64,000 nucleotides of DNA, taken from contig NW_013171827.1 of NCBI RefSeq assembly GCF_000151665.1, positions 455,066 through 519,065 on the forward strand, written 5' to 3'. A program made the translations under genes and the position numbers. Source of the DNA: Blastocystis hominis (Eukaryota > Sar > Bigyra > Opalinata > Blastocystidae). Shown here one piece after another: positions 1-64,000 of the stretch (positions within the stretch are counted from its first letter, which is position 1; every line of letters begins with the position of its first letter). A model generated the notes under the pieces. That model made no database searches. It saw nothing but the letters and a program-made list of their open reading frames with translations, and had not been told where the DNA came from.

Positions 1-775
1 ACCATGCAATGCCCAGTACTTGTGAAGAAAAGCACTGTAGTGATTCTGTTTTAATGGATATGTACAAAAGAAGTTGAAGAGAAGTATTCTTGAAAATCAA
101 CATCAACAAGAGGACATAGATAAACGTTCCTCCTTTCTAATAGAAAGTATGAATAACGACAATCGATACCTGCAGATTCACCGCTGTCTTCACCTTGAAT
201 ATTTTGGGACCACCAAAACAATCTTCCATACAGTAGAGCATAATCGGCTCAAGCGCGCAGTAAAACTTCTGAATTAAACTCATTTGCGTTTACACAAATC
301 TGGTACGAAGTACAATAATGAAACTCCAGGTGATTTTGTGAGAAAGTATTTCTTATTTCCATATCGATGAATCGAAAACCAATAGATTCATCGATTTGGA
401 ATTCAACGACTGGTTTGGCCTCGCGACAATGAAACGCAGGGCGGACCGGTAAAACCGATTATGACTGTGTTAGCCAAATCTGATGGAAACTCCAAGGGAT
501 GATAGGAAGGTACTAAAAATCGGTGATATTCTCGCTATGATGACGAAACGGCTGAGTTCAAAATGTCTTTCGGGACATGATGTAGAGACTTGTGTTGGTA
601 CATAAATCTGAGCGAGCATTTCTTTCTACACCTATTTTCGTGAATCTCGTATCGTCGCATTATATATGAACCCCCACATATTTGCAATCCACCTAATCAT
701 TTACCTCTTTATTATTATTATTATTATTATTACCTAAATCAACAATCTCTGCTTTTCACACACATTTTTTCAGTT
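1..775. other. Left edge, no gene resolved
   Basis: I could not assemble a convincing gene here. Short open stretches exist on the + strand near 74-277 and 400-520 and may be last exons of a gene that starts outside the window, but nothing in them is recognisable. An (ATT)n tract lies at about 711-733, just before the dynamin start. Confidence 0.4.
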
Positions 776-3700
776 ATGAGTAGTTATCGCGGTGACTATT
801 CTTCTGAACATAGTAGAAGGCAATAGTATAATCTTTTGGAGTGATTTCTAGGACACATTCCAGTCATTCGAGACGATCGAGCCAACCGACTGAAGACTCT
901 TACGGAAGGGGAGAAAATCGAACGTTCCGATATTCGAGAGGTGAATATGAGGATCGTGAGGAAGATTATCCTCGAGAGTCGTATAGTCGTTACGACAATC
1001 AGGAAAGGGATAACTATGGATCTCGCAGTTCTCGACGAGGTCCAAATGACTCTACGGCACCTCGTCGTCCAGCTCCTCGACCCAATGACTATAAGCGTCG
1101 TCTTCCACCTCCTCCAGACGATTATACGGATTCCTATGAATCTAGAATCGTGCAGCGTCCACATCGTTCATCATCTACTTCTGAACGTTATGGCTACGCC
1201 GAAGAGGACTATTCTCGTTACAATGCAAAAGAAGACGAAGACGCAGACGAAAACGTGTACTATGACAGTGAGGGTCGTTTGTTTGATCATGCTGCGCCTC
1301 CTCCGACTCCTGCTCCGCAACCCAAAGAAAAACGCGAAGGTTTGCAAGGCCTCATCGAGATCGTGAACAAGATCCAAGAAGTGTTCGCCATCGTGGGCAA
1401 CAACGTCCTCGACATGCCCCAAATCGCCGTCGTCGGCGGCCAATCGAGCGGCAAAAGCAGCGTTCTCGAGAACATCGTCGGCAAGGACTTCCTTCCCCGC
1501 GGGAGCGGCATCGTCACGCGCCGCCCGCTCATCCTGCAGCTGATTTACGACGACTCTGTGCGCGCAGGTTTGCGTTGGAGCGCGCTGTCGACTAGATTTC
1601 GGCGTGTTTTTGCACAAACCGGGCCGGCAGTACTTCGATTTCGACGAAATCCGCGAGGAAATCGAAGCGGACACCATCCGCGAGACGGGCACAGGCATCT
1701 GCGTGTCCGAGCGACCCATCATTCTCAAGATCTACAGTCCGCACGTGATCAATCTGACGCTCATCGACCTCCCCGGAATCACGCGGTTCCCCTTTGTTTC
1801 TCCGATTTATGTAGAGTGCCGGTGGGGGACCAGCCGAAGGACATCGAGGTGATCATTCGGCGGATGGTTCTGAAGTTCATTCGGCAGCCGAACTGCATTA
1901 TCATGGCGGTGACGGCCGCGAATACGGATCTGGCGAACAGCGACGCGATCCAGATGGCGCGCGAAGTCGATCCGGAGGGCCTGCGAACGGTAGGCGTGCT
2001 GACGAAGCTGGATTTGATGGATCGCGGGACGGACGCGTTCGAGATTTTGTCAAATCGCGTGATTCCGCTGCGTTTGGGGTACGTGGGAGTGATTAACCGC
2101 GGGCAGAAGGATATTGACACGCGGAAAAGCATGGCGAAGCAGTGGCGGGACGAAGAAGAGTTCTTGCGAGCGCGGTATGCGTCGATTGCGCGGGTGAACG
2201 GAACGCGATTTCTGCGCGAGAAGCTGAACCAGCTGCTGCTGAACCACATCAAAGTGGGCCTCCCCGCGATTATCACGAAGGTGAACGAGTTCAAAGCGGA
2301 GAAAATGTGAGAGAACCGGCTCTCGCTGAGTGGTAGCAAGGAATTGGAGGCCATGTCCGTCGGGCTCAGCACGCTCTCGCAGATGCAAATCGCCTTCTTC
2401 GATTCGCTGAACCAGTTCGTTGCGCGCTATCAGCAGCTCATCGACGGAAACGCGTCCACCGAAATCGGAGAAGTCGTCGGAGGCGCGCGAATCCGATACA
2501 TTTTCCACGGTTTCCACTTTTTGAGAGGTGGGATCTAGACGTGTTTCGATCGAAAATGGACGCATTGGACTATGTGCAAGAGATCCCCGACGCCGGTTTC
2601 CCCTTTTGTTTCCCCTTTTGAAGTGCAGAAATTCTGCAGGACATCGCGAATCAGCAGGGCGTCAGCGGCGGTCTCTTCACGCCCGACCAGTCGTTTATCA
2701 ACCTCACGAAGAAGGGGATCCTCACGTTCTACCCGTACTGGTAGTTTCGTTATGGAATTCGATCGAATGCAGCGAGGACTGCACGCGATTGGTCGAAGAA
2801 GAGCTCGTCACGGACCTCCAGCTCGTCGATTTGCCCATCTTCACGACCTGTCCTCTCTTCAAACAGCGGCTGTTCGCCGTGCTCCAAGCCCTCATTACCT
2901 CGTTTCCACGTTTGGTTTCCACGATTGGTAGGCAGACGCAGAAGACCGTGGAGCTGGTTCGGCAGCTTTTGGCGATGGAATTGACGCTGGTCAACGTGCG
3001 ACATCCCGATTTCAACGGGACGCACATCGAGAAAGTCCGCGTGGAGGCGACCGCCGCGGTGCAGAAGGTGGCGATCCCCGCGGGGAGTGATGGGTAGGAG
3101 CTGCTAGCGAAGAAGGCGAAGCAGACGCCGAGTTATTCGCTGCCAGTGGTGGAGAATTGGCTGTAAAGGAGGGGAGAGGACTGAAGAGAAGGGACAAACG
3201 GAACAAGTTTCACCAGTACCAGCGACGTTTTGTTCAAATTCAAAATCGAATCTTGTTTGTTTGCCCGTTTTGGGTCACTTTCAGAACCTATGCACACAAC
3301 ACTTCCATAAACGATCCTTCTTCCGAGCCCCACTCGTTCTCGCTCGAAAACGCATCCGCGCGGATGCTGGAGGCCAACCAGGCCGCAGGCGAGTACGTCT
3401 TTGAGATCCAGGCGGAGCTTCGCACGCTCCAATTCCGCACCAATCAGCAGCAAACCGCGGAAAACTGGGTCAATTGGGTCACGGCGTGCAGCAACGAAAA
3501 ACGCTATCAGGACACGCTGAAGCAGTTGCTGCACACGACGGAGGAGGGAGAGGAGGATGCGGAGAGCGTGCTGAACGACGCGGCCGCGATGGAGAAGAAA
3601 ATATCCGCGGAAATCGTGAAGCGGATTTTGAAGTCGTATTTTGACATCGTTCGGAAGAAGCTGATCGATGCGATTCCGAAGGTAGGAGAGCGAGGAGGAA

Positions 3701-3934
3701 ATGGATAGAATGCAGGCGATTGTTTATATGCTCGTGAACAAGGTGATGGAGCAGATGACTGCCACGGTGGTCGAGGAATTGTTTAACGACCAGGCGGTGG
3801 TGGAAATGCTGGCAGAGGACCCGGGAATCACGAAGAAGCGAGAGGAAACGCAGCAGGCGATTGTGTATTTGGATGAGGCGATCGAGAAGATTAACTACAT
3901 GCAGGCTTCGGGCGATTTGGAGAGAGGGGAGTGA
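776..3934 (+). CDS. Dynamin-family large GTPase with PH and GED regions, intron-rich
   Basis: Membrane-remodelling GTPase for vesicle scission. After an N-terminal Arg/Ser/Tyr/Asp-rich disordered stretch of about 170 residues comes the GTPase domain: P-loop [12 protein letters not shown], switch motif LIDLPGIT followed by VPVGDQP, and TKLDLMD. The stalk carries [13 protein letters not shown]-like region ends in a helix around ENWVNWV, and a GED follows with a segment around [12 protein letters not shown]. The start at 776 fits because splicing 813-851 joins [12 protein letters not shown] to the long frame. Other introns I can place by homology are 1568-1595, 1786-1814, 2307-2336 and 2510-2538 (28-30 nt), with further ones near 2600, 2725, 2910, 3100 and 3690. 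A TGTTTGCT variant of the host 3'-end octamer lies at 3981. PH plus GED point to a classical endocytic dynamin rather than a mitochondrial-division type; that subtype is inference. Confidence 0.93.
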
Positions 3935-4259
3935 GTTCCACGTTGATTGAACGTGTTTTACCATGAGACTCAAAAGGAATTGTTTGCTCGAGAGATTCTT
4001 GCTCTATTTTTGTTTGAATCACTCTTCGAAAGGCCCTAACACTTTTAGGATTTTCAGAAATAAGAAAATCCAATTCCGAAAAGAATACTGGATTATTGTT
4101 TCCCGCGATTATTTATTTATTTTTGGGACAGATCGCTTCTTCAATCAATCTACCTCATTTTGCATTTTAGGTGAGAGTAATGGTGGGGAAACGATTCGAC
4201 TCTGACTTGTAGGGGAATCATGAAGTGAATAGCAGCCTAATTCCTCTACTAAAGTGTGC

Positions 4260-6076
4260 ATGTTTATTGACTCTAATAGTAGAAGCGAAAAAGAGAATCG
4301 GACATTTAGCGTGAAGGTAAACAGCTTTGTGGCTCGTCATGAGTATTCTGTGCTTCGACATTTTGCTATCGACAAGAACGGGATCCAACAAGACTATTTA
4401 GTGCGTGTGATCAACAAGTCTACTCTAAAGAAGAATTCTAGAAGATTGCCATTTGATGTGAGTGATGATGTGCTGGACGGCATTGACAATTTGTACAACG
4501 AGCTCGAGATTCGCAAGCAACTCAGCCACCCTAATCTTCTGTCGCTCTACGCCATCCGAGACACGACCAATTATGTAATTCTTTGTTGGTTCTGCGAGTG
4601 TTTTGTTTTGTTTAGTTGAGGAATTTTGCGGCGGCGGACTCTGCATGAAGGCCACCGACGATTACCAGTATTACATCCCCACTCGCGACGCGGTTCCTCC
4701 CCGCACGCTGGCTAACGCCTAGAAAACGTATTCGGAAGAGGAAGCAGCGCGCATCATCTTCGATGTCTGTAGCGGGCTCTACTACCGTTAGAACCTCCAC
4801 ACTCCTCACATAGCTAGTTCACTCTCGACAGATTTGCCATCTCAACCTGCGTCCCGATCGATTTGTCCGCACCCGCAGCGGGTCCACACACTTAGAACAC
4901 TCAATAGCTAGGGACACAAAGATCTCAGGTCTTTCCTACGTCTGCAATGTACACAACGATCTTTTAGGTGGATTACGCGAGAGCTTCTCGGGAGACCGCT
5001 TCTTTCAGGCGCCAGAGTGCTGGAAGGGTGCCCGATGATTTCCCGCTCAATGGTAGACGGACTCTTTTCGTCGTATTCGGCAGATATTTGGTCCATCGGC
5101 GTCTCTCTGTACGTCTTGATATACGGGAGACTGCCCATCCAATTTTCCAATTTGATGGATTATATGGTAAAAATGAAAAACTATAACTCGCCTCCCCCGC
5201 TCGACGGGATTTCGAGTGAGCTGAAGCAGCTCCTCACGTCTTTGCTAAATCCTGATGTCGCTTTACGCCCAACGCTGAAGGGCATTTTGGTAGGTTGATT
5301 GGCAGGACTTTTCCAGATAGACTTCCCAGTGGATAAAACATTTTGGATTTTCGTTTCAAGAAGCCGGTTTTTCTGAAACGTACAGTTATTTCTTGATTAT
5401 CAAGGTAGCTCGCCACTCCAAAATAGTTCAAGTAATTCAAACATTAACTGGACGTCTCCATCGTTCCTGCATGACAACGATGTTATCGATTATCTCGTCA
5501 CGCTCATTGACGACGTAGGTCCGTTTTTTTCGATTACCGTTAGAAGCTCTTCTGCCAAAACTCTGACCCTGCAGCAGTTTCTTCTACCGCTTCTGCGATT
5601 CGACGAGATGCAGAGGAGTGGCAACAGGCGTTGATGCGCCCCGTTTTGCGCATCCGTCGTTGTCTGCGAAGCCAGAGCGTCAGCTGCCGCGTGGAGGTAA
5701 AAGCAGTCGATTGATGGGACGTAGCTTCCCCACCAAGAGCAGCTCTGGTTCAAATCTTCAAATGTATGTCAATTTTGCTATCTGCGCTGTTTGTTGTATG
5801 TGGAGAAGGGCCAGGCTGTGATTAGTTATGGCTGGTGGCAAAAAGTGAGGTCGGGGAGACGGGATGATGCGTAGAAGGTGGAAGTGATTGATCTGACGAC
5901 TGCATATTTGGTAGAGCATGCAGAGAATGTACGTCTCTTTGAGGTACGTTTGGAGAGCGTCTGGGACGTAGATCCGCACAGAAAACGGCGATTTTTATTT
6001 GTTCAGAGTCAACTCTGAGTTTGATTGCCGCTGTTGGGAAGTAGCGATTTCCTATGCCATTCGACTAGGAAAGTAA
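4260..6076 (+). CDS. Protein pseudokinase with C-terminal PH-like domain
   Basis: The fold is that of a CAMK-group kinase, yet every catalytic motif is degenerate. The beta-3 segment reads YLVRVINKSTL, with Arg where the ATP-binding Lys belongs. The catalytic loop is HLNLRPDRF, so HRD has become HLN. The DFG region reads KISGLSY, lacking Asp-Phe. Structural motifs survive: QAPECWK (APE) and DIWSIGVSLYVL (helix F). The exon joins use tiny introns, for example a 29-nt one just after APECWK near 5028. The C-terminal exons end in CWEVAISYAIRLGK, which resembles the last strand and helix of a PH domain. TAA at 6074 is followed by TGTTTGTT at 6085. The first ATG is at 4260, but an upstream coding exon is possible. 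A signalling scaffold is more likely than an enzyme. Confidence 0.78.
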
Positions 6077-6084
6077 TGGTGAAG

Positions 6085-6092
6085 TGTTTGTT
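6085..6092 (+). terminator. Host 3'-end octamer for the pseudokinase gene
   Basis: TGTTTGTT 9 nt past the TAA. Confidence 0.7.
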
Positions 6093-6420
6093 TGAGTCAC
6101 TTGAGACAAGAGAAGACAAGAGAAGAGAATCGAATTGGGAGGAATGATGGATGTGCGACAACAAGGAGAGATATCGTGCAGAGAGGGTCAGCGAGAGAAA
6201 TGAAAAAGAGATTTGGAAGGCACGAAGTTATTGTTTTATTATAAAAAATGGAAAGGAGTGAAACACACAGAAGATGCGTGATGACTATATACATTCAATC
6301 AAATTGGTTTCTAGAACAATCAAATAACTCTATCATTTCCATAAACTTCATAAATAGATATCGCAGTAATCTTCGTTCCAAATTATTCCGCTCTCTACAC
6401 TTTACTTGCCGAGAACACGC

Positions 6421-7837
6421 TCACGTATTGTAGATCGCACGGTCGTTAAAATAGTTAATTTCGGGCTTCTTCATCTGATCCATCAGCAATTGGAATGTCT
6501 ACCAATCGACTCAGCCCCATTCAATTTACCTCTGACGCAGCCTGCGAAATGGTTCTGCGTTGGGAATAGAGCTTGATTAGGATCTCGAGGAGCGGAATGT
6601 CCGAGAGGAAGTAAATGCACGCATTGTCAAAGTCATGATCTTTCAACATTACTTCAACATCGTCATAGGAACAAAACGAAAAATATTGGTTTAGACATAT
6701 CATTTCGGAGATATAGTTGGCTTGATACAGACTTGTCATCAAACAAACATAATGTTCCTTATTGGTATGCAGCGACTCCACTGCAAGTCAAGCAAAACAC
6801 ACAAAACAAAAAACGATTTAAAAAGAAAGAGGAAGCCTTGCTCCAGAGACGAAGATGATACTGAATGTTGGGAATCAGTGAAGAGCGCGAGAATTCGGAT
6901 TTGGGGTGAAGGCAATAATGATTTTCTGGCGGATTCCGCTGAATAAAGGGAAGTACATCCACTGATGACAGATCGAGTTTACTACATGGTTTTTGAGTGT
7001 TTGGAGGCTGGCAAGGGCTCTTTATGTCTAAAATAGAATAAATGTAACAAAAAAACGTGATATAAGACTTTCGACTTCTTCATGATCCCAGTCAAACTGG
7101 TTGAAATGGCTTCGCTCCCAATTCTGCAACGCCTAGAAAGGATGAGGAGAGAAGAAAAGAAGAAACCAAATTCCAATGTAATTCATAAAAATAGAAATAG
7201 CCAAGCAAATAGTAGGAGTAGCAGAGAAGAGCGTCGTTTTGCCCCTGCGGAGCTTCCTTTGTTGCATTTTCCACAAATTTCAGAGAATCTTCGATGTTTA
7301 GGTTGGACTGAGACGCAGAACTAGGGAAAATCAATCACAGGTAAAAAAACACACGTTTGCAAACTACCTCTATTACTTCGAATACGATCGATCTCCGTTA
7401 AAAGAGCAGCTAGATGCATATTTAAAGTTAGTAAACCTTTCTGGGAGCTTAAGTTTGCCACTTCGCAATGGTCACGCAAATACTGGTAAAAGGAATACTA
7501 TACATATATTTGAAACTATCCAAATAATAACAATTTCCTGACTATTCAAGAAATCATGAAGATGCCATATCATTAAGTTGCGCTGAGTAAATATTTCTAA
7601 TACAGCCTTCATTAGCATAATTTTCTCCCCTTCGGGCAGGTTTGTATTATCATCCGGCAAAGTCCATCCATTTACACAATACTGTATTGCTCGATGAGCA
7701 ACAGATTCCACTACTGATAATACAGTAATAAGAATACGTGAATATACTTGCTGGTCGACTATTGCTAGATCCCCTTTACCGTTTTGTAATAACTCTTTGC
7801 GGTGTAGTAATATGTCTACCCAAGTAACTTTGGACAT
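6421..7837 (-). CDS. Unrecognised helical protein, spliced, 5' end uncertain
   Basis: A minus-strand gene rebuilt from several exons joined by about 21-55 nt introns. Exons include a start-like MSKVTWVDILLHRKELL near 7837, then NLNIEDSLKFVENATKEA, ALQNWERSHFNQFDWD, VDVLPFIQRNPPENH and a last part ending KKPEINYFNDRAIYNT, with TGA at 6423-6421. The predicted protein is almost all alpha-helical, like an alpha-solenoid trafficking or scaffold protein, but I recognise no family. One join near 6835 would need a GC-AG intron, and the join near 7540 is ambiguous. The gene may begin further upstream, since an intron 3' site could precede the chosen ATG. Confidence 0.5.
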
Positions 7838-9459
7838 GAAAAAACAATAATTAGTGAATAACAGCAATTCCTGTAAAGTGCCTTATTCGTATTGCTGTTA
7901 TATAAACATGCTTAATAAGGAGTAAATGCTTTTCCTTACCATGTGGTTAATAGCACTCGATAAGCACATTACAGAAACGTCTATCTAACATGTGATTCAT
8001 TTCGCAAGTAATGCACCAAAATTATGATAACAATAAGATAGGCGACAAATGGAAGTGGCAAAGTACTAATACCGTGATATATACAGGTCTGACGAGTGCA
8101 TCGATAAAAATTGAATTCAAGTGATTGTATATATTAGTATAGAGTGTCATACACAACAACGATTGACCAAAGAATCGTAATAGGGAATTTTGAACAAATG
8201 AGCAAAGAAATGAGTACGTATTGAAAGTATAATGATCATTGACTTCAATGACATGAAATGTAATGCGCAGTATTTTACTAGAACCACCTTATCTATTAAT
8301 AGGGGACAAGATCAGCAAGAAGTGGAGCTACATCTATGAAAAGAACCAAATCAATCAAACAATACTCAAAATAGTTTTTGATCGAAAATGACTGAATGAA
8401 CAAGGTAAACTAACATGCTGAAGATTTGGAATACCTAAATACAATCAATCTCAATAATATTATTATCTACTTATTAATGTCAATGAATTAGCCTCATAGA
8501 AACTTTCTCCTTCAGAATTGATGTAAGTAAGATTCCGAAGATCTAGATTTAAACAATTCGAATCATTTCATTTTTACATTTCATTTTCAACAAACTTGAT
8601 TCATCAGATTCTCCGTGAAGTGCAGCACGACCGAGTCGAATGGATTGTAATGATGGAAGATCTATATCAATTATTTCATTCTAATTCATTCAATACTTTC
8701 AATTATTGTTGTTACGGTATTACGGAATACTTCATCACCTAATTCTATGAATTGTAGATTTGGAAGATCTATGTATTCAACTTTTCAGTCTTATAGCAAT
8801 ACCTTGAACCACAAATGAACTAGAGTTGAAATTTTCTGATTCACTTCCAAGTCTTCTGGTTCGAATCTATGGAGTGAAAGTTATCCAGAAAATAGGGTAG
8901 TCACACAGGTGACAACCAATCTCAACACCCATGCTCTCTATGCCTTTTTTCAAAACGAAACAAGAAGTAGATAAGATTCTTAAGTAATACTGTGCTATTC
9001 GATTGAAACTAGTAAATGAGAACATCATTTTGGTTGAAAACGTAAATAACCCTAATTCTAAAAATGTACGTACTATACGAATGCAGAATATTAAACAGTT
9101 CACTACATCTACAACAACTCTCTCCTGACTTGTTCTAACCAACTAATAATGTTATCATCATTAATATTATTATTAATATTCACTGTAACTCATGTCATAA
9201 AATATCCACATTCCTTCAAACGAAAGATACTGTTCAGGAAAACAATTGTGAAATGGAGTACTATCACAAAGCAAGCAATGCTGACTCATTCTAGCACATT
9301 AATTTCATACAAACGATACTGATTATTAGAAAAGCAATATTGATGGCTATTTCCATATAATATTAGTGTCTTTATATAGCTGCGTATGTTTCTTCTATGT
9401 ATTCCCCATTTCATGTGATTTCAAGAATTAGCTCTAATTCACAAGTATTTATTGTAATA
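7838..9459. other. AT-rich intergenic stretch before the Polinton
   Basis: I see no convincing gene. Base composition is strongly AT-rich. The few short open frames have no recognisable motifs and look random. Confidence 0.6.
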
Positions 9460-9620
9460 AGTAGTAGGGGAATGACGTGAAAAACGCGGAACCCAAAGTC
9501 GCCCCTCCGACCTCATCTACGAGAGTGCGCGGCTCAAAGTCGCCCCTCTGACCCCATCTTTGTTTTCGCGTATTCCCGTCAGAACACAAAAAATCCCCCA
9601 AAGTCACCCCTCAGACCCCC
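9460..9620 (+). repeat. Left terminal inverted repeat with three subterminal motifs
   Basis: The outer 32 bp match the inverted right end with 7 mismatches, no gap. Inside lie three direct copies of a roughly 21-bp motif with core CAAAGTCGCCCCTC and ending GACC, at 9493, 9535 and 9599. In inverted form the right end has two copies. Repeated subterminal motifs are typical binding sites for a transposase/integrase or for replication initiation at Polinton ends; which applies here is inference. Confidence 0.8.
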
Positions 9621-9655
9621 TCAACTGGTACCTTGATTTTTGCGTTTCATAAGAA

Positions 9656-9692
9656 TTTCAGCACTCATGAGTAAAACACGAGTGCTGAAATG
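9656..9692. repeat. 12-bp stem inverted repeat near left terminus
   Basis: ATTTCAGCACTC and its exact complement GAGTGCTGAAAT are separated by 13 nt. It is not part of the GC-rich paired-hairpin family. The open frames crossing it on both strands look incidental. Confidence 0.7.
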
Positions 9693-9895
9693 TGCGATAT
9701 CCATGACTATTATGGTTGTTATTGCTGGTCAATGTGATCATTTTCGACCATTTCTGCCATTTTCTGCCATTGCCTGCCTGGCCACCGTATTGTCCATAAC
9801 AAGAAACGCGCGGAAACCCATGGCTGCCAATTTCGGCAAATTTCTGCAATGTTAACCTGACTTCCATTGTAGGCCATGATATCCATGGGTGTGAT

Positions 9896-9938
9896 GGGGC
9901 AACGTACGTTGCCCCGGGAGGAATCTTCGATTCCTCCC
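9896..9938. repeat. Paired hairpin 1 (intergenic, upstream of the 1034-aa gene)
   Basis: The first stem is a 20-bp perfect palindrome (GGGGCAACGT arm). It abuts a second hairpin with a 10-bp stem GGGAGGAATC and a TTC loop. It lies 37 bp before the ATG at 9975. Confidence 0.88.
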
Positions 9939-9974
9939 CATTGTCTTGTTGACTAAGGTAAAGAGAGAAAGACC

Positions 9975-12900
9975 ATGCACTACTCCATGCTTATTCAAGG
10001 CTCACCTACCAACGGCTCATTTACATGGGTTAATCCGTACAAGTACAAGAATCCCTATATCACTTCCATGACTGTCCTGTTTCATCCTAATGGTTCGATG
10101 TTCAACAACGTGGACACGACGAATGTGATTACTAACAGCAATAACGAGACTGTGACAATCCCTGCTGGTTATTACACGATCAGTGAGATCATTGCCTTGC
10201 TCAATACCATGACCGATACTACATTTTCCATATCGACGAATGCCTCGTCGTTCGGTTGTATCTGGATTCAGTCTCCACACACGATTGACTTCACGGATGC
10301 ACCTGACATTCGTGAGATCCTCGGCTTCGATGGACGAACGGTCATTCTACCTGCTTCGTTCAGTGGATCGAACGTGATTGATATCACGCGAAATCGCCAA
10401 GTGATCCAGGTCTACTCGACGATCGTGCGATCATCGGACTTGAAGATTGCCAACCAGAACAACAACCTGCTCACCACGATGATCATTGACGATCCAACGG
10501 CTGACTATGTGCGAAGTGTGGAAGACGTGTGCATACCAATGATCACTCGGTTTGATCAATTGATGTTCGTGTTCCGCGATATGGATGGCAAGATGATGCG
10601 ACTGAACGGCGAATTCGAACTCCAGTTGACGATTGAGGACGTGATGGAGGAAGTGCCTTCATCGATGGGGGAAGCTTCGCTTCCCCCGGGGGTGACATCG
10701 TCACCCCCAACGATTGTCTCTGCAAACCAGTTCAGTATGATTGAAGTGTTCGGCAATACCACCAAGAAGGAAGTGAAGCTGGACAATCCTCTCTCGTTCG
10801 ACCAGTGCTACATCTCGTCTGTGTCGTTGTATACGGACTTCGTGTTGCACAACGTGCCGACTGATCAAATGGTGCTAATCAATGCTGGCGCTACGATTCA
10901 AGAGATCACGATACCACGCGGTGCATATGACATCGAAACGATCATTGCAAAGCTGAATGCAAGTGATGCCCTGTTCGAATTGGTGTATAGCGGTGAGAAT
11001 GCGTTCCACATCACGGTAGATCACTTCTACATGATTGATTTCACGAATGCACCAGAGATCCAATCGATCCTTGGTTTCGAATCGGACATCTTGGTGAAAG
11101 GAGTGGATAACCCGAAGCGCTACTACATGTCTTCCTCGTGTAATCACGTGGTTGTTACTGATGGCACTGTCTCGCACATGTTGACATTGCCTGTCGGTTA
11201 CTACACGTTCTCCGAGTTCATCGAGGCTGTCGGTGCTGAAATGGTGAAAGTGCTTCCTCTCATATCCATGACGATCGAGAATGATCATGTTCGCTTCAAT
11301 GTCCAAGCAGACGGATGGTATTTCGATCGATCCAGTGTTGACACGACGATCGATGGTTTTGGTTGGACTCCATGGTTCAAGCTGTCTCCATCTGTGCAGA
11401 ACCTGTGCATCGAACGACCAGTGGAAACTTCGTTCAACCCTGAAAGCGATTCACCACCTGATATGACGAATGATCAAGGTATTGGTGGTCATGCGTACAT
11501 AGGATCAAACACCTTCATTGCGTATGACTGGAAAATGCGTACGAATGATAATCGGTTCCTGCTAAAGCCTCTCGCGACATACACGATGCGCCTAGCTGAT
11601 GGCTCAGTACTCGATAGTGGTGAATTCTACATAACGGACGATACGTCTACCCCGATCAAGATGAATACTCTTACAACCACATGTTTTAATGAACTCAATG
11701 CTCGATATGCGAGTGCTATGGAGCTACCTCCATCTCACCAGAATGCGATTGCGTGGACGGTGAATGACAATAGAGAAAGCATGTCATGGACTGCGAAGGA
11801 CTATGCACCAGAATTGGAATTGCATATCACATCGGAAAATACAGGTGACTTGGTGTCATCGAATGGTTCTTCGATCGGACCTTGGTATTCCAAGGATAGT
11901 ATATATCACACGAGAGTGTTTATCGATACGACGAATTTTATACTTGGAATACGTGGATATGGCGAAAGACCTCTCACAATCCAACGAGGTCATTATAGCG
12001 CTGTTGATATCGTGAATATGATCGCTAATGTGATCAATAAGATATATGTAGATGCGTCTCTCGGAGGGTACTTGGTATATGTCATTGCAGATAATGGTGG
12101 TCGAGTACGAATGGGATGTCGAAATGGTACAGAACCACGATTCATATTGTTTTGTGATAATCCATGTTTCAAGATTATACCCGGACCATACGCTGAACCA
12201 GGTGGTGTGTATCTGTCTTGTTATTTCGAGTTTTATCGCAATTACTACATCAGGATGCCCGAGTTGACATCACCTTACGAGTTTGCGATGGCAAACATCG
12301 ATGGTCTGAATGTGACGAATATGATCAAAGGTAGTACGTATTCCGATCGTGCTGTGTCGATCGAATTCATACAACCGACACGTGTTACGTATGTGAGGAA
12401 TGATGAAGTTGTTGTTCCATCATTGGGTACCTTCGTTGACTGGGATCAATCTGAGTCGTACACGGCTAACACGACGATTCGCTTCCCGTACGGAATGATG
12501 ACACTGGACGATAGTGCTGCTGAGACAGTCATTACGTACACGGATGACACGGTGAACCACAAGTGGACCATACCATCACGATTGACACAGGCTGACATGA
12601 TATGGCGCTTGAACCAGTGTTTTGACTCGGCTGTACTGAACATACGATGGAAAGCTGAGTCAGATGCGTACTACATTCACGCGGACTACGTGTTCTCGTT
12701 GAGTGGTAACCTGGGAACCATCGTTCCCGCTTCAGGATCGCAATCGCATACATGGCGTATCCCTTTCGACGATGGTGTGTACTATGCCAACTATGGTCCG
12801 ATGGTTGCCGAATATCCTGTCGATATCACGAACGGTCTATCGAACATACAGCTGTATTGCAACATCGTGAAAAGCAAGACGATACCACTGCTTGCGAATG

Positions 12901-13079
12901 TCCCGATGGACAGCTTGTACAAGAATTACTTCTACAAGAATCGCATGTTGGTACCATGTTCTGAATTGCTTGATCGCATCGTGTACGAATTGAAGGACGA
13001 AAATGGTGAACCGCTATCGTTCATTGGGAACGTGTACCTGCTAATCGGATTCACCGTTTCAGGAGGAAATAATAAATGA
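9975..13079 (+). CDS. Large virion protein with about five repeats of a beta-rich domain
   Basis: 1034 residues, no enzyme motifs. A unit recurs about five times in varied form: a short helix such as GYYTISEIIALLN, then a strand-rich stretch with DFTDAPDIREILGF, then a hydrophobic closing part. Further copies start at RGAYDIETIIAKLN, VGYYTFSEFIEAV, RGHYSAVDIVNMI and RLTQADMIWRLN. The same unit occurs once in the 231-aa protein two genes downstream, so they are paralogues by internal duplication. A spike, penton or fibre-like minor virion role is inferred from repeat architecture and its place in the structural cluster. A paired hairpin (10667-10708) is inserted in frame near residue 235. The gene ends 4 bp inside the next one (ATGA overlap). 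Start: GACCATG, the only nearby ATG in frame. Confidence 0.7.
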   Translation: MHYSMLIQGSPTNGSFTWVNPYKYKNPYITSMTVLFHPNGSMFNNVDTTNVITNSNNETVTIPAGYYTISEIIALLNTMTDTTFSISTNASSFGCIWIQSPHTIDFTDAPDIREILGFDGRTVILPASFSGSNVIDITRNRQVIQVYSTIVRSSDLKIANQNNNLLTTMIIDDPTADYVRSVEDVCIPMITRFDQLMFVFRDMDGKMMRLNGEFELQLTIEDVMEEVPSSMGEASLPPGVTSSPPTIVSANQFSMIEVFGNTTKKEVKLDNPLSFDQCYISSVSLYTDFVLHNVPTDQMVLINAGATIQEITIPRGAYDIETIIAKLNASDALFELVYSGENAFHITVDHFYMIDFTNAPEIQSILGFESDILVKGVDNPKRYYMSSSCNHVVVTDGTVSHMLTLPVGYYTFSEFIEAVGAEMVKVLPLISMTIENDHVRFNVQADGWYFDRSSVDTTIDGFGWTPWFKLSPSVQNLCIERPVETSFNPESDSPPDMTNDQGIGGHAYIGSNTFIAYDWKMRTNDNRFLLKPLATYTMRLADGSVLDSGEFYITDDTSTPIKMNTLTTTCFNELNARYASAMELPPSHQNAIAWTVNDNRESMSWTAKDYAPELELHITSENTGDLVSSNGSSIGPWYSKDSIYHTRVFIDTTNFILGIRGYGERPLTIQRGHYSAVDIVNMIANVINKIYVDASLGGYLVYVIADNGGRVRMGCRNGTEPRFILFCDNPCFKIIPGPYAEPGGVYLSCYFEFYRNYYIRMPELTSPYEFAMANIDGLNVTNMIKGSTYSDRAVSIEFIQPTRVTYVRNDEVVVPSLGTFVDWDQSESYTANTTIRFPYGMMTLDDSAAETVITYTDDTVNHKWTIPSRLTQADMIWRLNQCFDSAVLNIRWKAESDAYYIHADYVFSLSGNLGTIVPASGSQSHTWRIPFDDGVYYANYGPMVAEYPVDITNGLSNIQLYCNIVKSKTIPLLANVPMDSLYKNYFYKNRMLVPCSELLDRIVYELKDENGEPLSFIGNVYLLIGFTVSGGNNK
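10667..10708. repeat. Paired hairpin 2, inserted in the 1034-aa gene
   Basis: Two hairpins with 9-bp stems (GGGGGAAGC and GGGGGTGAC), loops TTC and ATC. CGAT lies on both sides (10663-10666 and 10711-10714), so the net insertion is 48 nt and the frame is kept. It encodes a Gly/Pro/Ser-rich segment around GEASLPPGVTSSPPT. Confidence 0.9.
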
Positions 13080-13408
13080 ATCTAGTGTTCAACATTGCTC
13101 GAACGTACGAACATGAATTCACAAGTAACAATCTCATCAAAAGCGACATGGTAATCGACAGAGTGACTATGAAGGGAGAATCGCCTGGCACCTGCCTTGT
13201 CCTTGATCGAGTGAACAACATGCAAGAACGACGACAGTCTCCGTTGGTTGTATTGAACGAGGAGTTTACGGAGAATGCACACATGAACGTCGTGGTACCC
13301 AAAAGTCGCAAATGGTCATTCTCGTTGACCGATAAGACCGGTGCAACGATTGCCCTGCCAATGCCGATTACAGTGTGCATTCACTTCCATGTTCTCCAAA
13401 GTAAATGA
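13076..13408 (+). CDS. Small virion-cluster protein, related C-terminus
   Basis: 110 residues, overlapping the upstream gene by 4 bp and the downstream gene by 4 bp, so the three probably share a transcript. Its ending around FSLTDKTGATIALP followed by a hydrophobic strand matches the closing segment of the neighbours (VLTDANDRPISLN in the 231-aa protein, ELKDENGEPLSFIG in the 1034-aa one). It therefore seems to be the last half of the same domain. The start sits in a TAAATG context. Function unknown; a virion component is inferred. Confidence 0.7.
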   Translation: MNLVFNIARTYEHEFTSNNLIKSDMVIDRVTMKGESPGTCLVLDRVNNMQERRQSPLVVLNEEFTENAHMNVVVPKSRKWSFSLTDKTGATIALPMPITVCIHFHVLQSK

Positions 13409-14100
13409 GTCATAATCGTGCACTACCGGTGAGTGTGATTAACCACAATACAGTAATTCCGAAGAACAACGAACGATACCATGAAACGTTCAATACAGTG
13501 ATCATGCCTCGTGACCTTGTGTACAAGATCACTTCGATTACATGCAAGATCGATACCACTTCTCTATGGAACATTCGTGCAATGAATGTGGTGAAGGTTC
13601 AAATGCTGTCAGGGTTTGAAATGGTGTACAACGTCGGTCCTGGCTACTACTCGATTACCGAGTTATGCCGTGCGATAGCCGATTCCATCCAGGTAGACGA
13701 TGTTAACCGAGCATACTTGAACAGTGATGTGGCGACCGCTGTTGACCTTAGTGGCGCACCTGATTACACGAGTATCCTCAAGTTGGAAGGTATCGTTGAG
13801 GCAGGTATGGTAGCGAGTGAACCCTACGACATCACGAATGGCATGAGTGTGATCCGAGTCTACAGTAGTATCAATGCTCAAACATTCGGTCTGAAGAGTC
13901 CGTTGATCGATAACCTGATTCATGTATCGATGGGACTGAACAACATGATCACCTGGGACAACCTATCGATCGATGTGATTGAACAATCGAACCTGGACTA
14001 CATTGACTGGGTACTGACGGACGCGAATGACCGTCCGATCTCCTTGAATTCGAATGTGTACATCTCATTCACGATATCTTGTTACACCAAAGTAAAGTAG
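13405..14100 (+). CDS. Virion protein, single-unit paralogue of the 1034-aa repeat protein
   Basis: 231 residues holding one full copy of the repeat: GPGYYSITELCRAI, then DLSGAPDYTSILKLEG, then a C-terminal DWVLTDANDRPISLN strand pair. It is the clearest guide to the boundaries of the domain repeated in the first gene of the cluster. The start lies in CCAAAGTAAATG, overlapping the previous stop. The stop TAG is followed at once by an imperfect single hairpin (14100-14121). A penton- or minor-capsid-like role is inferred from gene order only. Confidence 0.7.
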   Translation: MSHNRALPVSVINHNTVIPKNNERYHETFNTVIMPRDLVYKITSITCKIDTTSLWNIRAMNVVKVQMLSGFEMVYNVGPGYYSITELCRAIADSIQVDDVNRAYLNSDVATAVDLSGAPDYTSILKLEGIVEAGMVASEPYDITNGMSVIRVYSSINAQTFGLKSPLIDNLIHVSMGLNNMITWDNLSIDVIEQSNLDYIDWVLTDANDRPISLNSNVYISFTISCYTKVK

Positions 14101-14121
14101 GGGAGACGGCAAAGTCGCCCC
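14100..14121. repeat. Degenerate single hairpin after the 231-aa gene
   Basis: GGGGAGAC and GTCGCCCC can pair with one A-G mismatch around a 6-nt loop. It looks like a decayed half of a paired hairpin and starts at the last base of the stop codon. Confidence 0.55.
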
Positions 14122-14142
14122 ACATTGTTCCTCCCATAGTAA

Positions 14143-16545
14143 ATGGATGAATACGTTGCTACAATTCCAATCATTCGATACAAGCCACACAAAGTGAAGT
14201 CGAGAAACATGATGGACAAGATGTTGAATCGTTATTTCGATAAAGTCGTTGAAAGTGAATTCAATCAACAGCGAATGAGGAGCGAACAATGGCGACAAAA
14301 GCGAACCTTGTTTGATTCGTACATGAATCTCTCACCCGCTGAACGTCGCCGTGTATCCGTCTCTGACATGCGTGGATATCAAATGCAGCGAATTGACGAT
14401 GAGAACGTACTGTTGTACTCATTCGAGGACAATGTGGTCTACAATGCTAAAATTGACAATAAGTTCAACAAGATCATTGTCCAGTCTGTGAATCACAAGT
14501 TGTCTGACATGGAGAAACGAGCTATCTTTGATAATCCATTTGGATATGAGCCAGTATCACCCTATCGTATCCGCTACCAGAGATCACAGGTTGGCGATGC
14601 ACAAATCGTGAATATAACTGGTGATCTTGGAACTAGCATCAACGAAATGAAGAATGCTGCTGATGCCATAACGGTTGCAGCTCAACAGATGGGAGATAGT
14701 ATCAACACAGTTACTCAACAGAATGCAGCGATTATCAATGATTTTGCTGGCTTGCGAGACGATGTGGGTGAACATGGTGATCCAAATCGAGATGTCCTGC
14801 TGTGGAATGACGATAATACTACGGCATATAAAAGAGGTGTGACACACACTACGAAACGAGGTAGTACGAAATATAGAGATTTGGTAGCTGAAGGTCGCGT
14901 TGAACGTGATCGGTGGTTGATCAAACCTGAACAACAACCTCTGAATGTGACGAATCAGATCGTACAACAGATGGATGTGACGTCCATTATCACCAAGTTG
15001 GATGAAGTGATAACTGTGATGAACAGCTTCGATATCCAGGTGAACCTTGGCAATATTTATAATGCAATAGCTTATGTAGCACAACGAATCAATTTCCTGG
15101 AAGATAAGGACAAGGGTTATCCTAAGATGTTAGAATTGTTGGAAGGTGTACAAACAAAATTGACAAATACGAACGATGGAATCAAGTCGTTGAGTGATAA
15201 GTATGCTGAAGTGGCAACAAGCATTGCAACAGGAGATGACAATTTGATCCAGAGTATTGGTGACTTGGTAAATCAACAGAAGGCTGTGATTGAGGAGAGT
15301 AATAGATATCTGCAAGGAGTCGAAGCTCGTCTGCAAGGTATTGAAAACAAACCTGATCCTCCTGCAATTGCTGATATCCAAGCATTGATTCCAACCCAAA
15401 GTGAAATGCGAATCGATGAATTGACAGAGTTCATGAAGGCGCAGTACAATGATTTCTTGAAACAATGGCTAGAGCGAAACAGCTTCATTCAGCAATTTGT
15501 ATCTGCTGAGTTGGCAAAAGCATATGATGAAATCAACAAACGGTTGGTTGAATCATTCAATACATTCACACCTTTGATTCAAAACGTGTCCAATGAATTG
15601 CAGACTACGAATCAGAATCTGATAGCTCTTGGTAATGCGGTTGCAGAAGAGGGAAAGGCAACTAGGAAACAACTATTGGATGGTACGAATGCTCTGGGCA
15701 ACCAATATGAACAAGGACAAGCTCAAACAACCAAGTTAATCAAAGATTCTACGGGTGCAATTGTTAATCAACTCACTGACAATCAGACTCAAACTAACAA
15801 CCTATTGACAAATGGATTCAATTCCATGAGTAGCCAACTCACTGACAATCAGACTCAAACTAACAACCTGTTGACAAATGTTGGTAATGCAGTTGTTGAT
15901 GGACATGCTCAAACTGGTCAGCTGATTACTACAATGAGTAATCATTTTGCTGATACTCAGCTGTCCCGGGAACAATTATATCAACAATTGTATCAGCAGA
16001 ATATGAGAGGAATCCAGAACTTAATGGATGCCATTTGGCAATCATATGAATATTTCCGGAATCAGCCACAAATTCAACCTGTGATTGTACTGGACGGTCG
16101 TCAATCTGAAAGTGTAAATGCTAGTTTCACACCTCAAGCAATCGATCAAGTGAATCGAGCTGCAGCCTTGATTGACGCGTATGAAAGTAAAGATTCTAAT
16201 GACACCAAGGAAAGTTGGGAAAGCGATGATACTCGCGAAGATTTCATTGCTTTCTCAAGTTTGCTTGCTCGCAATTTCAACAATCCTGTTTTCGCTCAAT
16301 TTGCTAATGACCTTGGATTCTCACGTCTCTTCAGGGCTTATCGTGATCGAAATGAAGACCCCGAACTGATGAGTTTCTTCATACGAGTAGCTAATAGTAA
16401 GGATCTAACTCCTGATTATTTGGACTACATGAAAAACAAGATCAAACGGTTTGCTGTCAATGTAGATCAACAATTCGAGCAATATCTGCAAAATACGTAC
16501 AACACGATCAAGGATATGTTCATTACACAGGGTTTCAATGGCTAA
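14143..16545 (+). CDS. Long coiled-coil structural protein
   Basis: 800 residues. The basic N-terminal part (about residues 1-150) is followed by a long Gln/Asn/Thr-rich helical region with heptad character. A 22-residue unit around NQLTDNQTQTNNLLTNG is repeated in tandem with a 66-nt period (15769 and 15835), a sign of recent growth by duplication. The C-terminal 150 residues are again more globular. The start ATG sits in AGTAAATGG. No enzyme motif is seen. Such coiled-coil proteins are common beside Polinton capsid genes, but I cannot name a family; a fibre shaft, scaffold or core protein are all possible. Confidence 0.65.
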   Translation: MDEYVATIPIIRYKPHKVKSRNMMDKMLNRYFDKVVESEFNQQRMRSEQWRQKRTLFDSYMNLSPAERRRVSVSDMRGYQMQRIDDENVLLYSFEDNVVYNAKIDNKFNKIIVQSVNHKLSDMEKRAIFDNPFGYEPVSPYRIRYQRSQVGDAQIVNITGDLGTSINEMKNAADAITVAAQQMGDSINTVTQQNAAIINDFAGLRDDVGEHGDPNRDVLLWNDDNTTAYKRGVTHTTKRGSTKYRDLVAEGRVERDRWLIKPEQQPLNVTNQIVQQMDVTSIITKLDEVITVMNSFDIQVNLGNIYNAIAYVAQRINFLEDKDKGYPKMLELLEGVQTKLTNTNDGIKSLSDKYAEVATSIATGDDNLIQSIGDLVNQQKAVIEESNRYLQGVEARLQGIENKPDPPAIADIQALIPTQSEMRIDELTEFMKAQYNDFLKQWLERNSFIQQFVSAELAKAYDEINKRLVESFNTFTPLIQNVSNELQTTNQNLIALGNAVAEEGKATRKQLLDGTNALGNQYEQGQAQTTKLIKDSTGAIVNQLTDNQTQTNNLLTNGFNSMSSQLTDNQTQTNNLLTNVGNAVVDGHAQTGQLITTMSNHFADTQLSREQLYQQLYQQNMRGIQNLMDAIWQSYEYFRNQPQIQPVIVLDGRQSESVNASFTPQAIDQVNRAAALIDAYESKDSNDTKESWESDDTREDFIAFSSLLARNFNNPVFAQFANDLGFSRLFRAYRDRNEDPELMSFFIRVANSKDLTPDYLDYMKNKIKRFAVNVDQQFEQYLQNTYNTIKDMFITQGFNG

Positions 16546-16583
16546 TGAATATATCTTTGATCTTCTTTTCACTTTGTAGGCAT

Positions 16584-16622
16584 GGGGCACTTCGTGCCCC
16601 CGGGGAAATCTACGATTTCCCC
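16584..16622. repeat. Paired hairpin 3 (intergenic, before the pVI-like gene)
   Basis: A 7-bp stem GGGGCAC with TTC loop is followed after one C by a 9-bp stem GGGGAAATC with TAC loop. CAT lies on both sides. It ends 8 bp before the ATG at 16631. Confidence 0.85.
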
Positions 16623-16630
16623 ATACATAA

Positions 16631-17629
16631 ATGGCAATTCCATTCACTGTTGATATATCTGCCTTTTATGGCGAACCCGATTTCCGAGAACAGGATAGTG
16701 GAACGATTGTGGATCGACGCAAGACATTGAATCTACACAAGGAACTCGAAGCACCAGTGCAATCAAAGCGATCACGAAAGCGAACACCAAAACGAGCTAG
16801 TAAGACGAAAACAGCTGGTGCTATTGCTTTCAATGGGGCGACCAAGGACACCGGTGGAGCCATTGCTTTCAAGGAAGGTGGTGCATGTCAGACAGACTCT
16901 AAATCCGCTGGAGCACTGGCATTCAATGAAGCACAATTGATGAACGAGCTGACCGGACTAAAGAAAGGCGGAGCACTTGGTACCATCGCTGCCACGATCA
17001 TCCCAGCGCTCATTCAGATGGCTCCACAGATCATCTCGAGTCTCAAAAGTTTGATTAGTGGTAAGGAGGGAGGTGCACTCAAATTCGGAGGAGCTTCTGC
17101 TGTGTTCCTCAATGGAATCAACCCTAGCGATTACGACGACGTGTTGAAGACCATGAAAGCCATCGAACGACAAAGTAAAAACATCGAAGTCCGAGGTGGA
17201 GCCTTGTACGCCGGTTCAAGTCGTGTTGGCACGTTCTTCAAGAATGCCTGGAACAAGATCAAAGGTTGGTACGACAACAATGCCGACAAGTTAAAACCTA
17301 TCACCGATATCCTGGTCAATGCTGGCACGAATGCCGCGAACAACGCGATCAACAAGGGTGTGAACTATGTGAGCAACAAGACAGGATCGGACACCGTGAA
17401 GCAGCTCGCGAATGTGATAGGTGACATGGCGAAGGGTACGGTTAGCGATGTGGCAAACCAGATTCAGGGCAAGGAAAGCAAAGCCGGCACTGGTTACGAT
17501 ATTTCTGACCTGGACAACGAGACACAAGCAATTGAAGTCCAGACGAAAAAAAAGAATCGCATCCTCACAGCCCTTCCACAGAACGAGAACAAGATGCACG
17601 AGTCAGTGATTCGAAGGAGAGTGTACTGA
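16631..17629 (+). CDS. Gly-Gly-Ala-rich pVI-like minor capsid protein, probable protease substrate
   Basis: 332 residues. A basic N-terminus (KRSRKRTPKRASK) is followed by repeated GGA, AGA or NGA motifs such as GGAIAF, AGALAF, GGALG, GGALKF and GGALY, which resemble the Gly-Gly-X sites cut by adenovirus-type maturation proteases. A hydrophobic or amphipathic stretch, TIIPALIQMAPQIISSLK, recalls the membrane-lytic helix of adenovirus protein VI. The gene directly precedes the cysteine protease, and its ATG sits in CATAAATGG. Role (membrane penetration and core-capsid linkage after cleavage) is inferred from these features. The stop TGA is immediately followed by a paired hairpin. Confidence 0.72.
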   Translation: MAIPFTVDISAFYGEPDFREQDSGTIVDRRKTLNLHKELEAPVQSKRSRKRTPKRASKTKTAGAIAFNGATKDTGGAIAFKEGGACQTDSKSAGALAFNEAQLMNELTGLKKGGALGTIAATIIPALIQMAPQIISSLKSLISGKEGGALKFGGASAVFLNGINPSDYDDVLKTMKAIERQSKNIEVRGGALYAGSSRVGTFFKNAWNKIKGWYDNNADKLKPITDILVNAGTNAANNAINKGVNYVSNKTGSDTVKQLANVIGDMAKGTVSDVANQIQGKESKAGTGYDISDLDNETQAIEVQTKKKNRILTALPQNENKMHESVIRRRVY

Positions 17630-17670
17630 GGGGCAGCGTCGCTGCCCCGGGAGGAAGCAGAGCTTCCTCC
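17630..17670. repeat. Paired hairpin 4, directly after a stop codon
   Basis: An 8-bp stem GGGGCAGC with GTC loop, then a 9-bp stem GGAGGAAGC with AGA loop. It begins on the base after the TGA of the pVI-like gene, so it would lie in that transcript's 3' end and in the leader of the protease gene. Confidence 0.88.
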
Positions 17671-17700
17671 GTACTAAGTAAACTCTACAAGCATGGATAC

Positions 17701-18090
17701 ATGAATGTGGATGCTGAACCAATGACTTTCGATGAAGTTCGAAAACTGGCCAAGCAACTCGAGATACCCGACTTCGATGTGATGGAATTGGACAAGTACA
17801 AGTCCTTGGCCAAAGAGTACAAAGAACCGGCGAATTGCATCATCTGGATACCATTCGAGGATAATAGTAAGCTCGGCCACTTCGTGTCTTGCTTCCGTGA
17901 AGACGACGGAACACTGAACTACCAGGACAGCTTTGGTGAGATGAATGACTTCCCGTTGACAGGTACGAACCGTGTATTCCGTGTGAACAAAGTGAAATAC
18001 CAGTCGATCTTTGCCAACAACTGTGGCTACTTGGCACTCCTTCACTTGTACACGCACGACGCTGTTGACCCAGCTATCCAGAGGTTGTGA
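17701..18090 (+). CDS. Adenovirus-type (Ulp1-fold) cysteine protease, virion maturation
   Basis: 129 residues with the catalytic layout of the adenain/Ulp1 superfamily: His60 in LGHFV, Asp76 in NYQDSFG, Gln101 as the oxyanion-hole residue and nucleophile Cys108 in NNCGYLALLHLY. It is shorter than adenovirus protease (about 200 residues) but of usual size for Polinton proteases. It is expected to cut capsid precursors at Gly-Gly-X or similar sites, the likely substrate being the Gly-Gly-Ala-rich product just upstream. The ATG at 17701 is chosen because an earlier ATG at 17694 meets TGA after three codons. A paired hairpin follows the stop at once. Confidence 0.88.
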   Translation: MNVDAEPMTFDEVRKLAKQLEIPDFDVMELDKYKSLAKEYKEPANCIIWIPFEDNSKLGHFVSCFREDDGTLNYQDSFGEMNDFPLTGTNRVFRVNKVKYQSIFANNCGYLALLHLYTHDAVDPAIQRL

Positions 18091-18129
18091 GGGGAAGGCG
18101 AAGCTTCCCCGGGGGCACGTTGTGTCCCC
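18091..18129. repeat. Paired hairpin 5, directly after the protease stop codon
   Basis: The first hairpin pairs GGGGAAG with CTTCCCC around a 6-nt loop. The second pairs GGGGGCAC with GTGTCCCC (one G-T pair) around GTT. It begins on the base after TGA. Confidence 0.82.
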
Positions 18130-18142
18130 TACTGTAACTATT

Positions 18143-18179
18143 GTACTTAAAAGAGTTCAATACATAAATACAAATAGAA
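18143..18179 (+). promoter_or_regulatory. Early-type promoter box of the KilA-N-like gene
   Basis: GTACTTAAAAGAGTTCAA, then TACATAAATACAAATAGA, lead directly to the ATG. Nearly the same block precedes the OB-fold gene (21226-21262, minus strand) and a weaker one the 136-aa gene (24408-24442, minus strand). None of the capsid genes has it. Confidence 0.65.
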
Positions 18180-19034
18180 ATGAAATTCGAAGAGATTGAC
18201 TTCTACGACTACAAGATTCGTATGTGCCTTGATAATGGTATTCGAATGTACCTTGTCTCTGATCTGTTGAGACAGTACAACGAGAAGCACGGTACAAACA
18301 AGCTATTCAAGAATTACCTACAAAACAAGCAGACCCAAGAACTGATCGAACATATGGCAAAAAGCGTAGGCTGGAATTCCAGCCTACGGTCTGAAGGTGA
18401 AAATAGTGCCAAAAACGGTCAATCTACAGTAGGTCGGAATTCCGACCTACCGTCAAATGGCACCCAAAACGACAAGTTTGACATTTGCGACGTGATTCAA
18501 TACATCACGACATCATCGTCTGTCGGTACAAACAAGGGTTACATAGTATGCGAGGAACTGCTCCATGCTTGCCTTATGTGGGCAGATCCTGCATTTGCCT
18601 GCGATGTGCTTAGATTCCTAACACGTCTTCGACAGGAGGACAATGACTACCTTCGAAAGGCAAACGAAGAGCTGACCCATGAGAACAAGGAATTGAAGGA
18701 TCGCCGTGTGCCAAATAAAGTAGGTCAACAATGGTACTTTTTCATAACGTACATCGTTGAAAATGATGATAATGTGCACATCTATTCACAACATGTTAAA
18801 TCAGATAAATGGAAGAGTACATGTTCCAAAATGGATAGAGAGGGACGTGTATGTGTGTATAGAGTGAAAGACATACCGAATGGTTTCACGTTCAAAGACG
18901 AGATCGATAAAATCCTTTTAGACTTGTGTAAGAAGTATGGTGGGAAAAAGGTACGTAAGACTCATTATACGATTCCAATGGATGTATGGGAAAAAGAGAG
19001 GGGGTTCATCAAAGTCAGATTCGTACAGAAATAG
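18180..19034 (+). CDS. KilA-N/MSV199-like DNA-binding regulator
   Basis: 284 residues. The N-terminal 140 residues resemble KilA-N or MSV199 domains of large DNA viruses (MKFEEIDFYDYKIRMCLDNG; later GYIVCEELLHACLMWADP), followed by a short coiled coil (RLRQEDNDYLRKANEEL) and a C-terminal domain of the type often paired with MSV199 (WYFFITYIVENDDNVHIYSQ). Such proteins are viral regulators or host-modulators acting on DNA. Two 22-bp perfect palindromes, each centred on GGAATTCC (18366-18387 and 18429-18450), interrupt the first domain in frame and encode low-complexity peptide. The upstream early-type promoter box is consistent with a regulatory role. Confidence 0.72.
   Translation: MKFEEIDFYDYKIRMCLDNGIRMYLVSDLLRQYNEKHGTNKLFKNYLQNKQTQELIEHMAKSVGWNSSLRSEGENSAKNGQSTVGRNSDLPSNGTQNDKFDICDVIQYITTSSSVGTNKGYIVCEELLHACLMWADPAFACDVLRFLTRLRQEDNDYLRKANEELTHENKELKDRRVPNKVGQQWYFFITYIVENDDNVHIYSQHVKSDKWKSTCSKMDREGRVCVYRVKDIPNGFTFKDEIDKILLDLCKKYGGKKVRKTHYTIPMDVWEKERGFIKVRFVQK
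18366..18450. repeat. Pair of 22-bp perfect palindromes inside the KilA-N-like gene
   Basis: Arms GTAGGCTGGAA and GTAGGTCGGAA, each followed by its exact complement with no loop, 41 bp apart. They share GTAGG..GGAATTCC..CCTAC but differ by compensating changes inside the arm. They are a separate class from the G-run hairpins: no G4 ends and no triloop. Confidence 0.85.
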
Positions 19035-19138
19035 AGAAAGAAGCAAAGCAGGCTCGTGTTGGCCTTGGTTGGCGAAGTGACTTGGATGGTTAGCCCAAAG
19101 TAAACATGGTCGATCCTTTTTCACTTTGGCCATCACGG

Positions 19139-20566
19139 TTATGTCAAGTCGTACTTGGAACGCAATCCTTTGCCTCGGGACGACTTCGTGGGAAGCCGAA
19201 GGCTTCCCGGGGCGATGTACATCGCCCCCTTCGTCGTCCCGGCGGGACAAAGTCCCGCCATGCCTTTCTTCTGCTTGGTAGAAGTGTCGCTCGTGTAGTT
19301 CTGCGTTCCATCTCTCGGTTTCTGTACGAACTGGAATTCCTTCGTGTTGATGGCTTTGCTGTAGTCCTGTGGTTTGATTTCAACGGCTTCTTTGATGTCC
19401 AAGAGATTGTACGTGCGCGCCTTATTCACTTTGGCTCTATCACTTCTCGCTATACCCTTACCAAGTTCCTCTTCGAGTTGCTGCACTTGTCGTTGCTTCT
19501 CTTCCACTTCTTTGCGTTTTCGTTCATCACTCAATGCCTTCGGTAACTTCGATCGCATCTTGTTGATTGCTTGTTGTTTGCTACTCAGTTCGTATGGGAC
19601 GTACTCGACCAGCGAATCGTCATCCAGGTAGTACCATCGTGTGTGCATGCCCATCTGGATATCACGAAGTACCTCGGATAGATTACTCGGTGGTGGTATC
19701 TTCATTTTGCGCCACAAATCCTCTCGTCCAAGGATATCGTAGTACAAGAAGATTCGAGTGGCGTTGTCCAGGATCTTGTTGCTCAATCGAGAGAATCCTT
19801 GAAATGCAATGAAACAACTGGTCTTCCGATGTCGACTCATGCAAGCCATGGTGTCCATGAAGTTCACCACCCAGTGATCGTTCGGCTTCGTGTACAAGTC
19901 GTCGAAGATGTAGATGGAGGGGTATGTGGTGTCGTTGTAGATCGCCACACTTGATCCATCGTCATTCAATTGTTTGTACGCGACGTCCTCGCTGTCCGTG
20001 AATTCAGGACGTACTTCGCTATCCGTGTTGATCCATTGCGTCTTGATGCCTGCTTTGTTGGCGACATGTTTGAGCACTTGTGGACACTTGTTTTCATAGC
20101 TGACCTTTCCCATGAAGAAGCAGATCTTGTCGAACGAGTGAGGTATCTCATAGCACAACTGATTGATGAGGAACGACTTGCCCGACTTGGAAGGAGCAAT
20201 GATGAGCGTGAATTGATTGAGGAATGTGTCCTGACAATCGAGTTCCCAATCGAACTTCATAATGCCCATGCTCTCCTTGTTTTGTCGAAGGTCTTGCAAT
20301 TGCTCGTCAATGGTTTGCTCTGGCTGGATATAGTCGGCTAATTCTTTCAGTATTTTGGCATATTGCTTGCTCTTTTCTTCATCGGTTTCATTCTCCATCC
20401 GTTGTTTGATGGTATCCTGCATTACTTCGGCTTGATTGAGCGTATTTTCTGTTCTTCTCGTCAATCGTTTGTTGTTATACGGACATCGATGGTTAAATCG
20501 TCTTATTCGGTTCTTGATCGAGAGTAGTGTAGTGTCTATGTTGGGAATGTACGGACTATCTTCCAT
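19139..20566 (-). CDS. HerA/FtsK-type genome-packaging ATPase
   Basis: 475 residues. Walker A is IIAPSKSGKSFLIN at about residues 122-134 and Walker B is YIFDDLYTK at about 218-226, with a sensor-like FIAFQGFSRLSNKILDNATR further on. This matches the packaging ATPases of Polintons and related viruses (A32 lineage), which pump DNA into capsids. The N-terminal 100 residues are helical. The last 40 residues are not ATPase-like: they are encoded by composite hairpin A and include APGSLRLPTKSSR, a peptide also found at the integrase C-terminus. Its 3' end faces that of the KilA-N-like gene. The start ATG sits in CTAATAAATGG. Confidence 0.88.
   Translation of the reverse strand: MEDSPYIPNIDTTLLSIKNRIRRFNHRCPYNNKRLTRRTENTLNQAEVMQDTIKQRMENETDEEKSKQYAKILKELADYIQPEQTIDEQLQDLRQNKESMGIMKFDWELDCQDTFLNQFTLIIAPSKSGKSFLINQLCYEIPHSFDKICFFMGKVSYENKCPQVLKHVANKAGIKTQWINTDSEVRPEFTDSEDVAYKQLNDDGSSVAIYNDTTYPSIYIFDDLYTKPNDHWVVNFMDTMACMSRHRKTSCFIAFQGFSRLSNKILDNATRIFLYYDILGREDLWRKMKIPPPSNLSEVLRDIQMGMHTRWYYLDDDSLVEYVPYELSSKQQAINKMRSKLPKALSDERKRKEVEEKQRQVQQLEEELGKGIARSDRAKVNKARTYNLLDIKEAVEIKPQDYSKAINTKEFQFVQKPRDGTQNYTSDTSTKQKKGMAGLCPAGTTKGAMYIAPGSLRLPTKSSRGKGLRSKYDLT
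19177..19259. repeat. Composite hairpin A (outer stem, two inner hairpins, one extra) in the ATPase gene
   Basis: Outer arms GGGACGAC (19177-19184) and GTCGTCCC (19233-19240) enclose a hairpin with GGGAAGCC stem and GAA loop (19190-19208) and a 20-bp palindrome with GGGGCGATGT arm (19209-19228). A third hairpin, GGCGGGAC stem with AAA loop (19241-19259), follows. The whole can fold as a four-armed cross. It encodes the C-terminal tail of the ATPase on the minus strand. Confidence 0.88.
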
Positions 20567-20586
20567 TTATTAGGGAGGAACTTCGT

Positions 20587-20624
20587 GAGAAGCCTTCGGC
20601 TTCCCGGGGCAACGCAGTTGCCCC
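20587..20624. repeat. Paired hairpin 6 (between the OB-fold and ATPase genes)
   Basis: First hairpin GAGAAGCC with TTC loop (one mismatch in the stem), second GGGGCAAC with GCA loop. A GGGAGGAACTTCGT lead-in on the left resembles the outer arm of the composite hairpins. On the minus strand this lies in the leader of the ATPase gene. Confidence 0.85.
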
Positions 20625-20691
20625 TATTTACTTTGGTTATCACGACATCCGCGACGCCCAAAGTGAAAAAGGAATCTATCACACATACCTC

Positions 20692-21225
20692 TTACAAGAA
20701 ATCGCAATCGAAGACACTATTCATACTCTTGATCTTGATTTGAGTTGCCGTGAGTGATATGTACGAAAACATATCACCATTTTTGCCCTCAAATTCATTG
20801 CTCGTACCGGTTACTACGATATCGATCGTTGCATCCTTGTATTCGCGAAGATCGGCACAGGGCACATTTCGCAGATCGATCTTGATAGGCTTCTTGTCGT
20901 TATTCACGATCTTCGTGCTCGGACTCAATTTCACTTTGAACTGGATCTCACCTTCGTATTCACTGTACGATCGACTATCTCTCTTCGTCTCATCAAGAAT
21001 TCTTTTGAACTCTTCCGATTGCTCCTTGGGCAGTGTGATGGAGAAAGTGTTGAACAGTTTCTTCTTGTCTGTTTCGAACTTCGAGTTGTCACCCACGAAA
21101 ACAATGGTAGCATCGGTGATCTTGCAAACATACTTAGCCGATTCGCCTTCTTTCTTGAATCCAGTGGAAGTGAGAGACACATTGGAAGCATTGGAAAGAT
21201 CGAAAACCTGAATCTTGTTGCTCAT
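20692..21225 (-). CDS. OB-fold-like protein, possible single-stranded DNA-binding protein
   Basis: 177 residues without catalytic motifs. Strand-rich, with a C-terminal half (DATIDIVVTGTSNEFEGKNG followed by YISLTATQIKI) resembling the strand pattern of viral and phage single-strand DNA-binding OB folds, and an acidic ending FDCDFL. An acidic tail is common in such proteins, where it binds replication partners. A replication role beside the protein-primed polymerase is inferred, supported by sharing the early-type promoter box with the regulator gene. Without a structure search this stays tentative; another small beta-barrel protein is possible. Confidence 0.55.
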   Translation of the reverse strand: MSNKIQVFDLSNASNVSLTSTGFKKEGESAKYVCKITDATIVFVGDNSKFETDKKKLFNTFSITLPKEQSEEFKRILDETKRDSRSYSEYEGEIQFKVKLSPSTKIVNNDKKPIKIDLRNVPCADLREYKDATIDIVVTGTSNEFEGKNGDMFSYISLTATQIKIKSMNSVFDCDFL

Positions 21226-21262
21226 ATCTATTTATATTTATGTTTTGAAATCTTTAAGTACC
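21226..21262 (-). promoter_or_regulatory. Early-type promoter box of the OB-fold-like gene
   Basis: On the minus strand, GTACTTAAAGATTTCAAA, then ACATAAATATAAATAGAT, runs straight into the ATG. It matches the box before the KilA-N-like gene almost base for base, at the same distance from the start. Confidence 0.68.
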
Positions 21263-21264
21263 AC

Positions 21265-22554
21265 TTAGGCACTCACCGTGTTGGCACGGATCATGATGAG
21301 GTACATCTGGGTCGTCGCTGCAACCTCCTCTTCCAACTCGATTTCAAACTGGATCTGATTCGATGCTCGCATCGGGAACCACTCGGCTAACGGGAAGGCA
21401 AAGATTCGGAACTGATTCAACCACGTCTTGTACGTCAACAGCATGTCGTACTCGTCGGAACGACTATTGCAAAGATAGTCCATCCATTCAAAGAACGTGT
21501 GATCAATTCCATCAGGTGTGTTCGTGTTGTCCACATTGATGATACGCTTCTGTTCACCAGCGATGTTCAATGAGATCCGCTTGAATCGAATGTCCTTGAG
21601 TGTCGAGAAATCACCATTGTCGTCCGTGAACATCATGAACATCATCTTGACGGGGAAGTTGACCAGCACACGATCATCGATGAAGTTCTGGCCAGAAGGA
21701 ATGCGGAACGTCTTGGTCATGATCTGGTTCTTCACCAACTGAGTGTCTTCAGGATCGAAGGTCGAATCATCGCTCGTCTTGTAACTGTGATACCAAAGCG
21801 TACACGTATCGAAGTACACACCGGTGAAAGCCGTGGCTGATGGAACAGCGTCCGGACTTGTAGCGGTATTGATTTTGCCAGCATCGATGTAGAAGTATGC
21901 ATCGTCGTTCGTGGGATAGATCTGAGCATCCATCTGCGTGAGATTGATGAATCGTTCCTGAGAACAACCTTCAAAGATGTCTGCAAAGTTCACATTGATC
22001 GTCGTGTACGCCGTGGTTGATCCAGGTGGCTGTACGAACTTGAGCATGTTGTAGAATAACTTCCCGCCATAAGGTCGACCCAGGATGGCCGCAGCTCTCT
22101 CGGTTTCATCGTCAGTATCGTAGTCCAATGCATCGTAGTAGATGTAGGACAGTTCCTTCAATCCTTCATTCACCACATTGTTGTGCTTGTTGTCCGTGAG
22201 CGCATTCAAGAGTGATCGGATCTGACCGATGTTCTCATTGTCTGCACTCAGAGGCAAGGACGCCAAGTTCTCACCATTCCAATAGGTGTACGTGACCTTC
22301 GTGTTGTTCACAATGCCCGACATGTTCTTCTTCACCGGAACATAAATATCCTTCGACGAACTGCCTGCATTATTTGCCAACCCGGTGATCTTGAGCTTGA
22401 AGGTCATTCGTGACTTGTAGAGATTGAAGTACACGTCATCACCGGATGGAGCGATCGTCCAATTGATCACATCGGTCGACTTGATGTTATTGGACTGATT
22501 GCTGAACACAATCTGCGATTCGTAGTTATGCACAGGAGGAATTGTAGTTGCCAT
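21265..22554 (-). CDS. Probable major capsid protein (double jelly roll)
   Basis: 429 residues, strand-rich throughout, no enzyme motifs. The order of elements fits a Polinton-type double-jelly-roll capsid protein: an N-terminal segment with INWTIAPSGDDVYFNLYKS, a central INVNFADIFEGCSQERF, and a C-terminal half with aromatic-rich strands (FFEWMDYLC, WLNQFRIFAFPLAEW) ending in a hydrophobic strand. It is a little shorter than typical Polinton capsid proteins (about 500-600). It lies in the structural gene block, divergent from the fibre-like gene, and its ATG sits in TAGTAAATGG. The assignment rests on fold-like pattern, gene content and elimination, so a structural prediction should confirm it. 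Confidence 0.72.
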   Translation of the reverse strand: MATTIPPVHNYESQIVFSNQSNNIKSTDVINWTIAPSGDDVYFNLYKSRMTFKLKITGLANNAGSSSKDIYVPVKKNMSGIVNNTKVTYTYWNGENLASLPLSADNENIGQIRSLLNALTDNKHNNVVNEGLKELSYIYYDALDYDTDDETERAAAILGRPYGGKLFYNMLKFVQPPGSTTAYTTINVNFADIFEGCSQERFINLTQMDAQIYPTNDDAYFYIDAGKINTATSPDAVPSATAFTGVYFDTCTLWYHSYKTSDDSTFDPEDTQLVKNQIMTKTFRIPSGQNFIDDRVLVNFPVKMMFMMFTDDNGDFSTLKDIRFKRISLNIAGEQKRIINVDNTNTPDGIDHTFFEWMDYLCNSRSDEYDMLLTYKTWLNQFRIFAFPLAEWFPMRASNQIQFEIELEEEVAATTQMYLIMIRANTVSA

Positions 22555-22604
22555 TTACTACAGGGAGAAATTCTTCAAGCCGATTTTCTCCACAAAGTAA
22601 TCAA

Positions 22605-22647
22605 GGGGAGCCGCAGGCTCCCCCGGGAGGAAACGAAGTTTCCTCCC
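22605..22647. repeat. Paired hairpin 7 (divergent promoter region)
   Basis: An 8-bp stem GGGGAGCC with GCA loop, then a 10-bp stem GGGAGGAAAC with GAA loop. It lies between the divergent capsid and fibre-like genes, ending 8 bp before the fibre gene's ATG. Confidence 0.88.
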
Positions 22648-22655
22648 TAGTATAA

Positions 22656-23948
22656 ATGTCAAGCACAGCAGAGAAACTTGTATATCTCCAGAACGGAGTA
22701 TTCAAACGCAAGGAGATGACGACAGGTCTCCAGTACTACCATAATGGAGCATTCAAGACCTTCGCATTACCGAGCGGGAATGGCACCTTCGTGCTCAGCA
22801 ATTACAACAACGACTTCACCTGGGTTGATGCGAGTAGCCTAGAGTCTGAAGACTTCACCACGCTCGACAACTCGTACTTCAAAGACAGCAACAGTCAGGC
22901 AATCACCATCGCCACTCAAGGTACGATTCCATACTTTACCAGCAATAGCACCTTCGGTGAGCTCGATCTGCCGGGTAGCGGCAAGTACGTGCTGAACATG
23001 GACGAAGATGGCAATCCTTCGTTCTTGTTATTCAGTGCGACTACGATCAACACGGCTATCGGTCTCGGTACCACATCGAACAAGTACGCGATTGCCAACT
23101 GGAACTCGACAACGAGCACTCGTACAAATCTGTTCCTGCCAGATCAGTCCGGGACGTACATCCTGAAAGGAGTAGAGGCTGGGGCTTTCGGAATTCAGTA
23201 CACATTCGAGACAATGAACGCCTCAACTCTATTCCACGATTGCCTCGGCGTGCAGTCGACGAACCTGTGTCTCATTGCTTACAAGGGCAATAGTGCATTC
23301 GGTGTGAACGTGCCTGCGATGAATAACTCTTCTGGCTACTTCGTCTTCAAGAACGAGACAAATACTGAAGTACCCACAACGAGCATCCTTGACTCCAATG
23401 TAATCTATAAAGATATTCTTGGATGTACGAATGAAGAACAATGTATCGTGATCAATTATGGAACGGGTGTGAGCAAATTGACCATCCCGTCCAACTCAGG
23501 ATCGTACTTGCTGAACGTGACTAGCAGTGGAATATCCTTCGAGCCACAGCCTACCAAGTTCTCCAAGACGTTCACGTACTCTTGGTCTGGTAGTGGTCAC
23601 ACCGTCGTATCCGAGATACTCGGATCAGACAATTCGAACTTGACGGAAGATCTCATGTTATCTTCGAACAGCAAGTACCTGGTCACGATCGATTTGAGTC
23701 TCAAGTGTGGTAACTACGAACAGGCACTCGTAGGCTTTACAGACACGCCGACCTTGGTAATCACTACGTCTCAAGCAACGTTGCTGAAGACAACACTTGA
23801 CAACCCGACCCCAACAATGAACGTCTCTGGCACATCTATATTTTCACCGTTAAAAGATGGTGGATTACAACTCGTTGTGACACGCAGTGGTGATACAACT
23901 ATCTCGCACTTATACTCGAACTTCCAAGTCACGATTGTAGAACTTTAA
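22656..23948 (+). CDS. Fibre- or spike-like virion protein
   Basis: 430 residues. At least four short repeats of the type LPSGNGTFVLSNYNNDFTW, LPGSGKYVLNMDEDGNPSF, LPDQSGTYILKG and IPSNSGSYLLNVTSSGISF recall the repeats in phage and algal-virus tail fibres. A C-terminal domain of about 140 residues, all strands, could be a receptor-binding head. The start is in AGTATAAATG right after a paired hairpin. The role as an attachment fibre is inferred from repeat type and position beside the capsid gene. Confidence 0.65.
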   Translation: MSSTAEKLVYLQNGVFKRKEMTTGLQYYHNGAFKTFALPSGNGTFVLSNYNNDFTWVDASSLESEDFTTLDNSYFKDSNSQAITIATQGTIPYFTSNSTFGELDLPGSGKYVLNMDEDGNPSFLLFSATTINTAIGLGTTSNKYAIANWNSTTSTRTNLFLPDQSGTYILKGVEAGAFGIQYTFETMNASTLFHDCLGVQSTNLCLIAYKGNSAFGVNVPAMNNSSGYFVFKNETNTEVPTTSILDSNVIYKDILGCTNEEQCIVINYGTGVSKLTIPSNSGSYLLNVTSSGISFEPQPTKFSKTFTYSWSGSGHTVVSEILGSDNSNLTEDLMLSSNSKYLVTIDLSLKCGNYEQALVGFTDTPTLVITTSQATLLKTTLDNPTPTMNVSGTSIFSPLKDGGLQLVVTRSGDTTISHLYSNFQVTIVEL

Positions 23949-23996
23949 GGGACAAAGTGAAATAAGGGCGACTTGGAAACCATAGCTTCCAGTCTT

Positions 23997-24407
23997 TTAC
24001 TTTGGCGGTAATCGTTTACCCGATACACATTCGAGTTGATCAAATGCAACACCATCGATATCAATGATAATTATATCACCACCTAATGTCATCACACGAT
24101 GACCTTCGATATCATAGATATTCTCATTGAAAGCACGGAGTTCAGCAAGTCCTCCTACTTCGTGGGGAGGCGAAGCCTCCCCGGGGCGACTTTGTCGCCC
24201 CACTTCACCCCACTTCACTATGTATTTATCATCATTACATGATTTCACAAGAAGATGTTGAAGATCAGGTGAATTTATCAACATATATGGAGGATTATAC
24301 TCATTATGATAATTTGTACCTTTTGGGTCCTCAACAAATGAATTAATCATATCATGCACGTATTTACGTGTGATATCAAGACGTTCATCATTCATCCAAC
24401 AGTTCAT
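23997..24407 (-). CDS. Unrecognised 136-aa protein with hairpin insertion
   Basis: No family recognised. The two ends of the protein (MNCWMNDERLDITRKYVHDM; GGDIIIIDIDGVAFDQLEC) look like an ordinary small globular protein. Paired hairpin 8 splits them in frame and adds a low-complexity segment around VGRQSRPGEASPPHEVGG. Removing the inferred 45-nt insertion would leave the frame intact. An early-type promoter box precedes the ATG. It ends tail to tail with the fibre gene. Confidence 0.6.
   Translation of the reverse strand: MNCWMNDERLDITRKYVHDMINSFVEDPKGTNYHNEYNPPYMLINSPDLQHLLVKSCNDDKYIVKWGEVGRQSRPGEASPPHEVGGLAELRAFNENIYDIEGHRVMTLGGDIIIIDIDGVAFDQLECVSGKRLPPK
24164..24201. repeat. Paired hairpin 8, inserted in the 136-aa gene
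   Basis: 8-bp stems GGGGAGGC (GAA loop) and GGGGCGAC (TTT loop), directly abutting. ACTTC occurs on both sides (24157-24161 and 24202-24206), giving a net insertion of 45 nt. Confidence 0.9.
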
Positions 24408-24442
24408 TTGTATTTCTATTTATGTTTACATTATTTAAATCT
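24408..24442 (-). promoter_or_regulatory. Weaker copy of the early-type promoter box
   Basis: On the minus strand GATTTAAATAATGTAAACA is followed by TAAATAGAAATACAA and the ATG of the 136-aa gene. It keeps the TTTAAA and ACATAAATA blocks of the two strong copies. Confidence 0.5.
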
Positions 24443-24455
24443 ATTTAGGCATCCC

Positions 24456-24647
24456 TCATTTCACTTTAATCTCTGTCGGACTGATCGATATGTCACTTCC
24501 ACTGTCGTCATCGGATCCATTCTTCTCATTGTACACGCACAAGCAGTGACATCTGTCCTTGCATTTCGAGTCCACCACCAGTTTGTGGTTCTTCCTTCCA
24601 CTCATCCATTTCCATGCACTTTTCAGCCATTGAATAAAGCGGTTCAT
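24456..24647 (-). CDS. Small 63-aa protein divergent from integrase
   Basis: A Trp-rich basic amphipathic N-terminus (MNRFIQWLKSAWKWMSGRK), a Cys cluster (CKDRCHCLC) and an acidic tail. No family recognised; a membrane-active or small zinc-binding protein are both possible. Its ATG and that of the integrase gene are only 2 bp apart on opposite strands, so each promoter must lie inside the other gene. The opposite strand is also open, which lowers confidence. Confidence 0.45.
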   Translation of the reverse strand: MNRFIQWLKSAWKWMSGRKNHKLVVDSKCKDRCHCLCVYNEKNGSDDDSGSDISISPTEIKVK

Positions 24648-24649
24648 TT

Positions 24650-25714
24650 ATGAATGAAATCAAGGAACTAAGGAAACCAGCCAAGCGAAAAGGTGCAACT
24701 CGAGTGATCATCAGTGGATTCAAGAGAAACATATACTTCATCGATCTTATCGATTTCTCTTCCAAACAAGACAAATGGATTCAGGAAGTGTTGGGCAGAC
24801 AGAAGAGTACAGGATTCCACAAGAATCGTGGATACAAGTATGTCCTTGTATGTATTGATGGATATTCGAAATACCTGATGGCTCGGCGACTGAAAAGCAA
24901 GAGTGCCACAGAAGTCACGCATGCGATGAAGGATATCATTCAAACATACGGACCACCAAAGCATATTTGCTCTGATCAAGGCACCGAGTTCACCAGTGCC
25001 ATCTTTCGTACCAACATCTTGGACAAGTATGACATCACCATGTATCACATGGATTCAGCGAATAAGGCAGTACTAGCCGAACGAGCAATTCGAGATATCA
25101 AGGAAGACATCATGGTTCCATTCAATCAATCGAAAGGTGTGTGGTTCGACTTGATCGATGGTGCCGTTCGTAGACACAATGCAAGGAAGAACAGAGACAC
25201 CGGATATGCACCCACTGACATTTGGAACAACAACATCTTGTACACGGAGAAGACAGAACCATCCAACATGACAGCGAAGGACACAACACCTCAATTCGAT
25301 GTGGGTGATTATGTTCGAGTGACACGAAGACCTCGCGTTCTGGAAAAGCGATCATTGACGAGTAAATGGTCTCAGGACTTGTATGAAGTTGTTGACATTG
25401 ACGATCGATTCATGCCATTGATGTACGAAGTGAAGAATATGGAAAGCGGTAGCAAGCAGAAGTGCTATCATTGGGAACTCCTGGCGAGCAAATGCAAACC
25501 ACAGCCAGCACCACCAGTCACGCGATCCAAGAGTCGAAAGGAACCCAATGCATTGCGAGATGCAGCAAGGTCACATCGACCCATTACGAGGAGTCAAAAT
25601 GGGACGACGAAGTGGGGCGACTTTGTCGCCCCGGGAAGCCTTCGCCTTCCCACGAAGTCGTCCCGGCGGAACGAAGTTCCGCCACAGAAGAAAGGTGTTC
25701 GAAAACGATCGTGA
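24650..25714 (+). CDS. Retroviral-type (rve, D,D35E) integrase
   Basis: 354 residues. The RNase-H-fold core has the first Asp in FIDLIDFS (about residue 32), the second in CSDQGTEF (109) and Glu in VLAERAIRDIKE (144), giving the exact 35-residue D-E spacing. The C-terminal part (FDVGDYVRVTRR...YHWELLA) is the SH3- or chromodomain-like DNA/chromatin-binding module usual in Polinton integrases. The N-terminal zinc-binding HHCC domain is not evident. It inserts element DNA into the host genome. The last 40 residues come from composite hairpin B and include APGSLRLPTKSSR, also at the ATPase C-terminus. Its 3' end overlaps the end of the opposite-strand gene by about 130 bp. Confidence 0.92.
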   Translation: MNEIKELRKPAKRKGATRVIISGFKRNIYFIDLIDFSSKQDKWIQEVLGRQKSTGFHKNRGYKYVLVCIDGYSKYLMARRLKSKSATEVTHAMKDIIQTYGPPKHICSDQGTEFTSAIFRTNILDKYDITMYHMDSANKAVLAERAIRDIKEDIMVPFNQSKGVWFDLIDGAVRRHNARKNRDTGYAPTDIWNNNILYTEKTEPSNMTAKDTTPQFDVGDYVRVTRRPRVLEKRSLTSKWSQDLYEVVDIDDRFMPLMYEVKNMESGSKQKCYHWELLASKCKPQPAPPVTRSKSRKEPNALRDAARSHRPITRSQNGTTKWGDFVAPGSLRLPTKSSRRNEVPPQKKGVRKRS

Positions 25715-26285
25715 TGCTCTTCACACCACCTAGAAGCATGAGAGGAAGATTCGAATACGTACGAAGGACAGGAGAATTTCCTCCAATATTCACAACAGCA
25801 TAACCAGTATGAGATACAAGACTATTCAATGTATCGATGTACGGTCTGTCTAGGATAGGCGTGTTGTCAAACGTGACTAGCACTCGATAACCCTTTTCAA
25901 CCACCGATTCGATTGAGTCGCAATCGTTGAACACGTCGTAGGGGGAGGCATGGCCTCCCCCGGGGGAAGCAGAGCTTCCCCCATTGTCGGGAAGGTAGGT
26001 TATGACAGTCGTGGTTATCAGGTACGATCCGGACGGCATAGGCGGCATACCATCACCACCCCATTCGCCATTGAATGATTCGGTAGCATCTGGCGTGTAC
26101 TCGAAGACAAATGCTTCATTCGCTTTCACGATACAAGCCGCACTCCCCCACGAGTATTGAGGAACACCATCCACTGTCTCTCGAATTAGCACATGATGAC
26201 CGTCCTTCTCTGGCATGTTGATGAGCATGTTGTCGAGCTTCTTGAACGTGTAGTTGTTTCCATTGCTGCTGAAAATGTACGACAT
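25584..26285 (-). CDS. Unrecognised 233-aa beta-rich protein
   Basis: Strand-rich, with no family recognised. N-terminal MSYIFSSNGNNYTFKKLDN and central WGSAACIVKANEAFVFEY look like a small virion or attachment protein, but this is only impression. Paired hairpin 9 is inserted in frame (Gly/Ser/Pro-rich SSASPGGGHASPYD). The frame also runs through composite hairpin B at its end (AGTTSWEGEGFPGRQSRP), so both strands of that hairpin are coding. The start is in AAAGTAAATG, the late-type context. Confidence 0.6.
   Translation of the reverse strand: MSYIFSSNGNNYTFKKLDNMLINMPEKDGHHVLIRETVDGVPQYSWGSAACIVKANEAFVFEYTPDATESFNGEWGGDGMPPMPSGSYLITTTVITYLPDNGGSSASPGGGHASPYDVFNDCDSIESVVEKGYRVLVTFDNTPILDRPYIDTLNSLVSHTGYAVVNIGGNSPVLRTYSNLPLMLLGGVKSITIVFEHLSSVAELRSAGTTSWEGEGFPGRQSRPTSSSHFDSS
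25601..25683. repeat. Composite hairpin B in the integrase tail
   Basis: Outer arms GGGACGAC (25601-25608) and GTCGTCCC (25657-25664) enclose a GGGGCGAC hairpin with TTT loop (25614-25632) and a GGGAAG hairpin with 7-nt loop (25633-25651). A GGCGGAAC hairpin with GAA loop (25665-25683) follows. It is the same design as copy A, but the enclosed cassette is inverted relative to the third hairpin. Confidence 0.88.
25941..25982. repeat. Paired hairpin 9, inserted in the 233-aa gene
   Basis: 9-bp stems GGGGGAGGC (ATG loop) and GGGGGAAGC (AGA loop). GTCG occurs on both sides (25935-25938 and 25986-25989), so the net insertion would be 51 nt. The direct repeats are a few bases away from the stems. 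Confidence 0.87.
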
Positions 26286-26293
26286 TTACTTTT

Positions 26294-26866
26294 TTATTTA
26301 CTTTGGGGGAGACGATGTCTCCCCCGGGGCAACAGCGTTGCCCCCGTTTGTCTTTGATATGCACGAACGTACACACCCTTCAGACACGCACCATCATCGA
26401 TGAACAGATCGGACAACTCGGGAGGCACTTCATCATCCACAACTTTGAAGACCACGCGAACATAGTAGTTGGAGAAGAAGTAAACAGCACGATTCTCTGT
26501 TTCCACAGACACCACATAGGGGGACAGCGAAGCTGCCCCGGGGGAGGCTATGCCTCCCCCTACATAAGGCTGTGTGTCATACGTCCTACAGAAGACATTC
26601 AGAGGCACACCGAGCAGACCATTGGATTTCAATTGAGGCAATAGATACTCCCATTCATCCTCGGTAAACAAAGGTGGACGAGTTTCATCCAATGTCATCT
26701 CGATGCAATCATAGTCGTGCAATATTAAACCACAGTTCACATTTGCTTGCGGAGTGCAAACACTGAAGCCGAATAGACGCTCGGAATTGATCGGATACTT
26801 GGTATGGATGATGATGTCGGCGAGTTCGATATTCTCGTCCTCACAAGTGGTACCAGGGAAGACCAT
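26294..26866 (-). CDS. Unrecognised protein with two hairpin-derived segments
   Basis: 191 residues from the ATG at 26866; the frame is open further upstream but would overlap the divergent 141-aa gene. Acidic, with no recognised domain (TTCEDENIELADIIIHTKYP; later SDLFIDDGACLKGVYVRAYQ). Paired hairpin 11 interrupts it in frame (GGGIASPGAASLSPY), and paired hairpin 10 encodes its last residues (GATLLPRGRHRLPQ). It shares an AT-rich 80-bp promoter region with the opposite gene. Confidence 0.55.
   Translation of the reverse strand: MVFPGTTCEDENIELADIIIHTKYPINSERLFGFSVCTPQANVNCGLILHDYDCIEMTLDETRPPLFTEDEWEYLLPQLKSNGLLGVPLNVFCRTYDTQPYVGGGIASPGAASLSPYVVSVETENRAVYFFSNYYVRVVFKVVDDEVPPELSDLFIDDGACLKGVYVRAYQRQTGATLLPRGRHRLPQSK
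26305..26344. repeat. Paired hairpin 10
   Basis: A 9-bp stem GGGGGAGAC with GAT loop and an 8-bp stem GGGGCAAC with AGC loop. It encodes the C-terminus of the 191-aa protein and lies just upstream of the 233-aa gene on the minus strand. Confidence 0.88.
26519..26560. repeat. Paired hairpin 11, inserted in the 191-aa gene
   Basis: First hairpin GGGGGACAGC with GAA loop (one bulged base), second GGGGGAGGC with TAT loop. ACATA occurs on both sides (26514-26518 and 26562-26566), so the net insertion is 48 nt. Confidence 0.9.
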
Positions 26867-26947
26867 GTGTTGTTTTCTGTTTTCTTGTACTTCATTTAGG
26901 GAAGCATCTAGGGTTAAAAGAGAAAATATAAATATATAAATATATAA

Positions 26948-27373
26948 ATGAATAGACCTACTCACACTTTGAATCCCAATACAGGACGAGAAATCCAAAT
27001 CAACGGAGTTCGCTTCTGGAACCTTCTCAAGCGTGGATACAAGTACGACGAGAAATTGAATCGCTTGTACGACAAACCATTACCACCGGATACGACGAAG
27101 TACGTTCCCAAGTCGAGAATGCTTTCTCCCAGCAATCGCTCCATGATTATTGGTGGCACAGCATACTACGAGTTACTCCATGACAACTATAGACCACGAG
27201 GTGGCAAATGGGTGAAGATGACGAAAGAAGAAGCCAAAGCATACGATAATGATCCAGACATCAACAAGATATTCGCAAACGACGATTCAGACGATTCGTC
27301 GTCCGAGTCTGAGTATGTCGACATCGATGAATTCGAATATGACGAAGATGGCCATGCGATTTTCCCATTCTAG
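26948..27373 (+). CDS. 141-aa protein with an NPxTGR-type motif shared with the polymerase N-terminus
   Basis: It starts TLNPNTGREIQINGVRFWNLL, very close to the polymerase's TINPETGRKIKVGSQIWKRL about 500 bp downstream. Similar NPxTGR stretches occur in small adaptor modules of large DNA viruses (2-cysteine adaptor type), but the two cysteines are absent here. It ends in an acidic Asp/Ser/Glu-rich tail (DDSDDSSSESEYVDIDEF). It sits directly upstream of the polymerase with the same orientation. A terminal-protein or polymerase-partner role is conceivable but unproven. Confidence 0.62.
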   Translation: MNRPTHTLNPNTGREIQINGVRFWNLLKRGYKYDEKLNRLYDKPLPPDTTKYVPKSRMLSPSNRSMIIGGTAYYELLHDNYRPRGGKWVKMTKEEAKAYDNDPDINKIFANDDSDDSSSESEYVDIDEFEYDEDGHAIFPF

Positions 27374-27451
27374 GCTGGAAATTCCATAACTATTTTCCAA
27401 GTCACACCATTTTCACTTTGGTCACTTAAAGAATTTGTCGCCTATATATAA

Positions 27452-30400
27452 ATGGATTCTTTTCGCGACGAATATACTATTAACCCTGAGACTGGACGAA
27501 AGATTAAGGTTGGGAGTCAAATCTGGAAACGATTAGCAGCCAAGTACTATATGATCGATGGGAAGTTCACCGATCAGACCATTCCTGATTCACGAGCGTA
27601 TCTGTCGAACAAGGTATTCGGGCTGAAACAAGTAACACCTAACAGACGAGTGACACATAGGCGCGTCAGTGATCCCAAAGGAGAGCATAAGTATCTGATT
27701 GTTGGAAGCAAGACATGGAACGAGCGATTTCTTGAGTATGAATGGAATGGACATGAATTCGGTGACAAGCGAGGTCGTCCGTTGCCTGAGTTCATGAACA
27801 CGGTGGAGAAGAGACGTGAAGCACGTCGCAATAAGGCATTCGCTCGGTTCGATCGCAAAGTGGCCGAAGGGCGCTTGTCGGACGTGATCAACTCGTCACT
27901 CGGGTATGCACTCACGTACTATCACACCGTAGAAGGAGACATGTACAAGGAATGGATGAATGAGAAGCGCACCAAGAAGGACTTCCGCCTCAAGAACGAT
28001 GATGACAAGAGACTGTGGGTTCGACTACCGGGTGAAAAGGGCGATGAGGAAGTGGAACCGATCAACCTCGTATTCGATGAAAGCGAGGAGTTCAATGAGA
28101 TCGTGAAGAAGTTTATCATGACTGGTATGCGTGAGTACAACCAGTGTTTCGTCACCATCATGGCATACAATCTCATGTGGACACATGACGGAGATCCCAA
28201 GATTCTCAACCTCACCGATGGTCGATTGGGACACCTCCGCATCGTTCGCCGAGATCGTATCGATGAGTGGATCAAGGACTATCTGAAGTGGTACCGAAAT
28301 GGTGTAGAGGAACAGGAGACAGAGGGCAGTGGGTTCGTGTACCATGGGTGGATCGGCTTCCATGTTGAGATGTTCCCACTACGCACATTCGTGGGATACA
28401 AGCACCACACACCTTATATCATTGGACAGACTGCGGTCAACCCGAATATCAATGACAACCGGTGCCTGCAACGGTGTCTCATCCTGGCAAGTGAAGGCGG
28501 GCACAAGATTATTGCAAATCGCAAGATGGGCGATGCAAGTGTGTACAACAAGTGGTGGAAGCAACCCGACAAGAACAAGGTATTCGGAGTGACCATTCAC
28601 GAGGTGGAGGAGGCGATGAACATTCGCGACAATGCACCCTTCAACGCGAGTGAAGAGAATTTTGCGAGATTGGAAGAACTGTTGAAAGTCTCTCTCAACG
28701 TATTCGAGGTCACACTCTTACCTGGATACGATGACAACTCCGAGGATAAATACGATCTATTCACATGTTATCAAGTGTACAAGCCGAAAAGGAAGAGTGG
28801 ATGTGGGGAGCAACGAAGTTGCTCCCGGGGCAACGAAGTTGCCCCATGTGTGTCGCTTTGCATCGTGAATGATACACGGGAGGGGGAAGAAATTCCCAAG
28901 CATTTCTTGTACATCAAGGACTTGAGCGATTTCAAACATCGCATCTTTCGTCAGAGTGATGTGAAGAATAGACATACAACGAGAAACGTGAAGTGCAGGT
29001 TCTGTAACGACTTCTTCGGATCTCACAAAGCCGTTCATGCTCACGAAGTACAAGCACATCGAGAACTCGTCAATGAGAGTGAGGAGTACGAGTTGTCGAA
29101 CGAGGAGACTCGGTTGCGATTCACCAACCAGCGATACGAAATGCCAGCACCGGTCGTCGTGTACGCTGACTTCGAGTCAGCCATTGATGACAAGAACAGA
29201 CATAAGCCAATCATGTTATCCTGTCTAGCCGTGTCTCGTATCCCTGCCATCCAGACTCAACTGAGAGTCTTCCATGCACCACACGAGAGCGAAGAAGAGC
29301 TTCGTCCTTTCATGGACTATCTCGTGCAATTGCACGAGAGTGTGAAAACATATCTATTCGATGAATTACCCCTCGAGAACTCTCCGAGCATCGAGAAGGA
29401 CTTTCGTGCAACAACCGTGTGTCCCTTCTGTCGCAAGAAACTGGAGGACGACAAGGTACGTCATCACGCACATGTGGCAGGTGAATACACCACAGGAAAG
29501 GGAGAAGTACGCCACTTCAAAGCCGGACAGTACATCTGCACCTGTTGCACCAAGTGTAACCTACAACTCTCATTCAACAAGAAGAACTATCGTCTGCCAG
29601 TTTACTTCCACAATGGATCGCACTACGACTTCACATTCATCATGAAGCTCATCGCGACGATGCCTGGTGGGAATCTCGAAGTCATTCCAACCACTGAAGA
29701 CAAGGAGATGCAGATCGAGTACAATGGCATTCAATTCAAGGACTCGTTGAAGCTCATCAGTAGTCCACTGCGTTCCATCGTTGCACAGACACTTGGAGGC
29801 AACTTGGACCTCTATGTGCACACCAAACAACAACTACGCAAGTACTGTGAGTCTCGAGGCAAGCAATGGGATGATAAATACATCGATCTGTTGACACGGA
29901 AAGAACCCATGTTCTACAGTCTCATCAAGTCGTACGAGTCATTGAACAATACCGTCATTCCTTCTCGCGAGCAATGCATTGATGATATGAAGGGTGAGAT
30001 GATGTCACAAGACGAATATGATCACATGGTGAAGCTGTGGAAGACCTTCGGTATCAAGACATGGGGTGAATACTACGAATTGTACAATGTACTCGATGTG
30101 ACTCTCATGGCTGATGCATTCGAACACTTCCGAAACACCACACTGAATGCATTCGGTGTTGATCCCATGCATTACATCACAGCACCACAAATGGCATATT
30201 CGCTATTCTTGAAGGTGACAATGGATGGCGATCATGGTGAGAGTAGCTTCATGACCCTCGCAAGGAAGTGGGCTCAGTACATCATGCGCATCAACGCGAA
30301 TGAGGGACTTGAGGAGAAACAACTGGTGAAAGTGTTCTTGAATCGCATGGGTGAGTTCTATGAGAGCAAGGGCATTCGATTGATGGAGACAAATGATATC

Positions 30401-31918
30401 GATGACTTCATGCGATTGTTGAAGAACCTGCGAGGAGGAATCACACAGATCGTGAAACGACATGCCAAGGTTGATATTGCCAACAAGGAGCAAGCAACGT
30501 CGTCCCAAGGCATCTACTACCTCGACGCCAACAACCTGTATGGTGGAGCCATGCATCGAATGATGCCTTATGAGTTGGTGGGTGTACCTGAGCGACGAGA
30601 AGTGATGGAGAAGATCAATCGTGACCCGAATGGGTGGGTACAATCACTCAATACGTTCGGCAAGTATGGATTCTTCGTCGAGTGTGACATCGAGGCACCA
30701 GTGGAGTTACACGACAAGTTCAATGATCTGCCATTCTTCCCCGTACAGAAGGCGGGCATGTACTCCGATGGAATCAAGAAGTACGCTGAGAAGAACGACA
30801 TCGTGGACAAAGTGAAAGAGGTGAATACACCGAAGCTCATCTGCGATCTTGTGCCTCGTCGAAAGTATCTCGTGCATTACTCACTGTTGCAACTGGGCAT
30901 TCAACAGGGATATCGAGTTACACACATTCACCATCTCATTCGATTCAAGCAGGCACCGTTCATCTTCGAATATGTGAACATGTTGAGTGAGAAACGAGCC
31001 AAGTCCAAGACCACTGTGGAGAAGAACCTGTACAAGCTGTTGGCAAACTCGACCTATGGCAAATTCGTGGAGACTGGGTTGAAACGGATGAAAGTGAAGT
31101 TTGCTAACACATGGAATGAACGTGAAGCCATCATTCAGAAGCATGGGTACGATATGATCGCTGGGACTACCATGTATTCCGAGAATCTCATCGGCATCAA
31201 GTTGAATACACCGGTACGTAGGGTGGAGAAGCCATTCTTCATCGGGTTCGCCATTCTCGACATGTCCAAGCACATCATCTACGATTTCTACTACAATGTG
31301 CTCAAGACGACATTCGATAACGTGGAGCTGTTGGGACAGGACACGGATTCGCTCATCGTGCAGTTGCACGATCGCGCTAACATCGTTCACAAGATGTGTG
31401 ACATGTACAAATCGTTCGACTTCTCGGAATTGGATAACACGAGCTACTTCTATGGAGAACTCGTGAAGTACTATGAGCATGAAGTGGACAAGAGCAAGTT
31501 CCCTTCATTGGACTCGTTCCTCAATTTCAACAAGAAGTTGCCTGGTCCTATCTTCAAGGACGAGCACAACGGACATCGCATCACGGAGTTCGTGGGACTT
31601 AGACCGAAGATGTACTGCTTGGTTGATGAGAAGCATGTGATACACAACGCAGCAAAGGGAGTTCCTCGCAACGTGGTGATCGATGGTGAGAGGATGAGCG
31701 TGAAGAACATCGACTTGTACAAGCGTGTCCTCGAGGCAGAGAAAAAGAAAGATGCAGTGATCGAAGGCAGCTTCAAACGCATCAACAACCAGGCCTTCGA
31801 TATCAGCACGAAGGAGCAGACCAAGACCCTTATGACGTGCACGGACAACAAGCGATGGATCTTGGACGACAACATACACACACTTGCGTTTGGACATTAC
31901 CGATTGAAGGACATGTAA
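27452..31918 (+). CDS. polB: Protein-primed family B DNA polymerase
   Basis: 1488 residues. The 3'-5' exonuclease has Exo I YADFESAID (about 570), Exo II HNGSHYDFTF (about 723) and Exo III YNVLDVTLMAD (about 878). The polymerase domain has motif A YYLDANNLYG (about 1023), motif B KLLANSTYGKF (about 1195) and motif C GQDTDSLIV (about 1296). Ahead of these lie an N-terminal NPETGRKIKVG module, a NDNRCLQRCLIL segment typical of Polinton polymerases, a C2H2-like finger (CRFCNDFF...HAHEVQAH, about 515) and a Cys/His cluster (CPFCRKK...HHAHVAGEY). The large N-terminus may include the terminal protein used for priming; that is inference. Paired hairpin 12 is inserted in frame near residue 455, in a linker. 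The ATG is in ATATAAATGG. Confidence 0.96.
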   Translation: MDSFRDEYTINPETGRKIKVGSQIWKRLAAKYYMIDGKFTDQTIPDSRAYLSNKVFGLKQVTPNRRVTHRRVSDPKGEHKYLIVGSKTWNERFLEYEWNGHEFGDKRGRPLPEFMNTVEKRREARRNKAFARFDRKVAEGRLSDVINSSLGYALTYYHTVEGDMYKEWMNEKRTKKDFRLKNDDDKRLWVRLPGEKGDEEVEPINLVFDESEEFNEIVKKFIMTGMREYNQCFVTIMAYNLMWTHDGDPKILNLTDGRLGHLRIVRRDRIDEWIKDYLKWYRNGVEEQETEGSGFVYHGWIGFHVEMFPLRTFVGYKHHTPYIIGQTAVNPNINDNRCLQRCLILASEGGHKIIANRKMGDASVYNKWWKQPDKNKVFGVTIHEVEEAMNIRDNAPFNASEENFARLEELLKVSLNVFEVTLLPGYDDNSEDKYDLFTCYQVYKPKRKSGCGEQRSCSRGNEVAPCVSLCIVNDTREGEEIPKHFLYIKDLSDFKHRIFRQSDVKNRHTTRNVKCRFCNDFFGSHKAVHAHEVQAHRELVNESEEYELSNEETRLRFTNQRYEMPAPVVVYADFESAIDDKNRHKPIMLSCLAVSRIPAIQTQLRVFHAPHESEEELRPFMDYLVQLHESVKTYLFDELPLENSPSIEKDFRATTVCPFCRKKLEDDKVRHHAHVAGEYTTGKGEVRHFKAGQYICTCCTKCNLQLSFNKKNYRLPVYFHNGSHYDFTFIMKLIATMPGGNLEVIPTTEDKEMQIEYNGIQFKDSLKLISSPLRSIVAQTLGGNLDLYVHTKQQLRKYCESRGKQWDDKYIDLLTRKEPMFYSLIKSYESLNNTVIPSREQCIDDMKGEMMSQDEYDHMVKLWKTFGIKTWGEYYELYNVLDVTLMADAFEHFRNTTLNAFGVDPMHYITAPQMAYSLFLKVTMDGDHGESSFMTLARKWAQYIMRINANEGLEEKQLVKVFLNRMGEFYESKGIRLMETNDIDDFMRLLKNLRGGITQIVKRHAKVDIANKEQATSSQGIYYLDANNLYGGAMHRMMPYELVGVPERREVMEKINRDPNGWVQSLNTFGKYGFFVECDIEAPVELHDKFNDLPFFPVQKAGMYSDGIKKYAEKNDIVDKVKEVNTPKLICDLVPRRKYLVHYSLLQLGIQQGYRVTHIHHLIRFKQAPFIFEYVNMLSEKRAKSKTTVEKNLYKLLANSTYGKFVETGLKRMKVKFANTWNEREAIIQKHGYDMIAGTTMYSENLIGIKLNTPVRRVEKPFFIGFAILDMSKHIIYDFYYNVLKTTFDNVELLGQDTDSLIVQLHDRANIVHKMCDMYKSFDFSELDNTSYFYGELVKYYEHEVDKSKFPSLDSFLNFNKKLPGPIFKDEHNGHRITEFVGLRPKMYCLVDEKHVIHNAAKGVPRNVVIDGERMSVKNIDLYKRVLEAEKKKDAVIEGSFKRINNQAFDISTKEQTKTLMTCTDNKRWILDDNIHTLAFGHYRLKDM
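28806..28845. repeat. Paired hairpin 12, inserted in the DNA polymerase gene
   Basis: A 9-bp stem GGGAGCAAC with GAA loop and an 8-bp stem GGGGCAAC with GAA loop. ATGT occurs on both sides (28801-28804 and 28846-28849), giving a net insertion of 45 nt that keeps the polymerase frame and encodes a segment around EQRSCSRGNEVAP. Confidence 0.9.
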
Positions 31919-31994
31919 AGGAGAAGTTTTTTACTTTGTTTTCTTTATCAAACAGTGTATAAAGGGCAGACAATTACCACATTGGCAGACAATG

Positions 31995-32032
31995 GGGGAA
32001 GCGAAGCTTCCCCGGGGGAGCAAAGCTCCCCC
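31995..32032. repeat. Paired hairpin 13 (downstream of polymerase)
   Basis: 8-bp stems GGGGAAGC (GAA loop) and GGGGGAGC (AAA loop; arm GCTCCCCC). AAT flanks both sides. It lies 75 bp past the polymerase stop, before the right terminal repeat. The stretch 31919-32176 contains no gene. Confidence 0.88.
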
Positions 32033-32176
32033 AATAGCCGAAAAATTTTTCGCGCTTTATGCGCCATGGCCATCAAGGTAGGCAAGTAGGCTAAGGTTAT
32101 TTTTTCGACCCTTATTTCTTATGAAAGCCAAAAATTACAGGTTGACCAAAGTGAGTCATGATGAGCTATGGAAGTT

Positions 32177-32296
32177 GGGGTCTGAGGGGCGACTTTGGAC
32201 GACGGGCATGCAGTTGAGGGGGTCTGAAGGGCAACTTTGGCCGAAAAAGGGCCGAAAAAATTTTCGCGCTTTATGCGCCATTTCCCTACTACTACT
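32177..32296 (-). repeat. Right terminal inverted repeat with two subterminal motifs
   Basis: Read on the minus strand this begins AGTAGTAGTAGGGAAATGG and holds two copies of the same motif as the left end (32219-32240 and 32177-32198). A 20-bp stretch around TTTTCGCGCTTTATGCGCCA occurs twice in direct orientation near the end, at about 32048 and 32262. Confidence 0.8.
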
Positions 32297-33592
32297 AATG
32301 TATTCTATAGGTGATCAAAAATAGAGGGCGGTAAACATGTAATAATGATGATTTATACTAAGATGGTTAGTTTTTTACTACAGAGAGATTCCACTGAAAC
32401 TAATTCTCAAGTTTCTAATGTCATTTTTCTAAACATTCCTAAGACTCAAAAATAAAGTTCTATTAATATGATTATTTCGAGGAAGGAAAAGAAATGACCC
32501 TGAAAATACGTGCCCTTATCTTTATCTGTAAGGAGAATAAGGTAATAAGCAAACATCATCAATTTGTATAATAGTCATTTGTAATCTAGTGGGATATGGG
32601 TAAAACAACGTCAAAAAGAAAAAAAACAAAGAAACAAAACACGTCTATAACCCTGTGAAAAAAAACAATAGTATAAAAATAACACCAGACACATGCTTTT
32701 TCATATTACAATAGTTCAAGAATCTAATAAAACCTCGTAACACATTACCACGGAGATAGTAGTAAAAATTCACTATTTGAAAAGCATTACGATTTTTGTT
32801 CCAGAAGATACCATTATTGGACCTAGGCATGGAAAGAACAATAAGAATGTAATTTTCGAAACATCCACCCCACGTATAATAACTCGGACTCATAATAAGG
32901 CACATAATTATTTATTTCATTGTAAACTAGGGAGAGATAGAAAAACGTCCATTAATAAAACTCATTTCCTTGTTTATTATGAGATACTGATTACTGTAAT
33001 AACTGGTAAATGTCTATCTCATCAGCATTGCTATATACAAAGGTTTTATAACCAAGTGAACTATTCTCTTTACTTGATCAACAATCTGATGAAGTTTGAT
33101 TGAACATTATTGGGCTTCAAGATCATTCTAAGAGAATAGAGGAATGACTTTGTCTCTAAATATACCCCATACAAAATGACCAGGGACCAACAATTCTCAA
33201 AAAGGAAATCCCAAGAAAAACACTATTAAAAACCCTTATGCATATCAGTTCTATTACTAGTATTAGATATTACAGCAAAAATACATATGATAATGGTAAA
33301 ATAATTAACAACAAATACATCACCGGTGCAAAACTAGCCTTAACCGGCATGCGAGAAAAATGAAAGGGCAACTACCCATCAATCTTCTATCTATTGTGTA
33401 TTCAATGAACATTTCTCAGAAGATCATATCACTAGTACTTTCCCTTGGAGATTGTTGGTTCAGAAGTTTTGGTGCATCAAATGAGACGATAAGGTGTGAT
33501 ATGCTTGGATGAACAGAAATAACTAACCAATGAATTACGTCACTACAGAATATAGATTGTGTATTCGACAATTATCCAAAATATTCTTAATC
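32297..33592. other. AT-rich intergenic stretch after the Polinton
   Basis: No gene recognised. Short frames at 32645-32905 (minus) and 32777-33103 (plus) overlap one another and have no domain-like sequence. Confidence 0.6.
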
Positions 33593-36500
33593 ATGCAATT
33601 ATTGGCTTTTGCTTTGGTTTGCACGTTTGTTTTCTGTAGTATCCCTACATTTGACCTAATTTCTAGCCACGGTTACGAGTGATTGTGCCGCAGGAGAGGT
33701 TGCTTTAACTTTCCAACGAACTACAAAAAACTACGCTACTGAAGAGTCTTTGGACATTTATGCTGGAACCTCTGCTACCGGAACACCTATTTATTCCGAG
33801 GTGAATTCACAAATGATTAATAATAAAGTTTATGATCCTACTGATCACTGCTTGGCTCATGGAACGTATTATGTACAAATGCGAGACTCTTATGGAGATG
33901 GATGGACTACTGGCTCAATTCTCTCCATTAAGCAAGGAGGTGAAGAAATTGTTCAAGTTGTATGGACTTGTGGCGGCTCTAATAATAATCGTGTCTATAC
34001 TTGTAGTCAGACATTTACGGTTGGGCCTCCCGCAGAATGGCAGTATTCTTCGACTGCCCAAACAAGCTCTTCTTGGACTACTGGAGAGTTGGATTGGACT
34101 AGCTATGCTGGAAATTATCCTGCTCCTACTACCACGACTCGTTACTTCCGTCGTTCGATTGAAATGACTGGAACCGATAATTTTGGTATCCGTGTTGCTC
34201 TTACAATTAATGGTGGCGCTGTTGTATATGTAAATGGTCAAGAGCTTACCCGATGGAATCTTCCTGACGGAGGGATTTCCTCTTCTACGGAAGCAACTGT
34301 CTCGACAACTGGTAAACACACTTATGTTCAGCTTTTGGCTGCAATTCCTACACCTGAAAACGATACATATGTTATTGGTGTTGAAGTGCATTCTGGCTCA
34401 AGTGCTCCAAGTGCTGAAGAGTTCCAATGTAGTGTTTCCTATTTGAATGAAGATTATCGTCTCATTGATTCTGATGGATCTTATTATTGCATTCCTGATA
34501 ATCCTAACAGACCAGCTGAAAATGGAGCCAAGTTATATGATGGAAATACTTCTACTAAATGGTGCGTGGACGTTACTTCTGCATCTTTCCCTACTACTCA
34601 CATCTGGACGTTTGGTAACAACGATCGTTTGGTTGTTAACAAGTATGCGTTTTCGACAGCTAACGATTATGATATTCGTGATTGTGTTAATTGGGACATT
34701 TTTGGCTCTAATGATGGAAGCCAGTGGGATCTTCTCGATACTCAGAGTGGTATAACATGGACTGCGCGTTACCAGACTAAGTACTTTGAGATGGAGAATC
34801 AGCTTGCTTATAACAAATACAAATGGCAGTGCAATGCTGTGAAATCTTTATCTGGATTTTATGGTAATGTTATTCAGATGTCTGAGTGGAATTTGCTGTT
34901 CACTGGTGCTGCTTACGTTCCTCCAGGCATTTCGTATCCTCAGGATGTTTATTCCTGGTCGGTGGGTATTGATAATGTGGACATTACTCCTGGTAAGTCT
35001 GGCTACACGAACTGGCAGATTGCTGGAGCTGGTGGCGCTTCTCTTCCTGCTGGTCTGAACTTCGATAGCACGAGTGGTGCTATTACTGGTATTCCTACGG
35101 AGGGTTTGGAAGAAACTGTGTTCACTGTGTCTGCGACGTATTCTGTGGACAGTCAGGTCTACACTTGCACGATTACGATTACTGTTTTGTCTTGCGATCT
35201 GCCCAACTACATTTCGGTTTCAGTGGAGAAGGTGAACTACAATACCGCCTCTGAGACTTGGACGATTAAGAACAGTGAAGGACAATCGGTTCTTGCATCG
35301 AGCAACACGGAGAGTTTGGTGGGTACTTGCTTGCCTGTTGGTGAATACACGGTGACGATGACGAGTTCTTCGGGTACGACATGGCAGAGTACTTCTTTGA
35401 TGACGATTAATGCTCTTGCTGACGGTCATTCGTTTGTTTTGGCGAAGACTCGTCTGACGATTGCGGGTGAGGATTCGTTTGTGTTGCCGATTGATCTTCC
35501 TCTGCTTCCTGCTTCGGCTGGTTCGTTCAAGTATCTTGCTGATGGAACGGTTCCTTCGAACTGGTACACGAGTGGTTTCTCGGATTCTGCCTGGACGACT
35601 CTGGATGCTTCTTCGCGTCCTACGACTGCGCAGAAGGTGAAGCTGTTCCGTGCGACGTTCAATGTGGCTTCGAAGGAGGGAGCTCAAGGATTTGAGTTGT
35701 ATCTGAAGGCTCGCAACGGAGTTCTTGCGTACTTGAACGGAGAGGAGATCTATCGTTCTTATCTGGAAGCGGGTGATCTTACGGCTGAATCGACTCCGAC
35801 TGGAGGAAGCTCGGTGTACAATTGGAGACGTGTGACGGGAGCGATCAGTCACATCAATGCTGGAAGCAACACGATCGCTGTGGCTGTGCTGACTCTGGGA
35901 AGTGCGGATATCGAGATTGAGTTTGATATGCATCTTCGATTGCTGAAGGATTCGCACATCCATCCTCGCTATTGGGATTATTCGACGGCTGGTACTACTT
36001 CGAGCGAGGTTGGTAAGCTGTTCGATATGAATCCTTCGACTTATGCTTATGTGTACAAGGCGACTACTCCGATTCAGAAGTTCACGATCCAGTTCGCGAA
36101 CGATGGAGCCGAATATTTCAACAACTACTGCTTCATAACGAGTTCTCAGTCGAATAATTATGATCCTCGTGAGTGGAGCATTGAGGCATCGATGGATGGT
36201 CAGACCTTCAGCGAGTTGAAGAGCGAGTCTGAGGTGTACTTCGATTCGCGTTCTACGGAGTATTGCTTCTACATGCCTTCGAATACAAAGGCGTGGACAT
36301 ACTACCAACTGACTCTGAAGAAGGCTCGTGTGGACGACACTGATAACTACTATGCTCTTGCTGATTGGAATTTGTTGTTGCAGGACTATTCTTCGCTGGA
36401 GATTCCGGAGCTGTCGTTCAGTCCGAGCGAGATTACTGCCTATACGGGTGCTGAAGTGCCTGGATGGACTTGCTCTTCTTCCTATTACAACACGTTCTCG

Positions 36501-38513
36501 ATCACTCCTGAGCTTCCGACTGGACTTTTGTTCAGTACGACGACTGGAATGATCACTGGAACTCCCACGGACATCAAGGCTTCGACCGTGTACACGATCA
36601 CTGCGCTGAATCCTCTGGGCGATGAGAAGACGGCGACGGTGACTCTGACGGTTCAGGAGTGCGCTGGAGACATGGTATCCTTCAGCATTGAATTGACGTT
36701 CGAAACGGGAGCCTCTACGTGCTCGTTCGTGTTGAAGGATCGTGCGACTGGCGAGGAATTGGAGGAGCGCTCGAACTTCGCTGACCACAGTTCGATCTCG
36801 ATTCCGATGTGTCGTCCTGCAACGACGTATGCTCTGGTGCTGAAGAAGCAAGGCACTGGCGGTTGGGGCAACAACAAGGCGACGGTGAAGCTGGCGGATG
36901 GGCGCACGCTTCTGTCGGAGTCGCTGGCTGCCGGAGCGACGGAGAAGGAGTACAACTTCAATCCTGCGTATTCTGTGTATCCTCAGTGGACTCACTGGAG
37001 CTACCTGGTGGACGGCACGGCCGCTCCTGCGGGCTGGAACACTCTGAGCGGAGCTCCCTCGAATTGGGAGACGCAGCGACCGGGTCAGTTCCCTGCGGCC
37101 AGCGGTGTGACTCAGTACTATTTCACGAAGTTCCAGATCGAGGATCTGACGGAGTTCGCTTCGATGGACATCGCTGTGAACGTGAAGGCCGGAGTGGTTG
37201 TGTATCTGAACGGAGTGGAGATCCGTCGCTACAATCTCCCCGAGAATACGGAGGTGAAGGAGGATACTGCGGCTACGGGCGAGAGCGGTGAACCGTTCTT
37301 GCTGGTGATCGGAGAGGCCGTGCAGAGAGAGCGGCTGGTGGTGGGCGAGAACATTCTGGCGTTCGAGCTGCATCGCTATGAGGCGAACGAGGAGACGAAC
37401 AGCTTCGATGGATCTGCGATTCTGATTCTGGACAACATGTACATGCTGCTGGATGGTACGGGTACGACGGTGCCTGCTTTGACTGGAGTCGAGGGATCGG
37501 ACAAGGTATTCGATAACAATTCGGCCACGAAGATGCTGACTGCTACTGGAATCTGCGAGGGTGTGGAGCTGATCTGGTCGTGGAGCAATGATCGTCGTGA
37601 ACCGATCGGTCGATACGGTCTGGTGTCTGGAAATGACTGCAACAACCGCCATCCTTCGGGTTGGACTCTGTATGGTTCGAATGACGGAGAGAACTGGACG
37701 ATTCTGCAGTCGAAGGCTGGTCAAATGTTCACTTCGTACTTTGAGCAGAAGCTTTACAACATGTTCAATGTGAATCCGTACAACAAGTACAGATTGGTGG
37801 CTACGGAGTGTTCCAACACCGATTCGATGAATTGTGATAACTGGGGACAGACGAAGAGATTCCAGCTTGCTGATTTCTATCTGTTCACCAAACTGATCGC
37901 CTCGAATGAGTATTGCCGTCCTGAAGGCGACTTTGAAGGAGCGATGAACGGAGATATTGCTTATGCTGAGTGTCCGAATCTTTATGAGGGAACTCGAAGC
38001 CGTTATTGCAACAATGGAACGTTCGCGGAGGAAGTGACTGCCTGCTATCCTTCCATTCCTCAGGGTATTGATTATGGTGCTACCACTTTGGAACTCACTC
38101 AGAACAAGGAAGTGAACATTGTTCCTACGATTCTTGGCGTTGAGGTGACTGTGACTTCGTTCCCCACGTTGCCTGCGGGTCTGACTCTGGTTCCTTCGAC
38201 TGGAGCGATCACTGGCAAGCCGACCACGGTGCAGGACTCTCGAAAGTACACGATTTCTGTGACAAACGAGGGAGGAACGATCACCACTACGATCAACATT
38301 CTGGTGTTGGAAGCTCCTGTGAACTATGTGTTGATTGTACTGATCGTTGTTGTCGTGATCATCGTGATCGTGGCGATTGTTGTTCTGATAGTGTTGTTGA
38401 GCAAGAAGAAGAAGAGCGGAGCGAAGAAATCGATGCCGAAGTCGGCTAAGTCTGCGAAGGCTCCGGCTCCGAAGCCAGCTCAGGTAAAGACGAAGACTGC
38501 TGTGAAGGTCTAA
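33593..38513 (+). CDS. Large secreted, membrane-anchored surface protein with He_PIG and discoidin-like domains
   Basis: A 31-nt intron (33636-33666) splits the signal peptide: exon 1 gives MQLLAFALVCTFVF and exon 2 continues TVTSDCAAGE. Spliced length is 1629 residues. The ectodomain contains galactose-binding-like modules (VYVNGQELTRWNLPDGG; VVYLNGVEIRRYNLPE), discoidin or F5/8C-like modules (KLYDGNTSTKWC ... NWDIFGSNDGSQWDLL) and at least three putative Ig (He_PIG) units with the LPAGL...TGxITGxPT signature. A single C-terminal transmembrane helix (VLIVLIVVVVIIVIVAIVVL) is followed by a short Lys/Pro/Ala-rich basic tail. It probably acts in adhesion at the cell surface. Codon composition grows more GC-rich towards the middle. 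TGTTTGTT follows at 38562. Confidence 0.85.
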
Positions 38514-38993
38514 AGTCGAGAGCTATGAATAATGTTGCACGTATGCAGAATTGGCTAGATTTGTTTGTTTGATTCCTATTTTCGATTATCTATTAGGGAT
38601 TGTATAACACTATTTTATTGCTGTTCTTTCTCATACATAACTATTTTTCATTATCATTAACAAAAACTGAGTAATATAATACGCTGATTGTAATGATTGC
38701 TATTTTCAATTATATAGAATTCTCACCTTTCTATTTATCATCATATTTTACTTACTTAAATGTATAGTTGTTTCCATATCTGTATTGATTTTGATGTCAT
38801 AAAGGTAATGCATTTTGTGAGCAAACTAATTCTATCAACAACAAAAAAGGTTGATTAGTATAAAACAGTTTTATATGAAAACTATGAATATATTAGTGAT
38901 ATCGTCAATACGTTTAGTATCTTGCACTTTTCTAGCTGACATGAAAGATAGTACTTGCACGAAAATCGTTGATTCACAACCATAACAATTAGT
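38514..38993. other. AT-rich 3' flank, no gene
   Basis: Only the 3'-end octamer at 38562 is recognisable; the rest is AT-rich sequence without a gene. Confidence 0.6.
38562..38569 (+). terminator. Host 3'-end octamer for the surface protein gene
   Basis: TGTTTGTT 49 nt past the TAA. Confidence 0.7.
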
Positions 38994-39889
38994 GATTCAC
39001 AATTCAATATGTGGAATGATTTCGACCAGTTGTTTTCATAATCATTCTTTTTCTGAGTGAATGATTTGATTCGATTTTGATAGTTTTCAATCGATTCAAT
39101 CCATCGATTTGGAATGTTTGCACTGATTCAAAACAATCATTGCCGATTTCGATTGATTCCAAATTATACAATAATGAAACATCCCAATCAACCAATACAC
39201 AATTGTCAATCAGTTTCAAATGTTTCATTCCGATATTCAATGGTTTGCTGCCATCTCCTTCATATTTTTTATCAATATCACTTTCAATTCCATTATACCA
39301 TTCACATTCGTTTACTAATTTACCATATCGATCATACACTTTTCCAATTCCAAATCGCTTATCATCACACCAATATCCTTCATATTCAATCAAACCATTA
39401 TTATGATAACTCGTTCCATATCCAAATCGTTTCCAATTGATCATTATGCCCTTGTACACCAAGAATCCATCATCATCATACATTTCACCATATCCAAATG
39501 GAATTCTCAACTTGTTTTCTGTCAATACCAAGCCTTCAAATCGACTTCCATGATCCAAATCCACTATTCCTTCTTCTATTTCTTCTATAGATTGTTCAAT
39601 ATTATACGAAATAGAACCAAATTGATGATTTCCAAACACTTTCAACACTTTCTGTTCATTGAGGACAAATCCTTGATTCATGAATGCACCATAATTGAAT
39701 TGCAATACTACACATTCTCTATTATTACTCAAAATGAGTGAAATCCAGCCATTTGGCTTTATTTCTTTACCTAAGAATCTATGCACAATTTTGGTGGCGA
39801 ATCTAAGAATATATTAGAAACTATAGTGGAATTGACAAAATCAGCAAACAATGCATTGTATCGAAATGTCAAATTTAAAACAGTCAGTT
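38994..39889 (-). repeat. Left arm of a 0.9-kb inverted duplication
   Basis: The arm matches 41149-42046 in inverted orientation with about four base differences over roughly 896 bp. Identity stops abruptly at both ends (after CAGTCAGT at 39889; before TGATTCAC at 38994). Confidence 0.92.
39004..39786 (-). CDS. MORN plus leucine-rich repeat protein, copy 1 (probably truncated)
   Basis: 260 residues. About residues 70-165 contain MORN-type units (FGYGEMYDDDGFLVYKG, FGYGTSYHNNGLIEYEGYW, FGIGKVYDRYGKLVNE). Then follow leucine-rich segments of the BspA type (NLESIEIGNDCFESVQTF, LNRLKTIKIESNHS). In another frame the leucine-rich pattern goes on past the stop, so the stop seems to result from a frameshift and the protein is a shortened member of a repeat family. 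It differs from copy 2 at two residues (NY versus DN after QF). Function unknown. Confidence 0.65.
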   Translation of the reverse strand: MHRFLGKEIKPNGWISLILSNNRECVVLQFNYGAFMNQGFVLNEQKVLKVFGNHQFGSISYNIEQSIEEIEEGIVDLDHGSRFEGLVLTENKLRIPFGYGEMYDDDGFLVYKGIMINWKRFGYGTSYHNNGLIEYEGYWCDDKRFGIGKVYDRYGKLVNECEWYNGIESDIDKKYEGDGSKPLNIGMKHLKLIDNCVLVDWDVSLLYNLESIEIGNDCFESVQTFQIDGLNRLKTIKIESNHSLRKRMIMKTTGRNHSTY

Positions 39890-41148
39890 ATTTCATATCA
39901 CAGGCAAGAGTTTTATTTTATATTTTACTAATTCGTAAATAATATCATACTAAAAAGCTAAGATAATCACTATAAAATTACACTAGTACATCAAAAAGTC
40001 ACTATTCTATTTTCATCACACATATCAGTAATACGATAGATATTTTAAAAATTAACCTGCTTCACAATACACTTCACATACAAAGAAAGAATATACTTGT
40101 GTAGATCAAGTTATTATGATATATTTAAGGTCATTTAACGAAATCCTACTTTTATTTGTATTTTTATTTGAATTCTTATTATTTGTAATAATTTGTAGTA
40201 TTTTGACAACGTTTTCTGAAAATAAGTATATCAATATTTACTTTGTACCATTGACACAATATATTGTTTAATTTACCTTAAACGTAATATTCATTATGTA
40301 GTTTTTCGTGTATTTATAGAGAAACATGATATTACCTCCCACATCCTCCATTACATATTACTCTATAGTAATCTCTATTAAAAGTGATTAGATACTGATT
40401 ACTATCATTTTTTAATAAGCGATGATGACATTTTACTCCCGCTGATACTTCATCACTATACAGAAATGGAAGGTATACCAACACTATCTAGACGATGAAG
40501 AATCGATTTGACTTGACAAAGACACAGCAAAATGGGTACAACAATTGCTACAATTAACGATCATAAATATGATAATAGTATATATTATTTACACTTAGAT
40601 TTGATCTAATTCTTCTATATCACAACCAATAAACACTTTATAAATCCCTATTTATTTCAAGAACTAAACTATTTGATGGGTGAATTAATTGAAAGAATTC
40701 AGCATCTACGAAAAAATAACAAAGAAGAAATAAAAGGACTAGCAACCTTACATATTTCTAAATGATAATCATGAGAGAAACGAATTCAATTGGATAATAG
40801 TATTTTATGATATTATCCATGATATTAGCTTTTATAGTTTAACAAGCATGATGCAGTAAACTGTAAACGAATTGATGTACAGTAAATCATAAGAATCTCT
40901 TCTGTAGATAATATAAAGGTCTTTTGATATTAAATGGAGAAGACAAAGCAATAATTAAGGTGTGCATAGATAATAATAAGCGATGCAAATTGAAAACGAA
41001 AAACTCCGAACCACAAAATAAAAAAAGAATTGAGAAGATGGCTGTTTTATAATTAACTTGTAAGTAATACTGCATACCAATACTAGCAATAGGATAATGA
41101 TCGAAAGCATAAATACCTCAATACACCTATGAATTTTTTGGTTGTAAT
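39890..41148. other. AT-rich spacer between inverted arms
   Basis: 1.26 kb of AT-rich sequence without a recognisable gene or tandem repeat. Confidence 0.6.
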
Positions 41149-42046
41149 TACTGACTGTTTTAAATTTGACATTTCGATACAATGCATTGTTTGCTGATTT
41201 TGTCAATTCCACTATAGTTTCTAATATATTCTTAGATTCGCCACCAAAATTGTGCATAGATTCTTAGGTAAAGAAATAAAGCCAAATGGCTGGATTTCAC
41301 TCATTTTGAGTAATAATAGAGAATGTGTAGTGTTGCAATTCGATAATGGTGCATTCATGAATCAAGGATTTGTCCTCAATGAACAGAAAGTGTTGAAAGT
41401 GTTTGGAAATCATCAATTTGGTTCTATTTCGTATAATATTGAACAATCTATAGAAGAAATAGAAGAAGGAATAGTGGATTTGGATCATGGAAGTCGATTT
41501 GAAGGCTTGGTATTGACAGAAAACAAGTTGAGAATTCCATTTGGATATGGTGAAATGTATGATGATGATGGATTCTTGGTGTACAAGGGCATAATGATCA
41601 ATTGGAAACGATTTGGATATGGAACGAGTTATCATAATAATGGTTTGATTGAATATGAAGGATATTGGTGTGATGATAAGCGATTTGGAATTGGAAAAGT
41701 GTATGATCGATATGGTAAATTAGTAAACGAATGTGAATGGTATAATGGAATTGAAAGTGATATTGATAAAAAATATGAAGGAGATGGCAGCAAACCATTG
41801 AATATCGGAATGAAACATTTGAAACTGATTGACAATTGTGTATTGGTTGATTGGGATGTTTCATTATTGTACAATTTGGAATCAATCGAAATCGGCAATG
41901 ATTGTTTTGAATCAGTGCAAACATTCCAAATCGATGGATTGAATCGATTGAAAACTATCAAAATCGAATCAAATCATTCACTCAGAAAAAGAATGATTAT
42001 GAAAACAACTGGTCGAAATCATTCCACATATTGAATTGTGAATCAT
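41149..42046 (+). repeat. Right arm of the 0.9-kb inverted duplication
   Basis: Inverted copy of 38994-39889. Beyond 42046 the leucine-rich coding pattern continues on this side only, so this arm probably keeps more of the ancestral gene. Confidence 0.92.
41252..42034 (+). CDS. MORN plus leucine-rich repeat protein, copy 2 (probably truncated)
   Basis: 260 residues, same layout as copy 1. After about 41975 the true repeat frame is +1 relative to this one. The shifted frame reads SFTQKKNDYENNWSKSFHIL and LKSIQIGEFGISDYAGDFE, then a TAG, so the reading frame as it stands ends early at 42034. Either an unusual splice restores it, or the gene is decaying. Confidence 0.62.
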   Translation: MHRFLGKEIKPNGWISLILSNNRECVVLQFDNGAFMNQGFVLNEQKVLKVFGNHQFGSISYNIEQSIEEIEEGIVDLDHGSRFEGLVLTENKLRIPFGYGEMYDDDGFLVYKGIMINWKRFGYGTSYHNNGLIEYEGYWCDDKRFGIGKVYDRYGKLVNECEWYNGIESDIDKKYEGDGSKPLNIGMKHLKLIDNCVLVDWDVSLLYNLESIEIGNDCFESVQTFQIDGLNRLKTIKIESNHSLRKRMIMKTTGRNHSTY

Positions 42047-42190
42047 TGAAATCTATTCAAATCGGTGAATTTGGTATAAGTGATTATGCTGGAGACTTTG
42101 AATAGAAGAATCTACCACAATTCCAGTCCATTGAAATTGGTACAATTGATAGTTATTCAAGCAATTTGTATTGTAGTTTATACTTGATTC
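41975..42190 (+). pseudogene. Leucine-rich repeat remnant downstream of copy 2
   Basis: In the shifted frame leucine-rich units continue: NCESLKSIQIGEFGIS, then after an in-frame TAG, LPQFQSIEIGTIDSYSSN. There are at least two disabling events (frameshift and stop), which marks it as broken. From 42190 to 43098 the sequence is AT-rich with no gene seen. Confidence 0.6.
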
Positions 42191-43098
42191 GAAGTATAGA
42201 TATGATCTTGAATAATTGAATGATTAAATCTTTTAAAACTACAATCCATCACATTGGATAACGATGTATTTTTTATCCTCATCAACCGTAATCGAAGGTA
42301 TTGATTGAAATGAATAAAATGATTGATATAGATCTTTTATCATTTCAATCCATTCGACTTCAATAGAAGGTACTTAAAGGTTAAAATGATAATTCTTTAT
42401 GTTTTTTGATGATCTGATGTAATAATGAAATGAGTCGAAATGATAAAAAATAGATCCTGCAAATCTGATATCCATTACCTTTTTCGTAGGAAGAAGTTTC
42501 CGTTTTTCTAATTCAAGGATATTGGAAAGTATTATTGAATGCTGAACACTGATAGTGTATAGATAATCCTAATCTTCAAAATGTATGTCTACCTAACTCT
42601 TTTTATGAAGTTTGAGGAATATTGATTTTAGTGTATTTTGTTCATTTATTTTTAAGTTTAGGTGTTACTCTTATTCTCGCGGATCTTGTTTATATAAAAA
42701 AGTAATCATGGTAGATTGATCCGATTTAGAGATAGTTTAGTCTTTTTCGGGATATGTTGATTGGTTACTTTTCACTATTCCTTTTTTACCTATCATGCTA
42801 CTCCATGGAGTCTTCTTCATGTTTATATTACAAATTATAGTGTCTATTGCATATTATTTTGCTTTCACATTACCGTTTCTATCGATAATATGAAGTATTG
42901 GTAGTTAAGTCTGCGTTACAATTGTCTTTTTTAGTTTTGTATGCCTTTTTCTTATTACGTTTACCTCATATTGTATTTTTAGTTATTTTTTTATCTCTCT
43001 GTGATTTCTAACAGTAGAAACAATCACATTCTATATGCAAACATTACTCGTATTGCATCAAAAGACAACACTTTCGCACTTCTTACCATTCTCTTTCA

Positions 43099-43106
43099 AA
43101 CAAACA
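43099..43106 (-). terminator. Host 3'-end octamer for Nar1
   Basis: TGTTTGTT on the minus strand, 37 nt past the Nar1 stop. Confidence 0.7.
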
Positions 43107-43142
43107 ATACATCCGTTTCCCCTCTCAACCCAATTCATACAC

Positions 43143-45029
43143 TCACCAATGCAGTGAATTCACTGTTACTTCTGGAATTACATGGAATCGAGTGTGAAAC
43201 ATCGCATATGCTTCCTCCGATCCTCTCTCAATACCCAATACATCATACACTTGCTTTCCACTCTCCAATAATCGTTCAATCGAGAACGAAGATCCCTCTC
43301 GAACATACCAATTCTACGTTTCCACTTTGTTACTGCCCCTACTCCCAACTCCTCCGCGATTTTCATCATATTCTCACGCTTTTCTGGACGAATCTGCCCG
43401 CCTCCATTCAGGCACCCGCTCGGACACGCCATGACTTCCACAGCGTCATAGACGCACTTCCCTCTCTACTGAACCCCTATTCCCAAATCTACTTTGATCT
43501 TCATCGCAAGATTCTGTATGTTTCGAAACCCATAAATAAACGCTCCTCGAAACACGATTTCCTCCCCTACACACACCGAACTCTCCACAAAATCGCTGTT
43601 TCGCACTGTTCGTGTTCTTTTCATTGAGTTTTCAACAAATAAAGCAAACACTAACCGGGCTGCTGGGCGCGAGAGCAGCTCAAACTTCAGCAGACTTTGC
43701 AGAACGCCCCCCGAACTCATCAGCACGTCGTCGAACGCCGTGCGACACCCCGATTCCATCGCTTCCCACCGCTTTTCGTCCCACCACACGCGAACCGGCG
43801 CCGAAGGAGCCGAAGGAGCCGGTTTCTCCAACAGTTCCGCGATTTCCTGCGTCGCCAGCACGCAGTCGATCTCGTGGATCCCCGCGGGATCCATAAAATC
43901 GCGTCGTGAAGCTTCCTAAAAAATAGCTTCGACAATGAACGCCGACGAGCTTTCGATCGTAGCACGACACAACCGACGCAATATAAATATCCTGGCTCTG
44001 AATGGGTTCGTTTGTCAAGGTCGGAAGCATTTTGCGAAGCAGACTTCCCATAATCTACATCGCATCACTGCTGGAGCCAAACCTGCTGCGCCGATTTTGT
44101 GGTGGAAAGAAAAGGAACCAGGGCGTGTGTTTTTTTCTCCGCATAACAAACCCAGCTAATCATTAACACGACTGGCGACCGATTGATTACCCGGGACAAT
44201 TGCTGGTGATAAAAGGGTGGTTGGCAGTGATAGAAGGGTGCGAAGATTCGTTTTGGAAATAGGAGGGATTTGAAAGAAGCGTATAGTGATCATTGGTAGA
44301 AGAGAGGTGTTCAATATCAAGACTACTGAACAGCTGGCCTTCTTTGGGATAAACAGAACGAGTCGAATCGATCGCGTAGGAGGGGTCTTGTGAGATGGAT
44401 GAAGGAGAAGAGGTGGAGCGACGACGATGATCGAATTCGGTGATCGATTCCAACATGGCGATTACTTCGCCCAGATCTTGACGGACGACCACGGAAACTC
44501 CATGGGAATAGAGAACGGAGCGAATGCGCTCGAACGCTTCATCGATTGGAATGCCGAGCTTGTTGGCGAGAGACACGCAGGAAGGTCTTGACACAATAGC
44601 AACGTAAAGTTTGTGGGCTTTCTGCAGGTCATTGGCATCACCCCATAACTACAGCTTTGAGTTCGTCTAAAAAGGTCTGCAAGCTCTGTTGCTGAATTAA
44701 CACGGTTTCCGCACTCGTTACACAGCCACTACACGGTGAGGGACCCAAATATCAAAAGCAAACGTGCACGCCAAACAGTCTGCCAGTGAAACGCTCGCTA
44801 CTTTGGCTACATTCGTCTGAATCACACTCGATGTTGCTGAACTAGAAAATCACAAATAAACACTTCAAACATACCCGTAATCATCTCCTAGATCATCTTC
44901 CATTACAAGTTGCATTTTTCCTCCCGAAGTTGAAGTCGCATCGCCAAAAACTCCCGTTGAACATGCCTGCGCAGGAGCAATGAAGTCATCCAACTCGCCT
45001 AAAAGGACTGTTCCTGAAAAATAACTCAT
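43143..45029 (-). CDS. NAR1: Cytosolic Fe-S assembly factor Nar1/CIAO3 (hydrogenase-like)
   Basis: The CIA-pathway adaptor that passes Fe-S clusters to cytosolic and nuclear apoproteins. Exons spell [12 protein letters not shown], then the ferredoxin-like cluster [17 protein letters not shown], then [78 protein letters not shown] (the hydrogenase-like H-cluster motif) and the typical ending [10 protein letters not shown]. At least eight tiny introns are needed. One of 27 nt after NLAMKIK removes an in-frame TAG. A 29-nt one after AEELG and a 35-nt one inside the CLACT codon run are equally clear. It is not a metabolic [FeFe] hydrogenase: the NAR1-specific N-terminus and C-terminus are present. 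Divergent from the MFS gene. Confidence 0.95.
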
Positions 45030-45204
45030 TTTGGGATTTTGAAGAAATGGAAAAATACCTCCTATTTCTGGATGTAGGAGGCAAATGAGAGCAAGACTCT
45101 TTCAACCCAAGTTTCTCAAACTAGAATTTAGAGAAATGAACAGACTCGCTATTTTGGAATTTGTATTCAATTGTGTTCTCATTGTTTTGTTCACGTAACG
45201 CGCT

Positions 45205-46458
45205 ATGATTGCACCAACTGAAAAGACTTACTATGGATATACAAAGGTACAACTCCTTTGCTGTATGGTGTGCTATATTTGCTTTCTCGTTTTTGGCGCT
45301 GTAGATACCTCAAAGAGCGTATATCTACCTCTTATTCAGAAGTTTTATCATCTGGAATATGATTACCAAGGCTTATTTGTGTTCACCTCATCTATTGGGT
45401 ATATTACTCTCTCTCTATTTGTTGGGTACCTGGTGGTTCGTCTCGGCATAAAGATCACTTTGACTATGGGACTATCCATTCTGATCATCTCTATGTTAGG
45501 AGCAACATTTTTCGTCAATATCTGGGTTTTGCTTGGATTCCTTATCATTGGAGGTTGTGGCAGCGTTTTCATTGATGTGGGAAGCAATACCTGGGGTACC
45601 ATGCTCTTCCAACATCACAAAGCCGTAATGATGAACACCCTTCACTTCTTCTACGGTCTGGGAGCCTCGATCGGTCCCACCTACACTGGTTGGGCCAGTC
45701 TTCTCATCGACAAGGACTATCGTGGCGTGTTTATTTCTCTGTTCATTCTCCTGGCTGTGGGTCTGATTGCGGTTCTCTGCATCCCCAAGCAGCAGTCCGT
45801 GAAGGACGACGACGAAGAAGGAGCCGACCCCAACTTCACCATCCTCTCAGCGCTGAAGGATCCTGCAGTGTATCTGCTTGGCTTGGCGCAGGGCTGCATC
45901 GCGGGAACGGAGAACATCACGACGAACTGGAGTCCGATCTATTTCCGAGACCTGTACGGGTGGGATGTCCACACGAAGGGCGCGCATTTCGTGACTCTCT
46001 TCTTCGCTGTGTACTCCATTTCGAGAGCTGTGAGCGGCTTCCTCATCGATGCGATCGGCGAGATCAAGTCGCTGATGCTGCTGCTCTTCTCGGTGATCCT
46101 GCTCTATATCCTGGGCTTCTGTCTGGGAGAAAAAGGCGCCGCCGTTCTGATTTCGACGGGAGCGTTCGTGGCGCCCTTGTTCCCGACCTTCCTCACCGTG
46201 GCCATGCTTTTGTTTAAGCGAAACGTGTCGAAATGCACGTGCGTGATCCTGTTCTTCTACATGATCATCTCGCAGATCGTGCAGTATTTCGTGGGACTCA
46301 TCTGCAAACACATGGGCGTGCAGTGGGGATATCGCTTCGTTGTGGTTCTCATGGGAACGGTGCTGGTGGACGTGTTCGTTCTCAGCTGCATTTTGAAGAA
46401 GCGCGAAGAGAAGGAAAAGAATGATGCCACCATTGAGGCGCTCCTCACGGAGGCCTAA
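45205..46458 (+). CDS. Major facilitator superfamily transporter, intronless
   Basis: 417 residues with about 12 hydrophobic helices. Features include a loop [18 protein letters not shown] between helices 2 and 3, a long central cytoplasmic loop rich in charge ([16 protein letters not shown]) and a highly charged C-terminus ([11 protein letters not shown]). Helix content such as [20 protein letters not shown] resembles sugar-type MFS carriers (FucP-like), but the substrate cannot be read from the sequence. One of the few host genes here without introns. TGTTTGTT follows at 46530. Confidence 0.88.
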
Positions 46459-46529
46459 GCCATTCGGAGATGTGTTCTAATTTTCTTCTTCTTCTTCTTC
46501 TTCTTCTATTTGTGGGCGGATTGATGGAG

Positions 46530-46537
46530 TGTTTGTT
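46530..46537 (+). terminator. Host 3'-end octamer for the MFS gene
   Basis: TGTTTGTT 72 nt past the stop. A (TTC)n tract lies at 46480-46507. Confidence 0.65.
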
Positions 46538-46585
46538 GTATGAAACAGAGCGAAAGAAAAGGACTGATTGCGACTCTCGACACGG

Positions 46586-47311
46586 ATGTTTGCTTCGCTG
46601 CACGGTGGACAGACGTTCTCTCTATTCATACGATCCTATTCGACAAATCTGGCAAAATCACTGCTTGTCTGTAAAAGGGTTGATTTGCATTTCGATTTTA
46701 GTTTGCGGACCGAGTGGAGTCGGAAAGACAACCTTGATAAAGAAACTCATGCAAAACTACCCAGATCGCTTCGGGTTTTGCGTTAGTCACACAACGCGTC
46801 CCAAACGCAAAGGAGAACGAAATGGAGTATCCCTCCAAAGAAAAAAGCTCCTGACTTGTAGATCGATTACCACTTCACGACGCCAGAAATCATCCAGAAA
46901 GAAATTCAACAAGGAAATTTTATCGAACACGCCGTGGTTCACGGAAATATCTATGGAACCTCGTTTTTGAGTGTAGAAGACGTTATCCGCAATAACCGCA
47001 TTTGCATATTGGACATTGATGTCCAAGGAGTTCAAAATATACTGAAAAGGGTAGCAGATGCAACCACCATTCTCATTCTTCCTCCAAGCATCGAGGAATT
47101 ATCAAGCAGACTCCACAAGCGCAATACAGAAAATGAAGAAACCATTCAGCTCCGATTGAAAAATAGTGTTACAGAGATGGAAAAAGCCTCTCATATCCCG
47201 TTTACAAAGGTCATTGTAAACAAAGACATCAACGAATCGTACCAAGAACTGGAGCAGTCCATTTCTCACTTTTTGGATTCGTTTGTTTACTGTATCAAAT
47301 TCAAAACAAAA

Positions 47312-47347
<36 letters not shown>
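46586..47347 (+). CDS. Guanylate kinase with organelle-type presequence
   Basis: Converts GMP to GDP. The first exon, [19 protein letters not shown], is basic and Ser-rich like a mitochondrial presequence. After a 31-nt intron (46671-46701) comes the P-loop [14 protein letters not shown]; a 35-nt intron (46827-46861) precedes IDYHFTTPE, and the GMP-binding/lid region includes [11 protein letters not shown] and [12 protein letters not shown]. The open frame runs on into a (TA)n tract, giving a Tyr-Ile repeat up to TAA at 47345. That tail is probably not real: a 3'-end motif variant CGTTTGTT at 47280 suggests the transcript ends near FLDS. A mitochondrion-related organelle location is inferred. 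Confidence 0.88.
47315..47346. repeat. (TA)n microsatellite
   Basis: About 16 TA units just past the guanylate kinase coding region. Confidence 0.9.
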
Positions 47348-47350
<3 letters not shown>

Positions 47351-47597
47351 TACACATCTACATAAAGTGAGTCTTATAGAACGGCATCTGTGGAGATGAA
47401 AACACTCTTTCCAGCTCCTTTTCTTCATTCCTCAATTTTGAAACCCTTCCCATTGTATTCCCAAGCAATTCTGAGAAACATTCAGAAGGAAGGAAGAGGT
47501 TTCTATCACAATAACCTTTTAATACCTACTTTTGCATTTTTGTGATGCTTCAACTACATGCTTCCAGAGTTAAACCTTATTATGATACTTCACAAAA

Positions 47598-47983
47598 ATG
47601 AACAGTTCATCGAGTCGAGTGCTAATGCAAGGCTATGTGCATGCCACAGGGCCCAACATTGGCTTTGCAGTCGGTTATAAGCGTTTCTACTTTGTTCTCA
47701 CAGATGACCTTTCATTCTATGAAACAAAGGAATCATTCGATTCTGGATGCAAGCCTGTTGGGACTCTCTCTCTCGATGTGTTCAACATGTCAGTAACTCA
47801 AGATCGCGGAAAATATGAATTTGTAGTCTTTGCGTACGAATAATAAAATGTATTTTTTTAATAATTTGTAGCTATCCGTCGTCGGTGGAGTGTGTGGTGG
47901 AAAGCAACCAAATGTTGCAGGACTGGGTGAATGGTTTCAATACGCTTTCTGAAAGACGGAATCTGCCGAACTTTTCTCTGTAA
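47598..47983 (+). CDS. Small PH-domain protein
   Basis: Two exons joined across a 38-nt intron (47834-47871), total 115 residues. Sequence such as VLMQGYVHATGPN, KRFYFVLTDDLSFYETKES and the closing helix NQMLQDWVNGFNTLS is a stand-alone PH domain. It probably binds phosphoinositides or protein partners; the usual basic residues in the first loop are sparse, so lipid binding is uncertain. TGTTTGTT lies at 48011. Confidence 0.8.
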
Positions 47984-48010
47984 TCTGTGTGTTCTATGCG
48001 TTTTTGGCGA

Positions 48011-48018
48011 TGTTTGTT
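48011..48018 (+). terminator. Host 3'-end octamer for the PH gene
   Basis: TGTTTGTT 28 nt after the stop. Confidence 0.7.
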
Positions 48019-48241
48019 GGTTGACCCGTTTTGCCTATTGATTTCTCTCATAGTTTCGAATTTGTGATAAGCAAATATAGTGCATAGCTCGACCGATGAA
48101 AAAAGAAAGATTCGGGGCGTTTCATCGAGGGAATCTTATGAAAAGGTGGCAGAGTAAATTTAGTGCTAGTTGATTTCGCGATATAATATAGAGAACAGAC
48201 ATCATATAAGTGAGACAACACGATATCTTGTCAATCGTAGA

Positions 48242-49384
48242 ATGAGTAACGAAGAAACGGCAAATGTAAATTCGAACAAAGAGGATCAGTTACGCAGCGA
48301 AGTATCTATCGAACTCTCGTGTGATCTAGGTGGAGACTCTATTAAGTCTTGAATCCTTCGCAAAGTGCAGGGATCTTGTAGACCAAATGGACGAAGATGG
48401 CTATATTCATCTCAACACGATTCTTTCTTCTCCTTCCATTGTGGAGTTTTCGGCCTCCCTGGAAGAGATCCAGAAAGCCATAAAGTCCAGTGACAAGCTG
48501 CAGTTGTCTTCGGACGAAAGCAGCGTCCGCCTGATCATCCCCGTCGAGCGCAAGACGCTGATTCTCCGCGAAGTTCCCAAAGAGGCCACCGAGTCAGAAA
48601 TCCGCGCCCTGCTACCCGACCAGCCCATCCTCCAAATGCGTCAAGAAGTGGACTCGATCTGGTTCCTGGTGTTCGACTCCGAGTCCTCCGCGCTCCACGC
48701 GCTCCACCGCCTCCAGTCGCAGACGCTTCACTCCCAGCCGCTCAAAGCGCGCGTCAAAAGCGAGTTCTACAAGAAGGAACTCCAGCGCCGCCTCGATTCC
48801 CTCGCTCCCCCGCGGAAACTCTCCGCCGACGCGGCGCCCTTCGAAGTCGCGCGGTCCCCCACGCCGCTCAACCGCGCCGCGGAGCCGTTTCTGATGCCGG
48901 AATTAACGCTGCGGTGGGGTTTCGTCGGTCTCCCCAACGGCACCGAGTTTCCACGTTTCCCCTTTTCGATGTAGCTTCGGGTACTACTACCAGCCGTCGG
49001 TTTCGACGGTGCCGGTGGTGATTACGACGCCGACGAGCCACGGCTACACCGGTAATTTTGTGAAATATCCGCGGGAGGAGCTGTACGCGATCGTGCAGAA
49101 ATGCGCGGATCTGTCGCTCCCCGCGGTGAGCGAGGAGGTGTGGAGTCTGGGCGTGGTAGGGATGGAGAGAGGCGTGTAAAGCGCAGGTGAGCGAGGCGGC
49201 GAACGTGGAGCTGGTGGAGAAAGGAAGGACGGAGTCGATCGACGACGCGCTGCGCAGAAGGGCGCCGAGGACTTTGTCGGTCGATAGCGTGGACTACACG
49301 GAGATGGTCAGGGGCTCGATCGGAGAGGAGACGGCGGAGAGGGCGAGGAAGCAGAGGAGACATGCGAAGAGGAGGGCGAAGTGA
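48242..49384 (+). CDS. La-motif RNA-binding protein (LARP-like)
   Basis: A 28-nt intron starting after EDQLRSE joins to VETLLSLESFAKCRDLVDQM and DEDGYIHLNTILSSP, the second half of a La motif, followed by an RRM-like stretch (KTLILREVPKEATESEI; DSIWFLVFDSESSALHAL). A 28-nt intron after LPNGT leads to DFGYYYQPSVSTVP and a 31-nt intron to VSEAANVELVEKG, then a strongly basic ending RKQRRHAKRRAK. La-related proteins bind 3' ends of RNAs and influence translation or RNA stability. LARP6- or LARP7-like subtype is not decided. TGTTTGTT lies at 49407. Confidence 0.82.
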
Positions 49385-49406
49385 GGGAAGAGGAAGCATG
49401 GTGGAT

Positions 49407-49414
49407 TGTTTGTT
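49407..49414 (+). terminator. Host 3'-end octamer for the La-motif gene
   Basis: TGTTTGTT 22 nt after the stop. Confidence 0.7.
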
Positions 49415-49486
49415 CGAGATTTATTTTTATTTTGGGGCCGCGCCTGGTGTTTGTAGAGTCGATCTATTGTGTGATTCTGGAAGTCT

Positions 49487-51406
49487 ATGGACAAATCTTC
49501 GTCCATTCACGAAGTTCGTTGGGATGATATGCGCGTTTTGCTGGAACAGTTGCAGAAGGAACTCGAGAGCACGCTGTAGGGGAATGGATTGCGGTCAATG
49601 CTCTAGGACGACGAGGCAGCGAAATCTCGTGATGGGAAAGCAACACGCCGAAGTCACGCATGAATGGAATGTACGATTCTTTTCAAAGCGTTCACCCATA
49701 GAAATACAAGCTTCAGAAAGCCCGGTTGTCACATGGTTTGGCCATCATCTCTAGATTTCATCCAGTCGAATTCCCCGCAGGCCAGACCCAGCCAAAGTAA
49801 AAATTTTTTCCACTTCACTCCACCTAGCAAAATTGCAAGAGCGCGTTCATCTTCGCCCGGTTCATCGTCGTTTGTGAATCAGCTGCACTCCCGGTTTCGA
49901 GGCGAGCCATCCAATCCGAGCGGTAGCGACCTATCTACCTCGCATCGTTTCGCTTCGCACGGCGAGCACTCCTTCTCTTCCTACCGCCTCCCCGCTTCCT
50001 CGCGCGGCGATTCCCTCGAAGCCTCCCACTACTACGAGCCCGTCCGTCCCCTCATCGACCTCCCCACGCCGGAAAGTCTCGAGATTCCGCCGTTGAAACT
50101 CCCGAACCGCGGACACGCGATGCAATCACTCGAGAAAGATTTGGACATGGGCATCAGCACGCTCGAGTCCTACGTCAACGGAGAGCTCGACAAATACGAC
50201 TCGATTAGTGGAAGTGCAGAATTCAGGCAGTTTTTGGACACCGTCGACGCGCCCAAGGATGAAACGCTCGTGAAACTCCTGATGGAGGAAACGTCCGATG
50301 GAAACGGGGAAACCGGGGAAACCGGGGAATCGGGGAAATCGTCGAAGCAGTGGAGTGGAAACTCGAATGAAAGGGTGAGTGAAACTGTCAATGAAACTGT
50401 CAATGAAACTGTCAATGAAACTGTCAATGAAACTGTCAATGAAACTGTCAATGAAACTGTCATCATGTCATTCAATGGAACAATAATACAATCTCAAAAC
50501 ACAAATCCATCAAATGAAACTCTTCATGAAACTCCCAATGAAACTCCCTTCGAGGCGTTTCAGAACCAGGACGATTCGGAGGAATCGCTTCATTTGAATT
50601 GTGTTCTGGAACAACGTCAAGAAGACGAAGCCTTCCTGAGAGAACTTCTTTCAGAACCCTCCTTCCCCGCGGGAACCGCGGTCTCCCAACCGCTCCCTTT
50701 TTCCACAAATCCGCCCGATTTTCTTCCACCCCTTCCGAAATCTCCCGCGGGAACCGCGGTTTCCGCGCCCCTGTTCTCATCGAATTCGAAAAACGAAACG
50801 CACGAAACGCACGAAACGCACGAAACGCTGGAATTATCTTCGTTCAGCGAGGCGTTGCCGCCCTTTTCCGAGCGAATTCCTCCCGTTTCACCCATCTTAG
50901 CGAAGCCCGGTGCGCTGGCGCACACTTTTGAAGGTGTGGCTGCGGTGCTGGAGCTGACGGAGGAGGAAGACGTGAGCGACGTGGGCGAGAGCCTGCACTT
51001 CAGCGAGGAAAGCGACTTCGAAGCGAACCAAAATAGACTGAAGCGAGCGATCAAAGCCGATGAATACAACTTCACGGACGATGACACCGATCCTGGGAAT
51101 TACCCGGTCGGCCCGTCGAGTCTCGAGGAGGCGGAGGAAGAGCCGGGCAATGCGGGAGAGAGGGATGGTGGAAACGGGGAAGAAACGGGGAGGGAGTATC
51201 CAAAGCATCGCGATACGGTGGTGAGTCCGAAGAAAGAAGAAGAAGAAGAAGAAGAAGAAGAAGAAGAGGAGGAGGAGAAGGAGGTGGTGGTGGAGGAGGA
51301 GGAGGTGGATCTGAAAGCGATTCAAGCGAAAGTGCTGGAGGAAATCGAAAGACGGGCGAGAGAAATTGTGAATAGTCGATTGTGCCAAAGTTTCATTGTT
51401 TGTTGA
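49487..51406 (+). CDS. Low-complexity acidic protein, probable polyadenylation-made stop
   Basis: Three 31-nt introns (49576-49606, 49671-49701, 49797-49827) connect MDKSSSIHEVRWDDMRVLLE to a roughly 520-residue disordered Ser/Glu/Thr-rich region. The N-terminus has a short coiled coil (LLEQLQKELEST). Low-complexity parts include seven NETV units in tandem, HETHETHETHE and a run of 13 or more Glu. The C-terminal helix (DLKAIQAKVLEEIERRAREI) is coiled-coil-like. The open frame passes through the octamer TGTTTGTT at 51397. The base 4 nt before it, T51392, is the first base of a codon, so cleavage there would end the protein after AGT with TAA made by the poly(A) tail. Function unknown; possibly cytoskeletal. 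Confidence 0.72.
50380..50463 (+). repeat. 12-nt coding tandem repeat (Asn-Glu-Thr-Val)
   Basis: About seven nearly identical copies of AATGAAACTGTC within the low-complexity gene. Confidence 0.9.
51397..51404 (+). terminator. 3'-end octamer overlapping the open frame of the acidic protein
   Basis: TGTTTGTT with a codon-first T exactly 4 nt upstream (51392). The annotated TGA lies inside and past the octamer, so it is probably never transcribed into mature mRNA. Confidence 0.7.
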
Positions 51407-51932
51407 AAGAAGTGGAGCGGAGAAGTGAGGGATGAGTGAGAATGCAAAAGGAATGATCGATTGATCGAATCCTTTGATGGAGAAAAATCATGGAGTACTG
51501 AGCTTGGTAATAATAATTGGAGAAAAAACTATAGCAATGAGTAATTATCCAAGAGTTATTTTGGGGTTATGATAAAAAGGTTTATTCGGTGTGCATGTTA
51601 TATGAATGTTTAAAACACTTGAGATCTATCATCACACTTATAATTTTAACAAATAATTGGTGGTCAAAGCATTGAGTTATTCTTACCATCTCTATGCAAC
51701 AAGAGTGCTTGTAAAGTCATAATTCATTCATTCTACAACAAAAACAACGCACTAGAATGTAGTTAACTACGATATATACACATTCTTACTAAAATGAATC
51801 CTTGCCCTTCAACGGGTAGAATAACAAGTCAAACCATTCGCATCGATTCGCTCTTTTAACAATTCAATTGCTTATTCGTAATATTACAATTCCAAATCTT
51901 CCCAAAATACAATCTCATTATTATTATTATTT
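51407..51932. other. Intergenic stretch, no gene seen
   Basis: AT-rich; short frames only. Confidence 0.6.
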
Positions 51933-53487
51933 TTATATTCGCTGTCTCTCCACATAGATCTGCTTTGTGTAAAAGTCTCGGACCTCGCACTCCCACAGCG
52001 AATTTACGTAAAACAACGAAAGAACGAATTTCACTTCGCCTTTGGGCAGCGAGCGGAAGTTCGACCATTCGATGCACTTCAGTCGGACGTTCTCTTCGGC
52101 CGTCTTTTTCTCTCCCTGGTAGAACTCTATTCGCATACACTGCGCATTGTCGACGGGTGTGGCGAGGAGTTTGCGAAGCGGTTCTCGAGACATAAGATCG
52201 CCGTTCTTTGCCAGAACCACCATCTCTCCCTTCCTCGGAATCCAAGCGTCACCGTCAGTACTTCCACTAGTTTGATTCGCCGACCATTGAAAGGAATGCT
52301 AAAGTCATGGTCGCTCTCCGACCAGATGTGGCAGAACGTTGCCGCGCCCAAAGCCACAACTTCGTCTGGATTGACGTTGAACTTGAGAGAAACCGATGAT
52401 CCGAAATGTTTGGTCAATGCTGAATGAACGCATCGCAAACGAGAAGAACCGCCCACCATCAGAATTCGCTTGATGTCTTCTTGATGAAGTCCTGCCTTCT
52501 CGATAGTGTTGTCTATCACCTCGATCGTACGCCTGATAAACGGACTCAGAAGAAAATCCATTTTGGCTCTTGTCAAGTCTATCAGTTCCATCTCTTCCAA
52601 AACCTTTTCACTGGCAATATCGCTCAGATCGATTTCATAAGATTGTGCTTCGACCAGCCCTTCTTTGGCTTCATGGCATTTCCTTAGTAGTTTTTGCATT
52701 CTTCGTTGATAGTCTTTGCTTTTAGAATCATAGATTTCCAAGGGTGTCACTTCCCTGACTTCACGAATAACCCAATCTCGAATCGTTTCATCAAATGCTA
52801 AACCTCCAATCTTCTCATTGCCTCCATAACCACAGATCTTCAACACATCGTCACTGATCTGTATTATCGTACAATCAAAAGTGTCTTCATTTAAATCATA
52901 TACCAAAGTGTAGCTTCCGACCATGCCTTCAAGTCCATAAGAGATAGCCGCAGCTATAGGCTCTTTCAGTAAGCAATAGTTCTCCTTTGTGAAACCAACT
53001 TGGCGAATTGCTTCTTCAGTATCAGCGATTTGTTCTTGTTTATAGTCTACTGGAATGTAACAACCACTTTATCCAACTTTCTACCTCGATAAACTTCAGA
53101 ACGATCTAGCATATGTTTCATTAATTTCACATAGACAGAAACAGGGGTTTCTGTCACTTCCCAACCTTCCTTGTAAAACTCAACTTTGCCATCTCTGCCT
53201 TCTCTCATTTTAGCAATGCAAATATCTGGATTCGATAATACTCTTTCAGAATTGTATTGATATCCTATAACTCGCTTTGCATACTGAATTGAAAAATGAG
53301 TAGGGGAAAGCATATAAGGAAGTGCCGATTCACAAATAGATACTTCGTTATTTTTGTTGATAGCTAAGACGGAAGGAAATATACGTCTTCCTTGTATGGT
53401 CGTTACACAGTCAGATCCAGTTTTCTGATATGTTGTAATCACCGAATTCCTTATTCCTATATCGATTCCACCACAGAATGCACTCAT
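51933..53487 (-). CDS. Divergent Hsp70-family protein, frame disrupted
   Basis: It keeps Hsp70 landmarks in altered form: GGIDIGIRNSVI for the first phosphate loop (normally DLGTTNS), CLLKEPIAAAISYGLEG, YDLNEDTFDCTI for the second phosphate loop (normally DLGGGTFD) and ILMVGGSSRLRCV. A truncated substrate-binding half follows, ending FYTKQIYVERQRI. The changed loops suggest weak or no ATPase cycling, as in Hsp110-like or other atypical members. Two places break the frame. After KVVVTF one base is missing at about 53047 before VDYKQEQIADTEEA; splicing 35 nt after VYR would also restore it but deletes a conserved strand. A second shift after RRIKLVE can be bridged by a 32-nt intron ending AAG. 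Either unusual splicing or early decay. Confidence 0.7.
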
Positions 53488-53519
53488 AATAAAACACACT
53501 GTTTTCAACTACAGCAATG

Positions 53520-55371
53520 AGTAAACAGAATGTTATGAAAAGGAATCGTTTTTTGCAAATAATAAGCGATAATAGGCAATTATTTCGAATAGAGGGATCA
53601 TAAGTGAGCTTATGTCTAGAAAGTGGAAATCAAGTATCTTTAACTATTATTCGATATGGGTAATACACATTTTATATAACAATCTCGATGATATGGCAGA
53701 ACTGTTTATTACTCCATTCTACTGTACAAGTTGATAATCTAGTTATTTAGTTATTTTATATAGCCCATTCAAATCTGTAGCTTCAATAGGCAAATACTCA
53801 CCATATTTAGATAAATAACACACTGATTAACGTAATTCTAAAAGCAATGTTCTTTTCACAAATTACATGCATTAACAATCATTGGTTTGTGTATTTCAAT
53901 AGCCAATACGTTCGCAAAATCATTCTATTAATAAGTTATTGATCAATATTGGTGTATTATCTTCTGTGATTGATAAGCAGTTTAAAGAATTGTTATGAGT
54001 ACTATTGATTGACAAGTACTAATCATACGGTTGTTAGTGTAAATACTGTTTTATCGATGATGATTAAAGTCTATCAGCAACAATATAACTTTTCGACAAT
54101 GAACATGGTTTACCACTCAGTATAATTATCGATTCCGACTGTAATGCCATGAGTAGTCAAAAAGAATGGAAATATTAAACTGGCACATATACTTCGATCG
54201 TAGATAGTTATGATTGATTCTATTTGCTCGGTCTATTTCCATATGAAACATAAACTGCACAATCTATCCCCACTCATTTTTTATTACTATTCTACAAAAA
54301 AGAAATGATAAGAATTGAACTCATATATGTTTACTGAGCAGTTGTAGTATACATTCCTAGCTATATTTTCATAGTATGATTCTTCGACCATACTTGTTAA
54401 TCAGCAATACCTACAGTGTTATAATCCATGACATTACTGAAAGATCAATATTTTAGTGTTCTCAAAATGTTTCTTCTTCTTTTCCTTATATTAATCATCA
54501 ATTACTGTAACAAAAAGAATAATAAAATCACTCATAAATGCTACTAAATCATCTTTACGCAATGAATGTACCATAGTATAAAACTACAATCGCTTTTCGA
54601 TACCGAGGCAATTAATCCATTTTCATAAGAGTTTGCAAATAGAAATACTGTTTATCAAAATTGATTTTTGAATACGGAATAACCATCAATACGATTGTCA
54701 AATTGTGTTTCAAAAAACAAATGACTGAACAATTTTCACAATTCTAGACTAGTATCTTGTTTAAACCATTCGCCAAACAGCTGGTCTGTTGAGTCATTAT
54801 AATACACATGCTCTTCTGTGAATGGATATTCAACAGAATCACAGAACAAAATAGAATCAGTAGAAAAGAAATCACTGTACTCCTCTCGATCATTCCAATT
54901 AATGTTGATATCATGATTAAGATTATCAATCAGATGATAATCGGTATCATATATTGCTCTTCAATTCATTATTAATATCATAGCATACTCATCGATTAAT
55001 AAAGGACAAGTAGGCAATGGAATAGCAGAGACCACTTTATTCCTTTCCTGAGATTTGCTGGGTCCTTTTTTTCTATGAGAATGTGAGTTGTGTTTACCTG
55101 CTTCATACTCTATATTCAGAAGTTATAGCAAAACCTACTCTTGTAATATTGACTTCTTCTTGATCGACATATTTTACACGTCTTTGGAGCTACTTCTCTC
55201 CCATTACACTTAATGGGGAGGAAATAGGTTGCACTGCGATAACACTTGCAGCAACTGCACCTCCGCCTTTCTCTATAGTTGTTCATTCAAATTAATTAAG
55301 TTCCAAAGAAGTACAAAACCCAAATATTCGTGCGCACGAGTTCGTACGGAAGCACAACATCGTCGATTTCA
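53520..55371. other. Long AT-rich intergenic stretch
   Basis: No gene recognised over 1.85 kb. Short minus-strand frames such as 54744-54929 have no domain-like content. The 3' flank of the uS13 gene occupies the right end. Confidence 0.6.
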
Positions 55372-55379
55372 AACAAACA
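55372..55379 (-). terminator. Host 3'-end octamer for uS13
   Basis: TGTTTGTT on the minus strand, 37 nt past the stop. Confidence 0.72.
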
Positions 55380-55415
55380 GTAATAAAACCACCTTTCAAC
55401 GAGCAATGACACATC

Positions 55416-55989
55416 TTACTTCTTGGTAGAGACACCCACAGACTTGCCGAAGCGGCCAGTGGTCTTGGTGTGCTGTCCACGCACCTTCAGGTTCCAGTAG
55501 TGGCGCAGACCACGGTTGGCTCTATGCATCACCATCCCCAATCGCTTTTCTACCTCATCTTCTTCAGACGGTTCAGATCCTCACGGAGATTGGCCTGGAG
55601 GTTGTTGGAGACCACCTGACGGTACTTTCCGGTCTCAACGTCCTTCTGTCTGTTCAGGAACCACTCGGGGATATCGAACTGGAGAGGAGTGCTGATCACA
55701 GCAATGAGCTTCTCAATCTCATCGTTCGACAGCTCACCAGCGCTAAAAATAAAAACCAATTGAATGAAATAAATACCGTCTCGAGATATCGATCTCGGCC
55801 TTCTTGCACACAGCCATGGCGAAACGACGACCAATACCCTTAATAGAGGTCAAGGCATACACAATCTTTTGCTTTCCATCAATGTTGGTGTTGAGCACAC
55901 GGAGAATGTGCTGGAACTCTCCCTGATTCACAAGAGACTAGAAATTGGGTGAGAATGCGAACATATAGCAAAGTAACACTTCCTACCAT
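55416..55989 (-). CDS. RPS18: 40S ribosomal protein uS13 (S18)
   Basis: Four exons joined across introns at 55938-55986 (49 nt), 55743-55776 (34 nt) and 55522-55553 (32 nt) give 152 residues, exactly the length of human S18. Recognisable stretches include [49 protein letters not shown] and [19 protein letters not shown]. The first coding exon is the ATG alone, and exon 2 resumes with SLVNQGEFQ. The protein sits in the head of the small subunit near the P-site tRNA. All exon joins are in frame, which makes this gene the best calibration of intron size in the window. Confidence 0.97.
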
Positions 55990-56543
55990 CTTGAAAGGTG
56001 CTTTCCAAATAATCTGAACCATCCATCCAAACGAGGCGGTCCCCGCGGGAATAAAGTACTTTTACGAGTCCATGATGGACTATTCAAATACATAGATTAT
56101 CTCAACAAGAATATATTTTATATATATATATATGTATGTATGTAAGTAATATGTGGAATAGGGTTGTATAATTCAATAGTTCAATATTGGTTTCTATTGC
56201 TCTTTCACTTTGAGTTTTGAAACGACATCTCTTCACCACAGTCTTTTGCGCAATGTTCGCTTTACTGGTTTCTATTTATTGCATGGATGCAATCGAATAC
56301 GATTAAGACAATTATATATATATAAGAATAATAATATAAAAATAATAGGAGATATCATGTGTAATAGATGTAACAAGTTTATTTCACTCGCCACACAACC
56401 ATTATTATAAATAGTTACTCTATTTCCCACACTGTACCCTATTTGTACTCGATAACCTACAAAATACGATCATTATCAAAATAAAATCCGTGCCATCTCT
56501 GCATTTTTATTAATAGACTCGAATCGCTGAGTTTACTGTAGTG
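55990..56543. other. Divergent intergenic stretch
   Basis: AT-rich, with a short (TA)n/(TATG)n tract near 56118-56145. It probably holds the promoters of the divergent uS13 and glycosyltransferase-like genes. Confidence 0.55.
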
Positions 56544-59172
56544 ATGAAGCACTTTTCCTTTCTGCTTGAAGTATCGCTTGTTGTGCTCTTCAGCAAATTA
56601 TTGCTGGTATTCATTGTAGTTTTATATTCTAGTTGTAGTGTTGTTGTGATTATTCCTTTCTACGCAAACTGTCGGTAGGATTGCGTGTTTTGTATTAGTT
56701 TTAGAGTGGAGCTCCCGGATATGTAGCACTCTGTTGATTTCTGTAATAACGATAGAAAACTGTGTACATGGTCCCTTTAAGGAACCATCATACGGAAAGT
56801 ACTCCTTTTATAATAGCAACAGAGCCCTTGGTACTCTCTGCTAATAAAACCGGGATAGAGGAGAATGCCACTCCCAGCCCCACAAGTCCCAAAGTAGGCC
56901 GTTTGACGGAGATCCACAATGTCATAACACCCAAGAGATCGTGGAATAAGCCAACGCATTCGCTTTCCAAGCCGAAGGTTCCTGAAAAACCTGTTCCTCT
57001 GACGCCGCGCTCTTCATTCTTTTCGACCCCATCGATTCCAAAGATAACAGTCTCTCCGACTGAATTCTTTCCTGACATTCTTTCGTTAATGCAGTCATAC
57101 AATGTCTCCTTCCTTTTCTTCTATTATCTTGTAGTTTCCCTTCACTTCGTACCTCTCTTCTTCTCCTCTTTCTCTCTAGTCCTCTCCTGACCCTCGCCAC
57201 CACCATCATCAAAACCAATGTTCGTTCCCCGTTTCTCCTTTGTCTCCATAGGACCCCAACAAAATCCTCATCCAAACCAACTGTCTCAAAGTCCTCAACT
57301 CGTTCCACCCCTTCATCCGCACCATCGTCTTCTCCAAAGACGCCGAAATCCCCTACATTCGAAACTCCCACCTCGCAATCGTCCACGACGTTTCGTACCG
57401 ATCCCCGCGGTTTTCTCACCCATTCAGCACCAATCCGTACGGGACGCCCTTCTTCAAAGCGATGATGCAGCACCTGGAGGCGCACGCGAGCACGCCATTG
57501 ATCGGGTTTTGCAACGGCGATCTTTTGTTTTCGTCTTCGTTCGTGCGCGCGTTGGCGTTTCTGCTGGACCAAATGCACCGCCAGGAGCTTCTCTCCAAAG
57601 TACTTCTCTTCCTTTCTCGCTGATTCATCGATTCTCATCGTGGGGCGGCGTGTCAACGTGAATTTCAAGGCCGGTCTGGAGCTGCCCGCGGCGCTGTCGA
57701 AGCAGGACGAGTTCATAGCGACGCTGGCGCGGTCAGGGTCGCTTTTCCAGACGGACGCGGAGGATTTCTTTATCTTCACAAAGGGAACGTTCGACTGGAA
57801 GGAGATCGTGAACGTGGTGATCGGCAGGCCCGGCTACGACAACTACCTCGTGAACTACGCGTACTACCGCCGTCGCTGGATCTCGCTGGTGGACGTGACG
57901 AACGCGGGTGGCTTCTGAGGAGGAGAGAGTGACGGCGTAGTGCTGGTCGTGCATCAGACCGATCGATTCGGAACCAAGGCGGGGTTCCGCGCGAATCCGG
58001 ACCGGAATTGGAACCTGGATTTGATCGGAGAGAACTGGTACATGGGGCGCACGGAGTTCTCCACGTGGCGATTGGGTTCGAAGGAATTTATATTGGCATA
58101 ACAAGCAGAGCGAACGGAATCCGACTCGCTGCATTTGATTCTGCGCGAAATGGACTCGGTGATCTGCGAGGACGCCTTCTTGTCCACGCAGCTCTCCGTG
58201 TTCCGTCGGTTCATTCGCCCCACCGACGTGTGTCTGCAGTTCGGACGCGAGGCCACGCTGGGCTCGCTGCTGCAGTTCTGCCGCGAGCTGGTGGTGGTGG
58301 TGTGGAAGGGAACGCACGTGCAGTGAGGAAGGGAGGAGAGAATGAGGCGTAGGAAGCTGCGACGCCATTTTGAGGGGAATCCGCGCGTGCGGATTGTGTA
58401 TAGTCCGGGGTTTGAGTGGGTTTTGGGGGAAAAATGGGAGGTAGAAACCCGAAGCCGATTCATTCGTCGATGTTTTATCGACGGTATATTGATTCGGTGA
58501 AGACGAATGGATTGAAGTATGATGTGGTGATCATCACGAGCGTGGTGAAGCCGCAGATCGCCTATGCCATATCCGAAAAGCGTCAAATGAATTTATTCAT
58601 TCATTCATTCATTCATTCATTCATTCATTCATTCATTCATTCATTCATTCATTCATTCATTCATTCATTCATCAATTCATCAATGAATCACTTTGTGTAT
58701 TTATTGATCATTTCGTTATTCATTCAACCATATAATGATCACTTTTTGAATCATTTAAACATTTTAAAAATGAATCAATTGACCCTTCATTATTTCATTC
58801 ACTCACTTCATTCTATTGATTCTCAATCCATGAATCATCTTCCAAACCCCTTCTATGAATGAATGAATGATTGAATGATTGCATGGATGGATGGATCGAA
58901 TTCAATCGATTGTTTTCTTAACTGCAGGTTCGTGAGAACCTTCCTCTAGGCGGCTACGTGATCGTTCTGGACACAGCAAAGCCCGAAAAGCACTACTACA
59001 GCGAGATCTCCAAGTTCTACACTCTGGTCGAAGAGTACTCTTCTTCCTCCTCTCTCTCTCATTCCATCTAGCGTCCCCACTTCCCCCATCGTCGGCCAGG
59101 AATTTTCCGGGATGCAAGTCTTCCAAAAGCAGAGCGAGACCTGCAACTACGCTTCCTTTCCGCCCTGGTGGT
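56544..59172 (+). CDS. Type II membrane glycosyltransferase/methyltransferase-like protein, polyadenylation-made stop
   Basis: Exon 1 encodes a membrane anchor (MKHFSFLLEVSLVVLFSKLL...VVVIIPFY), and splicing leads to GAPGYKTVYMVPLRNHHTES. After a Pro/Ser-rich stem comes a nucleotide-sugar-transferase-like domain: TLATTIIKTNDPNKI, STPLIGFCNGDLLFSS, AEDFFIFTKGTFDWKEI, VIGRPGYDNYLVNYAY, VLVVHQTDRFG. A second domain resembles SAM methyltransferases (IRPTDVCLQFGREATLGSLL; LKYDVVIITSVVKPQI; LPLGGYVIVLDTAK). This suggests a Golgi enzyme that builds and perhaps methylates a glycan. One intron of about 340 nt, unusually long here, carries an (ATTC)n array. The frame has no timely stop: T59172 begins a codon and lies 4 nt before TGTTTGTT at 59177, so poly(A) would complete TAA. 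Confidence 0.72.
58594..58672. repeat. (ATTC)n microsatellite inside an intron
   Basis: About 19 tetranucleotide units, in the only long intron of the gene. Confidence 0.9.
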
Positions 59173-59176
59173 TCTC

Positions 59177-59184
59177 TGTTTGTT
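59177..59184 (+). terminator. 3'-end octamer of the glycosyltransferase-like gene
   Basis: TGTTTGTT, spaced 4 nt from T59172, the first base of an in-frame codon. Confidence 0.75.
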
Positions 59185-59192
59185 CACAAACA
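59185..59192 (-). terminator. Variant 3'-end octamer of the PTB-like gene
   Basis: TGTTTGTG on the minus strand, directly abutting the opposite-strand octamer. It is spaced 4 nt from T at 59197, the first base of an in-frame codon of the RRM protein. Confidence 0.65.
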
Positions 59193-59196
59193 CTCC

Positions 59197-61501
59197 ATAA
59201 AAATAAAGGCTTCACGCCAACCGCCTGGCCCTCCACGGAGAGCTGCCCGCGCATGCGAATCACTTGCAAAATCGTGGATCGTTCCACGAACTGAACGCGA
59301 AAACTCGGCAATGCCTCCTCCCCCAATTCCTGCTCGTGCGCCGCCATCGGCAGCGGGATCACGCGCTCCACCCTCCCGAACGTCTTCGCGAACGAGTACG
59401 CCTCGTTCACGTCGTAGAACAGCGGGAAGTTGAACAGACACACCGCCACGGGGAACACGCTCATCTGGTGCAGCTGGAACGGCCGCAGCACGCTCGGATC
59501 CTGCGCCGCCACCAGCAAACTCGGACTACGCCATGACCTCGCCGCGCCTCGCCTACTGCACATAATCGCGGATGTTCAGCAGCGTGGAAGCGGAGAACGA
59601 TCCCACCACCGTCACCAGATTGCTCCCGTTCCCCAGCTTCTCGCACACGCTGTTCATCAGCTCGCCCTCGCTGCGCGTCGTCCAGTACGCCACGATCATC
59701 AGGTTCTTCCGCGCGCTCACCAGCGAGTCGTACAGCGTCGCCAGCTCGCCCAACGCGCGCAGGAACGCTGCATGCTGCACCGACGCCCCCAGCGCGAAAA
59801 ACGTCACCAGGATCCCCGCGTCCTCGCTCCCTCGGCTCCCACTGAGCCCGCTGAGCCCGCTGAGTCCATTGAGTCCGCTGAGTCCGCTGGGTTTGGGGGC
59901 CGGCGAGAGCGACTGCCGGTCCTGCGGGTGCGGACTGCTGCGGAACGGACTGCGACGCGACACGCTCGGGACAGTCGGGACAGGAGACACATTCGGGACA
60001 GGAGACATAGTAGGGACATTCGGGACATTCGGGACATTCGGGACAGGAGAGACCCCATTTACGCCCGCCACGCTGGGCATTGCCGAGTAGGACCCGGCTT
60101 TGCCCAGCGCGCCGTCCGAGCCCAGATACCCGAACGAGCCCGGCGCGTCCACGCCCCGATCCAGTGCGAATCCCCGCGGGAATCGGTCGCTGAGCCGGCC
60201 ATTGAAGGAAAACGGACGCAGCGGCTCCGCGATCGTTTCGCCAAACACGCCGAAACGCTCCGAGTACGACGTGAACCGCGGATATCCCGCTCCCAACGGC
60301 TCGCTTCCGTGCCGGTCCCGGTCCGACCCGATCGTGGAAACTGGAGAAACCGTGGAAACCGGCGGGAGCGCGGAGGAGGAGGAGGCGAACTGGGCGGAGC
60401 TGCGGTGCGACGCCCAGGCGGGCGCGTAGACCTCGCTGGAGAAGCCTGGATGGAAAGGTAGAAACGTGGAAACGGGTTCGGTCGCGCGTGAAGTCGGCGG
60501 AGCGGTGGGCGTCGGCGCGAGAGGGCACGTAGAAGGAGGCGGGGAGGTGCTTGGGCGTGAGGAAGGCGAAGTCGGAGTCGGCGGAGCGGTCGGCGTCGTC
60601 GAGGCGATCGCATTCCGGAGAGAAGGACGGCGGCGATTGGACCGTCTGGGAGGCCTGAGAGGAGGCCTGAGAGGAGGCCTGGGAGGCCTGGGAGGCCTGG
60701 GAAGGCTGAGAGGCCTGCGGAGGCTGAGAAGGCTGAGAGGAGGGTTGAGAGGAGGGCTGGGAAGAAGGGGAGGGGGAGGGAGTGTGGGTGAAATCCCAGG
60801 AGAACTTGGAGTTCTGGCTGACGTGGAGGTCGGGCAGCTTGGAAAACTGGACTTCGAAGGTGAGGGAGTCGCCGTGCACCGGGAAGGCTTGCGATTGGAT
60901 CACTTGCTTGACCTCATCGGCTTCTTCGGGGGAGCTAAATTGAATGAGGGCTTGCGGACCCGCGTGGTGCTGGAAAAGGAGGATTTTTAAAACGGGGTGG
61001 ACTTTGTTGCAGATCTGCAGTGTGAGAAGAGGAAAAGAAAAGGAAAATACATCGGCCATTTCAAAGATTGTGAATGGTGATTTCGAACATCCGCACATAG
61101 TCACTAAAAGAATATGAGAAGGAGTGTAGTCAAGAGGGTTGCGTTGGAGATGCTGATGTACAGAATAGTTGATCTCAACTGAATGATTGCGAATGATACA
61201 AGGTTCTGTTAAATAATGATTATATAAAGAAACGGCATCTTCGAGCCGATCCATCTCCACAAGAGCCTTGGAAAATAACTACACACTTCACAAAACTTAC
61301 TTGTTCTTTAGGACGCAAAATAACACATATTTTGACAGACCCAAAACTATCAACAAACTTTAAAAATTCTTGCTGAATTGTTAATCACCTCCACAAACCC
61401 AATTCCTACCTTTGACACTACTTTTGGTACATTCTTAAAGTGTAGTACTGCAGAGGGAGCAATTTCCTCGTTCGATCCCTTTTCTGGTTCCTTAGTGGTA
61501 T
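59197..61501 (-). CDS. PTB/hnRNP L-like RRM splicing regulator, polyadenylation-made stop, 5' end not found
   Basis: RRM1 spans exons AVLHFKNVPKVVSK, EFLKFVDSFGSVKICVILRP and ALVEMDRLEDAVSLYNHY. The junctions fit introns of about 34-40 nt. RRM2 is clear: KVHPVLKILLFQHHAGPQAL with TLTFEVQFSKL-type ending FSKLPDLHVSQNSKFSWDFT, the PTB signature. A Ser/Gln/Pro-rich linker with SQAS repeats follows, then a GC-rich region of uncertain frame, then a last RRM (CLFNFPLFYDVNEAYSFAKT; VIRMRGQLSVEGQAVG). PTB proteins bind pyrimidine tracts in pre-mRNA. The exon at 61501 begins after a TTTTCAG, so at least one upstream exon is missing. The frame ends by poly(A): T59197 is codon-first and 4 nt before TGTTTGTG. 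Confidence 0.8.
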
Positions 61502-62371
61502 CTGAAAAGTCAGGTTAGGCCAAACAATAGAACCTGGAGTATCCATGGACTACAAAAAAAGAATCAAACAGCAAATCTTTTATAGCTATGCGATAAATGG
61601 AAATGTTGAACATTTGCATAACCGCGGTAATGAAAGCAAATGGGAATGAACAAGCACAGGTTACTAAGTTAGTGAATAAAACAAACAAAACTTGGAAAAA
61701 TAAACGACAGGTTACAACTATAATGTGTGAGATACGGAGGCATTATAAAGGTGAGGCACTGATGTAACAAAAGTGCATTTTATAATGTACTATACACTCT
61801 ACAGTCTAGCATCCAAGCATGTACACATTTGAAGCAAGAAAACCTCACCTCAAATGTAGAGTTTCCACCTTTCTAAAAACATCTCCATGCTAAAGAATGC
61901 CGGTCACAATAATCACCGCAAAATACTTACCTCTGCTTCACCACGAATCTGAAAGAAATAATAATGAAGAGAGTGGAAATCAAAAAGTGGCCATTATTTG
62001 GAATTGCAAAAGGGGTCAAGAAATTGGGAAGAGATCCTATAGATTGAATGGGAAGAGTCGAACTATGCGTAGGAAAAAATATTATGGAGGGGTGAAGTAT
62101 GATAATTATAGTGTAAATATGTTAATACAGGAAGGCGCATATCTGTGAAGAAGTAGTACTAGTACTAGTAGTAGTAGTAGACTACGACTACTATTTGCAA
62201 TATCATGGAATCGGTGAAGAGGAAGTAACAATTGGAATAGTAGAGAAATAGGAATCAGAGTTTATGCGTTCCATATTATACTAGATTACACCATAAGAAG
62301 AAGTGAGAAAACGCGTTTTCACCGATTCTCTTGACCCAATCTCCCAAACCCAACCACTGCATGATTCCACA
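61502..62371. other. Intergenic or unresolved 5' part of the PTB-like gene
   Basis: AT-rich. The start exon of the PTB-like gene should lie here on the minus strand, but I could not place it. An (AGT)n tract occurs near 62156-62182. Confidence 0.5.
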
Positions 62372-62379
62372 AACAAACA
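62372..62379 (-). terminator. Host 3'-end octamer for the SNM1-like gene
   Basis: TGTTTGTT on the minus strand, within an (AAAC)n tract, 63 nt past the stop. Confidence 0.65.
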
Positions 62380-62441
62380 AACAAACAAACAGCTCTCTCG
62401 ACACTTTCCATACTTAACAACCCAAAATTCTTTTCTCTCCC

Positions 62442-64000
62442 TTATACAATAAACTCGATCTCCTTATAGTTCAATCTCTCCAAAAACTCGTCCAATTCAT
62501 CACACGAACTATGCTCACTACATTCAACCCCTCCCCTCTCCCAATCCCCACCTGTACGGCAATCCAATCGTAATCCGATTCCCCTTCCTCCGAAACGAAT
62601 ACGCGCAAAGCTCCGGATCGTCCGGCTTCTTCTTCTTGGACACCTCCTCCCACGTCCACCCTGTGGGACTCAACACGACGACCCTCTGAAACTGCGCCGT
62701 CTATACTCCCAAAAAAGCCCCGATTTTTACCTCCGCCGGATCTCGGAAGAGCTTGCCCCTCGCCATCCCCACCCACAATCTACCCATCAGTCCTCCGCCG
62801 CTGCGCTCACGGCGTGTCCGTCTTCTCTGTGGTGATATGCTGCTTATAAACGCTCTCAAACTCCTCGTAGCACGCGATCCGCGCCTTCCGCTCCCTTTTT
62901 CTCACGCTCTCCCGCGGTTCCTACGCGTCCACAAACACGGGGAGGTCGAACGTCTTCGCCAGATGCAGCCACAAGTTCTCCTTCCCCACGGAATACGACT
63001 CGATCAGCACCACCAAATCCGATCCGCGGTGCAATCCATCCCGCCAAAATCGGTCCAAAACCCACGCTGCCGTGTTCACCACGCACTGTTGCCGCGGGAA
63101 ATTGTACGCCTCGTTGTTGTACGTGTTGTCCACCATCAGGAGATCGAGGCTCTCCCCGCGGTTATCGCTGAATCGACGCAAAATCCCGTCGTCCAGCATT
63201 CGCGACTCGAATCGGAAGTCGCCAGTGTAGAGAACGCGGTAGAATAAATGGAAGGATGGTTTGTGGGGGTCGGTTGTTTCGTTCCAATCAAACAGAGAAA
63301 ACAAAAACATGCAGGAGCCGGGACAATGATTCGCATCAATGACATCGACTCGAACAAGTCGCGTTTGGAGGGCGGAGTCGCTTACGTTTTCGTTGAGGAT
63401 AAGGCTGGTCGAATTGAGAGGGTAGGAAGGGTCCTCGCGATGGATCCATTCCATCACGGCTGGAATGTGCTGCGTCTTGCAGTTTGTAAGGTAGTAATGT
63501 TCTCCGATGCGGAGAGGATGTAAATGGTGTCTATCGATTTGAAATTTGTTGGCTACTAGATTGCATGTTGTGGGGGTGGCTTGATTATAACAATAATCAT
63601 CGCAAAACATACCGAATATATCGCCAATAAACTTCTTGGTAAGTCCTTGCATGTGGTCCGTGTGAAAATGAGAGAAAAACACCGAGCAACCAGACCTAAA
63701 AAAATCACGAAGGAAAAGCGTGTGCGGGATTCGCGCACTCGGATTCTGTCGCTGAGGAACCGATTGCCATTTCTTAGTCTTTATCTTTTTCACGGAACTG
63801 GACGACAGTGGAGATAAGCTCATTTGAGAATCCGATTCTGTGGCATCCGACGAGCTCACAGACTTTGTGAAATACTGACTAACGAGGTTTCGTTTCGTTT
63901 TTTTCGATTCGGAATCTACAAGACACTGGTTTACGTGGACCATTCGAAAGCTTTCCGTGAGAGAGGTAATGTACTCGTAAAGGCGAAAATAACCATTGCA
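62442..64000 (-). CDS. SNM1/Pso2-type DNA cross-link repair nuclease, may continue past the window
   Basis: A metallo-beta-lactamase/beta-CASP 5' exonuclease acting on DNA interstrand cross-links. Metal-binding HxHxDH motif: FFSHFHTDHMQGLT. Further motifs: VIDANHCPGSCMFLF, RVLYTGDFRF (metal Asp), LLMVDNTYNNEAYNFPRQQ, VLIESYSVGKENLWLHLA and, across four short introns in the 3' part, VVVLSPTGWTWEEV and GLPYREHSSCDELDEFLE, the conserved C-terminal SNM1 histidine motif. The N-terminus contains QYFTK, reminiscent of PCNA-binding sequences. An ATG is present at 63943, but the frame stays open to the window edge, so the true start may lie outside. TAA is at 62444-62442. Confidence 0.93.

What the first reader, a model, noticed from the sequence alone, without database searches (positions are those of the whole stretch)
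9896..32032. Family of at least 16 abutting paired hairpins confined to one Polinton
About 13 paired hairpins, two composite versions and one degenerate single share a layout of G-run stem, loop (mostly 3 nt), C-run, immediately followed by a second such hairpin. Arms differ between copies (AAGC, CAAC, TGAC, CGAC, CAGC, GAGCC), yet each arm has its own exact complement, so pairing is conserved while sequence is not. None is seen in 41 kb of flanking host DNA. Double-hairpin elements are known from some fungal mitochondrial genomes; I know of none described in Polintons. They could be mobile, or serve in replication, packaging or RNA 3'-end formation.
Basis: partly seen in the sequence, partly recalled or inferred. 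Interest (0 to 1): 0.95.

Follow-up and report, generated by a model that had tools for sequence, protein, structure and literature searches.

The report
Mobile double hairpins inside Polinton transposons
Virus-like Polinton transposons in what appears to be a Blastocystis (gut protist) genome carry hundreds of DNA pieces about 40 letters long that fold into two adjoining hairpins and have jumped into new sites, often in reading frame inside genes and into each other's loops, a kind of selfish DNA known so far mainly from mitochondria.

Summary
The window's Polinton (about 9470-32290; the genome has 31 long PolB matches, and contig lengths point to Blastocystis hominis) carries 15 intact hairpin pairs, two of them nested in two further, split pairs, plus one degenerate single. 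Perfect pairs: 11 in the Polinton, 0 in 41 kb of host DNA, 0 in 60 shuffles. A strict pattern matches 389 times genome-wide, 0 for its mirror; the 100 places listed all lie within 20 kb of Polinton genes and 94 pair fully at the unspecified stem positions (13.8 expected). They are mobile insertions: at some 30 sites other copies have an empty allele, and 28 of 34 comparisons (29 sites) show an exact target duplication of 3 bp or more (3% by chance). At 17 of 17 coding sites the net gain is 42, 45 or 48 nt, though two single alleles are off frame. Elements sit in loops of resident ones (at least 8 target hairpins). Loops are mostly GNA or AAA triloops and often differ between copies by exact reverse complement. 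One insertion is shared with a polymerase 85-86% identical from elsewhere. They resemble mitochondrial double-hairpin elements, yeast GC clusters and Rickettsia palindromic elements. The moving enzyme is unknown; movement during Polinton replication is inferred.

The parts
9470..32290 (.). Polinton that hosts the elements; ends AGTAGTAGGG...CCCTACTACT, degenerate terminal inverted repeats (limits approximate)
   Evidence: inverted repeats I7/I8, rve integrase and PolB, ends compared with other copies
9896..9938 (.). double hairpin, intergenic; in L184, L185 and L189 its first hairpin holds a nested element
10667..10708 (.). double hairpin inside ORF 9975-13079, 48-nt in-frame insertion (ATCGAT on the left, AACGAT on the right)
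   Evidence: 12 filled and 28 empty by match length among 40 listed matches; 20 of these aligned, 9 filled and 11 empty
14100..14121 (.). degenerate single hairpin at the stop codon of ORF 13405-14100
16584..16622 (.). double hairpin between ORFs; first hairpin differs between copies while the second is kept in 7 of 8 listed
17630..17670 (.). double hairpin after the stop codon of ORF 16631-17629 but in an open frame in phase with the next ORF; loops flip between copies, nested element in L174, L176, L177, L179
18091..18129 (.). double hairpin with mismatches after a stop codon; hairpin 1 arms differ between copies
19177..19259 (.). composite: outer double hairpin (19177-19188 + 19229-19240, then 19241-19259) with inner double hairpin 19190-19228 in its loop; CTTCG at 19184-19188 and 19229-19233
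20587..20624 (.). double hairpin beside a half hairpin (20573-20585)
22605..22647 (.). double hairpin between divergent ORFs
24164..24201 (.). double hairpin in ORF 23997-24407, empty in L033, ACTTC duplicated, 45 nt net
25601..25683 (.). composite in the overlap of the integrase ORF and ORF 25584-26285: inner pair 25614-25651 in the loop of the outer, ACGAAG at 25607-25612 and 25652-25657, outer second hairpin 25665-25683
25941..25982 (.). double hairpin in ORF 25584-26285, 48 nt net, empty allele called in 16 loci
26305..26344 (.). double hairpin in ORF 26294-26866, 45 nt net; nested element in L022 and L026; shortened, off-frame allele in L010
26521..26560 (.). double hairpin in ORF 26294-26866, 48 nt net, ACATA duplicated
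28806..28845 (.). double hairpin in the PolB gene, in frame; present in L001-L010 (nested in L007-L009), absent in L011-L030
31995..32032 (.). double hairpin after PolB, 42 nt net; same arms also at two other sites in L012 and L023
24650..25714 (+). retroviral-type (rve) integrase of the Polinton, one candidate for moving the elements
   Evidence: PF00665, E 3.4e-13
27452..31918 (+). PolB of the Polinton
   Evidence: PF03175, E 1.3e-16

Best explanation
The hairpin pairs are a family of very short non-autonomous mobile elements (Polinton double-hairpin elements) that live in the Polintons of this Blastocystis-like genome. SHOWN by comparison: many are discrete insertions at sites that are empty in other copies; insertion mostly duplicates about 3-5 bp of target, at times more; the same pair of arms occurs at several sites with different duplications; elements lie inserted in the loops of resident ones; nearly all insertions in genes keep the reading frame; the listed copies lie in or near Polintons. 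INFERRED: they move as DNA while the Polinton replicates with its own PolB, when displaced single strands or supercoiling let the hairpins fold; a nuclease or integrase makes a staggered cut, preferably at a hairpin loop or a loop-like ACNNNG target, and filling the cut gives a duplication about the size of a loop. Folding and template switching within hairpins would explain loops turned to their reverse complement and arms that stay complementary as their sequence changes. As Polintons are mostly coding, units that add a multiple of three bases survive best in genes, which shapes the pool.
For: Filled and empty alleles at one site. Exact duplication of at least 3 bp in 28 of 34 comparisons and at least 4 bp in 23 of 34; simulated insertions without duplication give 3.0% and 0.65%. 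Arms GGGAAGCC + GGGGCGAC (GGGGCGAT in one) at four places with duplications CAAAGT, ACTTTG, ACGAAG and CTTCG (the last two places are related composites). Nested elements in at least 8 target hairpins, elements being 3.1% of the Polinton. 17 of 17 coding sites have net gains that are multiples of three. Loops strand-folded: GAA, GTA, GCA 54 of 100 and AAA 22 of 100. Among 44 hairpins of 22 sites seen in two or more loci, 16 vary in the loop and 12 of these include an exact reverse complement, 10 of them on the same arms. 100 of 100 and 50 of 50 listed places lie within 20 and 12.1 kb of Polinton gene matches. Four elements fold as single-stranded DNA into two hairpins at -18 to -20.6 kcal/mol.
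Against: No transposition was watched and no enzyme identified. Duplications vary (0 to 8 bp exact, median 4), while four Polinton copies have exactly 6. Net length is a multiple of three also at 10 of 13 sites first called noncoding (8 of 11 without two that may be coding), which frame selection alone does not explain. Two alleles in genes are off frame: a 1-nt insertion in L039 and a shortened element in L010 (43 nt net, open frame 118 instead of 261). One nested case (26321) shows no clear duplication. Three sites at or near stop codons are filled in most loci seen. RNA-level movement is not excluded. Absence from host DNA rests on listed places and limited host sequence.
Confidence: 0.8

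Rival explanations
1. The Polinton integrase (rve) inserts the double hairpins in trans, as it inserts the Polinton, so they are MITE-like satellites of the integrase.
For: Polinton insertions show exact 6-bp duplications in 4 of 11 copies; the cleanest element duplications are also about 6 bp (ACGAAG, CAAAGT, ACTTTG); the integrase gene is in the Polinton; the terminal repeats share the 11-mer GGGGCGACTTT with a common hairpin half.
Against: Most exact element duplications are 3-5 bp; the sixth base adds mismatches at about the rate of bases 8-11 (0.62 against 0.62-0.74 per event), though the seventh adds fewer (0.38); element ends do not resemble AGTAGTAGGG; listed elements spare host DNA, into which the Polinton itself is inserted.
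Confidence: 0.25
2. The elements spread through RNA copies, as suggested for mitochondrial relatives, with a reverse transcriptase making DNA at nicks.
For: RNA-mediated spread was proposed for yeast GC42 (PMC4478555, Discussion read) and for Allomyces elements (PMC2800124, passages); elements within genes are presumably transcribed.
Against: Pfam names no reverse transcriptase among the 16 Polinton ORFs scanned, but most of these have no convincing Pfam match at all; 54 of 100 loops are of the GNA type, described as extraordinarily stable in DNA (PMC4686876, passages).
Confidence: 0.12
3. The hairpins are cis-acting Polinton signals (RNA 3'-end formation, replication, packaging).
For: Several sit at or right after stop codons (14100, 17630, 18091), and the sites 16584, 17630 and 18091 are filled in most loci seen there; hairpins mark transcript ends in some giant viruses and virophages (recalled).
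Against: Other sites are empty in most copies (28 of 40 at 10667, 20 of 30 at 28806), many lie inside genes, others nest in one another, and one lies between divergent genes (22605). A few copies may have been put to use later.
Confidence: 0.06
4. The palindromes arise in place by template switching and do not move.
For: Loop flips and arms changing together are what template switching makes; a hairpin half also occurs in the terminal repeats.
Against: It does not predict duplications, clean empty sites, or the same pair of arms at several sites.
Confidence: 0.04

Closest known systems
Mitochondrial double-hairpin elements (DHEs) of Allomyces, other chytrids and fission yeasts
   Same: two hairpins in one short GC-rich dispersed unit, potentially mobile (PMC10085805, passages; PMC2800124, passages)
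   Different: ours sit in nuclear Polintons, many in frame in protein genes, with target duplications, whereas Allomyces elements are reported to lack flanking duplications; fission-yeast DHEs are intergenic or in rRNA genes
Yeast mitochondrial GC clusters (GC42)
   Same: 42-nt palindromic GC-rich units with putative target duplication, gain and loss between strains, merging and shuffling (PMC4478555; abstract, Results section 13 and Discussion read); another, 48-nt GC cluster lies inside the var (rps3) gene
   Different: target nucleotides there are AG; GC clusters are mostly intergenic; ours merge by insertion at hairpin loops and lie in a virus-like transposon
Rickettsia palindromic elements
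   Same: palindromic selfish DNA, nearly half of it inserted in genes as in-frame fusions (PMC10969869, a review, passages)
   Different: about 150 bp with a conserved peptide; ours are about 40 bp, paired hairpins, with varied peptides
Repetitive hairpin-forming elements of sponge mitochondria
   Same: hairpins often in tandem as double hairpins, two types differing by a few complementary substitutions (PMC2800124, passages)
   Different: found in intergenic regions and rRNA genes; the authors say the mode of movement cannot be judged for sponges
IS elements that insert in REP palindromes (IS1397 type; recalled)
   Same: insertion into the loop of a repeated palindrome
   Different: they encode a transposase; here the target and the inserted element belong to the same family

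Membership tests
Double-hairpin elements (DHE) | two adjoining hairpins in one short unit | tested here: met
Double-hairpin elements (DHE) | several dispersed copies, presence/absence between relatives | tested here: met
   (between copies within one genome)
Double-hairpin elements (DHE) | found in mitochondrial DNA | tested here: not met
   the listed places of two patterns (100 and 50, some shared) lie near Polinton genes; so same layout, no claim of common descent
Double-hairpin elements (DHE) | no flanking duplication (reported for Allomyces) | tested here: not met
   against the passage
Double-hairpin elements (DHE) | sequence homology to fungal DHEs | not tested
   no fungal DHE sequence was fetched
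MITE / non-autonomous DNA transposon | target-site duplication of constant length | tested here: inconclusive
   duplication in most events but 0-8 bp exact, median 4
MITE / non-autonomous DNA transposon | terminal inverted repeats shared with an autonomous transposon | tested here: inconclusive
   element ends GGG...CCC differ from Polinton ends AGTAGTAGGG by inspection; other transposons of the genome were not searched
Rickettsia palindromic elements | in-frame insertion in genes | tested here: met
   17 of 17 coding sites, with two off-frame single alleles
Rickettsia palindromic elements | about 150 bp with conserved encoded peptide | tested here: not met
   core 36-45 nt, varied peptides
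Known structured RNA | match to an Rfam family | tested here: not met
   0 matches in 9400-32400 at gathering scores

The most novel reading that the evidence does not exclude
A class of protein-free parasites of a virus-like transposon: about 40-nt DNA dumbbells with exceptionally stable GNA triloops that multiply only while Polintons replicate, choose hairpin loops (including their own) as targets so that the duplication is loop-sized, renew their arms by template switching so that pairing is inherited while sequence is not, and are held to frame-neutral lengths by living in coding DNA.
Probability: 0.35. Interest if true: 0.88.

Novelty: new variant of a known kind. Interest (0 to 1): 0.74.

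Why it matters
How mitochondrial double-hairpin elements and GC clusters move is still open in the papers seen. Here one genome holds 31 long PolB matches in Polintons with hundreds of hairpin matches, empty alleles, nested events and duplications, so models (integrase, loop-directed nuclease, RNA copying, template switching) can be tested against each other. It also takes double-hairpin elements out of mitochondria into nuclear virus-like DNA and shows in-frame insertions even in the polymerase and integrase genes. If loop-sized duplications and self-targeting hold, it is a mode of DNA insertion in which structure, not sequence, is inherited and recognised.

Tried and rejected
IMG/VR and the GTDB contigs gave no relative of the PolB by the tool's test. 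Among 48 relatives of ORF 9975-13079 none hit. The scan is not fully sensitive: it finds an element in 5 of the 6 window ORFs tried, and misses the composite in ORF 19139-20566.

A constant 6-bp duplication was considered and dropped as sole model. Of 38 event rows four with more than 4 background mismatches were dropped (L019, L032, L010, L021 at 27384; the L010 row has 43 nt net, the others 45, 51 and 48). Among the 34 kept, site 16583 counts three times and 26520, 27372 and 28645 twice, so they are 29 sites; two look-alike sites (31975, 9905) were merged with others by the script. The net-length lists were put together by hand, one allele per site; at 16583 one allele (L176) has 47. One search shows that 17629 and 17660, listed there as noncoding, lie in an open frame in phase with the next ORF. 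Against one third, 10 of 13 noncoding gives P = 0.0016, 8 of 11 about 0.009 (hand arithmetic); coding against noncoding, Fisher P = 0.07. So the multiples of three outside genes stay unexplained. The binomial test of nesting used 7 target hairpins of 39 sites and 3% of sequence, before the eighth (in L031) was seen; both counts are approximate. In one search site 18090 appears as two groups. Loci overlap in part (L001 lies in the window; L031 and L033 overlap L002 and L003), so 101 counts calls, not distinct copies. Places are the listed ones only (100 of 389; 50 of 56), and the Polinton anchors come, with a few from 49 and 50, and for one search also.

Papers: listings for Blastocystis with Maverick or Polinton, Polinton with hairpin and palindromic, double hairpin element with target site duplication, and a five-term search with virophage showed no report of this. 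The founding Allomyces DHE paper was not seen; it is cited through others.
Full report
WHAT IS THERE. The window lies in an 18.7-Mb assembly of 40 contigs. The Polinton runs from about 9470 to 32290, with an rve integrase, a family B DNA polymerase and a KilA-N protein and degenerate terminal inverted repeats. The genome holds 31 long PolB matches besides 9 short N-terminal pieces. Matches to Polinton pieces fall into 76 clusters, a rough count of copies and fragments.

THE ELEMENTS. Each is two hairpins with no or one base between them, stems mostly of 7-10 bp that mostly begin with GG, and loops of 3 (sometimes 4) nt closed by C-G in 133 of 136 hairpins. In the window I count 15 intact pairs, two outer pairs split by insertion, and one degenerate single, 711 b or 3.1% of the Polinton. 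They exceed chance: 11 perfect pairs against 0 in 60 shuffles and 0 in 41,180 b of host DNA. Genome-wide a strict pattern gives 193+196 matches against 0+0. Of the first 100 listed, 94 are complementary at all three unspecified stem positions (13.8 expected, maximum 29), 93 lie within 10 kb of a Polinton gene match and 100 within 20 kb; the 10-kb surroundings make up 11.6% of six of the contigs concerned. A second pattern for one hairpin gives 56 places genome-wide against 0; of 50 listed, 49 lie within 10 kb and all within 12.1 kb.

THEY ARE INSERTIONS. At 10667-10708 the match length alone splits the 40 listed copies into 12 filled and 28 empty; 20 of these were aligned, 9 filled and 11 empty, and in 10 of the 11 the sequence reads straight across the site (L051 is diverged there). 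In PolB the element at 28806 is in L001-L010 (L001 is the window itself) and absent from L011-L030; five of the latter have a short hairpin-like stretch there. Over the window and 73 loci (313,562 b, partly overlapping) I elements in about 42 site groups, 34 of them with an empty allele elsewhere, a few of these on poor flanks. Comparing filled with empty alleles, the longest exact duplication is 3 bp or more in 28 of 34 comparisons (29 sites) and 4 or more in 23 of 34; simulated insertion without duplication gives 3.0% and 0.65%. Averaged, mismatches stay low to the fourth base and rise near the plateau rate at the sixth, with a dip at the seventh. The Polinton itself shows exact 6-bp duplications in 4 of 11 copies; the other seven match over 0-2 bp, and two flank pairs look exchanged between copies.

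THE SAME ELEMENT AT SEVERAL SITES, AND NESTING. Arms GGGAAGCC and GGGGCGAC (GGGGCGAT at one place) occur together at four places: with CAAAGT duplicated (L031, window 23958), ACTTTG (L031, near window 24164), ACGAAG (window 25613) and CTTCG (window 19189); the last two are related composites, so three or four independent insertions. Nested insertions lie in or beside hairpin loops: in PolB of L007-L009 with ACGAAG duplicated in L008 and L009, in L041 with AGCTT, in the two window composites, in L031 and at 9905, 17660, 18105 and 26321; at 26321 no clear duplication is seen. One composite hairpin occurs at two unrelated sites, 9905 and 27372, which suggests that a hairpin with its passenger can be copied as a unit.

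CODING CONSTRAINT. The net gain is 42, 45 or 48 nt at 17 of 17 coding sites and at 10 of 13 sites first called noncoding; the exceptions are 46, 46 and 50 (assembled by hand). Two of the 13 may be coding; without them it is 8 of 11. Frame selection explains the coding figure; the other is unexplained, though a pool bred in coding DNA would tend that way. Against the rule, L039 has a 1-nt insertion in an arm and L010 a shortened element (43 nt net, open frame 118 instead of 261).

STRUCTURE AND CHANGE. Four elements folded as single-stranded DNA give exactly the two hairpins at -18 to -20.6 kcal/mol, none of 200 shuffles each doing as well. Strand-folded loops are GAA 24, AAA 22, GTA 18 and GCA 12 of 100. 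GNA loops closed by G-C pairs are described as extraordinarily stable and nuclease-resistant in DNA (PMC4686876, passages). Of 44 hairpins at 22 sites seen in at least two loci, 16 vary in the loop and 12 of those include an exact reverse complement, 10 on the same arms, which suggests inversion or template switching. At 16583 and at the site of L019 and L021 in PolB one hairpin is replaced by a different but self-complementary one while its neighbour stays. Old copies do decay: 3 of 10 at the PolB site have arm mismatches (L005, L006, L007), and at 27372 many copies keep only a remnant.

AGE AND SPREAD. P0001, a PolB from another source, 86.0% and 85.0% identical to loci L017 and L022, carries at the same place a 15-residue insert nearly identical to theirs, which a double hairpin can encode. 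Among 116 PolB-like proteins 2 pass this test (one of them from this genome), against 0 of 348 shuffled and 0 of 116 reversed; among 48 relatives of ORF 9975-13079 none does. So at least one insertion predates the split from P0001 or crossed between the two lines, but the elements are not general among the relatives seen.

MECHANISM. Shown: mobility, duplication, nesting, frame, confinement among listed places. Inferred: movement as DNA during Polinton replication, with staggered cutting at loop-like targets. Many non-nested targets read ACNNNG or close to it (ACTTTG, ACAAAG, ACATTG, ACGAAA), which is also the loop region of common hairpins; I noted this by eye and did not test it. The Polinton integrase stays a candidate (0.25). 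On checking the calls I raised the cis-signal rival from 0.04 to 0.06, because three sites at or near stop codons are filled in most loci seen.

COMPARISON. The family works like mitochondrial double-hairpin elements and yeast GC clusters and, in genes, like Rickettsia palindromic elements. It is not filed as a member of any: location and duplication differ from the Allomyces type, and length and peptide from the Rickettsia type. The paper searches named in Tried and rejected listed no report of it.

Noticed in passing
18365-18388 and 18429-18450: Two loopless perfect palindromes with a GGAATTCC core inside the KilA-N ORF; in L031 the second is only partly palindromic. A different kind from the double hairpins.
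   Followed up: partly
9495, 9536, 14111, 32186: The Polinton terminal repeats (and the single at 14100) carry the 11-mer GGGGCGACTTT or its complement, identical to loop plus arm of one of the commonest hairpins: possible birthplace of that hairpin.
   Followed up: partly
L015, L020, L027 (with L196, L199): The 5' flank of one Polinton equals the 3' flank of another (ATCCAT, TACAAT): exchange between Polinton copies, or chimeric assembly.
   Followed up: no
39004-39681 (-) and 41357-42034 (+): Two identical 225-aa ORFs in inverted orientation in host DNA.
   Followed up: no
L023-L030 PolB: In one group of PolB copies the gene matches in two pieces (to residue 59 and from residue 63 on) about 100 nt apart, as if an intron or insertion lay between them.
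   Followed up: no
window 27372 in L011, L014-L016, L018, L020, L022, L024, L026-L030: Shared remnant GGGATGCCTTCGG followed by a short unrelated stretch: a decayed element.
   Followed up: partly
9905 in L184, L185, L189 and 27372 in L007: The same passenger element in the same hairpin at two unrelated sites: a composite hairpin copied as a unit, or two insertions at one target.
   Followed up: partly
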